In this document: in pieces, positions 1-64,000 of the stretch
Numbering within the stretch: position 1 is the first letter of the stretch
Layout: each line of letters opens with the position of its first letter
The notes under the pieces: model-generated
What the model was told of the DNA's origin: nothing
Database searches by the model: none
The model's input: the letters and a program-made list of their open reading frames with translations, nothing else
NCBI GenBank assembly: GCA_019448385.1
Contig: JAGTXO010000006.1
Span: 434,001 to 498,000 of the forward strand
Length of the DNA stretch: 64,000 bases
Direction of reading: 5' to 3'
Source: Diacronema lutheri
Taxonomy: Eukaryota; Haptophyta; Pavlovophyceae; Pavlovales; Pavlovaceae
Made by a program: the position numbers and the translations under genes

Positions 1-102
1 GCTCGCGTCCGGCATTCACCGCAGCCTCGTTCCCTCTTTTGGATCTTTTTGGCCTTTTTCACTGTTTTGACCCCATCCCCTTCCATTATTGGAAGGGCAC
101 AA

Positions 103-1752
103 ATGCAGGCCGCCTCGCCAGAGCAGCGCACGCGGCTGAGCAGCAAGTGCACACGCCGGGCTGTGGGCTGCGCGTCAGTCGCCGAGCAGCTGCGGCTGCG
201 TGAGCTTGGGCGCAGAGGCGTCGTTGCGCACCCCGACCTTGTCTCGCGCCTTTCGCTCGTTCGACGGCTGCGCGAGCACCAGGGCTGCGTGCACGCGCTC
301 TCGTGGAGCGCGGGCGGCGCGGGCGAGATGCTGGTGAGCGGATCGGACGATTTGCACATCAACCTGTGGGCGATGTGCGGCTCAACCCTCCGCACGTCTC
401 ACTTCAGCGGGCACACGTACACGATCTTTTCCGCGCTGCTCTCGCCGACGGACGACGCGCGCGCCGTCTCGTGCGCGGCTGACGGTGAGGTGCGACAGCA
501 CGACCTGGCGCATGGCGCTGTGAGCGTGCTTGCGTCGTTTGAGGGGACGATGGTCTTCAAGCTTGCCTTTCGCCCCGACTGCGCCTCCACATTCGTCTCG
601 ACGCACGACGACGGCAAGGTCCGGCTGTTTGACCTGCGCGCGCCGCGCGCGCATTCGGTGCTTGCCGACCTCGGCCAGCATACGGCAACAACCAACCTCG
701 CCTTCCAGCCGGGCGTCGCGGACCTATTCGCCGTCGGCGCCGATCCTGACCCGTTTGTCCGCACTTTCGACCTGCGCAACTGCGCTCGCCCGCTCCGCTG
801 CTACGCGCCCGAGCAGCTGTGCCACGCGCCGCGCAGCGGCTACCGGCCGGGCGGCGCGAGCGGCGTCGACTGGTGCGCGGGCAACCTGCTCGCCGCGTCG
901 TACCGCAATGGCGACATCTACCTCTTTGACACACGCGACAGCGTGCCCACGCCCATCGCTGCCACCACCGTCACACGCTCGCACCCGAGCTCGCGCCCGG
1001 CGGAGGCGTGCGTGGTGCACGCGATGCGTTACTCGGGTGCTCGCAACGCGCGCGGGCTGCTCAAGCAGGTGCGCTTCCTGTTCGGCGGCGAGTACGTGGC
1101 GGCGGGCTCGGACTGCGGGCGTCTGTTTGTGTGGAAGACCCGCACCGGCCGCCTCGCCCACCTCCTCAAAGCCGACTGCGCCGTCGCAAACTGCCTCGCG
1201 CCACACGCGCATCTCCCCCTCATCGCCGTGTCGGGGTTCGATCACGACATCAAGGTCTTCGAGTCAAGCGCCGACCCGGCGGCCAAGCCGCGCGTGCTTG
1301 GCGAGCAGACGTGGGAGGCGCGCACGCTTGAAAGCTACGAGGCGAGTGAGGACGCCGACGAGGCCGCCGACGACGCCGGCGGCGCGCGCGGCGGCCGCGC
1401 CGACGCCAACCTCGACGCCGACGGCGAGCACGCGGCGATGGCGGACGTAGGCTTTGTGGTCGGCGCCGGTGCGCGCGCCGCGCGCACCGGCGCGGCCGCC
1501 GACAGCGTGACGGACCACTGCAGCGTCGTAGGGCGTCTCGACGGCGACCTGCCCGACGGCGGCCACCACCACGGCGCGGACGACGACGGCGACGACGACG
1601 ACAACGACGACAACGACGCCGGCCGAAGCGCCGCGCCCGAGCTGCTGCACGACGTACGGACGGACGTGGGCGAGGTGGGCGACTCGGCGTCGATGCACGA
1701 GCCCGACGCCGCCTCGCCCCGCCGCGACGACGCGGCGTCCGTGCGCGCAGAC

Positions 1753-1783
<31 letters not shown>

Positions 1784-3630
1784 GCGGCGGCGACTTCAAC
1801 ACCGTTGAGAGAGCGTACGCGCGCCGCACCCGCGCGCGCGTCGCGTCGACGGGCGACGCGCGCGCGCATTCGTCGCTCAACCGGAGCAGCGACCTGCGCG
1901 AGCGCGACGACGCGGACAACGGCAGCGCGCCCGACGAGCGCGAGCCGCCCGACGAGCGCGAGCCGCGCGACGAGCGCGAGCCGCTCGACGAGCGCGAGCC
2001 GCTCGACGAGCGCGAGCCGCTTGACGCATATCCCGCGGACGGCTCGTGCGCGTGCGCGCGCGCTGCGGACGAGGCGGATGATGACGTGGACGGGGAGGCG
2101 GCCGACGCGGCGGCGGTGGCGGCGCAGGACGCCGAGGGCGACGCGATGATGACCGACGACGGCGAGGGCAGCGTGCGCGGCTGCGCGAGCACCGCCACGC
2201 CGACGGACGCGGCCGACGCAATCACCGACGCAATCGCCGACGCAATCGCCGACGGCTGCGCGGCGCGGCGCGCGGGCGAGCTCGCGGCCACGGAGGCGGC
2301 AAGCGCTGAGCGGGCGTGGGCGTCTGTCGGCTGCGCGCTGCCGCTGCCGCGGCGGCTGCCGTCGGCGCCATCGCCCGAGGCAAGCACGGATAATTTGCCC
2401 CTTGCACCCGCACTCGGACTCAGGGGCGCGCGTGGCGGCGGCGGCTCGCGTGGCGGCGGCGGATTGCGCGACGGCGTACCACACGAGCATGGTGGCGCGC
2501 GCGCACGCTTGATGCACGCGCCGCTTCGAGCGGCACACGCAGCGTCAGGCACTGTAGCGGCGGGCGCGGCCGTGCAGCCCGTGCCGCCGCGCGCGCACGC
2601 AGCTGCGCCGTCGCAATTGGACGCTGAGTTTGCGGTGCCCGCGTTGGGCGGCGCGGCGTCTCCCGCGTGCGGCGATGTGGCGAAGCAGCAGCAGCAGCAG
2701 CAGCCGCACTGGCTGCGGCTGCAATGGCAGCAGCAGCAGTCGCCGCCGCCGCGCGCGCAGTGGCAGGCGCTCGCGCAGCCGCGCGGCGGCGCACACGAGC
2801 GGGCAGGCGAGGGCCGAGGCGAGCGGCCCACGCAGCGCCGCCGGCTGCAGGCACCCGCTGCCGGCGTTTTGCCGAGCGGAGGCCGGCCGATGCCCGTGGC
2901 CGGCTCCGCGCGCGCGCCGTTGGCCAGCATCGTGCTGCCCCCGCCTCCGCCGCCATTGCCACGCGAGGGCGGCGTGCCGCAGCGGTTCGGCGCGGCGCAG
3001 CGGCCGCTGGTGCATCGAGCGCAGCCATCGTTCGGCGAGCCCGAGCCGTACAAGTCGCGCGGCTCGGACGGGATGAGCCCCGAGCGCGTGCGCCGGGTCG
3101 CCTCTCCTTCGTGGGCGACAACGCCGCGCAACGCGCACGATGGCGGCACCGTCCGCTCGCTCATCGCATCGGTGCGCGCGCGGCGCGCGGCGCGTCGAGT
3201 CAGCTGGCGGGCGTGCCCGCGCGTGCGCGGCGCGGGCGTGTGGGGCCCCAGGCGCGCCGCCCGCGCGCCGCGCGCCGCGCGGCCGACGGCGAGCCGAAAA
3301 AAACGGAAAAAAAGAAAAGAAACAGAGTGTGCGCGCCTCTCCGCGCGCGCGCCGTGCTCTCCTGCTCGGCAGGACCATGCCGACCTTCGCGAGGCGCCCA
3401 GGAGCGACTGCGCGTCGCACGAGACCGTCGACCGCGAGTGCGACTCGGAGGTCGCGCGCGGCGGCGCAACGTACGCCGACGCGCCGCAGCTCTCGTCGCA
3501 CCCGCGCCAACGTGGCCGGCGCGCGGCCGACACGCCGCCTCCGTCGCAGCTCGCGGCGTACGGCGCGCGTGCCACGTGGCCCGAGTTGCTGTCATCCGAG
3601 TACGACCTTGACCACTCGAACCTCTCGTGA
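103..3630 (+). CDS. DCAF-type WD40 protein with long acidic tail
   Basis: Predicted substrate receptor of a CUL4-DDB1 ubiquitin ligase (DCAF5/6/8/WDTC1 class). Seen: about residues 55-430 hold WD40 repeats. They open with HQGCVHALSW and SGSDDLHINLW, then GHTYTIFSALLSP and SCAADGEVRQHDL, the order typical of DCAF6/8 and WDTC1. The remaining roughly 740 residues are low complexity: Asp-rich runs, tandem DEREP hexapeptides (nt 1935-2030), Gln tracts near nt 2685-2745, Pro-rich stretches and a basic RKKRKKRK patch. The start is the ATG at 103, shortly before the conserved part; upstream in-frame codons are non-ATG. Family and WD core are firm. The exact DCAF subtype is not, and the distal tail could hide an unrecognised intron. 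Confidence 0.8.
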
Positions 3631-3812
3631 TGGCTTCGTCTGTCCGACGAATGTGCTTCGACACGATGGCGCGGCCCTCGGCTCGCGTCCTGCGCCGGAT
3701 GCCGGGGACGAGCGAGGCGAATCGCCTCGCGCAGCGCTGGCCGCTGGCTGAACTGCTGGTAAAAAAATCCTGTAATAATAATTTTAAAAGGACATCACCC
3801 ACGTGGAAAACG

Positions 3813-4541
3813 ATGGCGGAGTCCATGGTCGTCCTCGCGCAAAAGCTGCAAGGGCTGTGCCCGCTGGCCGCGCCGGACGTGCTGCCCGTGCCAAGCACGA
3901 GCGCCGCCGCGCTGAGCGCGCTCCTCGGCCGCGGCGCGGCTGACGCAGACGCGTTGAGGCGGCTGATCGACGCGGCCGTCGTGGCGCACGAGGCCGAGCG
4001 CGGCGAGCCGGCCGGGCTCGTGCTCCGGTGGCGCGTCGACGCTGAGCACCTGTGCTTCGTGCTCGAGGGGTGCCGCGTTGCGCCCAAGCGCATTGCAGAG
4101 CTGCTCGACACGCGCGCGGCGATCGTCAATTTCGCCTCGCGCGGCGCGAACGTGGCGTCTGCCGATGCCGCAGCGGCGGCGCTCGCGCGCGCGAACGGCG
4201 CAAGGCTGGGCGGCGCCGTCGATGAGCGCGTCTGGATGCAGGAGTGCTACGCCGTCGCGTACGCGATGAAGGTGGTTGCCAACAACCTGGGCCCGTGGAC
4301 GTACGACGCCGCCCCGGCCGAGCCGGCACGTGGCGCCGACGCGCCGAATGCGGACCGCGTGCGCGCGATGCTTGCGGCGGGCGGCAGGGAGGGCGAGGCA
4401 GCGGGCGCGCCGCGCCGCGCCGCCACTGCGAAGAAGCGATCGCGAGCGCAGCCTGATCACGCTACGGCCGCCACGGGCGCGACACCGTCACCGCGCGAGA
4501 TGCGGAAGGGCGCGCGGCACGTCACGGCCGCTGCGCCGTAG
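3813..4541 (+). CDS. hypothetical protein, 242 aa
   Basis: Not recognised. The chosen ATG (3813) follows an AT-rich leader (3759-3795) that contrasts with the GC-rich body, which suggests the 5' flank or UTR. Residues 1-170 look like a folded domain, with phrases such as RWRVDAEHLCFVLEGC and VWMQECYAVAYAMKVV. The last roughly 70 residues are Ala/Arg/Lys-rich and basic (KKRSR). The RWRVD segment faintly recalls the WR-D strand of COMM domains, but its position mid-protein argues against that call. The gene is tandem to the WD40 gene and convergent with INTS3 (171 bp between stops). Confidence 0.55.
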   Translation: MAESMVVLAQKLQGLCPLAAPDVLPVPSTSAAALSALLGRGAADADALRRLIDAAVVAHEAERGEPAGLVLRWRVDAEHLCFVLEGCRVAPKRIAELLDTRAAIVNFASRGANVASADAAAAALARANGARLGGAVDERVWMQECYAVAYAMKVVANNLGPWTYDAAPAEPARGADAPNADRVRAMLAAGGREGEAAGAPRRAATAKKRSRAQPDHATAATGATPSPREMRKGARHVTAAAP

Positions 4542-4712
4542 CGGATGACAGACTCGGCGTTGGCGATGCTCGCCGCGCCGCTCGTACGCCTGCGCGCGCG
4601 GCCTGCTTTTTGCCTTTTGGGGCGCGGCCTTTATACCACTTAACGCCACCCGACGCCACGGAGTGCTCGTTTGGAACCGGGCCGGGGGGGATTGTTAGGC
4701 CGCCATCAGTCT

Positions 4713-6347
4713 TCACGTGAAGTCCTCTTGGATAGAGACCTCTCCAAGGAATGCGAGGCCAACCTGCCGCCACTCGGCTTGCACGGTGAGCGGCAGCTCG
4801 TGCGGCGGCGGCGCGCTCGCACCCAGCCGTTGCGCCATTGCTCGCAAGAAGCCAAAGTCGGTGACGACGCCGCTCGCACGGCAATGCCGCAACACCGCGC
4901 GGACACCATTGACAGCGCGCGCTCGGTGGGCCGCACCGAGGAAGGTGCTTGCATGCGCGCTCAGGCGTGCGAGGAGCTCGCACGCGCGCCACGGGCTCAA
5001 CGTCGCCCAGTGCTGCAGCAGCAGCACCGCCGGCTCGGCGTCCATGAGCGCGTCGGGCGCCGGCTCATATTGCAGCCAATCGGCAAGCAGCGCGAGGAAG
5101 GCGTCGTGACGCACACCATCGGTGCGCGCAAATGAGAGAAGCCAATCAACGGCGGCCCAGCGCGGCAGATAGGCGGCCGAGCGGAGCATCTCGTTGCTCG
5201 GCCGCACGCAGCAGCACACATACCGCACGAGCTGTGCGACGCGCCCCCCTCCGCACGCGCCGCCGCCCAGCTCGAGGTCAACGGCATACCACGCACGCAG
5301 CGCGACGCGCACGCCAGAGCCGGGCTCAAAGCTGCGCGTGCAGAGGAAGGCGAGCCGGCACGCGGCGGGCGGCGCCACGCACATGGTCGCGAGCGAGCCC
5401 GCGCCGAGGGGCGCGGCCGCGCCGCGCGGCGCACCGTCGCCGCCGGCCACTGCGTCGATCGACGCGCGGACGGCGGCCGCGAGCTCGAGCGCGGCGCGCG
5501 CGCCGTCGTGCGCGGGCGCGGCGGCGGCAAACGCGGGCGCCGCGCGTGCGAGCGGCTGCACGGCGCGCGCGAGCTCGCCTCCACCCAGCGCGCACGCTCG
5601 CGGCTCGTCGGCCCAGAGGCGCGCGCCCACGGCGGCGAGACGCACGCACAGCTCGCCCGCGCCGCGCTCGAACAGCACGCCGTGGGCGGCGTGCTCGGCA
5701 AGGAGGGCGCGCTGCCAGTGCATGAGCGCGACAAAAAGCGCGCCGACGAGGCTCGGCTGCGCGCACATGTCGCCCCAGCCGAGCTCGAGCACGCCGAGCG
5801 CGCCGGCGGCCAGATCGACGTCGAGAGAGCGCACGGCCGACACGGGCTCGTCCGGTCGTGCGGCGTGGTGGTAGTCGGTGAGCGCGCGCGGCGCGCACGC
5901 TTGACGGACGAGTGCGACGAGCGTGAGCTCGCAGTGCCGTGCGCGCGCCTCGATGAGCCACGCGGCGAGCTCGACCGTGCGCGCGCGTGAGCGGCGGGTC
6001 ATGCGCTCGAGCTTGTCCTCGATCAGCGAGGCGAGGCGTGCGCACAGCTGCGGCGGCGCGGCAGGCGGCGCGCTGGCGAGAAGCAACTCGAGCATGCCGC
6101 GCGATCGGCGCGCCTCCGGCATGAGCAGCGCGCCGTAGAGCACGCCCGCTTCGATGTCGGCGCGCGCCGTATGATCGGCAGCCTCGAGCGCGCTGCGCAG
6201 CCATGCCGCGCGCTCGCGCGGCGCGACCTGCGTGTACAGGGGCGCAACGTGCGCCTCGAAGTGCGTCGCCCAACGGCTTTCGAGCTCGTCCAACTCGTCC
6301 AACTCGCGATATGCGAAGAGGCGGTGCTCATCCGCCCGCCAGCTCAT
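4713..6347 (-). CDS. INTS3: Integrator complex subunit 3 homologue
   Basis: Integrator subunit 3, part of the nuclear complex that cleaves nascent snRNA and other Pol II transcripts; INTS3 also forms the SOSS ssDNA-binding complex in animals. Seen: a 544-residue mostly helical protein. Its C-terminal half carries the family signature CVRPSNEMLRSAAYLPRW, then VDWLLSF, an AFLALLADWL helix and the acidic MDAEPAVLLLQHW, matching the order in animal INTS3. It is shorter than animal INTS3 (about 1,040 aa) and corresponds to the N-terminal domain only. The ATG at 6347 gives MSWRADEHRLF; the long upstream open frame overlaps the RluA gene and is not coding. Divergent from RluA with 45 bp between starts. 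Confidence 0.78.
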   Translation of the reverse strand: MSWRADEHRLFAYRELDELDELESRWATHFEAHVAPLYTQVAPRERAAWLRSALEAADHTARADIEAGVLYGALLMPEARRSRGMLELLLASAPPAAPPQLCARLASLIEDKLERMTRRSRARTVELAAWLIEARARHCELTLVALVRQACAPRALTDYHHAARPDEPVSAVRSLDVDLAAGALGVLELGWGDMCAQPSLVGALFVALMHWQRALLAEHAAHGVLFERGAGELCVRLAAVGARLWADEPRACALGGGELARAVQPLARAAPAFAAAAPAHDGARAALELAAAVRASIDAVAGGDGAPRGAAAPLGAGSLATMCVAPPAACRLAFLCTRSFEPGSGVRVALRAWYAVDLELGGGACGGGRVAQLVRYVCCCVRPSNEMLRSAAYLPRWAAVDWLLSFARTDGVRHDAFLALLADWLQYEPAPDALMDAEPAVLLLQHWATLSPWRACELLARLSAHASTFLGAAHRARAVNGVRAVLRHCRASGVVTDFGFLRAMAQRLGASAPPPHELPLTVQAEWRQVGLAFLGEVSIQEDFT

Positions 6348-6392
6348 CGCGGACGGCCATGCGGTCCGGCCATTCTTTTCGTCGTGACCGCC
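6348..6392. promoter_or_regulatory. 45-bp divergent promoter region, INTS3/RluA
   Basis: Only 45 bp separate the ATG of INTS3 (minus) from that of the pseudouridine synthase (plus). Any promoter must therefore be shared or lie inside the coding regions. The sequence holds a short T-rich stretch (ATTCTTTTCGTCG) amid GC-rich DNA. No TATA box is seen. Confidence 0.5.
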
Positions 6393-7844
6393 ATGGGGCC
6401 CTCGAAGGGCGGCCCGAGGAACCACAAGGGGAAGCGGCTGAGCAAGAGGGAGCGGTTGCGGCTGCGGCGCAAGCACGAGCAGGGCACTTCGCCCGGCGCG
6501 GACGCGGAAAGCCTCGGCCCGGCCGCGGCCGCCCAGCGCTCGCACGAAGGCACCGCGCCTGACGGCGACGCAATCGCCGCCGCCCGCGTGAGTGCGCGGC
6601 CGCGCGCGCGCGCCGGCGGCACGAGCGCAATCGAGCGCGTGTACGAGGATGCGGACGTGCTCGCAATTGACAAGCCGGCGGGCATGCTCTCCCACCCGTC
6701 GCCCGGCTTTTGGACCCACGGCACAGTCGCGCACGCGCTCGCGCTCCCGCCGCTCGCCGGGCGCGTGCCCAAGGCGATGCTCGAGGAGCGCCAGGCGTCC
6801 ACTGGCGAGAAGGACTCGGTCATCCCGCGCGCGGTGGTGCACCGGCTCGACCGGGGCACGACAGGGCTGATGCTCCTCGCCAAGACGCCGCGCGCCGAGG
6901 CGCACCTCGCCGCGCAGTTCCGCGCGCGCGGCGCGAAGAAGCGGTACGTGGCGCTCGTCCACGGACTCCCCACGCTCGCGCCGGCCGGCGCGCGCGACGG
7001 CGCGACGGCGGGGTCGACGGCGGCGGGTGCGGCGGCGCACCGGCTGTACGTCGATGCGCCGCTCGGTCGCGACGCCGAGCGGCCGGGCGCGATGCGCGTG
7101 CTCGCTCCCCCCGAGGGCAAGCGCGCAATCTCCGTGTTCCACGTGCACGCGCACTGCGCGGCGCGCGCGCTCTCGCTCGTGACCGTCGAGCTGCACACGG
7201 GGCGGCAGCACCAGATCCGCGTGCACGCGGCGCGCGTGCTCGGCGCGCCCATCGCCAACGACGAGACGTACGGCGAGCGCCCGGCCGTCGAGCGGCTGCG
7301 CGCCGAGTTCCCATCGCTCGGCAAAGGGCGGCCATTGCTCCACTCGTGGGCGCTCGACGCGCCGCACCCCGACCCGCGCGCCGCGCAGCCGCTCAGCCTG
7401 CGCTGCCCACTGCCGGCGGACGTGCTCGAGCTCATCGAGACCGCGTGGCCCGAGCTCGCGCACGACCCAGCTGAGTGGCGTCACTGGACAGGCGACCCGG
7501 CTCAGGCGATGGCCGAGCAGGCCGCTGCGGCCGCCGCTGCCGACCCGGACGAGCTCGCGCGCGCGGCGGCGCGGCGAGGCAAGAAGCAGCGCGGCGCGGG
7601 CGAGGAGCTCAGCCTTGTGAGCGACGCGGCGATGGCAGCGTTCGCACGGTCGTACAAGCCGCCGCAGCCTCGCGCGGCCGACGTGCCGCGCGCGGTGCGC
7701 GAGGGCGCACGGCCCGGCGCCAAGCGCGAGACGGAGAGCGGGCGCGGCGCGGGCGCGGCCCACGCCACGGGCGCGCCGCTGGCGAGCAATGGCATGCACC
7801 GGCCGCACGTGCAGGGCGCCAAGCGCAAGGCGCGGCCAGTGTGA
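6393..7844 (+). CDS. RluA-family RNA pseudouridine synthase
   Basis: Converts uridine to pseudouridine in rRNA, tRNA or mRNA. Seen: after a basic N-terminus (KGKRLSKRERLRLRRK), the catalytic domain begins at about residue 80 with VYEDADVLAIDKPAGMLSHP. The catalytic Asp lies in HRLDRGTTGLMLLAKT. The motifs LVTVELHTGRQHQIRVHAA and PIANDETYG follow, then LLHSWAL and FDPL-like ends typical of RluA. There is no S4 domain. The family catalytic core is about 300 aa; this protein has 483, with a basic C-terminal tail (KRKARPV) that could be nuclear-targeting. The ATG is at 6393. It is convergent with the HERC gene. Substrate RNA and compartment cannot be told. Confidence 0.88.
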   Translation: MGPSKGGPRNHKGKRLSKRERLRLRRKHEQGTSPGADAESLGPAAAAQRSHEGTAPDGDAIAAARVSARPRARAGGTSAIERVYEDADVLAIDKPAGMLSHPSPGFWTHGTVAHALALPPLAGRVPKAMLEERQASTGEKDSVIPRAVVHRLDRGTTGLMLLAKTPRAEAHLAAQFRARGAKKRYVALVHGLPTLAPAGARDGATAGSTAAGAAAHRLYVDAPLGRDAERPGAMRVLAPPEGKRAISVFHVHAHCAARALSLVTVELHTGRQHQIRVHAARVLGAPIANDETYGERPAVERLRAEFPSLGKGRPLLHSWALDAPHPDPRAAQPLSLRCPLPADVLELIETAWPELAHDPAEWRHWTGDPAQAMAEQAAAAAAADPDELARAAARRGKKQRGAGEELSLVSDAAMAAFARSYKPPQPRAADVPRAVREGARPGAKRETESGRGAGAAHATGAPLASNGMHRPHVQGAKRKARPV

Positions 7845-7883
7845 GAGAGGAAGTCTAGGCCAAGAGGCGAAATGGTTTTCGCA

Positions 7884-7940
7884 CCAACGGTCCGACGGCA
7901 GCGCAACGACCCTGTGCGCGCCAACGGTCCGACGGCAGCG
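7884..7940. repeat. 20-bp direct repeat in convergent 3' spacer
   Basis: A 20-bp sequence occurs at 7884-7903 and again, identical, at 7921-7940, with a 37-bp period. It sits in the 125 bp between the stops of the pseudouridine synthase and the HERC gene. Function is unknown; it may be a simple duplication. Confidence 0.7.
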
Positions 7941-7969
7941 GGGACGGATGAGATGCCGTGAGTTTTCCT

Positions 7970-10900
7970 TTACTGCAGGCCAAAGCCCTCGGCGTTTGCG
8001 ATCGCGATGAGGAGCCGGTCGCGCAGCTTGGCGCGCGAGGTGTACTCGGGCATGCTGAGCATGTTGAAGCACGTGTGCGCGACGGGCAGCGCCATGGAGT
8101 CGGGGCCGGTGCGCTGCAGCACGAAGCGCAGCTTGCCGAGGCCGCCGACGGGCGCGCGGTCCGAGCCGGTCGCGAACTGGAGGAGCATTGCCTGCTCGGG
8201 CGACGTGAGCGAGTGGACCACCTCCCAGAACCAGCCGACCACCGCGCTGTCCGAGCGGAAGCCATCGTACTGCGCACTCGCCTGCAGCGCCTTGAAGTCG
8301 AGGTGCGGCTCTCCGCACACGAGCTCCTCGAGCTCGTCTGGCGTGACGAAGCTGAGCGCGGCGCCGTCGCACATGAGCAAGAAGCCGCGCTGGAATGCGG
8401 AGAACTGCACCGCGCACGAGCCGTTGAGGCGGTGACGCGTGACGAGCTCGGTATACTCGTCACGGTTGGCATTCGTCACGGGCAGCGTTGCGCCGTTGGG
8501 CTTGAGCTCGATCGAGTGCGCGTGGCCAAACGCGACCTCCGTGACGGTGAAGTCTGCGCAGAACGTCGACTCGACGTCGCCGTCGAAGGCGCGCAGTTGC
8601 TCGAGGCCGCGCGCAAGGTCGGGGTCGACATCCGCGAGCTGCGCGGCACCGACGGGCAAGTTGAGCAGCTTGCGAAAGAGTGCGGGTGGGAAGCGTAGGT
8701 CGAGGATCTGCCCGTTGTGCAGCGCGAGGCCGAGCGCGAGCCCGACCAGGAAGAACTCGGCCTGCGGCTCCGCGCCCTCGGCGAGGCCCGCCTGCTGCCG
8801 AAACCAAAAGCGGCGGGTGGCCTGGTTGTACTCAAACATGCCAAAGTCCTCGCGGAAGAGCGCGTCGACGAGCAGCTGGAAGAACTCCTTGGCCACGCCG
8901 CCCTCGTCGATCGCCGGCTCGCCCACGAAGAAGACCTTGAGCGGCCGGAGCAGCAGCCGTGTCGACGAGCTGCCGATCGCGCGCAGCGTGTCCTGCACGA
9001 GCAGCGACCTGCGCACTTCAAGCACAAAGTACGGGTTGAGCTTCTCAAAGTGGGACGGCAGCCGCGGCTCCTGCTCGCTCGCGCCGCCACCGCCGTCCGA
9101 GCCGCCGCTGCCGGCGCGCGCGGCGCCCGCCGGCTTGGCGCCGAGCACGGGCTCGCCCGGCGCGCCGGTGGCGGGCTGCTCGGCGGAAGTCAGCGGTGCG
9201 TAGATCTGCTGCACGGCGCGCGCGACCTCCGTCTGCATCCGGATGGACGCCTCGACGCGCAGGAGCTGCGCCTTTGCGCCGACGGGCAGTAGCCATGGGA
9301 AGTTGCACACGTTGAAGCCGCCGCCACCCTGCACCCACCCGGCATATTGCAACGGCAAATCCGCTCTCTCGCCGAGCCAGTCGATGCAAAACTCGCGCCG
9401 GGGGATGTGCGTGCGCCCGACCGACTCGGGCTCGAGCTCGTTGGCCTCGCGCGCGAGCGCGAGCAGCGCGAGCACGTGCGCCTGCCGCGAGTCTCCCTCC
9501 TCACTCCACGTGTGCGCGTCCGCGCGCGATTGGAGCAGCTCGGCAAAGCGCGAGCGGAGGGCGCGCACGATGCGCGCGCCAAAGATTGATGGCTCGAGGG
9601 AGCGCAGGGCGACGACGAGCAGTCCGAGCGCGCCGCTGTCGAGGGAGCGCACAAGCTTGCCCGCGCGAGGCAGCTCGTCCGACGTGAGCCTCGAGTCTGC
9701 CATGATCGGTGACTGGAGGACACTGATCAGCGCCCGGCACGCGAATGCCGACGACGGCAGCCCACCGGTGACGTGCAACGCGAGCGATGGCTGGCGCACG
9801 AGCGCGCGCACGCCGCCCGACGCGGACGCCGGGATCGTCGGCACCGTCGACCGCCCCTTGCTGCACTGCATGGTCGCCGCCGGCGGCGGCGGCGCCGCGC
9901 CGCCGCGGCTCGTGCCCGCGCCGCTGCCGCCGCCGCCGCCGCCGCTAGCGGCGGGCGCCGGCGTGCGCGCGCGCTCGCGCTCAACCACCTCCTCGAGGCG
10001 CGCGAGCACCTCGCCGACGCTCTGGCGCAGCGCGTGGAGTACGACGGACGAGCGCGAATGCGTTTGGATCAGCGCAACGTACGCGCGCTCGAGCTCTGCT
10101 GAGCGCTCAGATTCGGCGCCAGCCGCGCTCGCCGCGCCGGCCGCGCGTGCGAACGACGCGTTGAGGAGCGCGGGCGACGCGAAGACGGCGCCCGCGCGCC
10201 GCGCGAGCGCGTCGAGCGCGGGCTGGCCGACCGCGCCCCGCGCGAGCGCCTCCACCTCCACCGCCGACTCGAAGCGTGCGGTGGGCTCCGCCACGCCGCG
10301 CGGCGCGGAGCTCGTGGTGCCCGTCGCGTCGCCCGGCGCGACGAGCACAGCCGTCGAGCGCGCGCCCGCGCACACGAGCACGTGGCCGGTGCGGCCGCTG
10401 ATCGGCGCGACGGGCAGCTCGCGCGGCTCGAGCGCGCACGCCGCCTCCGCCGCGTTCACAAAGAGCCCCAGCTCGCCGAGCCGGCCGCCGCCCCACACGT
10501 AGACGCGACCGTCCGTAAGCCAGAGCGTCGAGTGTTCGCTCCCGGCGGCGATGCCGCCGATGGGCGCGGCGCGCGCGCCGGCGGGCATCGCGACGGGCGC
10601 GGGCGTCCGCCGCTCAGCCGTGTCGCCCACGCCAAGCTGGCCCGCGTCGTTCTTGCCGCACGCGAGCACGAGGGCGGGCGCGGCGTCCATGTCGGCATGT
10701 CCTCCGTCCGCACCGTGCGCTAGAAAGAGAGTGTGCGCGCCGCCGCACGCGACGGCACGTAGCTTGGTGCCCTTGAGCGCGATGACGACGCGCGGCGTCG
10801 GCTGCGCCTCGAGCGCGCGCTCCGCCGTCTGACGCGCCGCCTTGCCCCCGCCGCTGCCGCGCGCCGACGGCGCCTCACCCGTCGGCGCAAGCGCGACCGG

Positions 10901-11818
10901 CGCGAGCTCGGCAAGGCCAAGCTGGCCGTGCACGCCCCAGCCCCACGAAATCGCCTCGCCGTTGTGCGTGAGCGCGACGCAATGCCGCTCGCCCGCCGCG
11001 ACCGCCAACACGGGCACGGCAAGCAGGTCGAGCACGCGCGCGGGCAGCGCGCGGTCCGCCAGGTCCCCGTGGCCGAGCGCGCCGAAGCGCCCCATCCCGA
11101 CGGTGAATACCTCGGCGGCGGTCGTGCACAGCGCGGTGAACTCGCCGCCGCACGCAACGCAGCTCACAACAACCTGCCCGCGCAGCGCTTGCACGACGCG
11201 CGGCTTGCGCACGTCCACGTCCGTGCCCTCGCCGTGCCCGCACTGGCCGTGCGACGACTCGCCCCACGTGATCAGCTCGCCCTCGCGCGTGACGGCCGCT
11301 GAGTGGGACGCGCCGACGCTCAGTTGCGCGACGGGCTTGGTGGAAAATGCCTCAAGAAGCCGCGGCGTGAGCAGCTCCTCCACTTGCGCGCCCAGCCCGC
11401 ACTGTCCGTGATCGTTGGCGCCGACCGTGAGGACCTCGCCGTCGACCGTAAGCCAAGCCGAGTGGCACGCGCCAAAGCCGACCGAGCAGACACCGCGCGC
11501 GTCGACGAGCACGGGCGCGCTCACCGCATCGCCCATCTCGCGCCCGCAGCCGAGCTGCGCGCAGTCGTTGGCGCCGAACACGAGAACCGACGCCTCCGAA
11601 AGCGACGGCGGCGGCCGCCGCGGCGTCGCTGCGCGCTCATACACCGTCTGCACGCGCGGCGGATGCGCGAGAGGCGGGAGCGGCGGCAGCTCGGGCGGTG
11701 CGCGCTCGGTGTGCGCGTTCGGCTCAGCCAGCGGCTCGGGGCTGGGCGCCCGGGTTGGCTCATCCTGCGTGTCCATCGAGATGCACCGCGCGACCGGCTC
11801 TGGGACACTCGCGCCCAT
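7970..11818 (-). CDS. HERC-like E3 ubiquitin ligase (RCC1 repeats + HECT)
   Basis: A 1,282-residue protein with the domain order of small HERCs (HERC3-6, about 1,050 aa). The N-terminal half holds RCC1 propeller repeats from about residue 75 to 500, for example VFGANDCAQLGCG, TVGANDHGQCGLG, TWGESSHGQCGHG and SWGWGVHGQLGLA. The C-terminal roughly 360 residues are a HECT domain: FFVGEPAIDEGGVAKEFFQLL, LALGLALHNGQILDL, and the catalytic cysteine at about residue 1250 in LPVAHTCFNMLSMPEY. The ubiquitin thioester forms on that Cys. Extra low-complexity linkers (Gly/Ala/Pro) lie between the propeller and HECT. No intron is needed. The start ATG is at 11818; a second ATG lies 14 codons in. Confidence 0.92.
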   Translation of the reverse strand: MGASVPEPVARCISMDTQDEPTRAPSPEPLAEPNAHTERAPPELPPLPPLAHPPRVQTVYERAATPRRPPPSLSEASVLVFGANDCAQLGCGREMGDAVSAPVLVDARGVCSVGFGACHSAWLTVDGEVLTVGANDHGQCGLGAQVEELLTPRLLEAFSTKPVAQLSVGASHSAAVTREGELITWGESSHGQCGHGEGTDVDVRKPRVVQALRGQVVVSCVACGGEFTALCTTAAEVFTVGMGRFGALGHGDLADRALPARVLDLLAVPVLAVAAGERHCVALTHNGEAISWGWGVHGQLGLAELAPVALAPTGEAPSARGSGGGKAARQTAERALEAQPTPRVVIALKGTKLRAVACGGAHTLFLAHGADGGHADMDAAPALVLACGKNDAGQLGVGDTAERRTPAPVAMPAGARAAPIGGIAAGSEHSTLWLTDGRVYVWGGGRLGELGLFVNAAEAACALEPRELPVAPISGRTGHVLVCAGARSTAVLVAPGDATGTTSSAPRGVAEPTARFESAVEVEALARGAVGQPALDALARRAGAVFASPALLNASFARAAGAASAAGAESERSAELERAYVALIQTHSRSSVVLHALRQSVGEVLARLEEVVERERARTPAPAASGGGGGGSGAGTSRGGAAPPPPAATMQCSKGRSTVPTIPASASGGVRALVRQPSLALHVTGGLPSSAFACRALISVLQSPIMADSRLTSDELPRAGKLVRSLDSGALGLLVVALRSLEPSIFGARIVRALRSRFAELLQSRADAHTWSEEGDSRQAHVLALLALAREANELEPESVGRTHIPRREFCIDWLGERADLPLQYAGWVQGGGGFNVCNFPWLLPVGAKAQLLRVEASIRMQTEVARAVQQIYAPLTSAEQPATGAPGEPVLGAKPAGAARAGSGGSDGGGGASEQEPRLPSHFEKLNPYFVLEVRRSLLVQDTLRAIGSSSTRLLLRPLKVFFVGEPAIDEGGVAKEFFQLLVDALFREDFGMFEYNQATRRFWFRQQAGLAEGAEPQAEFFLVGLALGLALHNGQILDLRFPPALFRKLLNLPVGAAQLADVDPDLARGLEQLRAFDGDVESTFCADFTVTEVAFGHAHSIELKPNGATLPVTNANRDEYTELVTRHRLNGSCAVQFSAFQRGFLLMCDGAALSFVTPDELEELVCGEPHLDFKALQASAQYDGFRSDSAVVGWFWEVVHSLTSPEQAMLLQFATGSDRAPVGGLGKLRFVLQRTGPDSMALPVAHTCFNMLSMPEYTSRAKLRDRLLIAIANAEGFGLQ

Positions 11819-11946
11819 TCAACGTGCCGAGACACCAATGTCAGTATCCCCATATGGGTTCGATTAGAGTTCTCTCACTCCAGAGGGAGCTGACGCCGCG
11901 ATGCAGGCGCTGAGCAGCCGTGCCTGCGGGCGCGCCCCCACACACC

Positions 11947-12693
11947 TCAGCTGCTCAGCGGCACGAACAACGAGAGCGCGCATGTGGGCGCCTCGCGCAG
12001 GCCGCGCGCCGCGTCGGACGCCCAGCGTACGGCGCGCGCCCACGCGGCCGCGAGGCTGTTGGCGGCGGGGCCGCGGCCCGTCGGCGCCCCCATCCGCGGG
12101 TTGTACTTGCGGAACGAGATGCACCAGAGCGGCACGCGCCGGCCGGCGCCAAACGGCTGCCGGAGCGCGCCGTACGCGGCCGCCTGGACCGTCAGGTTGT
12201 TGGGCGCCCAGCCGAACGCGGACCACTGGTAGGGCTTCATCTCAACGATGGTCTCCGTTACCGTCCGTGTGCACCGCCGCTCGTACGAGCCGCACGGGCT
12301 CACCGCGCGGCGGCCGTCGCCTAGCGTGGCCGCCGCGCGTGCGGGCGATTCCGCGGCGCACGCGTTCTGGGGGAAGGTGCCGAACGCGGCAAGCACCATA
12401 TTGAAGATGCGCGACGAGCTGTTGAGCGACACAACGTATTCATCGATCGTCTGCGAGCACAGCGCGGCGCTCGGCGCCCACCGAATCACGAGGTGCGTCG
12501 CGTTGACGGTCGGCAGCTCCCACCGCTCGAGCTGCTCGTCGGGCTGCGCGTCGCGCGTGTCTATGTGCGCGACGTCGGTGCAAAATCCCGCCTGCACGCA
12601 CGACGTCGGCGTGAGGCAATAGTCGCTGCACGCGCCCGGCGCGATACCCGGCGCGAGCAGCGCCAACAACCACGCGCGGCGCGTGGAGCGCAT
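11947..12693 (-). CDS. predicted secreted Cys-rich protein
   Basis: Family not recognised. The 248-residue product starts MRSTRRAWLLALLAPG, a clear signal peptide with a basic n-region and Leu-rich core ending near GAC. It is followed by a Cys-rich mature part (SDYCLTPTSCVQAGFC). Potential N-glycosylation sites occur at NAT, NSS and NLT. No further membrane segment is seen, so secretion or a lumenal location is expected. The longer upstream frame lacks signal-peptide character and runs into a pyrimidine-rich leader, so the ATG at 12693 is preferred. Divergent from the large membrane protein. Confidence 0.65.
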   Translation of the reverse strand: MRSTRRAWLLALLAPGIAPGACSDYCLTPTSCVQAGFCTDVAHIDTRDAQPDEQLERWELPTVNATHLVIRWAPSAALCSQTIDEYVVSLNSSSRIFNMVLAAFGTFPQNACAAESPARAAATLGDGRRAVSPCGSYERRCTRTVTETIVEMKPYQWSAFGWAPNNLTVQAAAYGALRQPFGAGRRVPLWCISFRKYNPRMGAPTGRGPAANSLAAAWARAVRWASDAARGLREAPTCALSLFVPLSS

Positions 12694-12823
12694 CGGCCCC
12701 GGATGCGCGTCGTAGTTTTTAGAAATCGCACTTCTCTTTTGCGTCTTTTCTTTTCCCCATATGGCACTGTCTTTTCTCATAGAGTTTTTGGCACTTTCGC
12801 GGACTTGTGCCCGGCGGATCAAA
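12694..12823. promoter_or_regulatory. divergent promoter region with pyrimidine-rich tract
   Basis: A 130-bp spacer between the chosen divergent starts. It is markedly less GC-rich than its surroundings, with a CT-rich run at about 12730-12757. If the in-frame ATG at 12761 is used, the spacer shrinks to 67 bp. Confidence 0.4.
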
Positions 12824-15800
12824 ATGCCATCCATGGCTCCCCTCCCCCCGTCGGCGCCAGCCGCGCGGCGGGAGGCCGCGGGCCGGTGGCGCGAGCGGGT
12901 GCTTCAGAGGGTGCCGTTTACGAGCGGGCTGGTGCTGTGCTTTTCGCTCGTTGTCTTTGGCACCGCGTTCGTCGCGCTCGAGGACCTGAACTGGGCGATC
13001 GCGCAAGGCGACGGCGGGTACCACGTCGGGCTGCGGCGCGCGCGCGTGAACGCGAGTGCGCCCGTGCTGCTCGCCGAGCTGTGCGTGGAGGAAGTGGTGC
13101 TCGTGCGCCATCACCTCGGCCCGTGGTGCACGTGCGCGCGCCTCGGCCGCTGGGTGCAGTGGATGCTCTACAGCACATGCACGTGCGCGCTCCTCGGCGG
13201 TGCGCTCGCCGTCGCGTCCGACACGCACGCGCGCCGGACGGAGCGCGCGCGCCGGGCGTCGGTGCGGCTCGCGCAGCCATCGGTGCGGCTGTCGCAGCCC
13301 ATTTTCGTCGGCACGGTCGTCTGCTGGCTGAGCGCGTGGCTCCTCCTCCTGCTCTCGCTCGTCTCGTACGGCTCGCTCGCGCCACGCTACGTCCGCTCGA
13401 GCGGGGCGGCTGGCGAGCCGCTGCCGCTCGAGCTGGGCGGGATCTACGTGTGGCTGCGGCATGCGCTCGCGATAGCCACGTGCATTGTTGCGATCATCTT
13501 CGCCGCGCTCCTTGGCGTCTGGACCGAGGCCGACCTCGTGCACGCGGTCGTGAGCATCATTCGGTCGACGGTCGTTACAAAAGCGGCGTACGCGCTCCTC
13601 CTCGCGCAGCTCGCGCTCGCGGCGGTCGTGCCCGTGCGCGGCGTGGGCGGCGAGGCGATGCTGAGCGCAGCCGGCCTCTACGCGCTCCACGAGCAGGCCG
13701 CGCGCCCCAAGCTCCTCGTGTGGTACGGCGCGCTGCTGCTCTGCCTGACGATCGGCTCCTTCGTCGACGTCGTCTCGGCAAATCACGACGTCTCCGAGAC
13801 GGTCTTGCAGGACGCGCAGCTCGGGCTCAAGCTGGGCGTGCTCGGGCTGCTCGCGCTCGAGCTCTGGCCCGCTTCGCCCAACGGCCGCCTGCACTCGCTC
13901 CGCCGACGCGACACCTTTTCGACGCACGATGGCGGCCGGCCGAGCGGCCGTTCCTCGTCCGACTTGGATGAGCGCGCGCGCGCTGGCCTCGCGGCCGAGA
14001 TGCCGCCGTGGGTATTCACGCTGGGCTGGTTCTTGTGGGATGCGTCGTACCTTGTCACCTCGCTCGCCGACATCGTCTCCGACGCGCTCGTCGTCTGGCA
14101 GTGGGGGTTTGTGCTCGGGTACTGCGGCCACTTTCGCGTTGGCGTCGCCGTCTTTGTCTCGACGAGCGTCTGGTACACGCTCCTCTTCGTCCTGCTGCTG
14201 CTCGCGTCGGCGTCGGCGCACCAGCCGGCGGCGCACAGCGCGAGCGCGCGCTCCGACGCGCCCGCCGACGAGCCCACGCGCGCCGAGCGCGACGGGCGTG
14301 GGCTCGTCGGGGCACTGGCGGCATGGGTCGCACGGAGCGTCAGCGCGAGTCGGCTGTCAGCGCTGGCCATCTTCGTGCTGCTGCTGCCGTTCGGGCAGGT
14401 GTACCCGTTCCTCGTGTACGGCATGCTCCGCCTCGCGCCGCCCGAGCGCATCCGACAGTACGGCATGCGAGTGCTCGGCGGGCCGAGCGCGCGGCTTCTC
14501 GACGACGACGACTTCTTCGACTGGTTCATCCAGCTGCTGCCGTACGCGCCGTTCCTCGTCGAGACGCTGTGTGAGGCGATCCCGATGTCGCTCGTGCAGC
14601 TCTCGGCGATCGTCTCCATCGAGCACGAGGACGACGTCGGCCTGCTTCAGCTCGGCTCGATCGCGCTGTCGGTCTCGGTGATCGTGACGCGCGCGGTGAT
14701 GCTCGCCTTCTCCTTCTCGCCGCACGTGACGGTCTTCAAGGGCCTCTGCCTCGCGTGCGACGTGCTGCTCACCTTCTACACAGTCGCCGCGCTCTTCGGC
14801 ACCACGCGCACCTACCACGAGGCCACCGCGCCGCACGTCTGGTTCGTCTGGTTCTGGGCGCAGATGCCAGCCGTCTCGCCGCTCGGCGTCGTGTGGTGCT
14901 GGGTGTGGCTTGGCTTCCTCGCGTGGTTTGGCACGGCCGTGCTCGTCGCGCTGCTCGCGTACGCGTGGCACGGGCGGGCGCTGAGCGAGCACGAGCGTGG
15001 CTTCTCCCTCGCCAGTCGCGTCCTCGCCAACGCCGAGCCGGGCGCGCCCGCCGCCGGCGAGGGGCGGCCGGCGACGGCCGACGACGCGCGGCCGCTCGCG
15101 GAGCGCGTCGCGCGCGGCGCGCTCTTGCTCCTCGAGGACCTTCTGCTTGGCAGCGCGCTGCTCACGCTGGCAGTCGGGCCGGCGGTCGTTCTGCTCGGCA
15201 CGCTCACCTTCGCCTGGCTCGTCCTCGCGCTCTCGCTGATCGAGCCGCAGTATGGCGGGCCGACGCAGCCGTGGGCGCGGCGCGTCGTCTCCGACTTTGT
15301 CGCGTCCGATCTCGCGGCCAAGGCGCTCGTGCGCCTCGCGACGGTCGACGGCGTCGCGCAATGCGCGCTCTCGGCGTGGTGGCCTGCCCAGCTCGCCGAG
15401 CGCGAGCGCGCCGAGCAGCTCTCGCGCGCCGCGCAGCTCGTGCGGCAGCCCACATTTGACCTCGACATGCTTAATGCCGCGCTCGACGTGCGCGCAAAGT
15501 GGCACGTCTTCACCTCGGCGACGTGGGCGCGCTTCTACGAGTCGCTCGTCGCGCCCTTTACACACAGTCGCGCGCTGCTCCGCGCGTACGGCGCGCTGGG
15601 CGTGTGCCTCTACGTGCTGGCGAAGGCCTACACGCTCGCTTTCCCTTTCCTCTCCTTCTTCTTTGAGCAGACCTCCACGGGCACCATCTCGCAGGTCACC
15701 TTCGTTGCGATCCTGTGCTGCCTGCTCGGGATGCTCCTCTTGCGACGATCGTACGAGCGTTACGTCCTCGTCTGCTCCGTCTACTCCACCCTCCTGCTCG

Positions 15801-16771
15801 ACCTGCCGTCAATCTTGACCGACACGCTCGCGCGGCGCGCGCACGCGCTCGAGCCGCCCGCCGCCACCGCGGCGCATGGCGTGCGCAAGGCGCGCCTCAC
15901 GAGCTACTCCGCGGCGCAGCACGAGGCGAGCTTGCTCGCGCGCGAGCGCGACGCGGCCTACGATGCGCCCGGTGCGCGCACGGCCGCGCAGCCGTCGCCG
16001 CGGCAGTGCTCCGCGGTGGAGAGCGCGCTGGCCGAGCGCGCGCGCAACGGCCCGTTCCTCTTCCAGGAGGACGCGCCGCTCGCCGCGCTTGAGGAGGTGC
16101 CGGCGGTGGGCAAAGTTTCGGGCGGCGAGCTGCACTCCCTCTTCATCCCCACCGCGCACGGCGAGCAGGTCCTTGAGCAGCTGCGGCAGCGTGCGCTCGC
16201 CGTCGTCGTGCGCGCAACGCTGCTAGACCGCGCGCTTGACGGCCGCGCGCTGCGGTACGCGAGCGCGCGCGAGCGCGGCGGCGAGGGCGGCGGCATCAAC
16301 GGGACGGACAGCGCGGACGAGTCGGGCGCGCTTGAGCGGCGCGACACGCCCTCCGAGCGGCAAGTGTCACTCGCGCTCGTGCGCGAACTCGACGCGCTCT
16401 ATCGGCACATGCGCGAGAGCGACGCGGACCTGCTCGTGCGCGTGGGCGTCGAGCGGCTGTGCATGTGCCTCTTCAGACTGTCGCCGTCGTCGAGCGATGC
16501 GGCGGAGCGCGCGGTCGCGGGCAACGACGACGAAGAGGACGAGTGGTGGCACAGGCACAGCTCGCCGCCGCGACACGGTGCCGCGCGCACCGCTGACGCG
16601 CCGTCATTGCCCGGCAGCAGCCGCACGCCCATGTTTGACGTGCACGTTCCCGCGGCGCAGCACAGCAGCGTGCCGCAGCCCGCGGCGGCCGCGTGCGTCG
16701 GCGCGGCTGCGAGCCGCGCGAGCAGCGCGCGGACGCCGCCCGACGGCACGCCGGCGGAGTTTTCATGCTAG
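12824..16771 (+). CDS. large multispanning membrane protein, possibly XK-related-like
   Basis: About 1,315 residues with many hydrophobic segments. They include residues around SGLVLCFSLVVFGTAFVAL, LLLLLSLVSYG, CIVAIIFAALLGVW, YALLLAQLALAAVV, TLLFVLLLLASAS, LAIFVLLLPFGQVYPFLV, VSVIVTRAVMLAFSF and LLGTLTFAWLVLALSL. The segment DIVSDALVVWQWGF, followed later by VETLCEAIPMSLVQLSAIV, resembles the D-x-x-(S/T)-D and E-x-x-P-x-x-x-Q helices of XK-related proteins. The protein is several times longer than that family (about 400-650 aa), so this is only a suggestion. The C-terminal roughly 350 residues are soluble and low complexity. Start: the ATG at 12824 has A at -3; 12761 and 12833 are alternatives. 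No intron. Confidence 0.6.
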   Translation: MPSMAPLPPSAPAARREAAGRWRERVLQRVPFTSGLVLCFSLVVFGTAFVALEDLNWAIAQGDGGYHVGLRRARVNASAPVLLAELCVEEVVLVRHHLGPWCTCARLGRWVQWMLYSTCTCALLGGALAVASDTHARRTERARRASVRLAQPSVRLSQPIFVGTVVCWLSAWLLLLLSLVSYGSLAPRYVRSSGAAGEPLPLELGGIYVWLRHALAIATCIVAIIFAALLGVWTEADLVHAVVSIIRSTVVTKAAYALLLAQLALAAVVPVRGVGGEAMLSAAGLYALHEQAARPKLLVWYGALLLCLTIGSFVDVVSANHDVSETVLQDAQLGLKLGVLGLLALELWPASPNGRLHSLRRRDTFSTHDGGRPSGRSSSDLDERARAGLAAEMPPWVFTLGWFLWDASYLVTSLADIVSDALVVWQWGFVLGYCGHFRVGVAVFVSTSVWYTLLFVLLLLASASAHQPAAHSASARSDAPADEPTRAERDGRGLVGALAAWVARSVSASRLSALAIFVLLLPFGQVYPFLVYGMLRLAPPERIRQYGMRVLGGPSARLLDDDDFFDWFIQLLPYAPFLVETLCEAIPMSLVQLSAIVSIEHEDDVGLLQLGSIALSVSVIVTRAVMLAFSFSPHVTVFKGLCLACDVLLTFYTVAALFGTTRTYHEATAPHVWFVWFWAQMPAVSPLGVVWCWVWLGFLAWFGTAVLVALLAYAWHGRALSEHERGFSLASRVLANAEPGAPAAGEGRPATADDARPLAERVARGALLLLEDLLLGSALLTLAVGPAVVLLGTLTFAWLVLALSLIEPQYGGPTQPWARRVVSDFVASDLAAKALVRLATVDGVAQCALSAWWPAQLAERERAEQLSRAAQLVRQPTFDLDMLNAALDVRAKWHVFTSATWARFYESLVAPFTHSRALLRAYGALGVCLYVLAKAYTLAFPFLSFFFEQTSTGTISQVTFVAILCCLLGMLLLRRSYERYVLVCSVYSTLLLDLPSILTDTLARRAHALEPPAATAAHGVRKARLTSYSAAQHEASLLARERDAAYDAPGARTAAQPSPRQCSAVESALAERARNGPFLFQEDAPLAALEEVPAVGKVSGGELHSLFIPTAHGEQVLEQLRQRALAVVVRATLLDRALDGRALRYASARERGGEGGGINGTDSADESGALERRDTPSERQVSLALVRELDALYRHMRESDADLLVRVGVERLCMCLFRLSPSSSDAAERAVAGNDDEEDEWWHRHSSPPRHGAARTADAPSLPGSSRTPMFDVHVPAAQHSSVPQPAAAACVGAAASRASSARTPPDGTPAEFSC

Positions 16772-17251
16772 AACTCTTTTAAAACTTTCAAACGGCAGGC
16801 GGCCACGCCCGGGCGATGCTCATGCTACAGATGGCCCTCGCTCCTTCGCGCTTGGCGGGATGCCGCTGCGCGCCCGGTGGTGCCGCGCTGCCGTCGCGCG
16901 CGATCCCGATCTGCGCACGCGCCGGCATCATCGCGCGTACCGGCCGGTCGAGCGCATTCACGACGTACGCCAGCGGCTCGCCAGCATCGTTGACGGCGAA
17001 TCCGAGGTGAGAGCGTGCGAGCGCTGTGTGCGCGCACGTCCGCTTCGGCGACCGTGTCTCGCGCGCTCGTCATCCTGCGCGCCCTGTCCCGCCGCACTCG
17101 ATGGCAGGACGCGGGCTGTCGTCATGCGCGTGGAGGCGGGCCGGGCAAATGCCTGCTCCGCGCGCTCCATTGCGGGCAGGACGCGCAGCGTGATGGCGAC
17201 ATCGCCGCCCCGGCCGTTTTTGCCCCAGATTGGTCTTCCATCGCCAGCAAA
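16772..17251. other. spacer at the left edge of duplicated block A
   Basis: About 480 bp between the membrane protein stop and the chosen coiled-coil start. From about 16803 it is homologous to block B (inverted) near 56822. In copy B the coiled-coil gene starts inside this stretch with MATSPPRPF; here the same ATG (about 17191) is out of frame with the rest. No independent gene is seen. Confidence 0.5.
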
Positions 17252-19670
17252 ATGCCCGACGACATCCGCATTGTGGTCGAAGCGGTGCTCGAGGACAACT
17301 GGCAGCAGCTCGAGGACAGGGTGAAGCAGATGGAGGACGAGGCGAAGCTGACCAACGAACGCAAGGACATGGTGATCGAGTCCAAGGACAAGCTGATCGC
17401 GCACATGGAGTACATGCAGAAGTTGAATGAAAAGCTCATCGCGCACGGGAGGGACATGCAGGAGTGGACAGAATCACGATTGGAGCAGGCCAAGGTTAAA
17501 CGGCTTGACGACCTGCGCCGGTACCAGATCGTCTACGAGCCGCTCGACACCATCAACTGGCTGCTGCGCGGTTTATACCCGTGGAACCGCTCAGGGCCGG
17601 AAGCCCTGTTCAACCAGCTGATGGACGACATCGTCGACAAGGCCACGGGCACACTCCAGCCCGCCTTCAAGCAGCAATACAACGAGCTGGCCGCAGTGTT
17701 TGAGGTGGGCAAGTACGAAACGTCGTCGCTCACGGCAATCACAGGCGCGTACAAGCAGCTGAACAAGATCACGGACCCCCACCTGTTTCCTCTCACACAC
17801 CGTGGCGGCATCGCGTGCGGCGGCAAGTCGCGGCTGCAGCAGCAGCAGCACGCTTTCATCGTTGCCGCCATCCAGATGCAGTGCAGATTCGAGAGGCAAC
17901 TGCTCGAGCCGGCGCTGCAGACCATCCTTGTGCTCACGACAGACAGGAGCCGGAGTGAAGGGGCCGAGGGGTAGGACAAGGGAGAGAAGTGGGAGGTAAG
18001 GTCTCAATTTCAAAGTGGACAAGAATTCACAAAGCTGCCGCTCAAGGGCAGAGCGCGAGCAGCTGCTCGATCTCAATGTCGATCGAGTAGTCGACGCTGC
18101 CGTCCGTCGGCTCGTGCCACGGCTGTGCCTCAAACTGCGGCTCCTCGGCGACGCCGCCCGCGCACTCCGTCTCGCGCTCCACGTTGCAGTCCCAGACCGA
18201 AGCCGCGCTGTCGAGCTCGTGCGCCGCGGGCTGTGCCTCGACGTGTGGCCACACTTGCGGCGAGGCTGCGCGCCGAGCGGCTGCCGCGCCGCCGGCCGGC
18301 ACGGCCGTCGGCGTTGCGGCCGAGCAGTTGGGCACCGCCGGTGCGTGTGTGCGCACGTCCGCCTTGCACGCTGTCTCCGGCAGCGCGCCGCTCGCGGCGC
18401 TCGCGCCCCCCACCCACGGCGTGAAGCGGTACGCCTCCCAGCAGACCGCGCCGCGCTCCTGCACGATGAGCCGCATCGTGAGCTGCTGCGGCCCGACATG
18501 CAGCGTGCCAAAGCACGGGTGCATCGGCTCGCACGCGCGCGCCTCAAAGTGACCGGCCGTGCAGCCGCGCACGCCGTGCGCGCGGTAGTCAATCTGCGCC
18601 CACAGCGACGCGATCATTCGGATGAGCGCAGGCCGCTCGTTTGGGGGCAGCACGGACATCCACGCGTTACCGAGCGCGTGCTGCGCGGCGACGCCGCCCA
18701 GATGCGCGCCGACGACGAGCTGGCCGACCGGCATGCCCGCGCGCGCGCGCGCGGCGGCGCTCGCCGCCTCGGCGTCGAGCATGGCGGCGAGGTGCTCGCC
18801 CATCCCCGCGCAGAAAAAGGCGGCCTGCAGCGCCGCGTTTGGCAGCCAGCGCGACACGCCGTACGCGAGCTCGCTCGCGACGGCGAGGTGGTTGCTCTGC
18901 AGCCAATCGGCGATGAACGCGGGCGGCGGGCGCGCAGGACCGCGCAGCACCGCCCCGTCGAGCGCGCCCGCGCCGGTGGGTGCGCGCGCGGCGGCCACAG
19001 CGATCGTCATCTCGGAGAGCGCGTGCAGCGTCGCCTCGAGCGGCAGCTGCAGCTCGTGCGCCTGGCGCATCGCAAGGCTCGTGTGCTCTGAGCGGGCAGG
19101 GGCGCGGCGCGGCGCGGCGCAGACGCGGCGGCGGCGTTGCGGCGCGCGCCCGGGCGGGGGTCGCGCGCGTCGCGTCGGGCACGTCGTGCGCGCGCGTCGC
19201 AAGGCGCGTGCACGTGGCGACGCGCGCGACTCGGCGCGTGCGGCGCGAGGCGGCTGGAGCGCCGGGCCCCCGAGGCGTTGCAAGCACGCCGCGCGCGTGC
19301 GCACGCGCGCGCGCGCGCGCGCCCGCGCCGAACCGTAGGAGCCGTGCCGCGCAGCGATCGCGAACGCGTGCCGCAGGAAATGCAGCTTGGCGGATTCGGA
19401 GCCGCATGCGAGCAGAGCGTCGCGCTTGGGCGCCCACTCGGCGAGCGCCGTCGCGAACTGCGCGCCGGGAGAGGCGGCAGGGATGGGCGTCGCGCGGTTG
19501 GCCAGAGCAGCAGCGCGGCGGCTGGAGCGCCTCACAGGGGCCCATGCGGCGGGTGCGCACGTGGGTGAGGGCGAGACGCACCTGCGCGGCCGACGTGGGC
19601 AAGAGGCTGACCGCGTCATGCAGGTGCAGCTGCGCGGCGTGCGCGTGCAGCTCGCGCTGCAGAGCGAGCG
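16803..19670. repeat. block A of an inverted segmental duplication
   Basis: About 2.87 kb that matches, in inverted orientation, 53905-56822 (block B). Both blocks hold a coiled-coil gene convergent with a transcription-factor gene. Sampled stretches of the transcription-factor half differ at roughly 2-4 positions per 100. The left edge lies about 30 bp after the stop of the membrane protein gene. The right edge lies inside the transcription factor's second coding exon, so the zinc-cluster exons are outside the shared block. Confidence 0.9.
17252..17974 (+). CDS. coiled-coil protein, copy A (probably degraded)
   Basis: Unknown family. The first in-frame ATG gives MPDDIRIVVEAVLEDNW, followed by a heptad-like charged helix (about residues 15-85) and a conserved core (RRYQIVYEPLDTINWLL, YPWNRSGPEALFNQLMDDI). 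Compared with copy B (55605-56438), the N-terminal start peptide is out of frame because of a one-base difference just upstream. Near the 3' end about 67 bp present in B are missing, which changes the frame of the last residues (TTDRSRSEGAEG instead of a longer tail). A 70-bp patch (17429-17500) differs strongly from B. It may still be expressed as a shorter protein. It is convergent with the transcription factor, with 67 bp between stops. Confidence 0.5.
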   Translation: MPDDIRIVVEAVLEDNWQQLEDRVKQMEDEAKLTNERKDMVIESKDKLIAHMEYMQKLNEKLIAHGRDMQEWTESRLEQAKVKRLDDLRRYQIVYEPLDTINWLLRGLYPWNRSGPEALFNQLMDDIVDKATGTLQPAFKQQYNELAAVFEVGKYETSSLTAITGAYKQLNKITDPHLFPLTHRGGIACGGKSRLQQQQHAFIVAAIQMQCRFERQLLEPALQTILVLTTDRSRSEGAEG

Positions 19671-20277
19671 CTGGCACCGGCCACGCGCGCTGCGGCCACG
19701 GCTGGAGCGGCCGCGCGGAGAGCACAGTGCTATGCGCGACTGGCGGCTCGGTTGGCGAGATGCCCGAGCAGAGCGTGCTGAGCGACGACGGCGGCGGGAG
19801 CATGGTTGTCGGCGTGGAAAATACGTGCGCGTGCGCAGAGCACCCGTGCCCGCGTGCGCACCGCGACAGCGGAGTCTGCGCGGCGGGCGCGAGGCGAGAG
19901 TTCGTAACGACGCGGCCGCGCATCGACGGGCCGTTCGGCACGCACACGATGTTGAGGCGAGAACAGCGCGTGCAGATCAAACCAGGGTGACGAAGCTCGA
20001 GGTCACAGCGCGTCTGCGCCCCGCGCCGAAAGCGCACGGCGCGCGAGGCGTCAGGCGCCGCGCCCGCGCGCGGTCGTCTCCCAGCGACGCCGCTCGAGCA
20101 TGGCGCGCGCGCCGCGCGGGGCGGGGCGGCGCGGCGCAGCGCAACATGCGCGGCGCGGCAAGCCGACGCGGTGCGCGCGCTTACCTTCGAGAGGCGGCAC
20201 GCCCTGCACGAAACGCGTGCCGCCTTTCGTGCGTTGCTCGACTGCTCGGGCACCTCGGAGGCCATCCCTCCCTCCAT
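18042..20277 (-). CDS. Zn(II)2Cys6 (fungal-type) transcription factor, copy A
   Basis: Predicted DNA-binding regulator. Proposed exons on the minus strand: 20277-20185, 20013-19561, 19457-19334 and 19087-18042 (571 aa). Joining exons 1 and 2 gives C-RA-C-RLSKTR-C, ten residues, C-TR-C, six residues, C, a full Zn2Cys6 cluster followed by a basic, proline-containing linker. Intron 1 (20014-20184) has clean GTAAGC...GCAG borders and splits the cluster. Intron 2 (19458-19560) is 103 bp and is required to keep frame. Intron 3 (19088-19333, 246 bp) is less certain because its frame stays open. The C-terminal roughly 380 residues (LEATLHALSEMTIAVA, HPCFGTLHVGPQQLTMRLIVQE) match no family I can name and end acidic. 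A second ATG lies 4 codons in. Confidence 0.72.
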
Positions 20278-20440
20278 TCGGATCCGATGGTGTATGTCCT
20301 TAAGTCGGTTCTTCCGGACTCTGAGAAAGACCTGCACGAAACGGGCTTTCAGGGTCCGGGAGTCCCCGCCCGTTTTGATCTATCCGGGCCCTATAATTAT
20401 AGCCCTGATTTCGGCCTGATGTTGCGTGCGCCCTTTCGCT

Positions 20441-20696
20441 CGCTCCGTTTGTCCAGCCTCGGCCCCGTGCGCGCCCCTCCTGCTGACCCGCCTGTAAGCC
20501 GGCCCCGTGCGCGCCCCTCCTGCTGACCCGCCTGTAAGCGCCGTTAGTATAAGGCCCCGTGCGCGCCCCTCCTGCTGACCCGCCTGTAAGCGCCGTTAGT
20601 ATATTATACTAACGGCGCTTACAGGCGGGTCAGCAGGAGGGGCGCGCACGGGGCCGAGGCTGGACAAACGGAGCGATTATACTAACGGCGCTTACG
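20441..20696. repeat. fold-back element built on a 39-52-bp tandem unit
   Basis: A unit beginning GGCCCCGTGCGCGCCCC is present in tandem at about 20461, 20501 and 20553. The third copy (20553-20603) is followed, after one base, by its exact 51-bp inverted repeat (20605-20655). An outer 20-bp pair (20441-20460 and 20656-20675) continues the symmetry around the tandem copies. Another TTATACTAACGGCGC copy lies at about 20677-20691. The structure resembles a fold-back or MITE-type element with internal duplication. Confidence 0.8.
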
Positions 20697-20890
20697 TCAG
20701 GACAGCGGGGTCAGCACCAGCTGCGGGGGAATCGAGTAGCCACCAATGTCGTCGATTATAATTATACCGCAACTTTATTCAATCATCTTTCTTCACTGCT
20801 CGGAACGTGTGGCGGTGTGGGTCGCAGTGCCAACGTGAGAGTTCCCACTTCCCAGCGGAGCGTCGAGGACTCGAGAGTCGAGCCCCTGGA

Positions 20891-20892
<2 letters not shown>

Positions 20893-20954
<62 letters not shown>
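20893..20954 (+). repeat. (G)62 homopolymer
   Basis: Sixty-two consecutive Gs on the plus strand, followed by GATCAGCGC if the last G is included. Length may be affected by sequencing or assembly. Confidence 0.9.
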
Positions 20955-20955
<1 letters not shown>

Positions 20956-21627
20956 TCAGCGCAAAGCATGGCTGCACGGCATTGAGGGCGTGCTGGCCAG
21001 TCGAGATTCGAGACGCCCGTGCACGGTGGCGGCTGCGCGAGCGGAACGCCAACGCCGGCAGGCTTGCGGACGCTCGCCCACGGGTAGCGGGTAGGGCACG
21101 TTTGGCTCGCACGGCCGTGACGCTGTGCAACGCGCTGCCCTCGAACGTCGACGCTCCACCGCGCGCCGTCACGGGCCCTGCACTGCTGCGCGTTCGTGGG
21201 CGCTCGGCCTGAATGAAGAGCCCAGACTGCGTCGCCGACGGTCGGTGTGCCACGGCTGACCTTGCTCCTTTGTCCACGTCGGTCGTGCTCACAATCTTTG
21301 CGCCCTGGAGTGCTCTGCTTGAGCCGGCGCGCAGCTGAATCACGCTTGATGCGAGTCGCTCGCGCAACTGCGCGCAGGCTCAAGCCGACCGGCAGGTCAA
21401 AAGCGTTCAAGCCGTGAGACGCGCGGTCCTCCGCACGCGTGCAGGGCACAAGCGAGCGCTCAGGGTTCGCCGGCTTGCGGCCGTGGTGGCAAGTGAAGCA
21501 CCACGCGTCCCCCCACTGCACAGCACGGTGGTCCGCGGTCGTCCTCGCCGCTACGGCGCGCCAAAAAGGGCAAACCTGGGTTTGACTTTGGAGGGAACAC
21601 GTGGTGTGTAGTGGGCGGGGACGTGCC

Positions 21628-24600
21628 ATGCCGCGCGAGAACGGGTCCGCGCAACAGCCGCCGAGCCTGGCGCACGAGCCGTCGCAGCAGAAGCGCAAAT
21701 CGCCGGTCTTTTGCACGGAGGAGATCTTGCGCATCAAGCGCGCGAGCCGTGTCGGCTCCTTCACCGGTGCGAGCGCGCTCGCGCCGCGCGCCGGCGGCGG
21801 GCGCGTGTGCAGCGCGGCGCGCGGCGCGCGGCGCGCGGGCGCGGTGCGCCCGCGCGGCGCGCCCTGCCGCCGAGCGGCGCGCGTACGACGCGCGACCAGG
21901 CTGAGTGGGCTGCTCCTCTGCTCCACGGCCGCCCCGCCGCGCAGGCGATGCGGTCGACTTCCTCCAGTCGGGCGTCAAGGGCGAACTCGTGCTCGACGAC
22001 GGGACGGTGATGAGCGGGTACAGCTTTGGCGCGGCCACGTCTGTCTCGGGCGAGGTGGTCTTCAACACGGGGATGGTGGGTTACCCCGAGGCGCTCTCCG
22101 ACCCGTCGTACAGGCGAGTCGCGAGGCGCTGCGCATGATCCGCCCGTCCGCCGGGCGCGCGAGCGGGAGAGCTCGATCGCCGCGCCACGCCCCGCGGCGC
22201 AGAGCTGCGGGCGCGCGCGCGCGCGACGTGGCGCCGTGCAGGCTGGCGCGACGACGCACCTTTGCCGGCGCGCGCGCCGGCACCGCTCTCGCGTCGCCGC
22301 GTGCGCGCCAGCACGCGCCACCGCGCGCCCTCCCCTTGACGCCATCCTCGGGCGTTTGTGCGCGCGCTGCGCGCACCCGCGCCTCGCCCGCCGTCGGTTG
22401 TGTGTGTGTGTGCGCGCGCGCGCAGGGGCCAGATCCTCGTGCTCACGTACCCAATCATCGGCAACTACGGCGTGCCGCCGATGGAGCAGGTCGACGAGAA
22501 CGGCCTGCCGCTCTTCTTTGAGTCGAACAGCGTGCACATCACCGCGCTCATCGTCTGCGACTACTCGGCCGAGCCATGCCATTGGAACCTGACGATGACG
22601 CTCTCCGCGTGGCTCAAGAAGCACAACGTGCCCGCGCTCTTTGGTCTCGACACGCGCGCGCTGACCAAGCGCATCCGCGACCGCGGCGCGATGCTCGGCA
22701 AGCTCGTCTTCGCGCCCGACACGGCCGATTCCGTCGTGCAGGTCGACCCGAACCGAACCAACCTCGTCGCGCAGGTCTCGATCAAGCAGCCAAAGCTGTA
22801 CAAGCCGCCCGCCGGCGTCGCGCCGCGCACGCTCGGCGGCAAGCCGGTGCGCGTCGTCGCCGTCGACTGCGGGATGAAGTACAACATCATCCGCTATTTC
22901 ATGCTCAAGGGCGTCGAGCTGCTCGTCGTGCCGTGGGACCACGACTTTGTCGCCGAGCCGCACGACGGCCTCTTCGTCTCCAACGGGCCGGGCGACCCGA
23001 CGCAGGTGCAGCGCACGGTCGAGCGGCTGCGGCTCGCGCTCGAGCGCGACAAGCCCATCTTTGGCATCTGCCTCGGCAACCAGCTGCTCGCCCTCGCCGC
23101 GGGCGCCACGACGTACAAGATGAAGTACGGCAACCGCGGGATGAACCAGCCCGTCATCGACACGCGCACCTCGCGCTGCTACATCACGGCGCAGAACCAC
23201 GGCTATGCCGTCGACGCGACATCGCTCCCGCCCGGCTGGCAGCCCTTCTTCGTCAACGGCAACGACCAGTCGAACGAGGGGATCATTCACTCAACCAAGC
23301 CCTTCTTCTCCGTCCAGTTCCACCCGGAGGCGAGCGGCGGGCCGACGGACACGGACTTCCTCTTCGACATGTTCCTCGAGAAGCTCAACCTGGGCACGCC
23401 GCCCGTCACCACCTCCTACTCGCCGCCCAAGCCGTACGTGCGCAAGGTGCTGCTCCTCGGCAGCGGCGGCCTGTCGATCGGCCAGGCGGGCGAGTTCGAC
23501 TACTCGGGCTCGCAGGCGATCAAGGCGCTCAAGGAGATGGGCGTATACACCGTGCTGATCAACCCGAACATCGCGACGGTCCAGACCTCCGCCGGAATGG
23601 CCGACAAGGTCTACTTCTACCCGATCACGCTCGAGTACGTCGAGGCCGTGCTCGAGAAGGAGCGGCCCGAGTCGATCCTGCTGCAGTTCGGCGGGCAGAC
23701 GGCGCTCAACTGTGGGATCGCGCTCGACCGCGGCGGGCTGCTGCAAAAGTACAACGTGCAGGTCCTCGGCACGCCCGTCCACGCCATCGTCGCGACCGAG
23801 GACCGCGAGATCTTCAACGCGAAGCTCGCGCAGATTGGCGAGTCGACGGCGCCGTCGGCGGCGGCCGAGTCGGTCGCCGAGGCGCTGGCGGCGGCGCGCA
23901 AGATCGGCTACCCGGTGATCCTGCGCGCCGGCTTCGCCCTCGGCGGCCTCGGCTCGGGTTTCGCCAACTCGGACGAGGAATGCCGCGCGCTCGCGGAGAA
24001 GGCCTTTGCAAACTCGCCGCAGGTGCTCGTCGAGCGCTCGCTGCGCGGGTGGAAGGAGATCGAGTACGAGGTGGTGCGCGACTGCAAGGACAACTGCATC
24101 ACCGTGTGCAACATGGAGAACTTTGACCCGCTCGGCATCCACACGGGCGACTCGATCGTCGTCGCGCCGTCGCAGACGCTCTCAAACTCGGAGTACTACA
24201 AGCTGCGCTCCGTTGCGATCAAGGTCGCGCGCCACCTCGGGATCGTGGGCGAGTGCAACATCCAGTACGCGCTCGACCCGCTCTCCGAGGCCTACTACAT
24301 CATCGAGGTCAACGCGCGCCTGTCGCGCTCGTCCGCGCTCGCGTCCAAGGCGACGGGCTACCCGCTCGCGTACGTCGCGGCGAAGCTCGCGCTCGGCACG
24401 CCGCTCACCGAGATCCGGAATTCGGTGACGAAGCAGACGATGGCGTGCTTCGAGCCGTCGCTTGACTATGTCGTTGTCAAGATCCCACGCTGGGACCTGC
24501 AGAAGTTTGCGCTCGTCGGCAAGGTGCTCGGCTCGTCAATGAAGTCGATTGGTGAGGTGATGGCGATCGGGCGCACCTTCCCGGAGGCCATGCAAAAGGC

Positions 24601-27247
24601 GATCCGGATGGCGTCGCCGGCGGTCGACGGGTTCGAGACGAACGCGCAGGTGCAGGCGTACACCGACGCCGAGCTCGAGACGCACCTCACCGAGGCGTCC
24701 GACGAGCGCGTGCACGTGATCGCCGAGGCGTTTGAGCGAGACTTTGACGTGCAGCACGTCCACTCGCTCACGCGAATCAACCACTGGTTCTTGCTCAAGC
24801 TGCAGTCGATCACACACTTGCGGCGGACGCTCGCGAAATTCACCATCGACCAGCTCCCACTCCCGACCCTGCTCTACGCCAAGCAGAACGGCTTTGCGGA
24901 CATGCAGGTCGCCAAGGCGTGCAGGTGCGACGAGGACCAGGTGCGCGAGCTGCGTCAGCGGCACAAGATCACGCCATGGGTGAAGCAGGTGGACACGCTC
25001 GCCGCCGAGTTCCCCGCGATGACCAACTACCTGTACATGACGTACAACGGCGCCGAGCACGACGTTGTCTTCGACGAGCACGGCGTGATGGTGCTCGGCT
25101 GCGGCGCCTACCGTATCGGCTCGTCGGTCGAGTTTGACTGGTGCGCGGTCGGCTGCGTGCGCACCCTGCGTAAGCTGGGCTACCACTCGATCATGGTCAA
25201 CTACAACCCGGAGACCGTCTCGACCGACTACGACGAGTGCGACCGTCTCTACTTTGAGGAGATCTCGCGCGAGCGCGTGCTCGATATTTACGAGCTCGAG
25301 GCGTCCGCCGGCGTCATCTTGTCCGTCGGCGGGCAGATCCCCAACAATCTCGCGCTGCCGCTCGACAAGGCGGGCGTCAAGATCCTCGGCACGTCCGCGC
25401 GCAATATAGACAACGCGGAGGACCGCTTCAAGTTCTCAAAGGCGCGCGCCGCCGCCGTAGCGCGCCCCGCCGCCGCCGTGGCGCGCCCCGCCGCCGCCCG
25501 CCGCGCGCACCGCGCGCCCACCCGCCCGTGCGCTCGCCCGCCGCCGCGCTCGCCGCTCGCCCGCTGCGCGCAGATCCTCGACTCGATCCACGTTGACCAG
25601 CCGCAGTGGCAGGAGCTGCAGTCAGTCGAGGACGCCAAGGCCTTCTGCCGCCTCGTCTCGTACCCGTGCCTCATCCGCCCATCGTATGTCCTCTCGGGGG
25701 CTGCGATGAAGGTCGTCTTCAACGATGCGGTCAGCGCGGCGCGCGGCGCAGCGTTGCGCGACGACCGGCGGCGTTCAAGCCGCGCACGCGGCGTGCGCAC
25801 CCGCAGTGTGTGCTCCGTCCGCCGTGCACTGCGCTGCCTTGCGACTCAGCCGCGTTGCGCCTCGGCCGGCTCCGCCTTCGACCCCGCCTTTGCTCCCGCC
25901 TTCGCCCCCGCCTCCGCGTCCGTTGCGCCGCAGGACCTGGAGGTCTTTCTCAAGGCGGCATGCGACGTGTCCCCCGCGCACCCGGTCGTCATCTCCAAGT
26001 TCATCGAGAACGCCAAGGAGATCGAGGTGGACGCCGTCGCGATGAACGGCAAGGTGGTCAACTACGCGATCGCCGAGCACGTTGAGAACGCGGGCGTGCA
26101 CTCTGGAGACGCGACGCTTGTCCTGCCTGCGCAGAAGCTCTACTGCGAGACCGTCCGGTACGGCTGAGAGCGATGATTCGCGGCGCGGCGGTCGAGCGCA
26201 TGCGCCCAACGGCGTGTGCATCGCGCCTCACGCCGACCGCGCGCGCACCGCGTGCGACCGCGCTGCCGTGCGCGCGCAGGCGTGTGAAGCGCGTCACGTT
26301 CAAGATCGCCGAGCGGCTCCAGATCTGCGGTCCATTCAACATCCAGTTCCTCTCAAAGGACAACCGCATCAAGGTGATCGAGTGCAACCTGCGCGCGTCA
26401 CGCACGTTCCCGTTCGTCTCGAAGACGCTCAAGGTGCGTGCCCGTCGCCGCCGCCACGCGCGCGCCTCGCCGCCGCGCCGCGCCGCGCCGCGCGCGCGCA
26501 GCCGCGCCGGCGCAGCATCCGCCCTCTCACTCGCGCCACTCGCGCCACTCGCGCCACTCGCGCCACTTCGTGCGCGCGCAGGCGGACTTCATCGAGCTGG
26601 CGACGCGCGTGATGGTGGGCGAGGTGGTGAAGCCCGCGCCGATCCACCTGCTCGAGATCGACTACGTGGGCATCAAGGCGCCCATGTTCTCCTTCACGCG
26701 GCTGATCGGCGCGGACCCAATCCTGGGCGTCGAGATGGCCTCGACGGGCGAGGTCGCCACGTTTGGGGACACGCGGCACGAGGCGATCTTGACGTCGATG
26801 CGCGCAGCCGGGTTCAAGGTGCCGCAGAAGGCGGTCTTCCTGTGCATCGGCCCGCTCATGGCCAAGCTCGCCTTCCTCGAGTCGGCGAAGCTGCTGCTCG
26901 ACAAGGGGCTCGTCGTGTACGCGTCAAAGGGCACGCACGAGTTCCTCCAGACACGCGGCGTGCAGACCATCTTGCTGCACAAGCCCTCCTCGTCAGACCA
27001 GCCAAACTTCACCACGTACATCAACGACGGCGCGATCGACCTCGTCATCAACATTCGTGACTCGAACGCCGACTCGGGCTCCATCTCTGACGGTTACGCG
27101 ATTCGAAGGTCAACGGTCGACCACTCGATCGGCCTGCTCACCGACCTCAAGCTGGCCAACCTGGTCATTGCCGCGTTCGCGCGCGAATGCAAGGACGACG
27201 GTGGCAAGGTCAAGGTCAAGGCGTGGGACGAGCTCCCCGCCAACTAG
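21628..27247 (+). CDS. glutamine-dependent carbamoyl-phosphate synthase (fused GATase + large subunit)
   Basis: Makes carbamoyl phosphate for the urea cycle/arginine or pyrimidine pathways. Proposed exons: 21628-21766, 21945-22113, 22426-25441, 25574-25729, 25934-26157, 26280-26433 and 26582-27247. These give 1,507 aa, the length of CPS I/III, and every junction keeps frame and aligns with the family. The GATase domain retains the nucleophilic Cys in [13 protein letters not shown] and the downstream FHPEA. Two ATP-grasp halves follow ([40 protein letters not shown]), then an MGS-like allosteric C-terminus. [14 protein letters not shown] and [10 protein letters not shown] are closest to animal CPS I/III and algal urea-cycle enzymes. 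Introns 2 and 3 need GC donors (AG|GCGAGT; AAAG|GCGCGC). Cellular location is not evident; no clear transit peptide is seen. Confidence 0.9.
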
Positions 27248-27414
27248 CACGCCAACGCGCCGTGCGGGTGGGGTACGGCGGGTGGGCATTGAATTCGAAC
27301 AGAGGCGGATCACTTCTGCGTGATGTGGCCCGGCTTGCAAAGCGGGCGCGAACGGACGACCTCGCGCCCTCTGCCACCGCCCCGCACCCCCAAGCCAACG
27401 AGCGATATGCCGCC

Positions 27415-28172
27415 TCAGTAGTAGCCGCCACCGGGCGCCGCGCCCCCGCCCCCGCGAAAGCCGCCTCCGCCTCGCCTGCCGCGCCCCCGGCCGCCGCGCG
27501 CATAAGGATGAAAGCCGCGGCCGGCGCCGCGCCCGCGTGCGGCCGGCCCGTAGCCGCCGCGCCCTCGCCCGCGATTGTACCCAAAGACGTTGGTGCGCTT
27601 AGGCGTGATCTTGATCGGCCGCCCCTTGAAGATGGACTCGTTGAGCGCGAGCGACGTCTCCACGGCCTCCTTCTCGGCAAACTCGATGTAGGCGTAGCCC
27701 TTGGGGTTGCGAAACTTGTCGCACAGGATAGTCACGCGGTTCACAGTGCCGACCGACTCGAAGTGTGCGTGCAACTCCTCGGGCGTCGCCGCGTAGTCGA
27801 CGTTGCCAATGTAGATCGAGCGCTGGTCGATCTCATCGGCGGCGGCCTGGTCGAGCGCCTCGCCGCCTGGACCGAGCATCTGCTCCTCGACCTCGTCCTG
27901 CATCTTCTTCAGCTTCTCGGCCTCCTGCTCCATCTCATGCAGCTTCGACTTGATCGCCTCGATCTCCTGTCGAGCGGCACGATCGCGCGGTAAAGGGTGG
28001 GCGCGTCGAGGCGCGCGCGCCATCCTGTGGGACGCGCATTGCGGCGCGTGCGCGAGCGCGCGCGCGCGCGCACGCGCGAATGCGCGCGCGCCTCGTCCAC
28101 GGGCTCGCCACCGAGGTCCGCCATCGCGTCGCCGTCCGCTGCCGCGAGCTCGGCTTCAAGGTCGTCGTCCAT
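27415..28172 (-). CDS. PABPN1: nuclear poly(A)-binding protein (PABPN1-type)
   Basis: Binds poly(A) tails in the nucleus and controls polyadenylation length. Exons: 28172-28092 (acidic [15 protein letters not shown]) and 27966-27415, about 210 aa. Seen: a coiled coil ([21 protein letters not shown]) directly before a single RRM with RNP2 IYIGNV and RNP1 KGYAYIEF, and [13 protein letters not shown] closing it. An Arg/Gly-rich tail follows. This acidic/coiled-coil/RRM/RGG order is diagnostic of PABPN1. The intron (27967-28091, 125 bp) seems to use a GC donor after GAG; an alternative GT donor 18 nt downstream keeps frame as well and adds six residues. The continuous frame upstream of exon 2 is intron sequence. 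Convergent with CPS, divergent from the PSME3IP1 homologue. Confidence 0.9.
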
Positions 28173-28244
28173 GGCGAGGGCGCTCGCGGCAAGCGGGGTC
28201 GCTCGGCCGTGGCTGCGCGGCAAAGAGGGACGCGCTCGTCCAGC
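28173..28244. promoter_or_regulatory. 72-bp divergent promoter region, PABPN1/PSME3IP1
   Basis: Only 72 bp separate the two divergent ATGs. No TATA box is seen. The region contains GGCAAAGAGGGACGCG. Confidence 0.45.
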
Positions 28245-29174
28245 ATGGCGGCCCATGGAGGGCGCGAGGTGCACGAGGTGTTCTCCAAGTCGGCGCCAGT
28301 GCCGAAGAGCATGCTGGACGAGCGCTTTGGCTCGTCGGGCAAGTACTCGGTTGTCGAGCTGGAGGCCACGGTGCCCGCCGGCCTGCGCGCAGCCAAGCCG
28401 CAGCAGCAGCTCGCGCCGGGCCTCAAGGTGCGCGTGATCGGCCGGTACGGCGTGGGCGAGCTCGTCGAGAGGGTGGAGGAGGGCTCGTTGTCGTGGCGCG
28501 TGCTCTTTGAGGACGGCATAGAGGCCATTGTCTTGGCCGATCGCATCACCACGGAGCTCAAAGCGCCTGAGGAGGCCGCGGCCGCTGACACGCGCACTTT
28601 GTACGAAAGGCTCAAGGAGCAGCGCGACGCAAAGCAGGAGGAGTGGGAACACAAGCACACGTTCAAGAACCAGATGGACCACTGGCGATTGGACGAAGAT
28701 GACGCCGCTTTCGAGAACGAGCGGGTTGAGCGCCTGCGCGCCGAAGCCGAGCAGCAGCGCGCCGAGGCGGACGAGGATCTTCTCAGGTACCGCGCAGCCA
28801 TGCTCGGCAAGACGCGCAAGGTGGAGCCGGAGCAGGCGGCCGCCGCGCTCCTCGCGCCAGCGCTGCCCGCCGCGCTGACGGACCAGGTCGAGCATACGGC
28901 CGCCAAGCGCAAGGCCCCGTTCCCCACGCCGCCCGTCGGCTTGAAAGTCAAGCCGCTGGCCAAGAAAGGCAAGGCGGACGCGCCTGCCGGCGGCAAAAGC
29001 GCGGCACGCAGCCCGCCGGCCGTGATTTTGCCGCCGACGTCGACGTCGCAGCAGCCGCAGGCGCCCAACACGGCGCGCGCCGAGCCCCGCGCGGCCGCGT
29101 GCGCGCTCGCCGGCATGGCCGCGTACGCCGACGACGACAGCGACTCGAACGGCGCGAGCGGCGAAGGCAGCTAG
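28245..29174 (+). CDS. PSME3IP1/FAM192A (NIP30) family protein
   Basis: Homologue of the nuclear PA28-gamma proteasome-activator interactor (PIP30/FAM192A). Seen: the NIP30 signature at about residues 115-160, TLYERLKEQRDAKQEEWE followed by FKNQMDHWRLDEDDAAF, equivalent to the SLYDRLQEQKD...FKN...LDEDE block of the family. Ahead of it lies a small compact region (PGLKVRVIGRYGVGELVE...WRVLFEDG) that reads like a Tudor/KOW-type barrel, not present in the human protein. The C-terminus is Ala/Pro/Lys-rich and ends acidic (DDDSDSNGASGEGS), which in the animal protein is the phosphorylated binding tail. 309 aa, ATG at 28245, no intron. Confidence 0.75.
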   Translation: MAAHGGREVHEVFSKSAPVPKSMLDERFGSSGKYSVVELEATVPAGLRAAKPQQQLAPGLKVRVIGRYGVGELVERVEEGSLSWRVLFEDGIEAIVLADRITTELKAPEEAAAADTRTLYERLKEQRDAKQEEWEHKHTFKNQMDHWRLDEDDAAFENERVERLRAEAEQQRAEADEDLLRYRAAMLGKTRKVEPEQAAAALLAPALPAALTDQVEHTAAKRKAPFPTPPVGLKVKPLAKKGKADAPAGGKSAARSPPAVILPPTSTSQQPQAPNTARAEPRAAACALAGMAAYADDDSDSNGASGEGS

Positions 29175-29198
29175 CATATGGTAGCTGAGCAGGGAGGG

Positions 29199-30275
29199 TC
29201 ACGTGCGAGGCAGGGCCTCAAATAGGTCCAAAAAGGATGCGTCGGACGCGAAGCCGATGCCAGCGAGCGTGTCCACGAACGGCATGCCGAGCACCCACTG
29301 CGTGCGCGCCTCCAGCTCCACGCCCATCCACCGCCTCTCGGCGCTCGGGTGGATCGCCAGCGTCGCTGCGAGGCCGGCGAGCTTGGCTCGCCAGCCGCCG
29401 TCCACCGAGCTGCGCGGCGTGATGGGCACGGCGTATGAGCGCGTGGGGCTTCCCGGAGCGTCACCGCGCAGGTCAACGAGAAGTCGCATTTCGGCCGCGA
29501 GGGCGTGCATGCCGGCGACGAGCAGCGCGTCGTGTGGTGCGAAGATGTGCGTTGCTCCCGTGTCGAGCAGCGCGTGGGCGCCGTCCGAGTGCGGCAGCGG
29601 GAGGAGCGTGCGAAGCAAAGGGCCAATGATTGCTGTCTCGTTGAGTGAATGCGCGCCGCGTATTGCGCGCGCGGCGCCAAAGCCAACCGCGCTGCCCACT
29701 TCAAGTCGAACGCCGACGAGCTGCACTCTCCAGCGCGCGCGCGCGCCGCCCCCAGCTGACGGGAGGACGGGCAGGCGCTGCGCGCGCGCCACCCCGAACG
29801 GGCAGGTCGACGCGCCAAGTAGAAGCACGTACTCCTGCCCGCCGCGTGCCGCGCACCGCCGCCTCGCCCGCGCGCAGAGCGCGACGTGCGCGCCGATGCG
29901 AGCGTGCATGCCGCCGAGCGCGGGCGACATGCCAAAGACGCCGGCCAAAGGCAGCGAGGGGCCAAGCGCAGAGCAACCGCGCGCAGCTCCAAAGGGCACA
30001 TTGCGCAGCACGCGCTCGCCCATCGCGAGCGCTACAGCGCACAGCTGCGCGCGCGCACTGCTGCCGTCCGCGTAGAGGATTGAGATCGGCGCAGCAGCGC
30101 GCGTGCACGCAAATGCCGGCTCCATGCAACCCCACGTGTGGGCAGAGCCCGTGTCGAAGAGCAGGCGAAGCTGGCGCCTGCGCGCGGCATGCGCGCCAAT
30201 GGCGACTTCCACGGCCAGGGCGGAACCCACGCGGACCAGCGGTAGTTCCGCGATGCGCACGGCCAAATCGCCCAT
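29199..30275 (-). CDS. pepsin-like aspartic protease (A1)
   Basis: Predicted aspartyl endopeptidase. Seen: the two catalytic motifs of a bilobed A1 protease, LLFDTGSAHTWG near residue 40 and ALLDTGATHIFAP near residue 235, plus the closing TQWVLGMPFVDTL, equivalent to the family's ILGDVFLR segment. Length 358 aa is normal. No convincing signal peptide follows the chosen ATG (MGDLAVRIAELPLVRVGSAL), so compartment is uncertain. A GTG-initiated extension upstream looks noncoding. It is tandem with the WDR43 gene, 249 bp downstream of its stop. Confidence 0.82.
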   Translation of the reverse strand: MGDLAVRIAELPLVRVGSALAVEVAIGAHAARRRQLRLLFDTGSAHTWGCMEPAFACTRAAAPISILYADGSSARAQLCAVALAMGERVLRNVPFGAARGCSALGPSLPLAGVFGMSPALGGMHARIGAHVALCARARRRCAARGGQEYVLLLGASTCPFGVARAQRLPVLPSAGGGARARWRVQLVGVRLEVGSAVGFGAARAIRGAHSLNETAIIGPLLRTLLPLPHSDGAHALLDTGATHIFAPHDALLVAGMHALAAEMRLLVDLRGDAPGSPTRSYAVPITPRSSVDGGWRAKLAGLAATLAIHPSAERRWMGVELEARTQWVLGMPFVDTLAGIGFASDASFLDLFEALPRT

Positions 30276-30524
30276 CGTGTGCTGCGGTGCTGCGGTGGGC
30301 AAGGTGGGGCGAGGGCGGGGCACGGCCCACGGGCAGCTGGGCACGGGGCGTCAGAACTCAAGAAGCTCACCGAAAACCCCGCGAGTGAACAGGTTCTGGC
30401 GCCATCGTCCAGTCGCACGCCAAGCGGGGCCACACGCCGCACGCCATGCAACGACTTTGTCCGCCCCTACCACCGACCGTTTTTCCGGGACGCCTCTGCA
30501 GTCTGCGCACTGCTCGGGCACGCG

Positions 30525-33344
30525 TCAGTCCTCTTCATCGTCCTCGTCGTCCTCGTCGTCCTCGTCCTCGTCGCCGTCCTCGTCCTCGTCGCCCTCCTCT
30601 TCCTCCTCCTCGTAATCGAGCACGCCGTCGACGTCGGCCGCGCCGGGCTCGTCGGGCGGCGTGCGCCCGTCCGCATCGTCGTCGTCATCTGCGTCGTCGT
30701 CTTGGTAGACGAGGAGGGGTCCAGCGAGCGCGCTCTCACCCGCGGCGGCGCGCTGCGCGTTTGCCTCGATGTGCGAGTGCAGCAGCTGCAGCCTGCCTGC
30801 CAGTTTGAGCAGTACCTTCGAGCTGCCCAGTCGGTGGTCGATCGTCTGTCGGCACAGTGGACAGTGGGCGGGTGCGCGCACGGGTGGGCAGTTGGGCGTC
30901 AATCGCGAGGTCAAACCGGGCCCGGCGGAGGGGCACGCGGGGCGGACGGTCGTGATCGGCGGAGCGCGCTGGTGCGGCACGAGGCTGCGTCTCGCCTGGT
31001 ACAGGGGGGAGAGGATTGCGTGCAGCTGCGGGAGCGCGAGAAAGTATGCGGTGTGTGTCGTGAGGAGGAGCTGTAGCCAGCCGCATAGCTCCATCGCGCG
31101 CGACGGCTGCGACTGCGCGCGGTCGGCGAGCGCGGCGAGGAGAGGGCGGAGCAGCTCGGCGGGCAGCTGCGCGATGGTCGCCTCAATCACTGACGCCTTG
31201 CGCACGGCCAGCACCTGCGTCATGCGGTCGTGCGGCGGAAGGCGACGAGGGGCTCGGCGCGCGACTGAGGCGCCGCGCGCCCCACCGCCGCCGCTGCGCG
31301 CGGTGCGCACCGGCGCGGCCACGGGGCATGGCGTGTGCGCGCTGCGCGCGTGGGCGCGCGCAGCGGCGCCGAGCACACCTCCTCGAGCAGCGCGCTGTCC
31401 CCGGAGCGGAGCGCCTGCTCGAGCAGGGCGCGCGCGCTCGCGGCGGACTGCCCCTGGTGCGCGCCGCCGCCGCCTGCGCTGCCGCTGCCCGCGCGCGGCG
31501 CGCGCGCGGCGGACGCGCGCGCCGCCGCGTCCGCACGCTCGCCGAGCGACGGGCCGTCATTTGCCGCGAGCATGTCAGCCGCGCTGCGCTTGCGCTGCGG
31601 CAGGGACGCGGGCATCTGCGCGGCGCCTATCACGGCCTCGCCGCGGCCTGCCGCGGCGGCTGCGCGCTTTCCCCTGGCGCCGGCGTTCCCGCCCGCCGCC
31701 ATCGCCGCCGCCATCTCGGCGCGCAGCAGCCCGGCGAGATTTGGTGGCGGCTTCACACTCACAAAGTCAGTTGAGAGCAACGCGGCGCCCTCCTGCGGGC
31801 ACGAGCGGCGCGGGTGGAGACGGGCTCGCGCGGTGAGCGGGCTGCAAGGCCGAGCGCACGGCGCCGCGCGCATGAGCCAAGGAAAGGGCGCGGGCGACCG
31901 TCGCGCGCGCGCCGCGGCCGCGCACCGCGTGCGACGGCACGGGCGCGGGCGCCGGCAGCCGTCGGAACGTCGGCGCCATCGAGCTGCCAAACGAGAGCAC
32001 GATGTTCGCTGCCGGCTGGCCGCCCTTTGCGCCGCCCGCGCCCGCACCCGCGAGGGACACGAGCGCAGCCGCGAAAATTGGGCAAGGCAGGGGAGACGCT
32101 ACGTGCGCGGCATGCGCGCCGCGGCGGCCGGCGGGCGCTGGTGCGTCCGACGGCTCCGACGGCGCGACGCTCAGCTGCAGCGCGGGGAGCGCGCGGAGCG
32201 GCAGCAGCGGCGCGCGCGCGCGCGCGCTCTCGCCCGCAGCGCGCGCGAGCGGGCCGGCGTGCGCCCAGATGTGCACCGCGCCGGACGCCGTAAGGACCGC
32301 AAAGCGCAGGTAGAAGGCGGAGGACGAGGCAGACGCGCCCGTGCGCTCGGCTGCCGCCGCCGCCGCCCCAGCCTCAAACTCGAGCGCGACGACGTCGTGC
32401 TCGAGCGCTAGTGACTGAATGCATTGCCGCCCGCCCGAGCTCGTGACACCCGTTGCCGCGCCCGCGCCGCTCTGCTTGGGCGCGCCCGCTGCGCCGGCGC
32501 CGGCCGACGCTGGCTCGAGCTGCCACAAGTGCACGTGCCGGTCACCGGCGGCGGTGAGCAAAAAGCGGCCGCCCGCGGAGATGGCGAGACACCGCACGTG
32601 CTCCGCGTGCCCACGCACGCGCGCCGTGCACTCCCCCGAGCTCAGCTCCCACAGCTGCGGGGCGAGGTGCGCGCGCAGCGACGGCGGCGGCCATCAGTCG
32701 GGCGAGTGCGGCGCGAGCGCGCGCACGGGCGAGGCGGGCGCAGCAACCGAGCGTGGTTTGGCCGCACGCGCGAGCCGCGCGGCGCGCGTGTCGCGCCGCA
32801 CCTTGAGCGTGAGTGCCGCGGTGATGAGGAAGCTGTCGTCGGGCGCGAGGGCGAGGCGGCGCACGCCGTCCTTATCTGGCCGCCACGAGCGCAGCGCCTC
32901 CCCGTTCGCCACGTGCCATTGCACGACCACCTTGTCCTCGGCGGCCGAGAAGAGCGTCGCGCCGTGCGAGTCGAAGAGCACGTCATTCACGCGCTGCGAG
33001 TGGCCGGCGCGTGCGCTGTCGAGAGTCACGGCGAGCGAGGCCGTGGCGAGGTCCCAGACGACCACCGCACCCGTGTCCGCGCCCAGCGCGATCCGGCCGA
33101 GCCCCGCCCCGCGCTTGTGCTTTGGCGGTTTGCCCACCTTGCCCGCCGCATCGCCGTCCGCCGCGCCGCGCGCGGGCCTCGACCAGGCGATGCAGGTGGC
33201 GCGCGCGCCGTCGGCGGCGAAGTCGCCGGGGGCACACTCTTGACGGAGCTCCGACGTCGCAGTGTCCCACACGCGCAGCCGCCCGTCTGCCGAGACCGCG
33301 GCGAAGTACTCGCACGCCGCGTCGAACCGCACGAGGGCGGTCAT
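30525..33344 (-). CDS. WDR43: WDR43/UTP5-like ribosome biogenesis WD40 protein
   Basis: Component of the t-UTP/UTP-A subcomplex of the small-subunit processome, acting in pre-rRNA transcription and processing. Proposed exons: 33344-32802, 32654-31926, 31792-31379, 31214-30996 and 30845-30525 (741 aa; all junctions phase 0). Exons 1-2 carry WD40 repeats (AVSADGRLRVWDTA, LWELSSGEC, GHAEHVRCLAIS, TAAGDRHVHLW). Exons 3-5 carry the Utp12 domain (SALLEEVLAVRKASVIEATI, CGWLQLLLTTHTAYFLALP, DHRLGSSKVLLKL). The protein ends in a long Glu/Asp tail, as in animal WDR43. The last intron (30846-30995) appears to use a GC donor (CAG|GCGAGA). Two other introns are GT-AG and lie between frames, which makes the structure well constrained. 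Confidence 0.88.
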
Positions 33345-33413
33345 GGCGCGTGGTCGCGCCGCGAGGCACTACACACCAAGGAAAAGCATGGCCGGAACGT
33401 GAAGGAGGAGGGA
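33345..33413. promoter_or_regulatory. 69-bp divergent promoter region, WDR43/IF2
   Basis: Sixty-nine bp between divergent ATGs, linking a nucleolar and an organellar translation gene. It contains ACACACCAAGGAAAAGC; no TATA box. Confidence 0.45.
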
Positions 33414-35384
33414 ATGGCCACGATGCAACTAGGGAGGGGAATATCATCGTCGCTCGCGCTCTTTGCGACACGCGCCGTACGGCCGGCGCGCGCGCGCGCG
33501 TCGGTTGGCGCGGCGCTGCCGCGGCCGCACGCGGCGCGCGCGCTCTCGAGCGCGGGCGCGGGCGCGCAGCGGCACGAGCGCGCGCTCGAGCTTCCGACGG
33601 CGGAGCTCTCCGTGCGCGGGCTCGCGGCGGCGCTCGGCGTGCCCGAGGCGCGTATGGCGTCGCTGCTCGCGGAGCTGGGCGAAGAGGCCGTCGCCTCGGA
33701 CATCCCGCTTGACTTTGAAGTCGCGCAGCTCCTCGCCCTCGAGCACGGCGTCTCGCTCACCCTTGAGCCGCTCGCGGACGCGACGCGCCCCGCCGGTGCG
33801 AGCGTGCGCGCAGAGGACGTGGTCCGGCCGCCGGTGGTGGCGATCCTCGGGCATGTGGATCACGGCAAGACGTCCATCCTCGACGCGCTTCGCGCCTCGC
33901 GCATCGCCGCGGGCGAGGCCGGCGGGATAACGCAGCGGATCGGCGCGTTTGTCGCCGGTGGGATCACGTGGGTCGACACGCCCGGCCACGCGCTCTTCTC
34001 GTCGATGCGGGCGCGCGGCGCGGCGCTGACGGACGTGGCGCTGCTCGTCGTTGCCGCCGACCAGGGCGCGCAGGAGCAGACCGCCGAGGCCATCCGCCAC
34101 ATCCGTGCGGCGTCCGTGCCTTTCATCGTCGCGCTCAACAAGATGGACAAGCCCGGCGCCGATGCGCACGCGGCGCGGCTCTCGCTGCTACAGCACGGCG
34201 TGGTCGCTGAGGAGCTCGGCGGCGACGTGCCTACCGTCGAGCTCAGCGCGGTCCGGCGCACCGGACTCGACTCGCTCTGCGAGCTCCTGCAGCTGCAAGC
34301 CGAGCTCCTCGAGCTGAGGGCGCGCCCGCTCGCACCGGTTTCGGGCACGGTGCTCGAAGCGGACGTATCGCAGAAGCGCGGCGTCGTCGCGACGGTACTG
34401 TTGCAGCAGGGCACGCTCCGCGCCGGCGACATCATCGTCGCGGGCATCTCGTGGGGCCGCGTGCGCACGATGCTCGGCGACGACGGACGTACGCGCGAGA
34501 TGGCGACCGCTGGCGTGCCCGTGCAGCTCTCCGGCCTGCGCGACGTGCCGCGCTCGGGCGACCGGCTGGTCGTCGTGGCGAGCGAGCGACGCGCGCGTCA
34601 GCTCATCGAGGCGCGCGTCCGCCGCGAGCTCGACGAGGCAGGCGACGCGCGGCGCATGGCGCGGCGCGCGCGCACGGCTGCGCGTACCGCGTCGATCGGC
34701 GCGGCGGGCGGCTCGGCGCTGTCTGACCAGCCGCTGGCCGTTCCCGTGGCGGTGAAGGCAGAGAGCAGCGGCGGCCTCGAGGCGATCGTCTCGGCGCTCG
34801 CCACGCTGCCCGCCCGCCGCGCGCAGCCGCTTGTCGTGCTCGCGGCCGTTGGCGCGCTGACGGAGGCCGACGTCGAGCATGCGGGCACGTGCGGCGCCGC
34901 GCTGATCGGGTACAACGTGGCGGCGAGCGCGCGCGTCAAGGCGGCGGCGGCGGCAGCGGGTGTGCGCATCAGCTGCTCGCCCATCATCTACACGCTCCTT
35001 GACGAAGCGCGCGAGATTCTGCGTGCCGCGCTCCCGCCCGACCGCACCGAGCAGCGCGTCGGCCGCGCGGAGCTGCTCGACACGTTCGTGATCACGGCGA
35101 ACGCGGCGCTGCAGGGCAAGGGCGCGCCCAAGCGGCCCGTCGTCGGCGGCATGCGCGTCGTCGAGGGCTCAGTCAAGTCGAGCGCGCTCGTGCGCGTGCT
35201 GCGCGCGGGCGAGTGCGTACACGAGGCGGAGGTGCTTTCGCTGCGGCACTTCAAGGAGGACGTGAGCGAGGTGACCAAGGGGAGCGAGTGCGGTGTGATC
35301 CTCGAGGGCGGCTGGGCCGGCTGGCAGCCCGGCGACGAGGTGCTCTGCCTCACATATATGGAAACGGAGGCATCGCTCGAGTGA
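33414..35384 (+). CDS. MTIF2: organellar (mitochondrial) translation initiation factor IF-2
   Basis: GTPase that places initiator tRNA on the organellar ribosome. 656 aa. Seen: an N-terminal Arg/Ala/Ser-rich presequence (GRGISSSLALFATRAVRPAR) typical of mitochondrial import, then an IF2N-like segment. The G domain has G1 GHVDHGKT, the switch I segment GGITQRIGAF, G3 DTPGH and G4 NKMD. Domain II follows (SGTVLEADVSQKRGVVATVLLQQGTL), then IF2-D3 and the C2-like end (SSALVRVLRAGE, SECGVILE). Usual mitochondrial length. The frame is open far upstream across WDR43, but codons before the ATG at 33414 are antisense to that gene. Its last codons share sequence with the repeats that follow. Confidence 0.92.
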   Translation: MATMQLGRGISSSLALFATRAVRPARARASVGAALPRPHAARALSSAGAGAQRHERALELPTAELSVRGLAAALGVPEARMASLLAELGEEAVASDIPLDFEVAQLLALEHGVSLTLEPLADATRPAGASVRAEDVVRPPVVAILGHVDHGKTSILDALRASRIAAGEAGGITQRIGAFVAGGITWVDTPGHALFSSMRARGAALTDVALLVVAADQGAQEQTAEAIRHIRAASVPFIVALNKMDKPGADAHAARLSLLQHGVVAEELGGDVPTVELSAVRRTGLDSLCELLQLQAELLELRARPLAPVSGTVLEADVSQKRGVVATVLLQQGTLRAGDIIVAGISWGRVRTMLGDDGRTREMATAGVPVQLSGLRDVPRSGDRLVVVASERRARQLIEARVRRELDEAGDARRMARRARTAARTASIGAAGGSALSDQPLAVPVAVKAESSGGLEAIVSALATLPARRAQPLVVLAAVGALTEADVEHAGTCGAALIGYNVAASARVKAAAAAAGVRISCSPIIYTLLDEAREILRAALPPDRTEQRVGRAELLDTFVITANAALQGKGAPKRPVVGGMRVVEGSVKSSALVRVLRAGECVHEAEVLSLRHFKEDVSEVTKGSECGVILEGGWAGWQPGDEVLCLTYMETEASLE

Positions 35385-35541
35385 TCTTGAGGCGGACACG
35401 ATATATGGAAACGATCTTGCAAAGTGCTCGTACGTCTGCTGCGCGACGAGGTGCTCTGCCTCAAGATCGTGTCCGACATTGACGGAGGCATCGCGCCGCC
35501 TCAAGATCGTGTCCGACATTGCCTCACATATATGGAAAGCG
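35334..35541. repeat. mosaic of short duplications after the IF-2 stop
   Basis: Pieces of the IF-2 3' end recur in the next 200 bp. GACGAGGTGCTCTGCCTCA is at 35334 and 35445. ATATATGGAAA is at 35354, 35401 and 35529. A 23-bp segment beginning CCTCAAGATCGTGTCC is at 35459 and 35499 (40-bp period). GGAGGCATCG also recurs. The pieces are shuffled rather than in simple tandem and abut the start of the HAD-like gene. Confidence 0.8.
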
Positions 35542-36511
35542 TGAGCTCTACCCAGGTATTCTCGACCTGTTCCGAGCCCTCCACGCGGACGGCGGCTCGG
35601 ACGGCACCGGCGACGTCGTGCTCCTCTCGGCAAGGCCGCACACGTACAAGGACCTTTCCGAGCAGCAGACGTACGAGCACTTTGCAAAGCTGCGCCACGC
35701 CAACCTGCTGCACGCCACGCCCACCCTCCTCGCGGGCGACCTCGCGTCGAGCATGCAGATCGTCACAAAGGCCGCCGCGCCCGCCAATGCGTACGAGGCG
35801 GTCGGCGCCAAGAAGGCGCACAACCTGACCGAGCTGGCGCTGCTCTACCCGGACTTTGAGCTCGTCTTCTTCGGCGACAACGGGCAAGGCGACGTGCGCA
35901 CCGCCGAGCGCGTGCTTGGCCAGCTGCGCGCGCAGGTGCGGCTCGCGCTCATCAATGTCGTGCAGCCGATCGACGCGACGTGCGGATGGCCGGCGGGCGT
36001 TGCGGCCCATTCGGAGCGCGGCGCGGCCGCAATGCGCGCGTGGGCGCAGCTCGGCATCCGCTTCTACCGCACGGCCGCTGGTGCCGCGTGCCATCTGCAC
36101 GACGAGGGCATGCTCAGCGATGCGTCGCTCCGCGCCGTGTGCGCGGCGACGGCTGCGCAGCTCGAGGGCCTGCGACCAAAGCTCGCCGCATCTGGCCAGC
36201 TCTCGCATTGTCTCGCCGAGTTTGTCGAGGAGCTCGAGCGCGCGAACAAGTTGCTCGGCCCGGAGCTCGCCCTCCCGATGCCCGCACCCGCCATTGCGGT
36301 CCCCGAGGCGGCGACTGCGCCGGCGGACGTGTTTGGCGCGGCGTCCGCCTCAAAGGCCGCGTCGAGGCTTCCGCCTGGCCTCGCGCGCATCGCGGGCGGC
36401 ATGCGGCTGCGCGCGAGCTCCGCGCCGCCAAAGCCGCTGGCGCGTCACGGCGAGCCGACAGTAGCCGACCGCGGCAGCTCCGCACGGTCATGCACGGAGA
36501 TGGACTGAGGA
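35519..36511 (+). CDS. APP1/DUF2183-like HAD phosphatase, 5' end incomplete
   Basis: Resembles the catalytic domain of phosphatidate phosphatase APP1 (DUF2183, HAD superfamily). Seen: YPGILDLFRALH, VVLLSARPHTYKDL (HAD motif II region), a PTLLAGDLASSM stretch, KKAHNLTELALLYPDFELVFFGDNGQGDV (motif III/IV, GDNGQ-D) and a long Ala/Pro-rich tail. No ATG exists in this frame between the upstream stop (35480-35482) and YPGIL, so the first exon is missing or spliced in. The motif I phrase LKIVSDID is encoded just upstream (35458-35481) but in another frame, inside the mosaic repeats, and lacks the following DT. The true 5' structure is therefore unresolved. The start given is the first codon of the open reading region, not an initiation codon. 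Confidence 0.6.
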
Positions 36512-36607
36512 TGCGAGTGGCAGTCTGAGGCGGAAGTGTGCACCGGACTGCGCACGCTTGTTTGCAGAGCGCGTGGGCGTGGGCGTGCTGTGCCGATCGC
36601 AACGTCA

Positions 36608-36985
36608 TCAGCCGGTCTCGAGACTCGGCGGGCCAAAGCGGGGCCGCGGCAAGCTGCTCGGGTGTGGCGAGCGCTCGAACGCCGCACCGGCAAACGCCAC
36701 GCAAGGTCGCGGCGCCATGCCGGGCGAATCGCTCATCAGGGCCGCCGCCGCCGCCTTGTGCGCGCAGGTCTGCGCTCGCGTCTGCGCGCGCGTCTGCACC
36801 CGGCCGGCCGGCTCGCCGGCGTCCGGGCGTGCCATGAGGCATTTGAGCTGCGCCTCGAGCTCGTGAAGAGTCCCGAGCGCCGCGGGGGAGGCAGCGGACG
36901 CGTCCGCGCCGGCGGCGCGCGCCCTCTCCGCCTTCTGCTTGCGACGAGGTTTCCTCGAGGGCGCACCCACCGCGACATCAGCCAT
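36608..36985 (-). CDS. small PNRC/EDC1-type decapping cofactor
   Basis: 125-aa protein. Near its C-terminus it carries FAGAAFERSPHPSSLPRPRF, the pattern (Y/F-A-G-x-x-F-x-x-S-P-x-P-x-x-L-P-x-P) of PNRC and yeast Edc1/2 proteins. Those proteins bind the Dcp1 EVH1 domain and stimulate mRNA decapping. The N-terminus is basic (SRKPRRKQKAERAR) and could bind RNA; the middle is disordered. The short length and single motif agree with the family. The ATG is at 36985, only 26 bp from the divergent FANCF-like gene. Confidence 0.68.
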   Translation of the reverse strand: MADVAVGAPSRKPRRKQKAERARAAGADASAASPAALGTLHELEAQLKCLMARPDAGEPAGRVQTRAQTRAQTCAHKAAAAALMSDSPGMAPRPCVAFAGAAFERSPHPSSLPRPRFGPPSLETG

Positions 36986-37011
36986 CGTGTCGCTCTCGTC
37001 GTGCGTACACG
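36986..37011. promoter_or_regulatory. 26-bp gap between divergent start codons
   Basis: The ATG of the PNRC-like gene and that of the FANCF-like gene are 26 bp apart. The 5' leaders must overlap or promoter elements must lie in coding sequence. Confidence 0.5.
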
Positions 37012-38337
37012 ATGGCGGCGTCGCAGTCCGACGAGCAAGTGACGGGGATGGTCGACGGCTTTCTGCAGGTGCTCGAGCAGGCGCGGTCGCCCAAGGTGAG
37101 CAGCTGGAACGGCAAGACGTATTCCACGGCCAAGCGTTGGGGAGCCTACGCGCAAAAGGCCGTCTCCATGCTCGGCGACGCCGCCGAGGTTGTGGCGCTC
37201 GACCGCCACTTTGCCGTTGTCGCGAGCGCGCGCGGCTTCAAGGAGGAGCTCGGGTGCGCCGCGCTGATGAACGCGCCGTTGCTCATCCTGCGCGCGCTGC
37301 TGCTTAACCGCTACACTCCCGAGGCACTCTTGCCGGAGATCTGGCGCGACCTTGCCGCCGAGCAGCCGCCCGCAGAGTCGGCGGTGCTTGACGCTCGCGG
37401 CGGCCGTGCGTCCGGTGCCGACGTGCTGCGCGAGGAGCTCGAGCGCGCGCGCCGCGTTGACACGCGCCTCGACGCCGTAGACGCTGTCTCGGCTGCGCTC
37501 GGCGCCGTCGCCGATGCGCTCGGCCAGCCCCGGGCGCGCGCATCCGCGCCTGACGCTGGCGGCGGCGCGCTCGGCGGCGGTATGCCGCTCGCGAGCTACC
37601 GCGCGGCGCAGCTGTGCGTGTCGGCGCGGCTTTTGCACGCCGAGATCTGCAGGCAGCTCCCGTCTGAGGCTGCCGTCGACGACTTTGTCCGGCGGCGCGT
37701 CCTGCCGTATGCGCACGCCGACCGTGCGTGCCTTGAGCTCCTCTGCTGGGTGCTGCTCACGCACGGCGCGGACGCGCGCGATGCGCAGTGTGGAGCCGAG
37801 CGCACCGACACGCGCGGCGCGGCCGAGCCCGAGCGGGCGCGCGCGACGAGCGAGAGGCTGCACAACGTGCTGCTTGAGTTTGTGCTTGCCCCGGCGGTCC
37901 GGCAGCGGACGTGGGCGCTGCACCCGTGGCTCCTCGCGGCGATCAGCGAGGCGCACTTCCCGCTCTGCGCCGCATACGCGTCCCACCTGCTCGTGCAGAC
38001 GGCGGACGCCGTCCGGCGCACGAGCGCGTACCTGTCTGCCGCGCCGCCGGGCGATGGCGGCGACGCGCTGCCGATCGGCGCGGCGGACGACGAGCGCGTG
38101 GCGGCGCTGCGCAGGCGGTGGGCGCAGCTGCTGCTGCGCGGCGGCGTGGTCGAGGCGTTCTGTAGGCAGCTGCTCGCTGAGCTGAGGGGGTCGTGCGCGC
38201 CGGATGCGAGCGCCGTGCTCGACGCGGCCGTGATTGCCCAGCTCGTCGCGCCGGCCGGTCGCACCGGCGCGCGGCCAGGCATGGCCGTGGCCGCGCTGCC
38301 GCTCGTCGAGCCGAGCAAGCGGCGGCGCACGGGGTGA
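37012..38337 (+). CDS. FANCF-like protein (Fanconi anaemia core, tentative)
   Basis: 441-aa, helical, no obvious catalytic motif. Residues 26-45 (KVSSWNGKTYSTAKRWGAYA) align by eye with the start of animal FANCF (VSTWDPATVRRALQWARYL). ALMNAPLLILRALLLNRY corresponds to its ALGHCDVLLSLRLLENR, and HPWLLAAISEAHFPLCAAY to its HPALSPVYLGLL segment. FANCF is an adaptor of the Fanconi core complex that ubiquitinates FANCD2/I during crosslink repair. The resemblance is weak and judged by memory. It is longer than human FANCF (374 aa) owing to Ala/Gly-rich inserts and a KRRR tail that may be a nuclear signal. No intron. Confidence 0.45.
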   Translation: MAASQSDEQVTGMVDGFLQVLEQARSPKVSSWNGKTYSTAKRWGAYAQKAVSMLGDAAEVVALDRHFAVVASARGFKEELGCAALMNAPLLILRALLLNRYTPEALLPEIWRDLAAEQPPAESAVLDARGGRASGADVLREELERARRVDTRLDAVDAVSAALGAVADALGQPRARASAPDAGGGALGGGMPLASYRAAQLCVSARLLHAEICRQLPSEAAVDDFVRRRVLPYAHADRACLELLCWVLLTHGADARDAQCGAERTDTRGAAEPERARATSERLHNVLLEFVLAPAVRQRTWALHPWLLAAISEAHFPLCAAYASHLLVQTADAVRRTSAYLSAAPPGDGGDALPIGAADDERVAALRRRWAQLLLRGGVVEAFCRQLLAELRGSCAPDASAVLDAAVIAQLVAPAGRTGARPGMAVAALPLVEPSKRRRTG

Positions 38338-38496
38338 CGCGGTGGCGCTCGCCAGCCACGGTGCGTGCACTGTGCAAGTGACTCGGACAGAACTCTCTGA
38401 TCAAGGACAGGCCTTCCCGCCTTTTTTTCTGAGGGAGAGGACGGACGGGAGAGGGCGCATCCGCACTCGGGAACTGTCGCCGCCCAGCCGTCGCGC

Positions 38497-39540
38497 ATGG
38501 GCAAGCCGGTCAACAGCGGCCACGCGTCGCCATGGCCGAGCCCACCAGGCTTTGTGCCCATGGGCCTCGCCGCACTGACGCTGCTGCTCGCCCTCGCGCC
38601 CGAAGACGTGCGCCACGCATTGCTGACGCCCGCGCGCGCGTGGTCGTGGCTGCGCGCGTGCGCGGCGGCTGTCTTCGCGCTCGTGGCGTGCCTCGTCCTC
38701 GTGCCGGTGCGCGCGCGCAAGCGCGCAGGGCCGTGGGGCCCGCCCTGGCTCGCGCATTTCGTCGCGCGGTTGCTCAGCGCGTCCGCGAACGCGATGGGCG
38801 TGCATTACGACGTCGAGTGGCCCGCTTGTGAGATCGTCGCCGACCAGCCGCACGTCGTGGTATGGCATCCGCACGGCGCGCTCGCCTTCTGCGCGCTCTC
38901 CATTGGCGGACTGCTCTCGCTCGAGAGGCAGCCGATCCGCTGGTACCCGGTCGTGGCCTCGGTCATCTTTCGCTTCCCGCTCCTGCGTGAGGTCGTGCTG
39001 CTGCTCGGCGGGCGCGAAGCGACGAAGGAGACGATCAGCGCTATCATCGAGGCGGGCCATTCCGTTGGCGTGCAGCCGGGCGGCATCTTTGAGCAGCTGC
39101 GTACGAGCCACGCGCGCGAGCACGCCTTCTTCCCGCCCAACCTCACGTTTGTCCGCCTCGCAATCGAGCACGGCACGCCGCTTCTTCCGGTGTACCTCTT
39201 CGGCGAGAACCAGCTGTTTTCGACGCGCCCGGCGCTGCAGCGGCTCGCGCGTTTCATCCGCCGATGGACTGGCGTTCCGCTCATCATCCCGTTTGGGCGC
39301 TGGGGCCTGCCGTGGATCGTGCCGCGCCGCACGCGCGTGCGCATCCGTTTCGGCCGGCCAGTGCCCGTCGGCCCGGCGTGCGCGCGGCCGAGCGACGAGG
39401 CGGTCGACGCCGTGTTTGCAAGATATTCCGCCGAGCTGCATCGGCTCTTTGACGAGGGCAAGTCGACGCTCCCGGCCGATGTGGCAGCGCGCGGGCTGAC
39501 CATCGTGCGTCGCACGCGCCCCGAGCGCGCGCGTCGCTGA
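38497..39540 (+). CDS. DGAT2-family acyltransferase
   Basis: Acyl-CoA-dependent O-acyltransferase of the diacylglycerol acyltransferase 2 (DAGAT) family, an ER enzyme in triacylglycerol synthesis. 347 aa, the normal size. Seen: N-terminal hydrophobic segments (GLAALTLLLALA; ACAAAVFALVACLVLVPV) forming the hairpin anchor. Then the catalytic HPHG in VVWHPHGALAF, the variant of the E-P-G-G block as SVGVQPGGIFEQL, and LTFVRLAIEHGTPLLPVYLFGENQLF, typical of the family. The substitution of QPGG for EPGG is as in several algal and monoacylglycerol members. The exact acceptor cannot be deduced. ATG at 38497; the leader contains a T-rich stretch (38424-38431). Confidence 0.88.
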   Translation: MGKPVNSGHASPWPSPPGFVPMGLAALTLLLALAPEDVRHALLTPARAWSWLRACAAAVFALVACLVLVPVRARKRAGPWGPPWLAHFVARLLSASANAMGVHYDVEWPACEIVADQPHVVVWHPHGALAFCALSIGGLLSLERQPIRWYPVVASVIFRFPLLREVVLLLGGREATKETISAIIEAGHSVGVQPGGIFEQLRTSHAREHAFFPPNLTFVRLAIEHGTPLLPVYLFGENQLFSTRPALQRLARFIRRWTGVPLIIPFGRWGLPWIVPRRTRVRIRFGRPVPVGPACARPSDEAVDAVFARYSAELHRLFDEGKSTLPADVAARGLTIVRRTRPERARR

Positions 39541-39741
39541 TGTGCCGATCACACGCGGCACGGCACGGTGTGCCCCACGCGATGGCGAATTCTGGGATGC
39601 CCCGCCTCGTCATGAGTGCACTGAGATCAGACGCTCATCGCCCTCGTGGTCGTCCGAACATCAACCAAAAGAGTCAAGAGTGCGTTCGGCACGCTCAAAG
39701 TAAAAATTAAGATTCTTAGATTATTAAGACGTCTTCATACA
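39541..39741. other. 201-bp 5' flank with AT-rich patch
   Basis: Between the acyltransferase stop and the small plastid-type gene. Positions 39697-39730 are AT-rich (AAAATTAAGATTCTTAGATT), which is rare in this DNA and probably marks the promoter or leader of the downstream gene. No gene is seen. Confidence 0.45.
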
Positions 39742-40125
39742 ATGTCCGTCGTGGTGCTCGCGGTGCTCTGGGCTCACGCTTTTGCCCCATCGATGCACAC
39801 GGCACATGCCGTGCGTGCGCACGTTGCGCGCGCGCACGTCGACGCCTCGATCGGTCCTTTTGTGCGAAAAGCTGCGTTCGGCGCGTTCGGCGTCCTGTCC
39901 GTGACCGGTGCGGTGACCGGCGTGCAGGAGTTGGTGTCCCTGGTGCAGAGTGGGGCGGAGCGCTCCGCGACGATGCAAAGCGCGGCCGGCGTGGCCGTGG
40001 ATGCGCTCGTCCTTTCCACGGTCGTGTCTGTATTCCTCAAGGCGGACAAGCCCGACGCATCGCCTTCACAATCCGCCCAGCCCGAACCCACGGACGACGC
40101 TACGCAAAACACCCGCACGCCATGA
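39742..40125 (+). CDS. small plastid-type protein with ASAFAP-like signal
   Basis: 127-aa protein, MSVVVLAVLWAHAFAPSM. A signal peptide ends at AHA|FAP, close to the ASAFAP consensus whose +1 Phe directs proteins into complex red plastids. Residues 30-100 (VDASIGPFVRKAAFGAFGVL...VVQ-like VTGVQELVSLVQSG...AVDALVLSTVVSVFL) are homologous to residues 33-105 of the neighbouring convergent gene (40430-41392). This stretch has Gly/Ala-rich hydrophobic helices that could sit in the thylakoid or envelope. The C-terminal 25 residues are hydrophilic. Function unknown. ATG at 39742; upstream in-frame codons are AT-rich flank. Confidence 0.62.
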   Translation: MSVVVLAVLWAHAFAPSMHTAHAVRAHVARAHVDASIGPFVRKAAFGAFGVLSVTGAVTGVQELVSLVQSGAERSATMQSAAGVAVDALVLSTVVSVFLKADKPDASPSQSAQPEPTDDATQNTRTP

Positions 40126-40222
40126 GCCGTGTGCAACGCGGCGTGCGCAGCGGCTTCGCTTGCATCGAAGCCCGGCACGCCGTGGGGCCGCGCGCGCAGC
40201 AGGTATATAGGGTAGTTCTGAT

Positions 40223-40230
40223 CCCCCCCC

Positions 40231-40273
<43 letters not shown>
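40223..40273 (+). repeat. C10-G41 homopolymer junction
   Basis: Ten Cs followed directly by forty-one Gs. It sits between the stops of two convergent paralogues. Confidence 0.9.
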
Positions 40274-40276
<3 letters not shown>

Positions 40277-40429
40277 GGGGGAGCAGCGCCCACCTGGCAT
40301 CCACTCAGCAGCAGCGCCCTCCTGGCCTTGGCAGGTGCTCGCGAATTTTTGGAAAGACAACTCACAGCCGCGCCGGTCGCGCCGCCGAGGCCAGCGCTGA
40401 CTGCGCGCGCTCCGCATCGTACTCAGCGC

Positions 40430-41392
40430 TCACGATGGGGACCCACCCAGGGGGGCGGCAGCACCCGCCGCCTCTCGCGCGATCTCTTCGATGAAGTCGT
40501 CCCACGACGGCCGGCCGAGCCGTCGCTGCAGCACCTTCTGCTCGGGGCCGAGCACGAAGAGCAGGCCGCGCTCAAGCGGGTCGAACGGCACCGCCGCGCG
40601 CGCGCCCTGCTCGCGCGCCGCCGCCACCTCCGCGTCGAGCGCGCGGCTCCAGCGCCCGCCCTCGCCATCGATCGGGTTCGCAACGTACGGCTGCTGCGCT
40701 GACCTGCGGCGTCCGGGCTTTGCAAAGCCCTTGGGCTCGCGCGGCGTCGCTTCCGCGCCGTCGCCGTCCGCAGCAGCGCCGTATACGACAGGCACGAGCA
40801 GCACGTTGGCTGGGACAAAGCTGCCGCTCTGCACGATCGCAGACAGCAAGATATCGTCGACCGCGCGCGCGCAGCCGACGACGAGGACGACGGCCTGCTT
40901 GGCGTCCTCCTGAAGGACGCGGAGAAGTACCTGGCGCTCCACCAACGTCGGCCGCTCGTCGTCGGCCGACGGCTCGGGCGCTCTGATCGTGAGCGGCAGC
41001 TCGCGCAGGTCGGTGAGCGCGCTCGCGAGCTGCGGCTTTGGCGCGCGCGCGCGTGACTCGACTGGGCGAGAGGCGGCACGCTGATCAATCGTGTAGCTCG
41101 TCGCGACGGTTGCGAGCACAGCCATGTCCACCCCAAGGCCCGTGGCGCTCTTTACGAGCTCCGACGCCTCTGCTCCACCCTGTGCAGCGCTCGCGAGCTC
41201 CTGCACCACGCTCACCGCGCTGGTGCCAGCCGCGACCGCGAAGCCGACGTAAATCGTGTTGCGCACCAGGCGCCCCACAGACGCCTCGACGTGCACGCGC
41301 GCCGCCGGCGCGCAACGGGCGCCAATGGGGACGCTGCGGTGCGGCGACGTGAACGTGATCACAAAGTGCAGGACGAGTGCGACAGGCACCAT
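40430..41392 (-). CDS. plastid-type paralogue with extra C-terminal domain
   Basis: 320 aa. It begins with a hydrophobic signal (MVPVALVLHFVITFTSP). A module follows (HVEASVGRLVRNTIYVGFAVAAG, SVVQELASAAQGGAE, GVDMAVLATVATSY) homologous to the small convergent neighbour. A unique roughly 190-residue domain comes next (LVERQVLLRVLQEDAKQAVVLVVGCARAVDDIL, PFDPLERGLLFVLGPEQKVLQRRLG) and ends WDDFIEEIAREA. I do not recognise a named family. A plastid location is inferred from the signal and the paralogue. ATG at 41392. Divergent from the SET-domain gene. Confidence 0.62.
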   Translation of the reverse strand: MVPVALVLHFVITFTSPHRSVPIGARCAPAARVHVEASVGRLVRNTIYVGFAVAAGTSAVSVVQELASAAQGGAEASELVKSATGLGVDMAVLATVATSYTIDQRAASRPVESRARAPKPQLASALTDLRELPLTIRAPEPSADDERPTLVERQVLLRVLQEDAKQAVVLVVGCARAVDDILLSAIVQSGSFVPANVLLVPVVYGAAADGDGAEATPREPKGFAKPGRRRSAQQPYVANPIDGEGGRWSRALDAEVAAAREQGARAAVPFDPLERGLLFVLGPEQKVLQRRLGRPSWDDFIEEIAREAAGAAAPLGGSPS

Positions 41393-41452
41393 CGCGACTA
41401 AAAACTAGTCTTCTACTTCTAGTCCGACCCGTGACGGAGTGTGACGCGGCGC
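41393..41452. promoter_or_regulatory. 60-bp divergent promoter region
   Basis: Sixty bp between the ATGs of the plastid-type gene and the SET/chromodomain gene. It includes an AT/pyrimidine-rich stretch (AAAAACTAGTCTTCTACTTC). Confidence 0.45.
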
Positions 41453-44400
41453 ATGCCGGAGAGCGGGGATGGTGCGCACGCGGGCGACGAGCAGGCTGGC
41501 ACTGATGGCGCTATGGCGGCGCCCGCCCAACACAGCGTGATATCGCGCCCGCTGACGGCGACGATCCGTCTCAAGCCGCCGATGCTTCCGGTGCCGAGCG
41601 CGCCCGCGCGCTCTGCGTACGGTGATCCGGCGCGCTCCGCGTCCACCATATCAACGGCCGCCCTCCAGCCGCGCCCGGATGGATCACACCGCGCATCAGC
41701 TGGCGCAGCTTTGATGATGCGCACGACGCACGCAGCAGCTGGCGGCAGCGCGCGACCCGGCGACACGGCGGGCGCGCGCGCGGCCGCGAGCGTGGGCGTG
41801 GGCGCAGGCGCAGCGGCAGTTGCGCTTGAACCCGGGGTCCTAGCGCCGAGTGGTACGTTCGCTGTGCTCCCAAAACGCTCGCTTGAGCCGCCGAGGCTCG
41901 TGCGCACGCCGCAGCTTCCAGCCGCGCGCTTTCCACCGTCGATTCGGCCCAGCGCCGAACGCCCGTTTGCTGCGCCTGACCCACCGCACGTGGGCGCGCA
42001 CCACGCCCCGGCGGGCACGGTCCTTGCGCTGCTGGCTTCGACGCCGGCGGTTGGCACCACCGCTGCGCTGCGCGATGGCGCGCCGATCGACGCGTCGCTC
42101 ACCACTGCGCATTTGCTGCCGGCCACTGCGCCGCGCGCTACGACCGAACCACGCGCGCACGCGCCGGCAGTCGCGCAGCCACGCAGGGCGGAGGCGCCAG
42201 CGCGGGCACGCATGCCGCAGCTGCCGCCGGTGCGCTTGCCGCCCTCGTCGCTTCCGACGGCAGGCCGCACGTCGCTGCATGAGCCGCCGCACGCGGCGGT
42301 GGCGGTGCCGGCCTGCCCGCGGCCGTCCGCCGGGCAGGCGACGCTCGCACCGTCCGCGCCGCGCGCGCCGTCGCTGCCGACGCTTATCGCCGACCGCCTC
42401 GCTGCTCTGGTCAAGCGCGTCGGCAGCCGTGACCCGCTCGCACCCGCAGCTGGCGCGGCCTTCTCGGCGCGTCCAACGGACGGAGGCGTGCACGCGCCGG
42501 CCGGCGCATTTCCCGCGTCTCGTGGCCCTCCGCCGCCGGCACCGCTGCCAGTGCCAAGGTCGTGCCAGCAGCCGGACCGCCCGCCGCTGCCGCCTGCTGC
42601 ACCTTCGGGCACGTCAGCACCGTTGTTCGCTGATGGGCGCGAGCTCGGCGTAACGCCGCCCACCGGAGATCCCGCGGCGGGTGCGGTCGAGGCGCCTACG
42701 CCGCAGCCGCCGTCGTCGCCGCCGGCCACCGATGGCGAAGCGCAGGAGCTGCCCGTGGCACACGCGCAGCTGCAGCCGGCGGGCGGACAGCTGGGCGCCG
42801 GCTGCGCGAAGCGGACGCGGCCTCTAATGGATGGGCGCGCGGGCGAGTCGCGGGCGCGAGCGGCGCAGCCGCCGCCGCAGCTGCCGCAGCACCCGCCCGC
42901 GCAAGGCGACGCAACGCGCGACGGGGCAGACGTAGCCGCCGTCCCTGCAGAGGCGCAGCAGTCACCCATCGTCGACTGCCTTGAGCCGCGCGCTCTGGAC
43001 GCGCGCCCGCAGCCAAAACGTGCACGCGCTGGCGCGCGCGGCTCGGCAACAACATCGTCGCTGCCGACGCCTCAGTCGCCCGGCGCAAAGGCCGCGCAGC
43101 CAACCGCCGCTGTCGCGCACAAGCGCGTGGCAATGGCCGCCGCAGCGCCCATCGCCGCCGCGCCCGCGCGGCGGCCGCTGAGCAGCGGGCGCGCGCCGCG
43201 CTCCAACTCTGCGCAAGGCAAAAGCCGTTTCCGCTCGAGTGCGCGCCGGCCGGCTGTGGCTGCCGCTGCCCTCGCGGTGGGCGCACGGGCTGCCATGGCG
43301 GCGGGCGCGACGGCGGGCGCGGCGGCGGGCGCGGCGGCGGGCGCAGGCGCGGTGGCCGCGCGTCCGACGACGACTGCATCCGCAGGCCGCTCGCTCATGA
43401 CGCTCGACAGGCCGGCCGCGCCCGTGGTCCCGCGCGCATGCGCACGGTGCCGCCAGATGAGCTGCCGATCGCGTGCGGTCGGGCGTGGCGCGATTGGCTG
43501 GCACGTGGACGTGCGTGGCGCCGTGGCGCAGCACCTGGCATCGACGTCGCACGCGCCACCGCCCGAGTGGAGCGCAGCCATCGTGTGCGCGTATGAACCA
43601 AAGAGCGGCCTGCACGCGCTTCTTTTCCCGGGCAGTGCACGGCACGCACGATTCGCGGCTGGCGGCTTTTGCCTCGGCTCGGCGGACGTGCGCGTCGTCT
43701 CGGAGGAGGACAGGGCCGAATGGAGCGATGGCGACTCGAACGATCCGTTGGACTGCGAGCGCCGGCCGCGGATGCCGCCGGGTGAGCCGATCTTTCGCTG
43801 CTACTGCGGCGTGAGCTTCTCAGATGCGCACGAGTTTGATGTGCCCGTGCACGCGGCCACGCCGCTCGTACAGTGCGCCGCATGCCTCGTGTGGTTGCAC
43901 GAGCCATGCGCGCGCGCGCACGCGGCGACGGAGCGCGCGGGCGCGCGCGACGACGCCGCGGCGCTGAGCGGCGGCGAGCGCGCGGCGGTCGAGGCCGACG
44001 GCGGCGCGCACGCGCAGGTGCTCTGCCCGCTGTGCAACGGCGCCGCTGCCGGGCGCTCGTCGAGACCATGGCCACCGCTCGCTGCTCCGGCGCTCGCGCC
44101 GGAAGCGCCGGAGCACTTTGCGCCGCGCGCAGCTGCTTCCGCACCGCGCGCGCCGCTGCTCACCGACGACGCGGCCGCCGACGAGCACACGCAGCGGCCG
44201 CTCGCAGCAGCTGGCGATGGCGACGGCGCGCTCGGCTATGCCCACTGCTCGCGGTTCGCGGGCATCGAGGACCTCCTCTCGGACGATGATGACGCCTGCG
44301 AGACGGCCGCTCGCGCCGGCGAGCGCGCGCCGGACGCGCACGGCGCGATCGGAGGTGACGCACACGATGGCGGCGCACACGATGGCGGCGCACACGATGG

Positions 44401-47400
44401 CGGCGCACACGATGGCGGCGCACACGATGGCGGCGCACACGATGGCGGCGCACACGATGGCGGCGCACACGATGGCGGCAGAGCACCGCCCGGCGGCGCG
44501 TGCGCGGAGCCCATGGACGTCGATGGCGCGCCGGCGGACGGCTCGACTGTGGCCGAGCCGCACGCGGCCGCTCACGCTGTCGAGCGCGGCGCCGTCGCGC
44601 TGCGCGCGCACATCGGCCGCGCGCTCGCGCCATGTGAGGTGCGACCCCGACGCGCGATCCACAAGTGCGTCGCGAGGGCTTGCGTCTTTGCGCAGGGCAC
44701 GTTTGGCAGGCAGCACGGCGAGCTGGCCGTGCGGTGCGTTGGGCGCGCGTGCGCTGGCGGCGTGCCCGGCTCGCGCGAGTGCCCCGCGCGCATGCACCTC
44801 GCCTGCCTGATGCGTGACGCGGTGATTGCTAGTCGCGACGCGCACGTGCGCGCCGGACAGTCGGGCTGGCCCGGACTCTCGACGAGCTTCGAGGAGTGGA
44901 CGGCGGCGGGCAGCACGGTCTGCCGTGCGGGTGGCGCGTCCGACACGCACGCCGTCCCGCTCTTTGAGTTCCGCTGCGCGTCGTGCGGCGAGCCGTTCGC
45001 GCGATTACGCGCCATCCCGCCCGTCGTCTGCGCGGCCCGGGCGGAGCCGGCGGCGGCGATTGTCCCCGATGTCGTGGCGTTCGCGCCCGCGCGTGCACCT
45101 GTGGCCGCCGTGCCAGCAGCGCTCACAATGGCCACGCCACCCAACGACGAGGTGGCGCGCGATGCCGACGAAGCCAACGCAGCCGCCGCGTCGGGCGCGC
45201 GCCGCGCGGCCGTGTCGCGCGCGCGCCTGTGCGGCGGTCCGTGCGGCGCGTGCCACGCGTGCGCGAATCCGTTCGCCTACCCGGTCTGCGCGCTGCGTAC
45301 CGATGGGCGGTACGCCGGTTACGCGCTGCTCGTGCCCCTGTGCGACGTTGCGCGCTACGCCGTCAGGATGGGGGCGTGCGCCACGTACGCGGTCAAGGGG
45401 GCCGCTCGGCTGGGCAACGGCCCGCGCGAGACTGCGCTGCCAATGGGCCTGAGCCATTTGCGCGGCGTCGTGCACGACGTGCGGCCGCGATGCGCGCGCG
45501 CCAACGGCGCCGCCGGCGCTGACGGCGACGCTGACGGCGCCGACGGCGCTCACGCTCACGCCGACGGCGCTGCGCGCGACAATAACTCCTTCGTGCTCAC
45601 CGTTCATTTTGACGACGGCACGATCGCGCAGCTCGCGGAGGAGGACGCGCTGCCGTACGCGCGCGCGCCCAAGCGCGGCCTCACGCTCTACGCGTCGCCT
45701 GTCCTACTCCAGCTCTCGCGCCTCGGGCCGCGCGAGAGAATGCGCGCGCCGTACGACATGCGTGCGGTACGATCCGTTCTCCGGCAGACCAATGCTTACC
45801 ACCTGCTCGAGGTGAAGGAGACGGTCAAGATGATCGGCAGCAGGCCGCAGCGCATGCGCGGCGTCTTCGCCGCGTGGCCGCGCGACGCGACGCGCGCAAC
45901 GCCGGCCGGTGCGCCGGCAGGCGCGCCGCGCAGGGGGACAACCGCTGGCGGCACATTGGCTGGCAACGGCGGCGGCGCCGATGGTGGCTGCGGCGGCGGC
46001 AGCGCGCCGCCGCCGCCCATGGTCGTGCGATCTGGGCGTGTCGTCGGCACCTACTGCGGGATCGTGCGCTGGCGAGACGAGACAATCGCGCCCGAAGACG
46101 TGGCGCGCGCGTCGACGTGCGCGCACGCTCTTGCACGCGCGGGCGATGGTGGCGGCGGTGGTGGTGGGGAGGGCGGCGTCGGTGCGGGCGACGGCACGGC
46201 CGCGCTTGACGGCGATTCGGACGTCGCCGCCGTTGCCGCCGACGAGAGCGCGGCGCGCGTCAGCGCCGCCTCGCCGTCGCGCAGCGGCGTCAACGCGCCG
46301 CGCGCCAACCTGCCCGTGCACGCACGTTACTACTTTGACATTAACGAGAGCATTTGCATCGATGCGTCGGACGAGGGCGCGAGCAACGTGATGCGCTACG
46401 TGAACCACGCCAACACCGCCGCTGAGGCCAACCTCGGCGCGAGGCGCGTCGAGGTGGACGGCGAGGTCGTCGTCGTCTTTTACGCGCGCCGGGCAATCAT
46501 GGCGGGCGAGGAGCTCGTATATCGATACGGCCCGTTCTCCTTCCTGGACGCGCAGGGCGAGGCGGAGGGCGAGGAGGCGGATGTGCCCGCAGCTGCAGCG
46601 GCGACTGCCGCCGCTGCGGCCGCTGCAGCCGCCGCGCAGCCGAGCCGACTGCGCACGGCGCGCGCGGATGCGGCGCGTTGCGCGACGAGCGCACAACATG
46701 GCGTGCGGCCGAGCGCGCTGACGGGCGCGCCGCCGTCGCTCCGCGCGCGCGATATGGTGGCCAACCGCGAAGCGCGCGCGCAGCGCAAGCAAGCAATGGT
46801 GGCGCACGCCGCCGCAGCGGGAGAAACGGTGCAAACGCTTGCCGCCGCCGCCGACGATGCGTTTGCGCGCAAGCGCGCGCGTGCGTGTGCAAGTGCATGT
46901 GCGCCGGCCGCCGACGCCGACGTTGACGCCGCCGACGCCGCCGACGTAGGCGCCGCCGCCGCTGCCGCGTCGGCCGCTGACGCTGACGATGCCGCCGCCA
47001 TCGTGGAGCAAACCGATGACGAATCCGCCGCTGCACCTGCCGCTGCCGCCGCCATCGTGGAGCAAACCGATGACGAATCCGCCGCTGCACCTGCCGATGC
47101 CGCCGCCATCGTGGAGCAAACCGATGACAAATCCGCCGCGCCGCCGAGCGAGCGCGCGAGGCCTTTGGCGCGGCCACGCCTCGCGTGCGCGCCCGCTCGC
47201 GCGCACGCGGACGAGGCGCGCACGCCGCGGTCATCCACGCGCGCGCCTTCTTGGTCACCAGGTCCAGGCTCCTTGACTGACGATGGCACGGAGACCCTGC
47301 GCAGCGCGGACGCGCGCGCCAGACGGGACGCAACGCTGCGCGGCGACGGTGGCAGCGCGCGCGCGAGCGTGCGCCGTGCTGCGCGCAGCGCTGTGCGCCG

Positions 47401-50191
47401 CGTTGCGCTCGGCGCGCACGGTGCGGCGCTGTGCGCCCGGCCTGCCAGCCCGACGCGCATTGGAATCTTTCCCGACCAGCGCGCGAGCACTGGGTCGCCG
47501 CGCGCGCGCGGTGCGGCGGGCGACGCGCCGGCTGGCGGCGCGGCCAACGCGGCCGGCACTCGTGGCATTGTGCGGACGCTGCCAAGGGCCCTCGCGGCCG
47601 ACGCTTGTCGGCCAGTCGGCGTGCAGCTCGCACACGCGGTGCGTGCAGACGCCAAGCGCGCGCGACCGCTCACCGCCGACCGCGCCCGCCCCCCGCCGGC
47701 CGATGCGCCGGGCATCGCGTCGAGCGCTGTCTTCACGCCTGCGTCGCCCGAGCGGCCGCCTGCGCAGCGCACCGTGCCCGCATCGCCCTCCGACATGCAC
47801 CTCACGTCACCGACGCTGCGGCCATTCGGCGTCGATGCGCTCACTGGGCCGAGCAGCGCGGCGCGGCGCGAGCGCCGGAACGCCGCGCACGCGGCCGCGG
47901 CCAGCGTGCCGTCCGGCGGGCGCGCGCGCGCGTGGGCGTGTCCGGACGACGACGACGACGATGGCGCGCAGATCGAGCTCACCCACGGACTGACCAACTG
48001 GTCGAACGCGCGGATCCGGATCGGAGATGCGTTTCAGACGAGCGTGCCGCCATGGCACTGCGACGGCGTGGAGGTGACGCTCGCGTGCGCGCCGGCGGAC
48101 GACGCTCCGTGCGCGCCGGCGGCGAACAGCGCGGCCGCGGCCGCCGGCATTGTTCCGAATGCCGGCATTGTTCCGGATGCCGGCATTGTTCCGGATGCTC
48201 CCGGCCCCGAGCTGGTCTGGCACCCATCGTGGTGTGAGCGGCGCGCATCAGCCGCCGCCCCGCCCGCCAGCGATGGCGGCAGCGAGAGTGCTGGCGGTGC
48301 GCCCGCCCAGGCCGGCGGCGCGCGCGGCGCGCGCGGCGCGCGCGGCGCGCGCGGCGCGCGCGGCGCGGGCGCGGTCGCGGCGGCGGGCGAGCTTGCGCAT
48401 TGGAAGCAGGGTGGAAGCGAGGCTGCGCTGTGCGGGACCAACGGCTGCACCAAGCGTAACCTGCATTCGGGCATATGCATGGGCGTCACCATGCTCGGCA
48501 AGAGGCAGCGCAAGACGACCGAAGTCTACACGCCGCATCCGCGCGAGCGGGCTGCCCCGCCCGCCGGCGTTGCGCGCGCGGCCGCGCCGTCGACGGCGCA
48601 GCCCGCGCCGAACGGCGGCGCGCCCGCACTGACGCTCGCGCCATCGACGCTCGCGCACGCCTTCCGCGCCGCCGCATGTCGTGCCACGTCACCCAGGCGG
48701 TGCGGCACGCAGCAGCAGCCCCTAGCGCTGCGCGCGCTCGGTCGAGCCGTCGACGCGCGCGCCTCCACCGCCGGTGTGCAGTTTGAGCCGCGCGTGCGCG
48801 TCAAGCCGTGGCGCGCGCTCGCCGAGCCAGCGGGCGCGCGTAACGGCGGCGGCAGCGCGGGCGGCGGCTTGGGCGGCAGCCTTGTCTGGGTCGGCCGCTT
48901 TGCGTCAGAGCATGAGGCGGCGCTCGCGGTGGCGGCGAGCAAGAAAGGTCGAGTGCGCTCGACGGGCGCGTTCCGCACGCCGCCCGTGTGCGCAAGCGGC
49001 TCGGCCGTGCCGTCCGCGGTGTGCGCGGGTTCATCCGCCTGCCCGGCAACGGGCAGCGCCGCGCCCGCGGGTGCACAGCCATACGGCGGCGTGAGCTCCT
49101 TTGCGCGTGCGGACGGTGATTCTGTGTTTTGCGCGCCGCCGCGCGTTTTTGGCAAGCGCGGCGCGCGGTGCAACATGGAGCTCGACACGTTTGTCACCGA
49201 GGGCGACGGGCGGGGCGCGCTCGACCACAAGGCGCTGGCAAAGGACCGCCTCGAGCAAGCATGGCGGGATGACGAGGTCGCGCCGTCGCACGCGCACGCC
49301 GGCGCGGCGGTCGTCACGCCGGCCGCGCGGGCGGGCGGCGACGGCGCCGCGCCACCGCCGCCGCTGCCGGGCGCGATTGAGGATGCGTATGCCGTCGACG
49401 CGATCCTTGGCAAGCGGCGCGTGTCTGCGTCCGGCAAGGGTAAGAGGCGTGTGGTGCAGTACCTCATCAAGTGGCTTGGCTACCCGGAAGAGGCAAATTC
49501 CTGGGAGCCGGCAAAGAATGTGAGCGCAGCGCTCATCGCAGACTTTGAGGCGCGGCAGCGGAACGCGCAGCAGCCGCCACAGCACGAGGAGCTGCAGCCG
49601 CAGCCGCAGGCGCCGCTTGGCGAGCGGCAGTGCCAGGAGGGGCCCACAGATGCCAGCGGGTACGAGGAGATGGACACTGTCGCCGCAAGCGAGACGCCCC
49701 GCACGCTGCCGCCGCAGCCCACATGTGCGGCCGGCAGCGTGCCGGCAGGCGGCGCGCACGGCGCGCACACGCTCGCCGGGTCGGTCGCCAAAGCGCGCGC
49801 CAATGATGGCAGCGCGCTGATACGCGTGGAGCCCTCGCACGACCTCGAGCTCGCAGCCGCGAGCAGGGCGCGCTTTCAGCCCCTGCTCGCGCAACTGCAG
49901 CAGCGCGCGCGCGCGGACAGCGTGGCGGCAGGTGGTGCGACGCAGCTGCAGCTCGTCTGTAGCGCGCCAGCAGCAGACTGCGCAGTTGCGAGCGTACTCG
50001 GCCACGCGCTCGGCGGCGAGCCGCTTCCCGCGCTCGTCGGCGGGATCAGCGGGACCTACCTTTCGCGCATGCTCGAAGAACTGCGCGCAGAGGCGGTGCA
50101 CGCGGAGGCGGGGGGCGACGGCGCTGCACTGCGGCTCATCGCCGCTCGCGCGGAGGCGCTGCTTGGGGCGGCCATGTACGAGGCGGCGTGA
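41453..50191 (+). CDS. giant PHD-SET-chromodomain chromatin protein
   Basis: A 2,912-residue single-exon reading frame, predicted lysine methyltransferase. Seen in order: a Pro/Ala-rich disordered N-terminus; about residues 775-865 a PHD-like Cys/His cluster (RCYCGVSF, VQCAACLVWLHEPCARAH, VLCPLCNG); about 1060-1190 an extended Cys-rich second PHD-like region. About 1520-1700 is a SET domain, with VVRSGRVVGTYCGIVRW, SNVMRYVNHANT and GEELVYRYG (NH and catalytic Tyr region). About 2324-2362 is a CGTNGC...H-C patch; about 2446-2500 a segment like a degenerate AP2 repeat (VWVGRFASEHEAALAVA). About 2640-2700 is a chromodomain (YAVDAILGKR, VQYLIKWLGYPEEANSWEP). The SET N-terminal half is split by low-complexity insertions. 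Histone target unknown. Possible unspliced introns in low-complexity parts cannot be excluded. Confidence 0.82.
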   Translation: MPESGDGAHAGDEQAGTDGAMAAPAQHSVISRPLTATIRLKPPMLPVPSAPARSAYGDPARSASTISTAALQPRPDGSHRASAGAALMMRTTHAAAGGSARPGDTAGARAAASVGVGAGAAAVALEPGVLAPSGTFAVLPKRSLEPPRLVRTPQLPAARFPPSIRPSAERPFAAPDPPHVGAHHAPAGTVLALLASTPAVGTTAALRDGAPIDASLTTAHLLPATAPRATTEPRAHAPAVAQPRRAEAPARARMPQLPPVRLPPSSLPTAGRTSLHEPPHAAVAVPACPRPSAGQATLAPSAPRAPSLPTLIADRLAALVKRVGSRDPLAPAAGAAFSARPTDGGVHAPAGAFPASRGPPPPAPLPVPRSCQQPDRPPLPPAAPSGTSAPLFADGRELGVTPPTGDPAAGAVEAPTPQPPSSPPATDGEAQELPVAHAQLQPAGGQLGAGCAKRTRPLMDGRAGESRARAAQPPPQLPQHPPAQGDATRDGADVAAVPAEAQQSPIVDCLEPRALDARPQPKRARAGARGSATTSSLPTPQSPGAKAAQPTAAVAHKRVAMAAAAPIAAAPARRPLSSGRAPRSNSAQGKSRFRSSARRPAVAAAALAVGARAAMAAGATAGAAAGAAAGAGAVAARPTTTASAGRSLMTLDRPAAPVVPRACARCRQMSCRSRAVGRGAIGWHVDVRGAVAQHLASTSHAPPPEWSAAIVCAYEPKSGLHALLFPGSARHARFAAGGFCLGSADVRVVSEEDRAEWSDGDSNDPLDCERRPRMPPGEPIFRCYCGVSFSDAHEFDVPVHAATPLVQCAACLVWLHEPCARAHAATERAGARDDAAALSGGERAAVEADGGAHAQVLCPLCNGAAAGRSSRPWPPLAAPALAPEAPEHFAPRAAASAPRAPLLTDDAAADEHTQRPLAAAGDGDGALGYAHCSRFAGIEDLLSDDDDACETAARAGERAPDAHGAIGGDAHDGGAHDGGAHDGGAHDGGAHDGGAHDGGAHDGGAHDGGRAPPGGACAEPMDVDGAPADGSTVAEPHAAAHAVERGAVALRAHIGRALAPCEVRPRRAIHKCVARACVFAQGTFGRQHGELAVRCVGRACAGGVPGSRECPARMHLACLMRDAVIASRDAHVRAGQSGWPGLSTSFEEWTAAGSTVCRAGGASDTHAVPLFEFRCASCGEPFARLRAIPPVVCAARAEPAAAIVPDVVAFAPARAPVAAVPAALTMATPPNDEVARDADEANAAAASGARRAAVSRARLCGGPCGACHACANPFAYPVCALRTDGRYAGYALLVPLCDVARYAVRMGACATYAVKGAARLGNGPRETALPMGLSHLRGVVHDVRPRCARANGAAGADGDADGADGAHAHADGAARDNNSFVLTVHFDDGTIAQLAEEDALPYARAPKRGLTLYASPVLLQLSRLGPRERMRAPYDMRAVRSVLRQTNAYHLLEVKETVKMIGSRPQRMRGVFAAWPRDATRATPAGAPAGAPRRGTTAGGTLAGNGGGADGGCGGGSAPPPPMVVRSGRVVGTYCGIVRWRDETIAPEDVARASTCAHALARAGDGGGGGGGEGGVGAGDGTAALDGDSDVAAVAADESAARVSAASPSRSGVNAPRANLPVHARYYFDINESICIDASDEGASNVMRYVNHANTAAEANLGARRVEVDGEVVVVFYARRAIMAGEELVYRYGPFSFLDAQGEAEGEEADVPAAAAATAAAAAAAAAAQPSRLRTARADAARCATSAQHGVRPSALTGAPPSLRARDMVANREARAQRKQAMVAHAAAAGETVQTLAAAADDAFARKRARACASACAPAADADVDAADAADVGAAAAAASAADADDAAAIVEQTDDESAAAPAAAAAIVEQTDDESAAAPADAAAIVEQTDDKSAAPPSERARPLARPRLACAPARAHADEARTPRSSTRAPSWSPGPGSLTDDGTETLRSADARARRDATLRGDGGSARASVRRAARSAVRRVALGAHGAALCARPASPTRIGIFPDQRASTGSPRARGAAGDAPAGGAANAAGTRGIVRTLPRALAADACRPVGVQLAHAVRADAKRARPLTADRARPPPADAPGIASSAVFTPASPERPPAQRTVPASPSDMHLTSPTLRPFGVDALTGPSSAARRERRNAAHAAAASVPSGGRARAWACPDDDDDDGAQIELTHGLTNWSNARIRIGDAFQTSVPPWHCDGVEVTLACAPADDAPCAPAANSAAAAAGIVPNAGIVPDAGIVPDAPGPELVWHPSWCERRASAAAPPASDGGSESAGGAPAQAGGARGARGARGARGARGAGAVAAAGELAHWKQGGSEAALCGTNGCTKRNLHSGICMGVTMLGKRQRKTTEVYTPHPRERAAPPAGVARAAAPSTAQPAPNGGAPALTLAPSTLAHAFRAAACRATSPRRCGTQQQPLALRALGRAVDARASTAGVQFEPRVRVKPWRALAEPAGARNGGGSAGGGLGGSLVWVGRFASEHEAALAVAASKKGRVRSTGAFRTPPVCASGSAVPSAVCAGSSACPATGSAAPAGAQPYGGVSSFARADGDSVFCAPPRVFGKRGARCNMELDTFVTEGDGRGALDHKALAKDRLEQAWRDDEVAPSHAHAGAAVVTPAARAGGDGAAPPPPLPGAIEDAYAVDAILGKRRVSASGKGKRRVVQYLIKWLGYPEEANSWEPAKNVSAALIADFEARQRNAQQPPQHEELQPQPQAPLGERQCQEGPTDASGYEEMDTVAASETPRTLPPQPTCAAGSVPAGGAHGAHTLAGSVAKARANDGSALIRVEPSHDLELAAASRARFQPLLAQLQQRARADSVAAGGATQLQLVCSAPAADCAVASVLGHALGGEPLPALVGGISGTYLSRMLEELRAEAVHAEAGGDGAALRLIAARAEALLGAAMYEAA
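44363..44482 (+). repeat. 15-bp minisatellite coding AHDGG x8
   Basis: Eight near-perfect copies of a 15-bp unit (GGCGCACACGATGGC phase) inside the SET/chromodomain gene, encoding tandem AHDGG. The unit length is a multiple of three, so copy changes do not shift the frame. Confidence 0.9.
46990..47145 (+). repeat. 54-bp repeat coding AAIVEQTDDESAA x3
   Basis: Three almost identical copies with a 54-bp period (GCCATCGTGG at 46997, 47051 and 47105), encoding IVEQTDD(E/K)SAA. The near identity suggests recent expansion within the SET/chromodomain gene. Confidence 0.9.
48147..48201 (+). repeat. 18-bp repeat coding AGIVP(N/D) x3
   Basis: Three copies of an 18-bp unit (GCCGGCATTGTTCCGGAT type) in the SET/chromodomain gene. 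A run of (GGCGCGC)-type GAR codons follows at about 48315-48366. Confidence 0.85.
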
Positions 50192-50264
50192 GGCTGCACT
50201 GAGACTCAGTCATCAAAATGTGTGAACGAGGATGACTGTGTGAAGTTCTGTTCCAGATCTGGCC

Positions 50265-51311
50265 ATGCCCTGCTTCGCGTGCGGCGCGCACGGTCCGGAG
50301 GAGGACACGCCGCAGAAGCTGTTCAGCGCGTGGGCGAAGCACATCGACGAGGAGCCGCCCATCAGCTACGGCCTGTGCTGTTACACATGCAAGCGGCAGC
50401 CCTTCCTCGACGACATGGTGAGGCTCGAGACGCTCGACGACCAGCGCGCCGCGCTCGCGTCGTTGTACACCGGCGACTTGCTCCTCTACCAGAATGCTGA
50501 CCTCGGCAGCATCTTCAACCTGATGGCGATGCAGTCTTCGTTTGGGCACGCCGGTGTGGTGGTGGAGCTCGACCCCGAGGTGGCTAAGGAGCTTTACCCG
50601 CCCGACTACGCAGAGCATCTGCGGCCGGCGGACCCACGGATGGCACGGCTAAACGTGCTCGAGGCCGTCGAGGGCCGTGGCGTGTGCCTCTTCCCTCTCG
50701 AAGCGAGGCTCGCGCGATGCATCAAATACAACCGCTACCTCGCCGTCCGCCGCCACGAGGGCGAGATTGGCCCCGAGCAGCGCGCGGCCGTGCTGCGGTT
50801 CATCGAGGAGGTTCGCGGGCGCGGACTTGCTGTCGCGGGAACCTCGCCAGGACTGGTGCGGAATGTGCTGCGCCTTTACCTGCCGTGCCTACCGATGACG
50901 CCGCGCAGCAGCTTGCGCGTGCTCTCGTGCGGCGAGCTTGTCGTCGAGACGCTCCTCAAACTCGGCGTGCTTCCGTCAACGACGAGCTTCACGGCGAGCT
51001 CGGTGCTGCCCACGTTTTTGACCACGTCTGACGGCGTGCCCGGGCAGCTAAGGATCGACATGTTCACCAATGCGGGACATCGCTTCCGCAAGGAGACGCT
51101 CTTCCTCTTCCCGGGCGCGCCCATCGTCGCCCACCTCCAACACGTGAAGCGCAGCCTCGCGACCGCGCGCAGACACTCCGTGAGCACTTCGGGCGGCGCC
51201 GCGGCCGCTGCGCGCCGGGGCAAATCTCGAGCGGGATCGATCGGATCCGGCGCGCTGCGGCGCAAGGCGACACAAGCCGAGCTCTTCAAAGAAGCCATTG
51301 AGCTTCTGTAG
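50265..51311 (+). CDS. permuted papain-like (YiiX/NlpC-P60-type) hydrolase
   Basis: 348-aa protein. The N-terminus has paired cysteines (CFACG...CCYTC) that could form a zinc knuckle. The core has the circularly permuted papain-like order. First comes GDLLLYQNADLG and the His motif SSFGHAGVVVEL. Then NVLEAVEGRGVCLFPLEARL and YLAVRR. Finally the Cys-bearing helix LRVLSCGELVVETLLKLG, which supplies the nucleophile in YiiX/C92-like enzymes. Predicted amidase or thioesterase; substrate unknown. The C-terminus is basic and disordered. An AATAAA lies 6 bp after the stop (51317-51322), followed by a G20 run. Confidence 0.7.
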   Translation: MPCFACGAHGPEEDTPQKLFSAWAKHIDEEPPISYGLCCYTCKRQPFLDDMVRLETLDDQRAALASLYTGDLLLYQNADLGSIFNLMAMQSSFGHAGVVVELDPEVAKELYPPDYAEHLRPADPRMARLNVLEAVEGRGVCLFPLEARLARCIKYNRYLAVRRHEGEIGPEQRAAVLRFIEEVRGRGLAVAGTSPGLVRNVLRLYLPCLPMTPRSSLRVLSCGELVVETLLKLGVLPSTTSFTASSVLPTFLTTSDGVPGQLRIDMFTNAGHRFRKETLFLFPGAPIVAHLQHVKRSLATARRHSVSTSGGAAAAARRGKSRAGSIGSGALRRKATQAELFKEAIELL

Positions 51312-51332
51312 AACAAAATAAAAACCCAAAAA

Positions 51333-51352
51333 GGGGGGGGGGGGGGGGGGGG
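51333..51352 (+). repeat. (G)20 homopolymer
   Basis: Twenty Gs immediately downstream of AATAAAAACCCAAAAA, between the hydrolase and the convergent dehydrogenase. Confidence 0.9.
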
Positions 51353-51438
51353 CCGGAAGGGGGTGGGGCTCGCCGGTGGACGATGCGACAGCAGCCGCCG
51401 GTGTGATTCGCATCAGCGTCGAGCCCTTAACGACGTTG

Positions 51439-52440
51439 TCAGTCAGGCGCGCGCACCGCTCTCTGCGGCGAATGCCAGCGGCGAGGCATAAACGCATTGA
51501 CCGTCGCCGCGAGCAGCGCGTCGACGAGCCAGTCGGGCGCAAATGTGAGCGGGTAGAAGAAGAGGGCTGCGTCCGGGCTTGGCCAGTAGCGCCGGCGCGG
51601 CCAGCAGGCGAGCGTAGCGTGCGTCACCGCGCGCGCGACTGCGCGCGGCGGCCACGCCACCAGCTGCACAGCGAGGCGCGCGCGCGCAAAGTAGGCGCGT
51701 GCATGTTCGGCGCCCCATGCGCACTGGTGCGCGCCATCGAGCGATGACCAAAGGCGCTCGGCTGCGAGGGGCGTGCCCGAGATGAGCGCTGTGGAAGTAA
51801 AGCCCGGGTTGATTGTGCTCACGCGCATGCCGCTGCCGGCGTATTCGGCGCGCAAGCAGCGGCAAAAGGCCTCGAGCGCGTGCTTGGACGCCGCATACGC
51901 CGAGAGCGTTGGCAGCGTCGCCGCGCCCTCAACGGCCGTCACCGACGAGAGGCAGATGACGCGGCCGCGGCTGGCGAGCAGCAGCGGGAGCGCCGCCTTC
52001 GTCATCGCGACGACTCCGAAGAAGTTGACATCCATCACGCGCCGGTACTCGTCGACGGGCGTCCACGCCACAAACGAGCCGCCCGTCACGCCTGCATTGT
52101 TGATGAGTGCGTGAAGCGCGCCCCTGCCAAGCGACGAGGCGAGCGAGACGCACGCGATGATGTCCTCCGGACGGGTTACGTCGCACACGCACGCCACCAC
52201 GCGTGCTGGCGCACCCGCGAGCTCGCGCAGCAGCGCGGCGCGGCCAGCCTCGGTGAGGCACGCCGCCACAAGGCAGAGCCCGTGCGACTGCGCGAGGAGC
52301 CGGCACGTCTCAAGGCCGATGCCGCTGTCGCAGCCCGTGACGATGACGACGCGGCCGCGCGCGTCCATCAGCCGCGAGCGCAGCCATGCGAGCACGGCCA
52401 CGCCGAGCAGACCGACAGTGAGTACGTATTCCGCGCGCAT
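51439..52440 (-). CDS. short-chain dehydrogenase/reductase, membrane-anchored
   Basis: 333-aa classical SDR. Seen: an N-terminal membrane anchor (YVLTVGLLGVAVLAWL), the nucleotide-binding VVIVTGCDSGIGLETC, ALINNAGV, VICLSSVTA with the catalytic Ser, and Y-x-x-x-K in LSAYAASKHALEAFC. INPGFTSTALI follows. The TGCDSGIG variant is typical of the retinol/17-beta-hydroxysteroid dehydrogenase branch (SDR9C), suggesting a lipid alcohol or retinoid-like substrate at the ER. The C-terminal hydrophobic part (FYPLTFAPDWLVDALLAA) fits that branch. The ATG at 52440 lies only about 30 bp from the MITE-like element. Confidence 0.85.
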   Translation of the reverse strand: MRAEYVLTVGLLGVAVLAWLRSRLMDARGRVVIVTGCDSGIGLETCRLLAQSHGLCLVAACLTEAGRAALLRELAGAPARVVACVCDVTRPEDIIACVSLASSLGRGALHALINNAGVTGGSFVAWTPVDEYRRVMDVNFFGVVAMTKAALPLLLASRGRVICLSSVTAVEGAATLPTLSAYAASKHALEAFCRCLRAEYAGSGMRVSTINPGFTSTALISGTPLAAERLWSSLDGAHQCAWGAEHARAYFARARLAVQLVAWPPRAVARAVTHATLACWPRRRYWPSPDAALFFYPLTFAPDWLVDALLAATVNAFMPRRWHSPQRAVRAPD

Positions 52441-52472
52441 CGTGCGAGAATGGTAGCCATGCCTTTTCTCTG

Positions 52473-52676
52473 TGCAAAGAGATAAAATTATTATTCTCCT
52501 GGGGAGACAATCTCCCGGGGAGACTATCTCCAGCCGCTATAATAATTAAGCTGGAGACTGTCTCTTCAAGCCGGAGACTTGTGCCAACGGCGCAGCGCGC
52601 GCGCGCGAAAAAGGTGCGCGCCGCGCGCCGCCGCGCGTCCCCGGGAAATATTTCCCCAGGAGATCATCTCTTTGCA
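52473..52676. mobile_element. 204-bp MITE-like element with terminal inverted repeats
   Basis: TGCAAAGAGAT (52473-52483) at the left is inverted as ATCTCTTTGCA (52666-52676) at the right. Inside, TCTCCTGGGGA...CCCGGGGA on the left is mirrored by TCCCCGGGAAATATTTCC and CCCAGGAGA on the right. The interior is AT-rich on the left and GC-rich on the right. It has no coding capacity, and no target-site duplication was clear. It could be a non-autonomous element or one terminus of the transposon that follows. Confidence 0.6.
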
Positions 52677-52859
52677 GTAGTGACGCTGGTTTCATATGGC
52701 GTAGGGTGGTCACGCGAATCCCACGATGCCGGCGAATCAAGTCGCGTTGGTGGCGTGGATGCAGCACTCGGCGGCGGCCGCAGCGGCGGCCTTCCGGACG
52801 GCCAACGTGGCCATGCCATAGCGCCCGCTTAGCACGCCCGCGTCCGCCCGCGCGACCGC

Positions 52860-53790
52860 TTATCCGTCGTGCGCGACATCGCGTACGACCTCACGGACGC
52901 GGAGTTCAAGGCGACGTTCAGCATATCATCGAGCGCATCCGCACGCACGTCGTGGTCACAGACAATCGACGTGATGACAAGCTTGGGCTAGCCCTTGTGC
53001 TCTCGATGACTCTGTCTTGGCTGCGAGGCGGTCGCGACTTTGACGTCTACCGGCTGCACAAAGTCGGGCGGTATGCGCGAGCGCGCGTCGCTGGGTAGCG
53101 TCGCTCGCACGGGGCGGAGGGCCGCGCAGTGGCACGAGCAGCGCCCGCGCATCGTGCTGCGCGTTCGCTTCTGCCTCGCGTGACGTGCTTCCATGGCCCG
53201 CGCGCGCGCGCGCGGGTGCGGTCGCGGCGCGCTGCGCGCGCGCGCACCGCGCGCCGTGCGCCGTACCGCGCGCAGTTCCACGTCGCAGGCCATCTGCTGA
53301 GCCCGCTACCATTGCTTTGACATCGCCCTCCAGGCCATCGTCGACGCCGACTGCCGGGTCATGTGGGCATACTGCAACGCGGCGGGCAGCACGCACGACT
53401 CTGTCAAGCTGAGCGGTCTGCACGCGGCGCTGGCGCGCGGCAAGATGCCGCAAGGCTTTCGCATCGCCAGTGATGCCGCCTGCACCGACGAGGAGTGGCT
53501 GCTCCACCCGTGGCCTGCGCCGCGCTCGCAACGCTCGCACAGGACAAGGACGCGTACAACAGGATCCACAGCACGTACCGGCAGAACGTCGAGCGCGCTT
53601 TCGGGCAGCTGCTGGGACGGTGGCTCGTCCTCGAGAGGCCTCTGCGGGTACCCATCACGCGCGTGTCGCACGTCATCATGGGCTGCATTCGGCGGCAGAA
53701 CCTGTGCATCTCGCGCGGACAGGACGTTCCGACGACGTGCAGCAGCCGCGCCTGCGAGCTCGGCGCAGTCAGGCGAGTGCGCGACGTGCA
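52860..53790 (+). mobile_element. decayed PIF/Harbinger DNA transposon (DDE_Tnp_4 transposase)
   Basis: Transposase pieces lie in order but in different frames. TDAEFKATF (about 52892) is the family's N-terminal block. LALVLSMTLSWLRGG (about 52985) is the helix before the catalytic domain. FDIALQAIVDADCRVMW with AGSTHDSVK (about 53315) and RIASDAACTDEEWLLHPW (about 53460) carry the central D motif. NRIHSTYRQNVERAFGQLLG with IRRQNLCI (about 53557-53705) is the C-terminal E motif region. Frame changes and at least one stop between blocks show it is not functional, though an unrecognised intron could explain part of this. It abuts the truncated transcription-factor copy B. Confidence 0.78.
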
Positions 53791-53904
53791 CATCCAGATC
53801 CCGCGTCTTGTTCGTCGATCAGGGCGTGTTCTTATCGGGCCCCTGTACTCCTTGAGGACAGCCTGTCCGGTCGTGCACTCCACTGACGAAGAGAGGCCGA
53901 TTGC

Positions 53905-55519
53905 GACGAGCTGCAGCGCGAGCTGCCCGCGCACGCCGCGCAGCTGCACCTGCACGACGCGGTCAGCCTCTTGCCCACGTCGGCCGCGCAGGTGCGTCTC
54001 GCTCTCACCCACGTGCGCACGCGGCCAAATGCGCGCGGCCGCATGGGCGCCTGTGAGGCGCTCCAGCCGCCGCGCTGCTGCTCTGGCCAACCGCGCGACG
54101 CCCATCCCTGCCGCCTCTCCCGGCGCGCAGTTCGCGACGGCGCTCGCCGAGTGGGCGCCCAAGCGCGACGCTCTGCTCGCATGCGGCTCCGAATCCGCCA
54201 AGCTGCATTTCCTGCGGCACGCGTTCGCGATCGTTGCGCGGCACGGCTCCTACGGTTCGGCGCGTGCGCGCGCGCGTAGCGTGCCCGCAACGCTCGCGCG
54301 CCCGCGCTCCAGCCGCCTCGTGTTGCACGCGCCGCGTCGCGCGCGTCGCCACATGCACGCGCCTCGCGATGCGCGCGCACGACGTGCCCGACGCTCCGCG
54401 CGCGACCCCCGCCCGGGCGCGCGCCGCAACGCCGTCGCCGCGTCTGCGCCGCGCCGCGCCCCTGCCCGCTCAGAGCACACGAGCCTTGCGATGCGCCAGG
54501 CGCACGAGCTGCAGCTGCCGCTCGAGGCGACGCTGCACGCGCTCTCCGAGATGACGATCGCTGTGGCCGCCGCGCGCGCACCCACCGGCGCGGGCGCGCT
54601 CGACGGGGCGGTGCTGCGCGGTCCTGCGCGCCCGCCGCCCGCGTTCATCGCCGATTGGCTGCAGAGCAACCACCTCGCCGTCGCGAGCGAGCTCGCGTAC
54701 GGCGTGTCGCGCTGGCTGCCAAACGCGGCGCTGCAGGCCGCCTTTTTCTGCGCGGGGATGGGCGAGCACCTCGCCGCCATGCTCGACGCCGAGGCGGCGA
54801 GCGCCACCGCGCGCGCGCGCGCGGGCATGCCGGTCGGCCAGCTCGTCGTCGGCGCGCATCTGGGCGGCGTCGCCGCGCAGCACGCGCTCGGTAACGCGTG
54901 AATGACCGTGCTGCCCCCAAACGAGCGGCCTGCGCTCATCCGAATGATCGCGTCGCTGTGGGCGCAGATTGACTACCGCGCGCACGGCGTGCGCGGCTGC
55001 ACGGCCGGTCACTTTGAGGCGCGCGCGTGCGAGCCGATGCACCCGTGCTTTGGCACGCTGCATGTCGGGCCGCAGCAGCTCACGATGCGGCTCATCGTGC
55101 AGGAGCGCGGCGCGGTCTGCTGGGAGGCGTACCGCTTCACGCCGTGGGTGGGGGGCGCGAGCGCCGCGAGCGGCGCGCTGCCGGAGACAGCGTGCAAGGC
55201 GGACGTGCGCACACACGCACCGGCGGTGCCCAACTGCTCGGCCGCAACGCCGACGGCCGTGCCGGCCGGCGGCGCAGCAGCCGCTCAGCGCGCAGCCTCG
55301 CCGCCAGTGTGGCCACACGTCGAGGCACAGTCCGCGGCGCACGAGCTCGACAGCGCGGCTTCGGTCTGGGACTGCAACGTGGAGCGCGAGACGGAGTGCG
55401 CGGGCGGCGTCGCCGAGGAGCCGCAGTTTGAGGCACAGCCGTGGCACGAGCCGACGGACGGCAGCGTCGACTACTCGGTCGACATTGAGATCGAGCAGCT
55501 GCTCGCGCTCTGCCCTTGA
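53905..55519 (+). pseudogene. truncated Zn2Cys6 transcription factor, copy B
   Basis: Matches the part of copy A from mid exon 2 to the stop. The exons encoding the Zn2Cys6 cluster are absent; instead sequence flanking the Harbinger remnant precedes it. Relative to copy A, a TGG codon (W in NAWMSVLPP) reads TGA at 54899-54901, which would end translation about 205 codons before the normal stop. The part after it is still very similar to copy A and open (54902-55519). Without a DNA-binding domain and with the internal stop, it is best called a pseudogene, or at most a truncated product. Intron positions equivalent to copy A introns 2 and 3 are recognisable. Confidence 0.75.
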
Positions 55520-55604
55520 GCGGCAGCTTTGTGAATATTCTTGTCCACTTTGAAATTGAGACCTTACCTCCCCCTTCTCTCCCTTGTCCTACCCCTCGGC
55601 CCCT

Positions 55605-56438
55605 TCACTCCGGCTCCTGCACGATCGCAGGCATCGGTATCGGCCAGTAGCGCCCATACTTGATCGCACCTTCCACCTCGGAGTAGTCTGTCGTGAGCAC
55701 AAGGATGGTCTGCAGCGCCGGCTCGAGCAGTTGCCTCTCGAATCTGCACTGCATCTGGATGGCGGCAACGATGAAAGCGTGCTGCTGCTGCTGCAGCCGC
55801 GACTTGCCGCCGCACGCGATGCCGCCACCGTGTGTGAGAGGAAATAGGTTGGGGTCCCTAATCTTGTCCAGCTGCTTGTACGCGCCTGTGATTGTCGTGA
55901 GCGACGACGCGTCGTACTTGCCCACCTCAAACACTGCGGCCAGCTCGTTGTATTGCTGCTCGAAGGCGGGCTGGAGTGTGCCCGTGGCCTTGTCGACGAT
56001 GTCGTCCATCAGCTGGTTGAACAAGGCTTCCGGCCCTGAGCGGTTCCACGGGTATAAACAGCGCAGCAGCCAGTTGATGGTGTCGAGCGGCTCGTAGACG
56101 ATCTGGTACCGGCGCAGGTCGTCAAGCCGCCTAGCCTTGGCCTTCTCCACACTGTATTCTGTCCACTCGATCACCTCTTCCTTGGTCTTGATTAGCTCTT
56201 CATTCAACTTCTGCATGTACTCCATGAGCGCGATCAGCTTGTCCTTGGACTCGATCACCATGTCCTTGCGCTCGTTGGTCAGCTTCGCCTCGTCCTCCAT
56301 CTGCTTTACCTTGTCCTCGAGCTGCTGCCAGTTGTCCTCGAGCACCGCTTCGACCACAATGCGGATGTCGTCGGGCAATTCGCTGGCGATGGAAGACCAG
56401 CCTGGTGGCAAAAACGGCCGGGGCGGCGATGTCGCCAT
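55605..56438 (-). CDS. coiled-coil protein, copy B (more complete)
   Basis: 277 aa, unknown family. It starts MATSPPRPFLPPGWSSIASELPDDIR and continues with a charged coiled coil (DNWQQLEDKVKQMEDEAKL, KTKEEVIEWTEYSVEKAKAR). Then comes the conserved RRYQIVYEPLDTINWLL, YPWNRSGPEALFN and a QQQQ-containing helix. It ends in a tail absent from copy A (YSEVEGAIKYGRYWPIPMPAIVQEPE). Both its start and end are in frame, unlike copy A. No signal peptide or membrane segment is seen. It is convergent with the truncated transcription factor (85 bp between stops). Confidence 0.65.
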   Translation of the reverse strand: MATSPPRPFLPPGWSSIASELPDDIRIVVEAVLEDNWQQLEDKVKQMEDEAKLTNERKDMVIESKDKLIALMEYMQKLNEELIKTKEEVIEWTEYSVEKAKARRLDDLRRYQIVYEPLDTINWLLRCLYPWNRSGPEALFNQLMDDIVDKATGTLQPAFEQQYNELAAVFEVGKYDASSLTTITGAYKQLDKIRDPNLFPLTHGGGIACGGKSRLQQQQHAFIVAAIQMQCRFERQLLEPALQTILVLTTDYSEVEGAIKYGRYWPIPMPAIVQEPE

Positions 56439-56953
56439 CACGCAGCGCGTCCTGCCCGCAATGGAGCGCGCGGAGCAGGCATGAGCCCGGCCCGCCTCCA
56501 CACGCATGCAGACAGCCCGCGTCCTGCCATCGAGTGCGGCGGGGCAGGGTGCGCAGGATGACGAGCGCGCGAGACACGGTCGCCGAAGCGGACGTGCGCG
56601 CACACAGCGCTCGCACGCTCTGATTCGCCATCAACGATGCTGGCGAGGCGCTGGCGTACGTCGTGAATGCGCTCGACCGTCCGGCACGCGCGATGATGCC
56701 GGCGCGCGCGCAGGCCGGGAACGCGCGCGACGGCAGCGCGGCACCACCGGGCGCGCAGCGGCACCCCGCCAAGCATGAAGGAGCGAGGGCCAACAGTAGC
56801 ATGAGCATCGCCCGGGCGTGGCTGCGTGGCCCCCTGTGAGCGCCCCCTCGCAGTTTACTCACGTGAGTCACGTCGTGAATTTCTGGACGTCGTGATGTCA
56901 AGATGAGGGCCTGTCTTTGACGAAATGAATAGGAAAAAGAAATCGCAGAACCT

Positions 56954-59314
56954 TCAGATGATCAGATCTGGAGATGAGGTGCATCGCAGCACGGCTGGCG
57001 GCAGGTCGACGGCTGGTTTGCCGCCCACGGCCTCACACAGCTCGCGCACGAGCTGCGCGCACGCGTTCCAGCCGCCAAGGAGCGCGGGCGCGTCAATGTC
57101 CGAGCCAGCGCCGCTGCTCCGTGCAGCGCGGCGCTTGGGCGAGGAGCCCTTCTCATCGCCCTCGCGCAGCCTCTCATCGCAAAGCCCGGCGAGGAATTGG
57201 ACAAGTGCAAGGGCGCCGCGATGCTCGCCCTCGCAGAGGCGTATGCGCTCGCCCTCGGGCCGCGCGCTCCTCGCGGCCGCGCCCTGTGGCAACTCGGCGG
57301 CGAAACGCAGCTCGCGCGCCGCAGCGGTGCCTGCGGCGGGCAGGCCGAGCGCGCGCGCGCAGCGCAGCGCGGCAAACCAGAGCAGAGCGTGGAGCCGCGG
57401 GTAGCGCGACTCTGCGCCGACGCGCATGCGGCCCTCGAGCGCACTCACCTCGAGCTGCAGCGCCGCGGCCGCGCCGTGCAAGAAGTTGCCGCCAAAGACG
57501 AGCGAATCTGTGGGCGTGTGCACGGCGTGGATCCAGCCGGTCGGGATGAAGAGCGTGTCGCCCGCGCTCAGCTCGAGCCGTGCGCACCCTTCCGCCTCCC
57601 TGCCGAAGAAAGTGACCGCCTGCAGCTCGGACTGCGACCAGAGTTCGAAGCGGTGCAGGTTGCGTGCGCTCGGCGGCGCCAGAAAGAACGTCTTCGCGCC
57701 GCGCACGACGTGGTACCAGACGCTCGTGCCGCCAAAGTCGACGTGGAAGTCGGTCCAGCTGCCCGCAGACCCCATCAGGCAAAAGCGGCTCACGCGCGGC
57801 TTCAGCTCGCGCAACGCGCACGGCCACGCGCACTCAGCCCAGTCGACGGCGCGCACTGCCGTTGGTGGCTGCACGAGCGAACCGAGCGCGGTCGCCGAGC
57901 ACTCGAGGCTGATCAAGTTGAGCAGCCTCGCGCGGCGCTCGGGCCGGAGGCTCATGTGCGCCGCCCAGTCGCACAGCCGCATCCGGAGCGACGTCTGTGT
58001 CGGAACGTCCAGCATGTCCAGCGCGCGCTCGCCGGCATCATCCGCGTGTGCGCGCCGCGCACGCTCCACGACGCGCGGCGGCGGCTGCGGTGTGGCGGCC
58101 TGGCGCGCCGACTTGCGAGCGCTCGCGCCGCGCCCGGTGCACTGATGGCTCGGCCTCGCGCACGCTGGCGCGTCGCTGCGTGACACGCGCCGCGCGCGCG
58201 TCACCAACGGCAGGTCGACGCTCGCCGGGAGCACGGGGCGGTCGCCCAGCAGCATCTGCACGTGCTCGACGCGCAGCGGCTGGCCGCACGCTCGGACGGG
58301 CACGGCGAGGCCGAGAGCCGGTATCGCGCGCACGACGGCGCGGAGCGGCGCGACGCCAAGCGCACCCTCGGCCGGCCGTTCGACCGCGCCCGAGTCGGCC
58401 GCGCGCAACAGGAGCGGCCGTGAGAAGCGGCCCGCGCTCAGCAGGGCCGAGTTGAGGGGTGGAGCGCTCGTGCGCGCACAGAGCAGCTCGACGAGGCCGC
58501 TGCTGATGGCGCACGCGCATGGCTCCGTCTCGAGCAGGCTTGCGAAGTGCGAGACGAGCGCCCTGCCGCTCAGCTCGCACGCCGCCTCCGCCTCTGCCCA
58601 GCGCGATGCACCGCGGGCGGTCGGCTGCTCGGACGCGCTGTCGCGCATTTGACCGTCGCCAGCCGCCGCACCTGCCCAGAGCGCGCGTCGAGCGCGCTTG
58701 CTTCGCCCCGTGAGCCGCCCGTCAGCGGCGCGTTCGTGCGAGGGCACCTCTGCGCCCGGCCGCGCTGTGGGCGCGTCCTGCCGTGCAGATGCTGGGGTCA
58801 TCCCACCATGGGCGCGCTCATCGCCGCATGGCGGCAGCTCGAGGTGGCGCTGCTGCTCGAGGTGATCGGTCTCCGCCTCGCCCAGCCAACACAGCTGCAG
58901 CTCGAGCTGCTGGCGCTCGGTGACGGCGCGCAGCCGCCTGAGCTCGCGCTCTCTCGCGGCGTGCTCGTCCCCACCCGCGCGCGCGCCATCGGCGCCGCAC
59001 TCAATGCCCTTGCGCCGGCTTTGAGCGCATGGCCACGCGAGCGAGCGCGCAGCACGCAGCTCCGCCGCAAACGTGCGTAGCTCCACCGCACGCGCCGTCG
59101 CATCACCCTCGCCGGCGAGGACGGTGCTCCACCGCGCGCGCGTCGACGCGACGCACGCATCGCACGCATAGTGCTCGATGCGCGCAGCATGCTCCTCGCT
59201 GATCGGCGGCGACACGCAGTCGCCATGCAGCCATTCGCCGCACAGCTCGCACAGGATGTAGAAGCGCGATGGGTCGTACGGCGTGCGGCATCGGCAGTAG
59301 AGCTGCCGGTCCAT
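56954..59314 (-). CDS. PHD-JmjC histone demethylase (KDM2/KDM7-like)
   Basis: 786 aa. An N-terminal PHD finger starts at residue 4 (LYCRCRTPYDPSRFYILCELC, EWLHGDC, HYACDAC), followed by a long disordered linker. A JmjC domain covers about residues 495-650. In it, SWTDFHVDFGGTSVWYHVVRG supplies the H-x-D iron ligands, KTFFLAPP the 2-oxoglutarate Lys, and GDTLFIPTGWIHAVHTP the distal His. GGNFLH closes the fold. PHD followed by JmjC in this spacing is the plan of PHF8/KDM7 (JHDM1 class), Fe(II)/2OG-dependent demethylases of methyl-lysine. The linker is much longer than in animals. ATG at 59314; the 5' frame beyond it overlaps the UBR gene. Confidence 0.87.
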   Translation of the reverse strand: MDRQLYCRCRTPYDPSRFYILCELCGEWLHGDCVSPPISEEHAARIEHYACDACVASTRARWSTVLAGEGDATARAVELRTFAAELRAARSLAWPCAQSRRKGIECGADGARAGGDEHAARERELRRLRAVTERQQLELQLCWLGEAETDHLEQQRHLELPPCGDERAHGGMTPASARQDAPTARPGAEVPSHERAADGRLTGRSKRARRALWAGAAAGDGQMRDSASEQPTARGASRWAEAEAACELSGRALVSHFASLLETEPCACAISSGLVELLCARTSAPPLNSALLSAGRFSRPLLLRAADSGAVERPAEGALGVAPLRAVVRAIPALGLAVPVRACGQPLRVEHVQMLLGDRPVLPASVDLPLVTRARRVSRSDAPACARPSHQCTGRGASARKSARQAATPQPPPRVVERARRAHADDAGERALDMLDVPTQTSLRMRLCDWAAHMSLRPERRARLLNLISLECSATALGSLVQPPTAVRAVDWAECAWPCALRELKPRVSRFCLMGSAGSWTDFHVDFGGTSVWYHVVRGAKTFFLAPPSARNLHRFELWSQSELQAVTFFGREAEGCARLELSAGDTLFIPTGWIHAVHTPTDSLVFGGNFLHGAAAALQLEVSALEGRMRVGAESRYPRLHALLWFAALRCARALGLPAAGTAAARELRFAAELPQGAAARSARPEGERIRLCEGEHRGALALVQFLAGLCDERLREGDEKGSSPKRRAARSSGAGSDIDAPALLGGWNACAQLVRELCEAVGGKPAVDLPPAVLRCTSSPDLII

Positions 59315-59384
59315 GGGCAAGTTCGTTCCGGGCGTTCCCCTTTGCAGTCCGCGCCCGACCGGGGGCGACATTTTTACGACCAAG
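59315..59384. promoter_or_regulatory. 70-bp divergent promoter region, JmjC/UBR
   Basis: Seventy bp separate the chosen divergent starts. An in-frame upstream ATG for the UBR gene at 59313 would even overlap the JmjC start codon. Confidence 0.45.
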
Positions 59385-60960
59385 ATGGCCGTGAGCGAGA
59401 CGGCCGAGGGGGCCGTACACCAGCTGTGCAAGCTTCCCAAGGCGGACGCGGTCGCCGCGCTCAAGCAGCAGAGCTCGCTGCCGCCCCGCGAATTTGTTGT
59501 CGCGCTCTGGTCGCTGCTCCCAATCGGGTCCGCCCGCGCGCGCGCCACGCCGCGTGGCTTGGCGCGTGCGACGCGCGCGCCGTTCGCCGCCCGCCGCCCG
59601 CCCCGACCATTGTGCGCGCGGCGCGCCGATTGCGCCCGCGCGGCCGCTCGCGCGCGGCCGCTCGCGCAGCGATGTGATCGAGTGGAGCACCTTCCTGCTC
59701 TGCGGCTCGACGACGCCGCGCGCTCCGCCGGGCGAGTGCGAGCAGCGGCGCGGCGTGTGCGGCATGGTGTGGAAGACGGGCGACACGGTGTACCATTGCC
59801 GGACTTGCGGGATGGACCCGAGCTGCGCGATCTGCCTCGAGTGCTTCCTCAACTCGGACCACGAGGGCCACGACTTTTGGATGTTCTCGTCCGGCGGCGG
59901 CTGCTGCGATTGCGGCGACGCCGAGGCGTGGCGTCCGTCCGGCTTTTGCTGCAACCACACGGGCGTCGAGAGCAGCGCGTCGGACGCGGAGGTGCTCGCC
60001 GGCCTCGCGCCGTTCACGCTCGCGTGCACGGACGGCGTGCTCACCGGCTGGGCCCGGCTCATGCTCGACCCGTCGCGCGCGCTTGCCGACAAGACGCGCG
60101 CCGCAAAATGGCTGACCGAGGTTGCCGCATGCTCCTTCACATGGCGGCGGCTCGCCGGCGTCGCGCTCACCGCCGGCGGCGACGGCGCGCCCTCGGAGCT
60201 CGCGGGCGAGGTGGCGAGCGCCGTCGCGCGCGGCGCGTCCGCCGCCGCCGCCGCCGCGCCTGTCCGCGCGGGCGAGCTCGCGCTCGTGCCGAGCGGCGAG
60301 CCGGCCGACGTCTCGGATCCGGCGCCGCTTCGGCCCCCGCCCTCGCGGTCGCTGCTCGCCGCATTCCTGCGCACGGAGGTCGCGATGGCGCGCGGTGTGC
60401 GCGAGGAGCTGCATCGGCTCTACTTTGAGCTGATGCGCGACTCGCCCTTCAAGGAGAAGCTGCTGTGCCACATCATTGAACACTACCCTTGGTTTGTGCT
60501 GCAGGCATTGAGCCCCGACGCGAGCCAGCACACGAGCAACGCCGTCGCCGACTCGGCCGCGACGACCTTCGGCAAGTTCACCGTGCAGTTCAAGGGCAAT
60601 ATGGTGGGCACGATGGTCGAGCGCGGCCTGCTGCCGATGCTCCTACGCACCCTCCTCCAACTCCTCCACGCCGCCGCCGAGCAGCCCGCGCGCCGCAGCA
60701 GCTCGGTCCGGTACCTCGACGCGCGCGCCGTGCTAGGCATGGACGCGGGCGAGGCACGGCCGCGCCCCATCCGCCGGCGCGCGCGGACGGCGATTGGGGG
60801 CGGCGTGGGCGTGGCGGACGCGGCGGGCGCCGATGCGAATGCTGGCGGCGGCGTGCTGCGCGCGTTTGGCGTGCAGGGCGAGGTCACTCAGCTCGCGCGC
60901 GAGGTTGTGCGGCTTGTGCGCGCGCTCGAGGGCGGGCAGGAGCAGGCGCAGGCGCGGGGG

Positions 60961-61031
<71 letters not shown>

Positions 61032-63408
61032 CGATGAGGCGGAGGCGGAGGCGGAGGCGGAGGCGGAGGGTGAAGTACTCGTTCTTGAGCACGAGGCGGA
61101 GGAGGCAGGTAGCAGCATGGCCGGCGAGGAAGAGCGCGTGAGCGAGGGGCACGAGGAGGACGGGGTGGAGGCGCCGACGCCGTCGCGTCGCCGCGCGCCG
61201 CCGCGCGCGCGCGCCGCCGCGCGCGCCGACGGGCACATCGGCACCGACGCGACGCCGATGGAGGTGGACGGCACAGACCCGCTCGTCGAGGCCGAGCGTC
61301 CGTGCGCGCGCGCGCCTGGCGCGCACACGCACGCGCACGCGCCGCCGCTCGTCGTGAGCGCCCGCTCGCGCGTCGTCTCGTCTCACATGTACGCGCAACT
61401 CTGTTACGATATCCGTTACGCGCTCAACCACGCGCCAATCGCCGCGTCACTCGTCGAGTCGGACGAGCTGCTTGCGCTGCTGCTCCGCTCGCTCGCGCTC
61501 GTCGAGGGCATGCACCCGATGGCGCGCGCGATGGTCGTGCACGTGGAGCACGAGGACCTGGCGTGGGGCGACGCCTTCTCGCTGTGCACGGAGGTCGAGC
61601 ACCTCTTCCCGCAGCTCCTCGCGGGGATCGGCGTGGACGGCGCGCGCGCGCGCGAGCGATACGCGCGCCTCGCGCGCAGCGTGTGCGCCGCGCTCGGCGG
61701 CTGGTTGCGCGCGAGCGGCGCGTTCGAGTCGAGCGGCGACGAGGGGGAGGAGTGGCGCGCGGCCAAGGCGCGCGCGGCGGACGGCGTGCGTACGCGCGTC
61801 TCGTACCACCTGCCGATGCACCGGCTGCTCGCCGCCATCGCGAGCTATGGCGCGGTCCAGCTCGGGCTGAGCGCCGACGAGCTTGTGCCCGCCGCGGCCG
61901 ACGCGTCGCGCGGCGCGGCCGGCGGCTTTGCGCACAGCGCGCGACACGAGCCGCGCGCGCCCCGAGGCACAACGATGGCGGCCTCGACGACGCTTCTGTT
62001 TGATCGGCTCGCCGAGCTGCCGCTTCGGTTGCAGCTCGCGTGCGCGCAGGTGCGCGCGCACATGTGGGCGCGTAACGGTTATGCTGCCCTCAAGCAGGCG
62101 TCGCTGTACCGCTCAGCGCTCTTCGCCGACGTGTGCCTCGCGCCCGACATCGGCTTGCTGCAGCTGTGCGTCGTGCAGCAGGGCTTTGCGCACTTTCTGC
62201 GCTCCACGCTCGCGCGCTGGACGCTGCCGCCGATGCGCGGCGGGTCGCAGCGCGCGCTCGATCCGCGCGACATCGCCGCGCAGCGCGAGCTCGACGAGCC
62301 GTCCGGCGCGGTGCTGTTGGAGGACTTGCTCGCGACGATCGTGCTCGTCCTGCGCGAGCGGACGCACTCGGGCGACACGGCGGAGCAGAGCGCGCAGCGC
62401 ACTCTCGTGCATCGCCTCGCGTCAGCGGGCTCGGCGACGCACTCGGAACTCGTCAACGCGATCCCGCGCCGCCTCGTCGAGCTGCCCACCTTTGACGCCA
62501 CGCTGTCAACGCTCGCGACGCACGCCCCGCCGCGCGGGCTGCAGCAGGGCGCCTACGTGATCAAGCCGGAGGCGTGGGCGGCTTTCGATCCGCTCGGCTA
62601 CCCGCATTACTCGCGCGCCGAGCTCCACCGATCTCTTGACCGATGGCAGCTCGCGCGGCCGGCGGGCGATGTGAGCTCCGCGCCTGCCGCGCCGCCGCCT
62701 CCGCCGCTCGCGCGCGGCTTCTCCGCGTTGCGCACCGCCGCACGCTGCGGGCTGCTGCACGCGCTGCTGCTGCGCGCGCTCTACGACTCCTACTCCGGCT
62801 CGGGGCTGGCGTCCGACAGCGTCACCGCCGTCGCGCTCCGGCTGTTGGCGGAGTGCGCCTTTGCCGAGGAGGCGGCCGCGGACGAGCGGGCGGGCAGCGC
62901 GGACGGCGGCGCGCGCGCGCTCGCCGCTGGTGCGCGCGGAGACGCGGGCGGCGCGGTGTGGCGGATGGACGTCGACGTGGACTCGGACTCGGCGGTACCG
63001 TCGTCGTCCTACTCGCCCACGCGCGGCGGCCACCGCGTCCGCGCGCACGCGGCTGATGGCGATGCCGTCGTCGGAGCTGCGCTGGGCGATCGCGCGCGCG
63101 CGGACGCGGACGCGGAGCGCGGGCGCGCGCTCTCGCGCGAGCTCTTCGACATTGAGCTGCCGTCGGCGGAGTCACTTTTGGTCAACTGCATGGCGCTCGT
63201 GCCGCTCGGCGCGGACGAATTGGCGCCGTTCGCACACCGCGCGCCCGCGCACGGTGCGTCGTCGGTGCGCGCGCACGACGACGCACGCGACGGCGGCGGT
63301 GACGGCGACGGCGGCGATGGCGGCGGCGAGCACGCAGCGCTTGGCCTCGGCCCGCTACAGCTGCCGCTCCCGCGGCTGCCCGGCGCGCGCGCACACGGCG
63401 CGGGCGGC

Positions 63409-63456
<48 letters not shown>

Positions 63457-64000
63457 GCGCGCGCGAGCCTGCCCTGGGCGCGCGCCGCGTGCGCCGCTCC
63501 GTCGCCGCTGCTTGTGAGTGGAACCTCGTCCGCACCGTCCGCGCCGTCGGATCCGTCGGATGCGTCCGAGCTCCTCGCGCCTTACGCGCCACTCGCGCCG
63601 CACCTGCGCCCGCCGTCGTCGCCGCCCGCATTGGCCGAGCGCACGCGACGCGTGAGCCTGATCGGCCTCCTCTGCGCCATGGCGCGGGACGAGCGGTACA
63701 GCACGCACTCTGCGCAGCTTGGCGATGTGATTCGCCGCCTGGCCGCCCTCGACGAAGGCGTGCACGCCGTGGTGCTCGACGGGGCGCCACACGTGCTACA
63801 CACCGACCGGCGCTCGCGCGGCGCCGGCGCTGACGCAGACGGCGCGCGCGACGAGGGCGCGCCGTCGCTCGGCCCGTCGTCGCCGAGCTCGCCCGGACTC
63901 GCTGCGTCGCCCGGACTCGCCTGCTCGCCAGGTGCGGGCGCGGCCGACACGCCCAGCCGCGCGGCGCGTAAGGCGCGCGCAAAGGAGCGCCAAGCGGCCA
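59385..64000 (+). CDS. UBR1/2-like N-recognin E3 ubiquitin ligase (partial, runs off window)
   Basis: N-degron pathway ligase. Exon 1 is 59385-59527 (MAVSETAEGAVHQL...VALWSLLPI). A 142-bp GT-AG intron follows, then exon 2 from 59670, open to the window end (at least 1,491 aa). Seen: a UBR box at about residues 70-135 with GDTVYHCRTCGMDPSCAICL, CFLNSDHEGHDFWM, GGGCCDCGDAEAW and FCCNH, which binds N-terminal Arg/Lys/His. Downstream, LPLRLQLACAQVRAHMWARNG and LLQLCVVQQGFAHFL match the helical domain of UBR1/2. A long Asp tract (60961-61030) and a Gly tract (63406-63457) are inserted. The catalytic RING and C-terminal cap must lie beyond the window. Confidence 0.88.

Follow-up and report, generated by a model that had tools for sequence, protein, structure and literature searches.

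The 64,000-nucleotide stretch of DNA analysed here, referred to below as the window, covers C89:434001-498000 of the Diacronema lutheri assembly (43492796 bases, 103 contigs); the genome report gives a size of 43.503 Mb (PMC8379373). Two blocks in inverted orientation, A and B, each contain a coiled-coil gene and, convergent with it, a gene or gene remnant of a Zn2Cys6 transcription factor (Table 1).

Table 1. Features of the two blocks and their immediate surroundings, in window coordinates.
Feature	Position	Strand	Basis or remark
Open frame just upstream of coiled-coil gene A, same direction	12716-16771	+	no Pfam match
Block A of the inverted duplication	16796-19663	+	BLAST, alignment
Coiled-coil gene A	16816..17974	+	alignments
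Coiled-coil gene A, parts	exon 1 16816-17006, intron 17007-17107, exon 2 from 17108	+	alignments
Zn2Cys6 factor gene A, 560 aa with CRACRLSKTRCDLELRHPGLICTRCSRLNIVC	18042..20265	-	splice model from sequence
Factor A exons	20265-20185, 20013-19582, 19457-19334, 19087-18042	-	splice model, GT..AG introns
DDE_Tnp_4 (PIF/Harbinger-type transposase) C-terminal fragment, near the broken edge of B	53531-53689	+	PF13359
Block B of the inverted duplication	53911-56828	-	BLAST, alignment
Factor copy B: end of exon 2, exons 3 and 4	53911..55519	+	alignment, codon comparison
Coiled-coil gene B	55605..56808	-	alignments
Coiled-coil gene B, parts	exon 1 from 56808, exon 2 from 56523, stop 55605-55607	-	
67-bp segment kept in B, absent from A	55620-55686	-	alignments
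Open frame just upstream of coiled-coil gene B, same direction	56954-59848	-	PHD and JmjC matches

When the window was compared with itself by BLAST, positions 16796-17944 of A matched 56828-55686 of B at 93.5% identity, and 17944-19662 matched 55619-53911 at 95.7% (E reported as 0.0 for both). The preliminary description of this DNA was thus right in regarding the blocks as inverted copies about 34 kb apart; overall they are approximately 93-96% identical. The base-by-base alignment that it had proposed contains the 67-bp gap, the exchange of a Trp codon for TGA in B and the end of the homology at B 53911, inside exon 2 of the factor gene. On the coiled-coil side, only some 13-20 bp of homology precede the first ATG of the gene, and a promoter common to both copies is therefore unlikely at this end. 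Over the approximately 300 bp compared upstream of the two coiled-coil genes, only 17 bp are common to A and B, at the block edge, and the flank upstream of the A gene gave weak matches to the flanks of paralogues (best E 0.007). A long homologous block is present at two places with different flanks, as in a segmental duplication.

The factor had been described as seemingly complete in A, and as deprived in B of its DNA-binding exons and interrupted by a TGA; the results agree with both statements. In A, the four-exon model reaches about 600 bp past the block common to A and B, and the six-cysteine cluster of its predicted product scores above the Pfam cut-off for PF00172, Zn_clus (24.6 bits against 21, E 2.8e-5). 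A protein search for it, over 7992 scored candidates limited in length and number, revealed no annotated protein of this gene and only two whole-factor relatives, namely a paralogue on C40 and a sequence that hardly differs from the C40 pair described below. Just upstream of factor A, positions 20440-20676 form a strong palindrome (60 bp at 100%, 103 bp at 99%), beyond which a poly-G run begins near 20890. Copy B has neither a start nor the zinc cluster exons, and the Trp codon at A 18660-18662 in exon 4 reads TGA at B 54899-54901. The copies of exon 4 differ by six nonsynonymous, one synonymous and one nonsense change, and the resulting dN of 0.008 and dS of 0.004 (over 770 and 265 sites) are consistent with the absence of constraint. 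The factor gene in B looks dead, and that in A is probably the sole working factor of the pair, although the protein search returned its C40 paralogue as an annotated protein and not factor A itself.

The transposase fragment near the broken edge of B scores exactly at the PF13359 cut-off (24.8 bits against 24.8) and has at least nine further matching places in the genome. Together with the factor body of B, the transposase tail forms a single 475-aa open frame (53474-54901) that runs up to the TGA. We considered an insertion that merely split the factor in B and rejected it, since self-comparison of the window showed nothing of the missing factor part beyond the transposase sequence. The junction of B is not marked by the short palindromic repeat at about 52471-52676. 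This repeat is related to inverted ends, approximately 340 bp long, that belong to another element family, with an element of some 4 kb found in many contigs. The convergent coiled-coil gene of B stops some 85 bp short of the factor copy. It is conceivable, but very improbable, that the B remnant yields a factor decoy devoid of the zinc cluster, or an antisense RNA nearly identical to exon 4 of factor A and regulating it in trans.

The coiled-coil gene belongs to a family with 30 matching pieces listed, on C89, C10, C4 and C36. Three better preserved paralogues lie on C89, near ~895-896, 921 and 927 kb, which means that block B is not the sole refuge of the gene. They have a first exon whose hydrophobic start resembles a signal peptide when read by eye, a long second exon and an intron 1 of 101 nt (GAG^GTGAGAG..GGCAG^GACG). 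Three relatives with an annotation were found (P0003, P0004 and P0006), and all of them use this conserved junction and start at the second in-frame ATG; their models skip different parts of exon 2, making the annotation uncertain further down. Inverted clusters of the family are present at C89:890-928 kb (6.1 kb at 92.7%) and at C10:72-90 kb; on C10:70000-89999 (loci L017 and L018) we counted seven coiled-coil relatives in two clusters of opposite orientation, whose matches longer than 400 bp are ~84-99% alike. Other members are broken: the copy at C89:299 kb has two in-frame TAA codons and lacks the first exon, and the 890-kb copy on C89 keeps only the first-exon region, ceasing to resemble the other members past the beginning of exon 2, where it is joined to another body. 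Such a multicopy family with inverted clusters and broken members points to frequent gain and breakage, i.e., to birth-and-death evolution.

The nature of the coiled-coil protein was also addressed. No Pfam domain in it passes the cut-off, the best match being ORF6C (E 0.15, 12.5 bits against 22), and NCBIfam gave only matches far below the cut-offs, one for the database protein P0008 and three for P0007. Two solved structures were matched, both weakly and both helical (E 0.098 and 0.74). The structure predicted from four sequences was poor, with a mean pLDDT of 49.4 and 167 of the 277 residues below 50; its better-predicted part is a portion of one long helix at residues 23-110. A viral origin was considered and set aside, as viral contigs yielded 19 pattern matches when scanned and tblastn revealed no relative among them.

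Comparison with the paralogues allowed us to orient the differences between the two coiled-coil copies. Block A keeps the conserved junction of exons 1 and 2, and its exon 2 has lost 1 bp at 17224/17225, a base present in B and in the four homologous paralogues. This loss uncouples the signal-peptide frame, which ends after 135 aa, and accounts for the shifted start noted in the preliminary description: the annotated A protein KFE25_000516 (P0009) begins in the shifted frame and uses the same first junction, which it enters from another frame of exon 1; its N-terminus is different, and part of the 3′ region is skipped as well. No mention of its locus tag was found in the literature search. The absence of 67 bp from A, likewise noted before, appears in the alignment as a gap at 17943/17944 near the 3′ end of the gene. 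The segment is present in B and in four of the five paralogue stretches (P921, P927, P896 and P299, named for their positions in kb), P890 not being homologous there. Judged by the paralogues, the 67-bp and 1-bp losses are both derived in A.

In contrast to what had been claimed, the coiled-coil gene is not complete in B. Its coiled-coil frame is open to the stop, and its 3′ end and the acceptor of intron 1 are intact, but a 7-bp deletion at 56621/56622 takes away the intron 1 donor. The lost bases are present in A and in all four paralogues holding that exon (P921, P927, P896 and P890), which marks the loss as derived in B; both A and B also carry derived substitutions relative to the paralogues. 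When only the first ATG and the old acceptor were taken into account, ten GT positions in B, and none in A, kept signal peptide and coiled coil in one frame. A cryptic donor may therefore rescue the gene, such that it may still work. Compared pairwise, the bodies of the two copies, with dN 0.060 and dS 0.070, show little constraint overall. No annotated protein for the B copy was present among the three matches obtained from 678 length-limited candidates.

Taken together, the data are best explained by an inverted duplication of the two genes followed by decay of the redundant parts in both blocks, a reading to which we assign a probability of roughly 0.75. Most probably, a segment with the coiled-coil gene and the convergent factor gene was duplicated inversely on one chromosome, in what would have been a single event. 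Since B breaks off in exon 2, where transposase-related sequence adjoins it, the factor of B would never have had, or would have lost, the promoter and the DNA-binding exons. The redundant parts would then have decayed, probably neutrally: the factor in B gaining a stop, the coiled-coil gene in A losing 1 bp and 67 bp, and that in B losing its intron donor. The derived disabling changes (the TGA, the truncation and the 7-bp loss in B, the 67-bp loss in A) are those of pseudogenisation, with the paralogues at 895-928 kb probably fulfilling the role of the coiled-coil gene.

The preliminary description went further, proposing that each block keeps a different member of the pair. This is right for the factor, which is whole only in A, and fails for the coiled-coil gene of B with its lost donor; as that gene is damaged in both blocks, the neat reciprocity breaks down. 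Strict reciprocal loss, where each copy keeps intact what the other has lost, is not what we find, although the ten possible cryptic donors leave some doubt. A true complementary retention under selection, with the factor kept by A and the coiled-coil gene by B, would be in line with the intact factor A, the coiled-coil frame of B complete to its 3′ end and the GT positions that could rescue its first exon, but we regard it as unlikely given the loss of a conserved donor, the little constraint on the coiled-coil bodies and the better preserved paralogues on the same contig. Moreover, if a two-gene block decays independently in its two copies, the survivors should fall on opposite blocks half the time by chance, and hence even full reciprocity would be unremarkable.

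Duplication and decay would place the locus among local inverted segmental duplications with partial pseudogenisation, which it resembles in having two copies on the same chromosome, one of them cut at a breakpoint beside transposase sequence, and in the nonsense and frameshift changes in redundant parts. Nothing sets it apart from these, its particulars being that the block holds two genes and that both copies of the coiled-coil gene are damaged. With reciprocal gene loss after duplication it shares the damage to different members in different copies, but differs in that the coiled-coil gene is damaged in both and has other paralogues. In other words, this appears to be the ordinary fate of duplicates, and the tempting story of reciprocal retention is corrected once paralogues orient the changes. 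The locus would also illustrate clearly the spread of a coiled-coil family through inverted duplication, and its decay, in a compact haptophyte genome.

The divergence between A and B is patchy. In the factor gene it amounts to 0.76% in exon 4, 0.8% in exon 3, 2.4% in intron 2 and 9.6% in intron 3 (exon 4 vs. intron 3, Fisher p 5e-11), and in the coiled-coil gene to 2.1% in intron 1, 11.6% in the body at 17256-17505 and 2.7% at 17506-17943. Against a pooled baseline of 9/406, the differences are in excess at 17425-17510 (25/86, p 7e-14) and in intron 3 (p 1e-4), and the synonymous factor changes are borderline low (1/297, p 0.05); the baseline and the stretches were picked after seeing the data, so these baseline p values are merely descriptive. 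Such uneven divergence speaks against the reading of duplication and decay, in that a single clock running since one event does not directly produce it; gene conversion, selection or hypermutation confined to some stretches has to be invoked. Exchange of sequence between the blocks by gene conversion, which would partly mask the decay or move it between copies and leave the patches of identity as conversion tracts, is plausible and unproven; we hold it as a tentative possibility, compatible with duplication and decay. It would fit the nearly identical exons 3 and 4 beside the diverged intron 3, and also the protein sites oriented by outgroups, since six of the seven derived in A lie at or before body residue 106 (the other at 156) and all five derived in B at residues 139-183, the frameshifted tail left out. 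However, derived changes of both A and B are found in both halves at the DNA level, and the deficit of synonymous factor changes is only borderline. The rest of the assembly revealed no donor for the odd stretches, as every query matched A and B only, and a literature search on inverted duplication with gene conversion of microalgal paralogues gave no match.

Mosaicism was also evident among database proteins. P0008 agrees with B at 17/17 differing body sites up to residue 106, with A at 8/8 sites at 139-183 and again with B at the 3′ end, and has no private residue. It lacks the deletions and most of the derived changes of both blocks, sharing the derived state of A at residue 156, and could be taken for an ancestral, undecayed allele. 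We rejected it as independent evidence and did not use it as an ancestor because two other proteins of the same source, 'ena', are also mosaics of recent paralogue pairs: P0002 combines the two factor copies of C40 (16 columns agreeing with one and five with the other, none private), and P0005 is like the 927-kb copy except for two residues like the 896-kb copy and an odd last stretch, which may be adapter-derived. P0008 is probably an assembly chimera. Short-read chimeras would explain the three proteins together, true conversion alleles being the other explanation that we keep in view; database proteins derived from short reads should, in a family like this, not be mistaken for ancestral forms. 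The switches in P0008 suggest that the region confuses assemblers, and one block might accordingly be misplaced or a haplotypic copy in the present assembly as well. We consider such an artefact highly unlikely: the blocks have different flanks and different indels and are 4-7% diverged, and the assembly was built from PacBio reads with haplotig purging (PMC8379373).

The nearest paralogues of the factor form a tandem pair on C40 (L015, C40:361497-363707, and L016, C40:367406-369612), 97.8% alike over 2.2 kb, one of which carries the annotation Zn(2)-C6 fungal-type; the genome search matched no coiled-coil relative on C40 beside them. Fungal-type Zn2Cys6 (Zn_clus, 'fungal TRF') factors are listed for haptophytes, with 14 in Tisochrysis lutea, 8 in Pavlova sp. 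and 27 in Emiliania huxleyi (PMC4827209). Factor A resembles them in its zinc cluster, C-X2-C-X6-C-X10-C-X2-C-X6-C, and differs in that the whole protein has just the two relatives among the proteins searched. A literature search for haptophyte Zn2Cys6 transcription factors by that name gave no match. Between the two blocks, the window also contains an open frame at 22340-26167 that joins small- and large-chain carbamoyl-phosphate synthase domains, and a 2918-aa open frame at 41435-50191 with SET and chromo domain matches.
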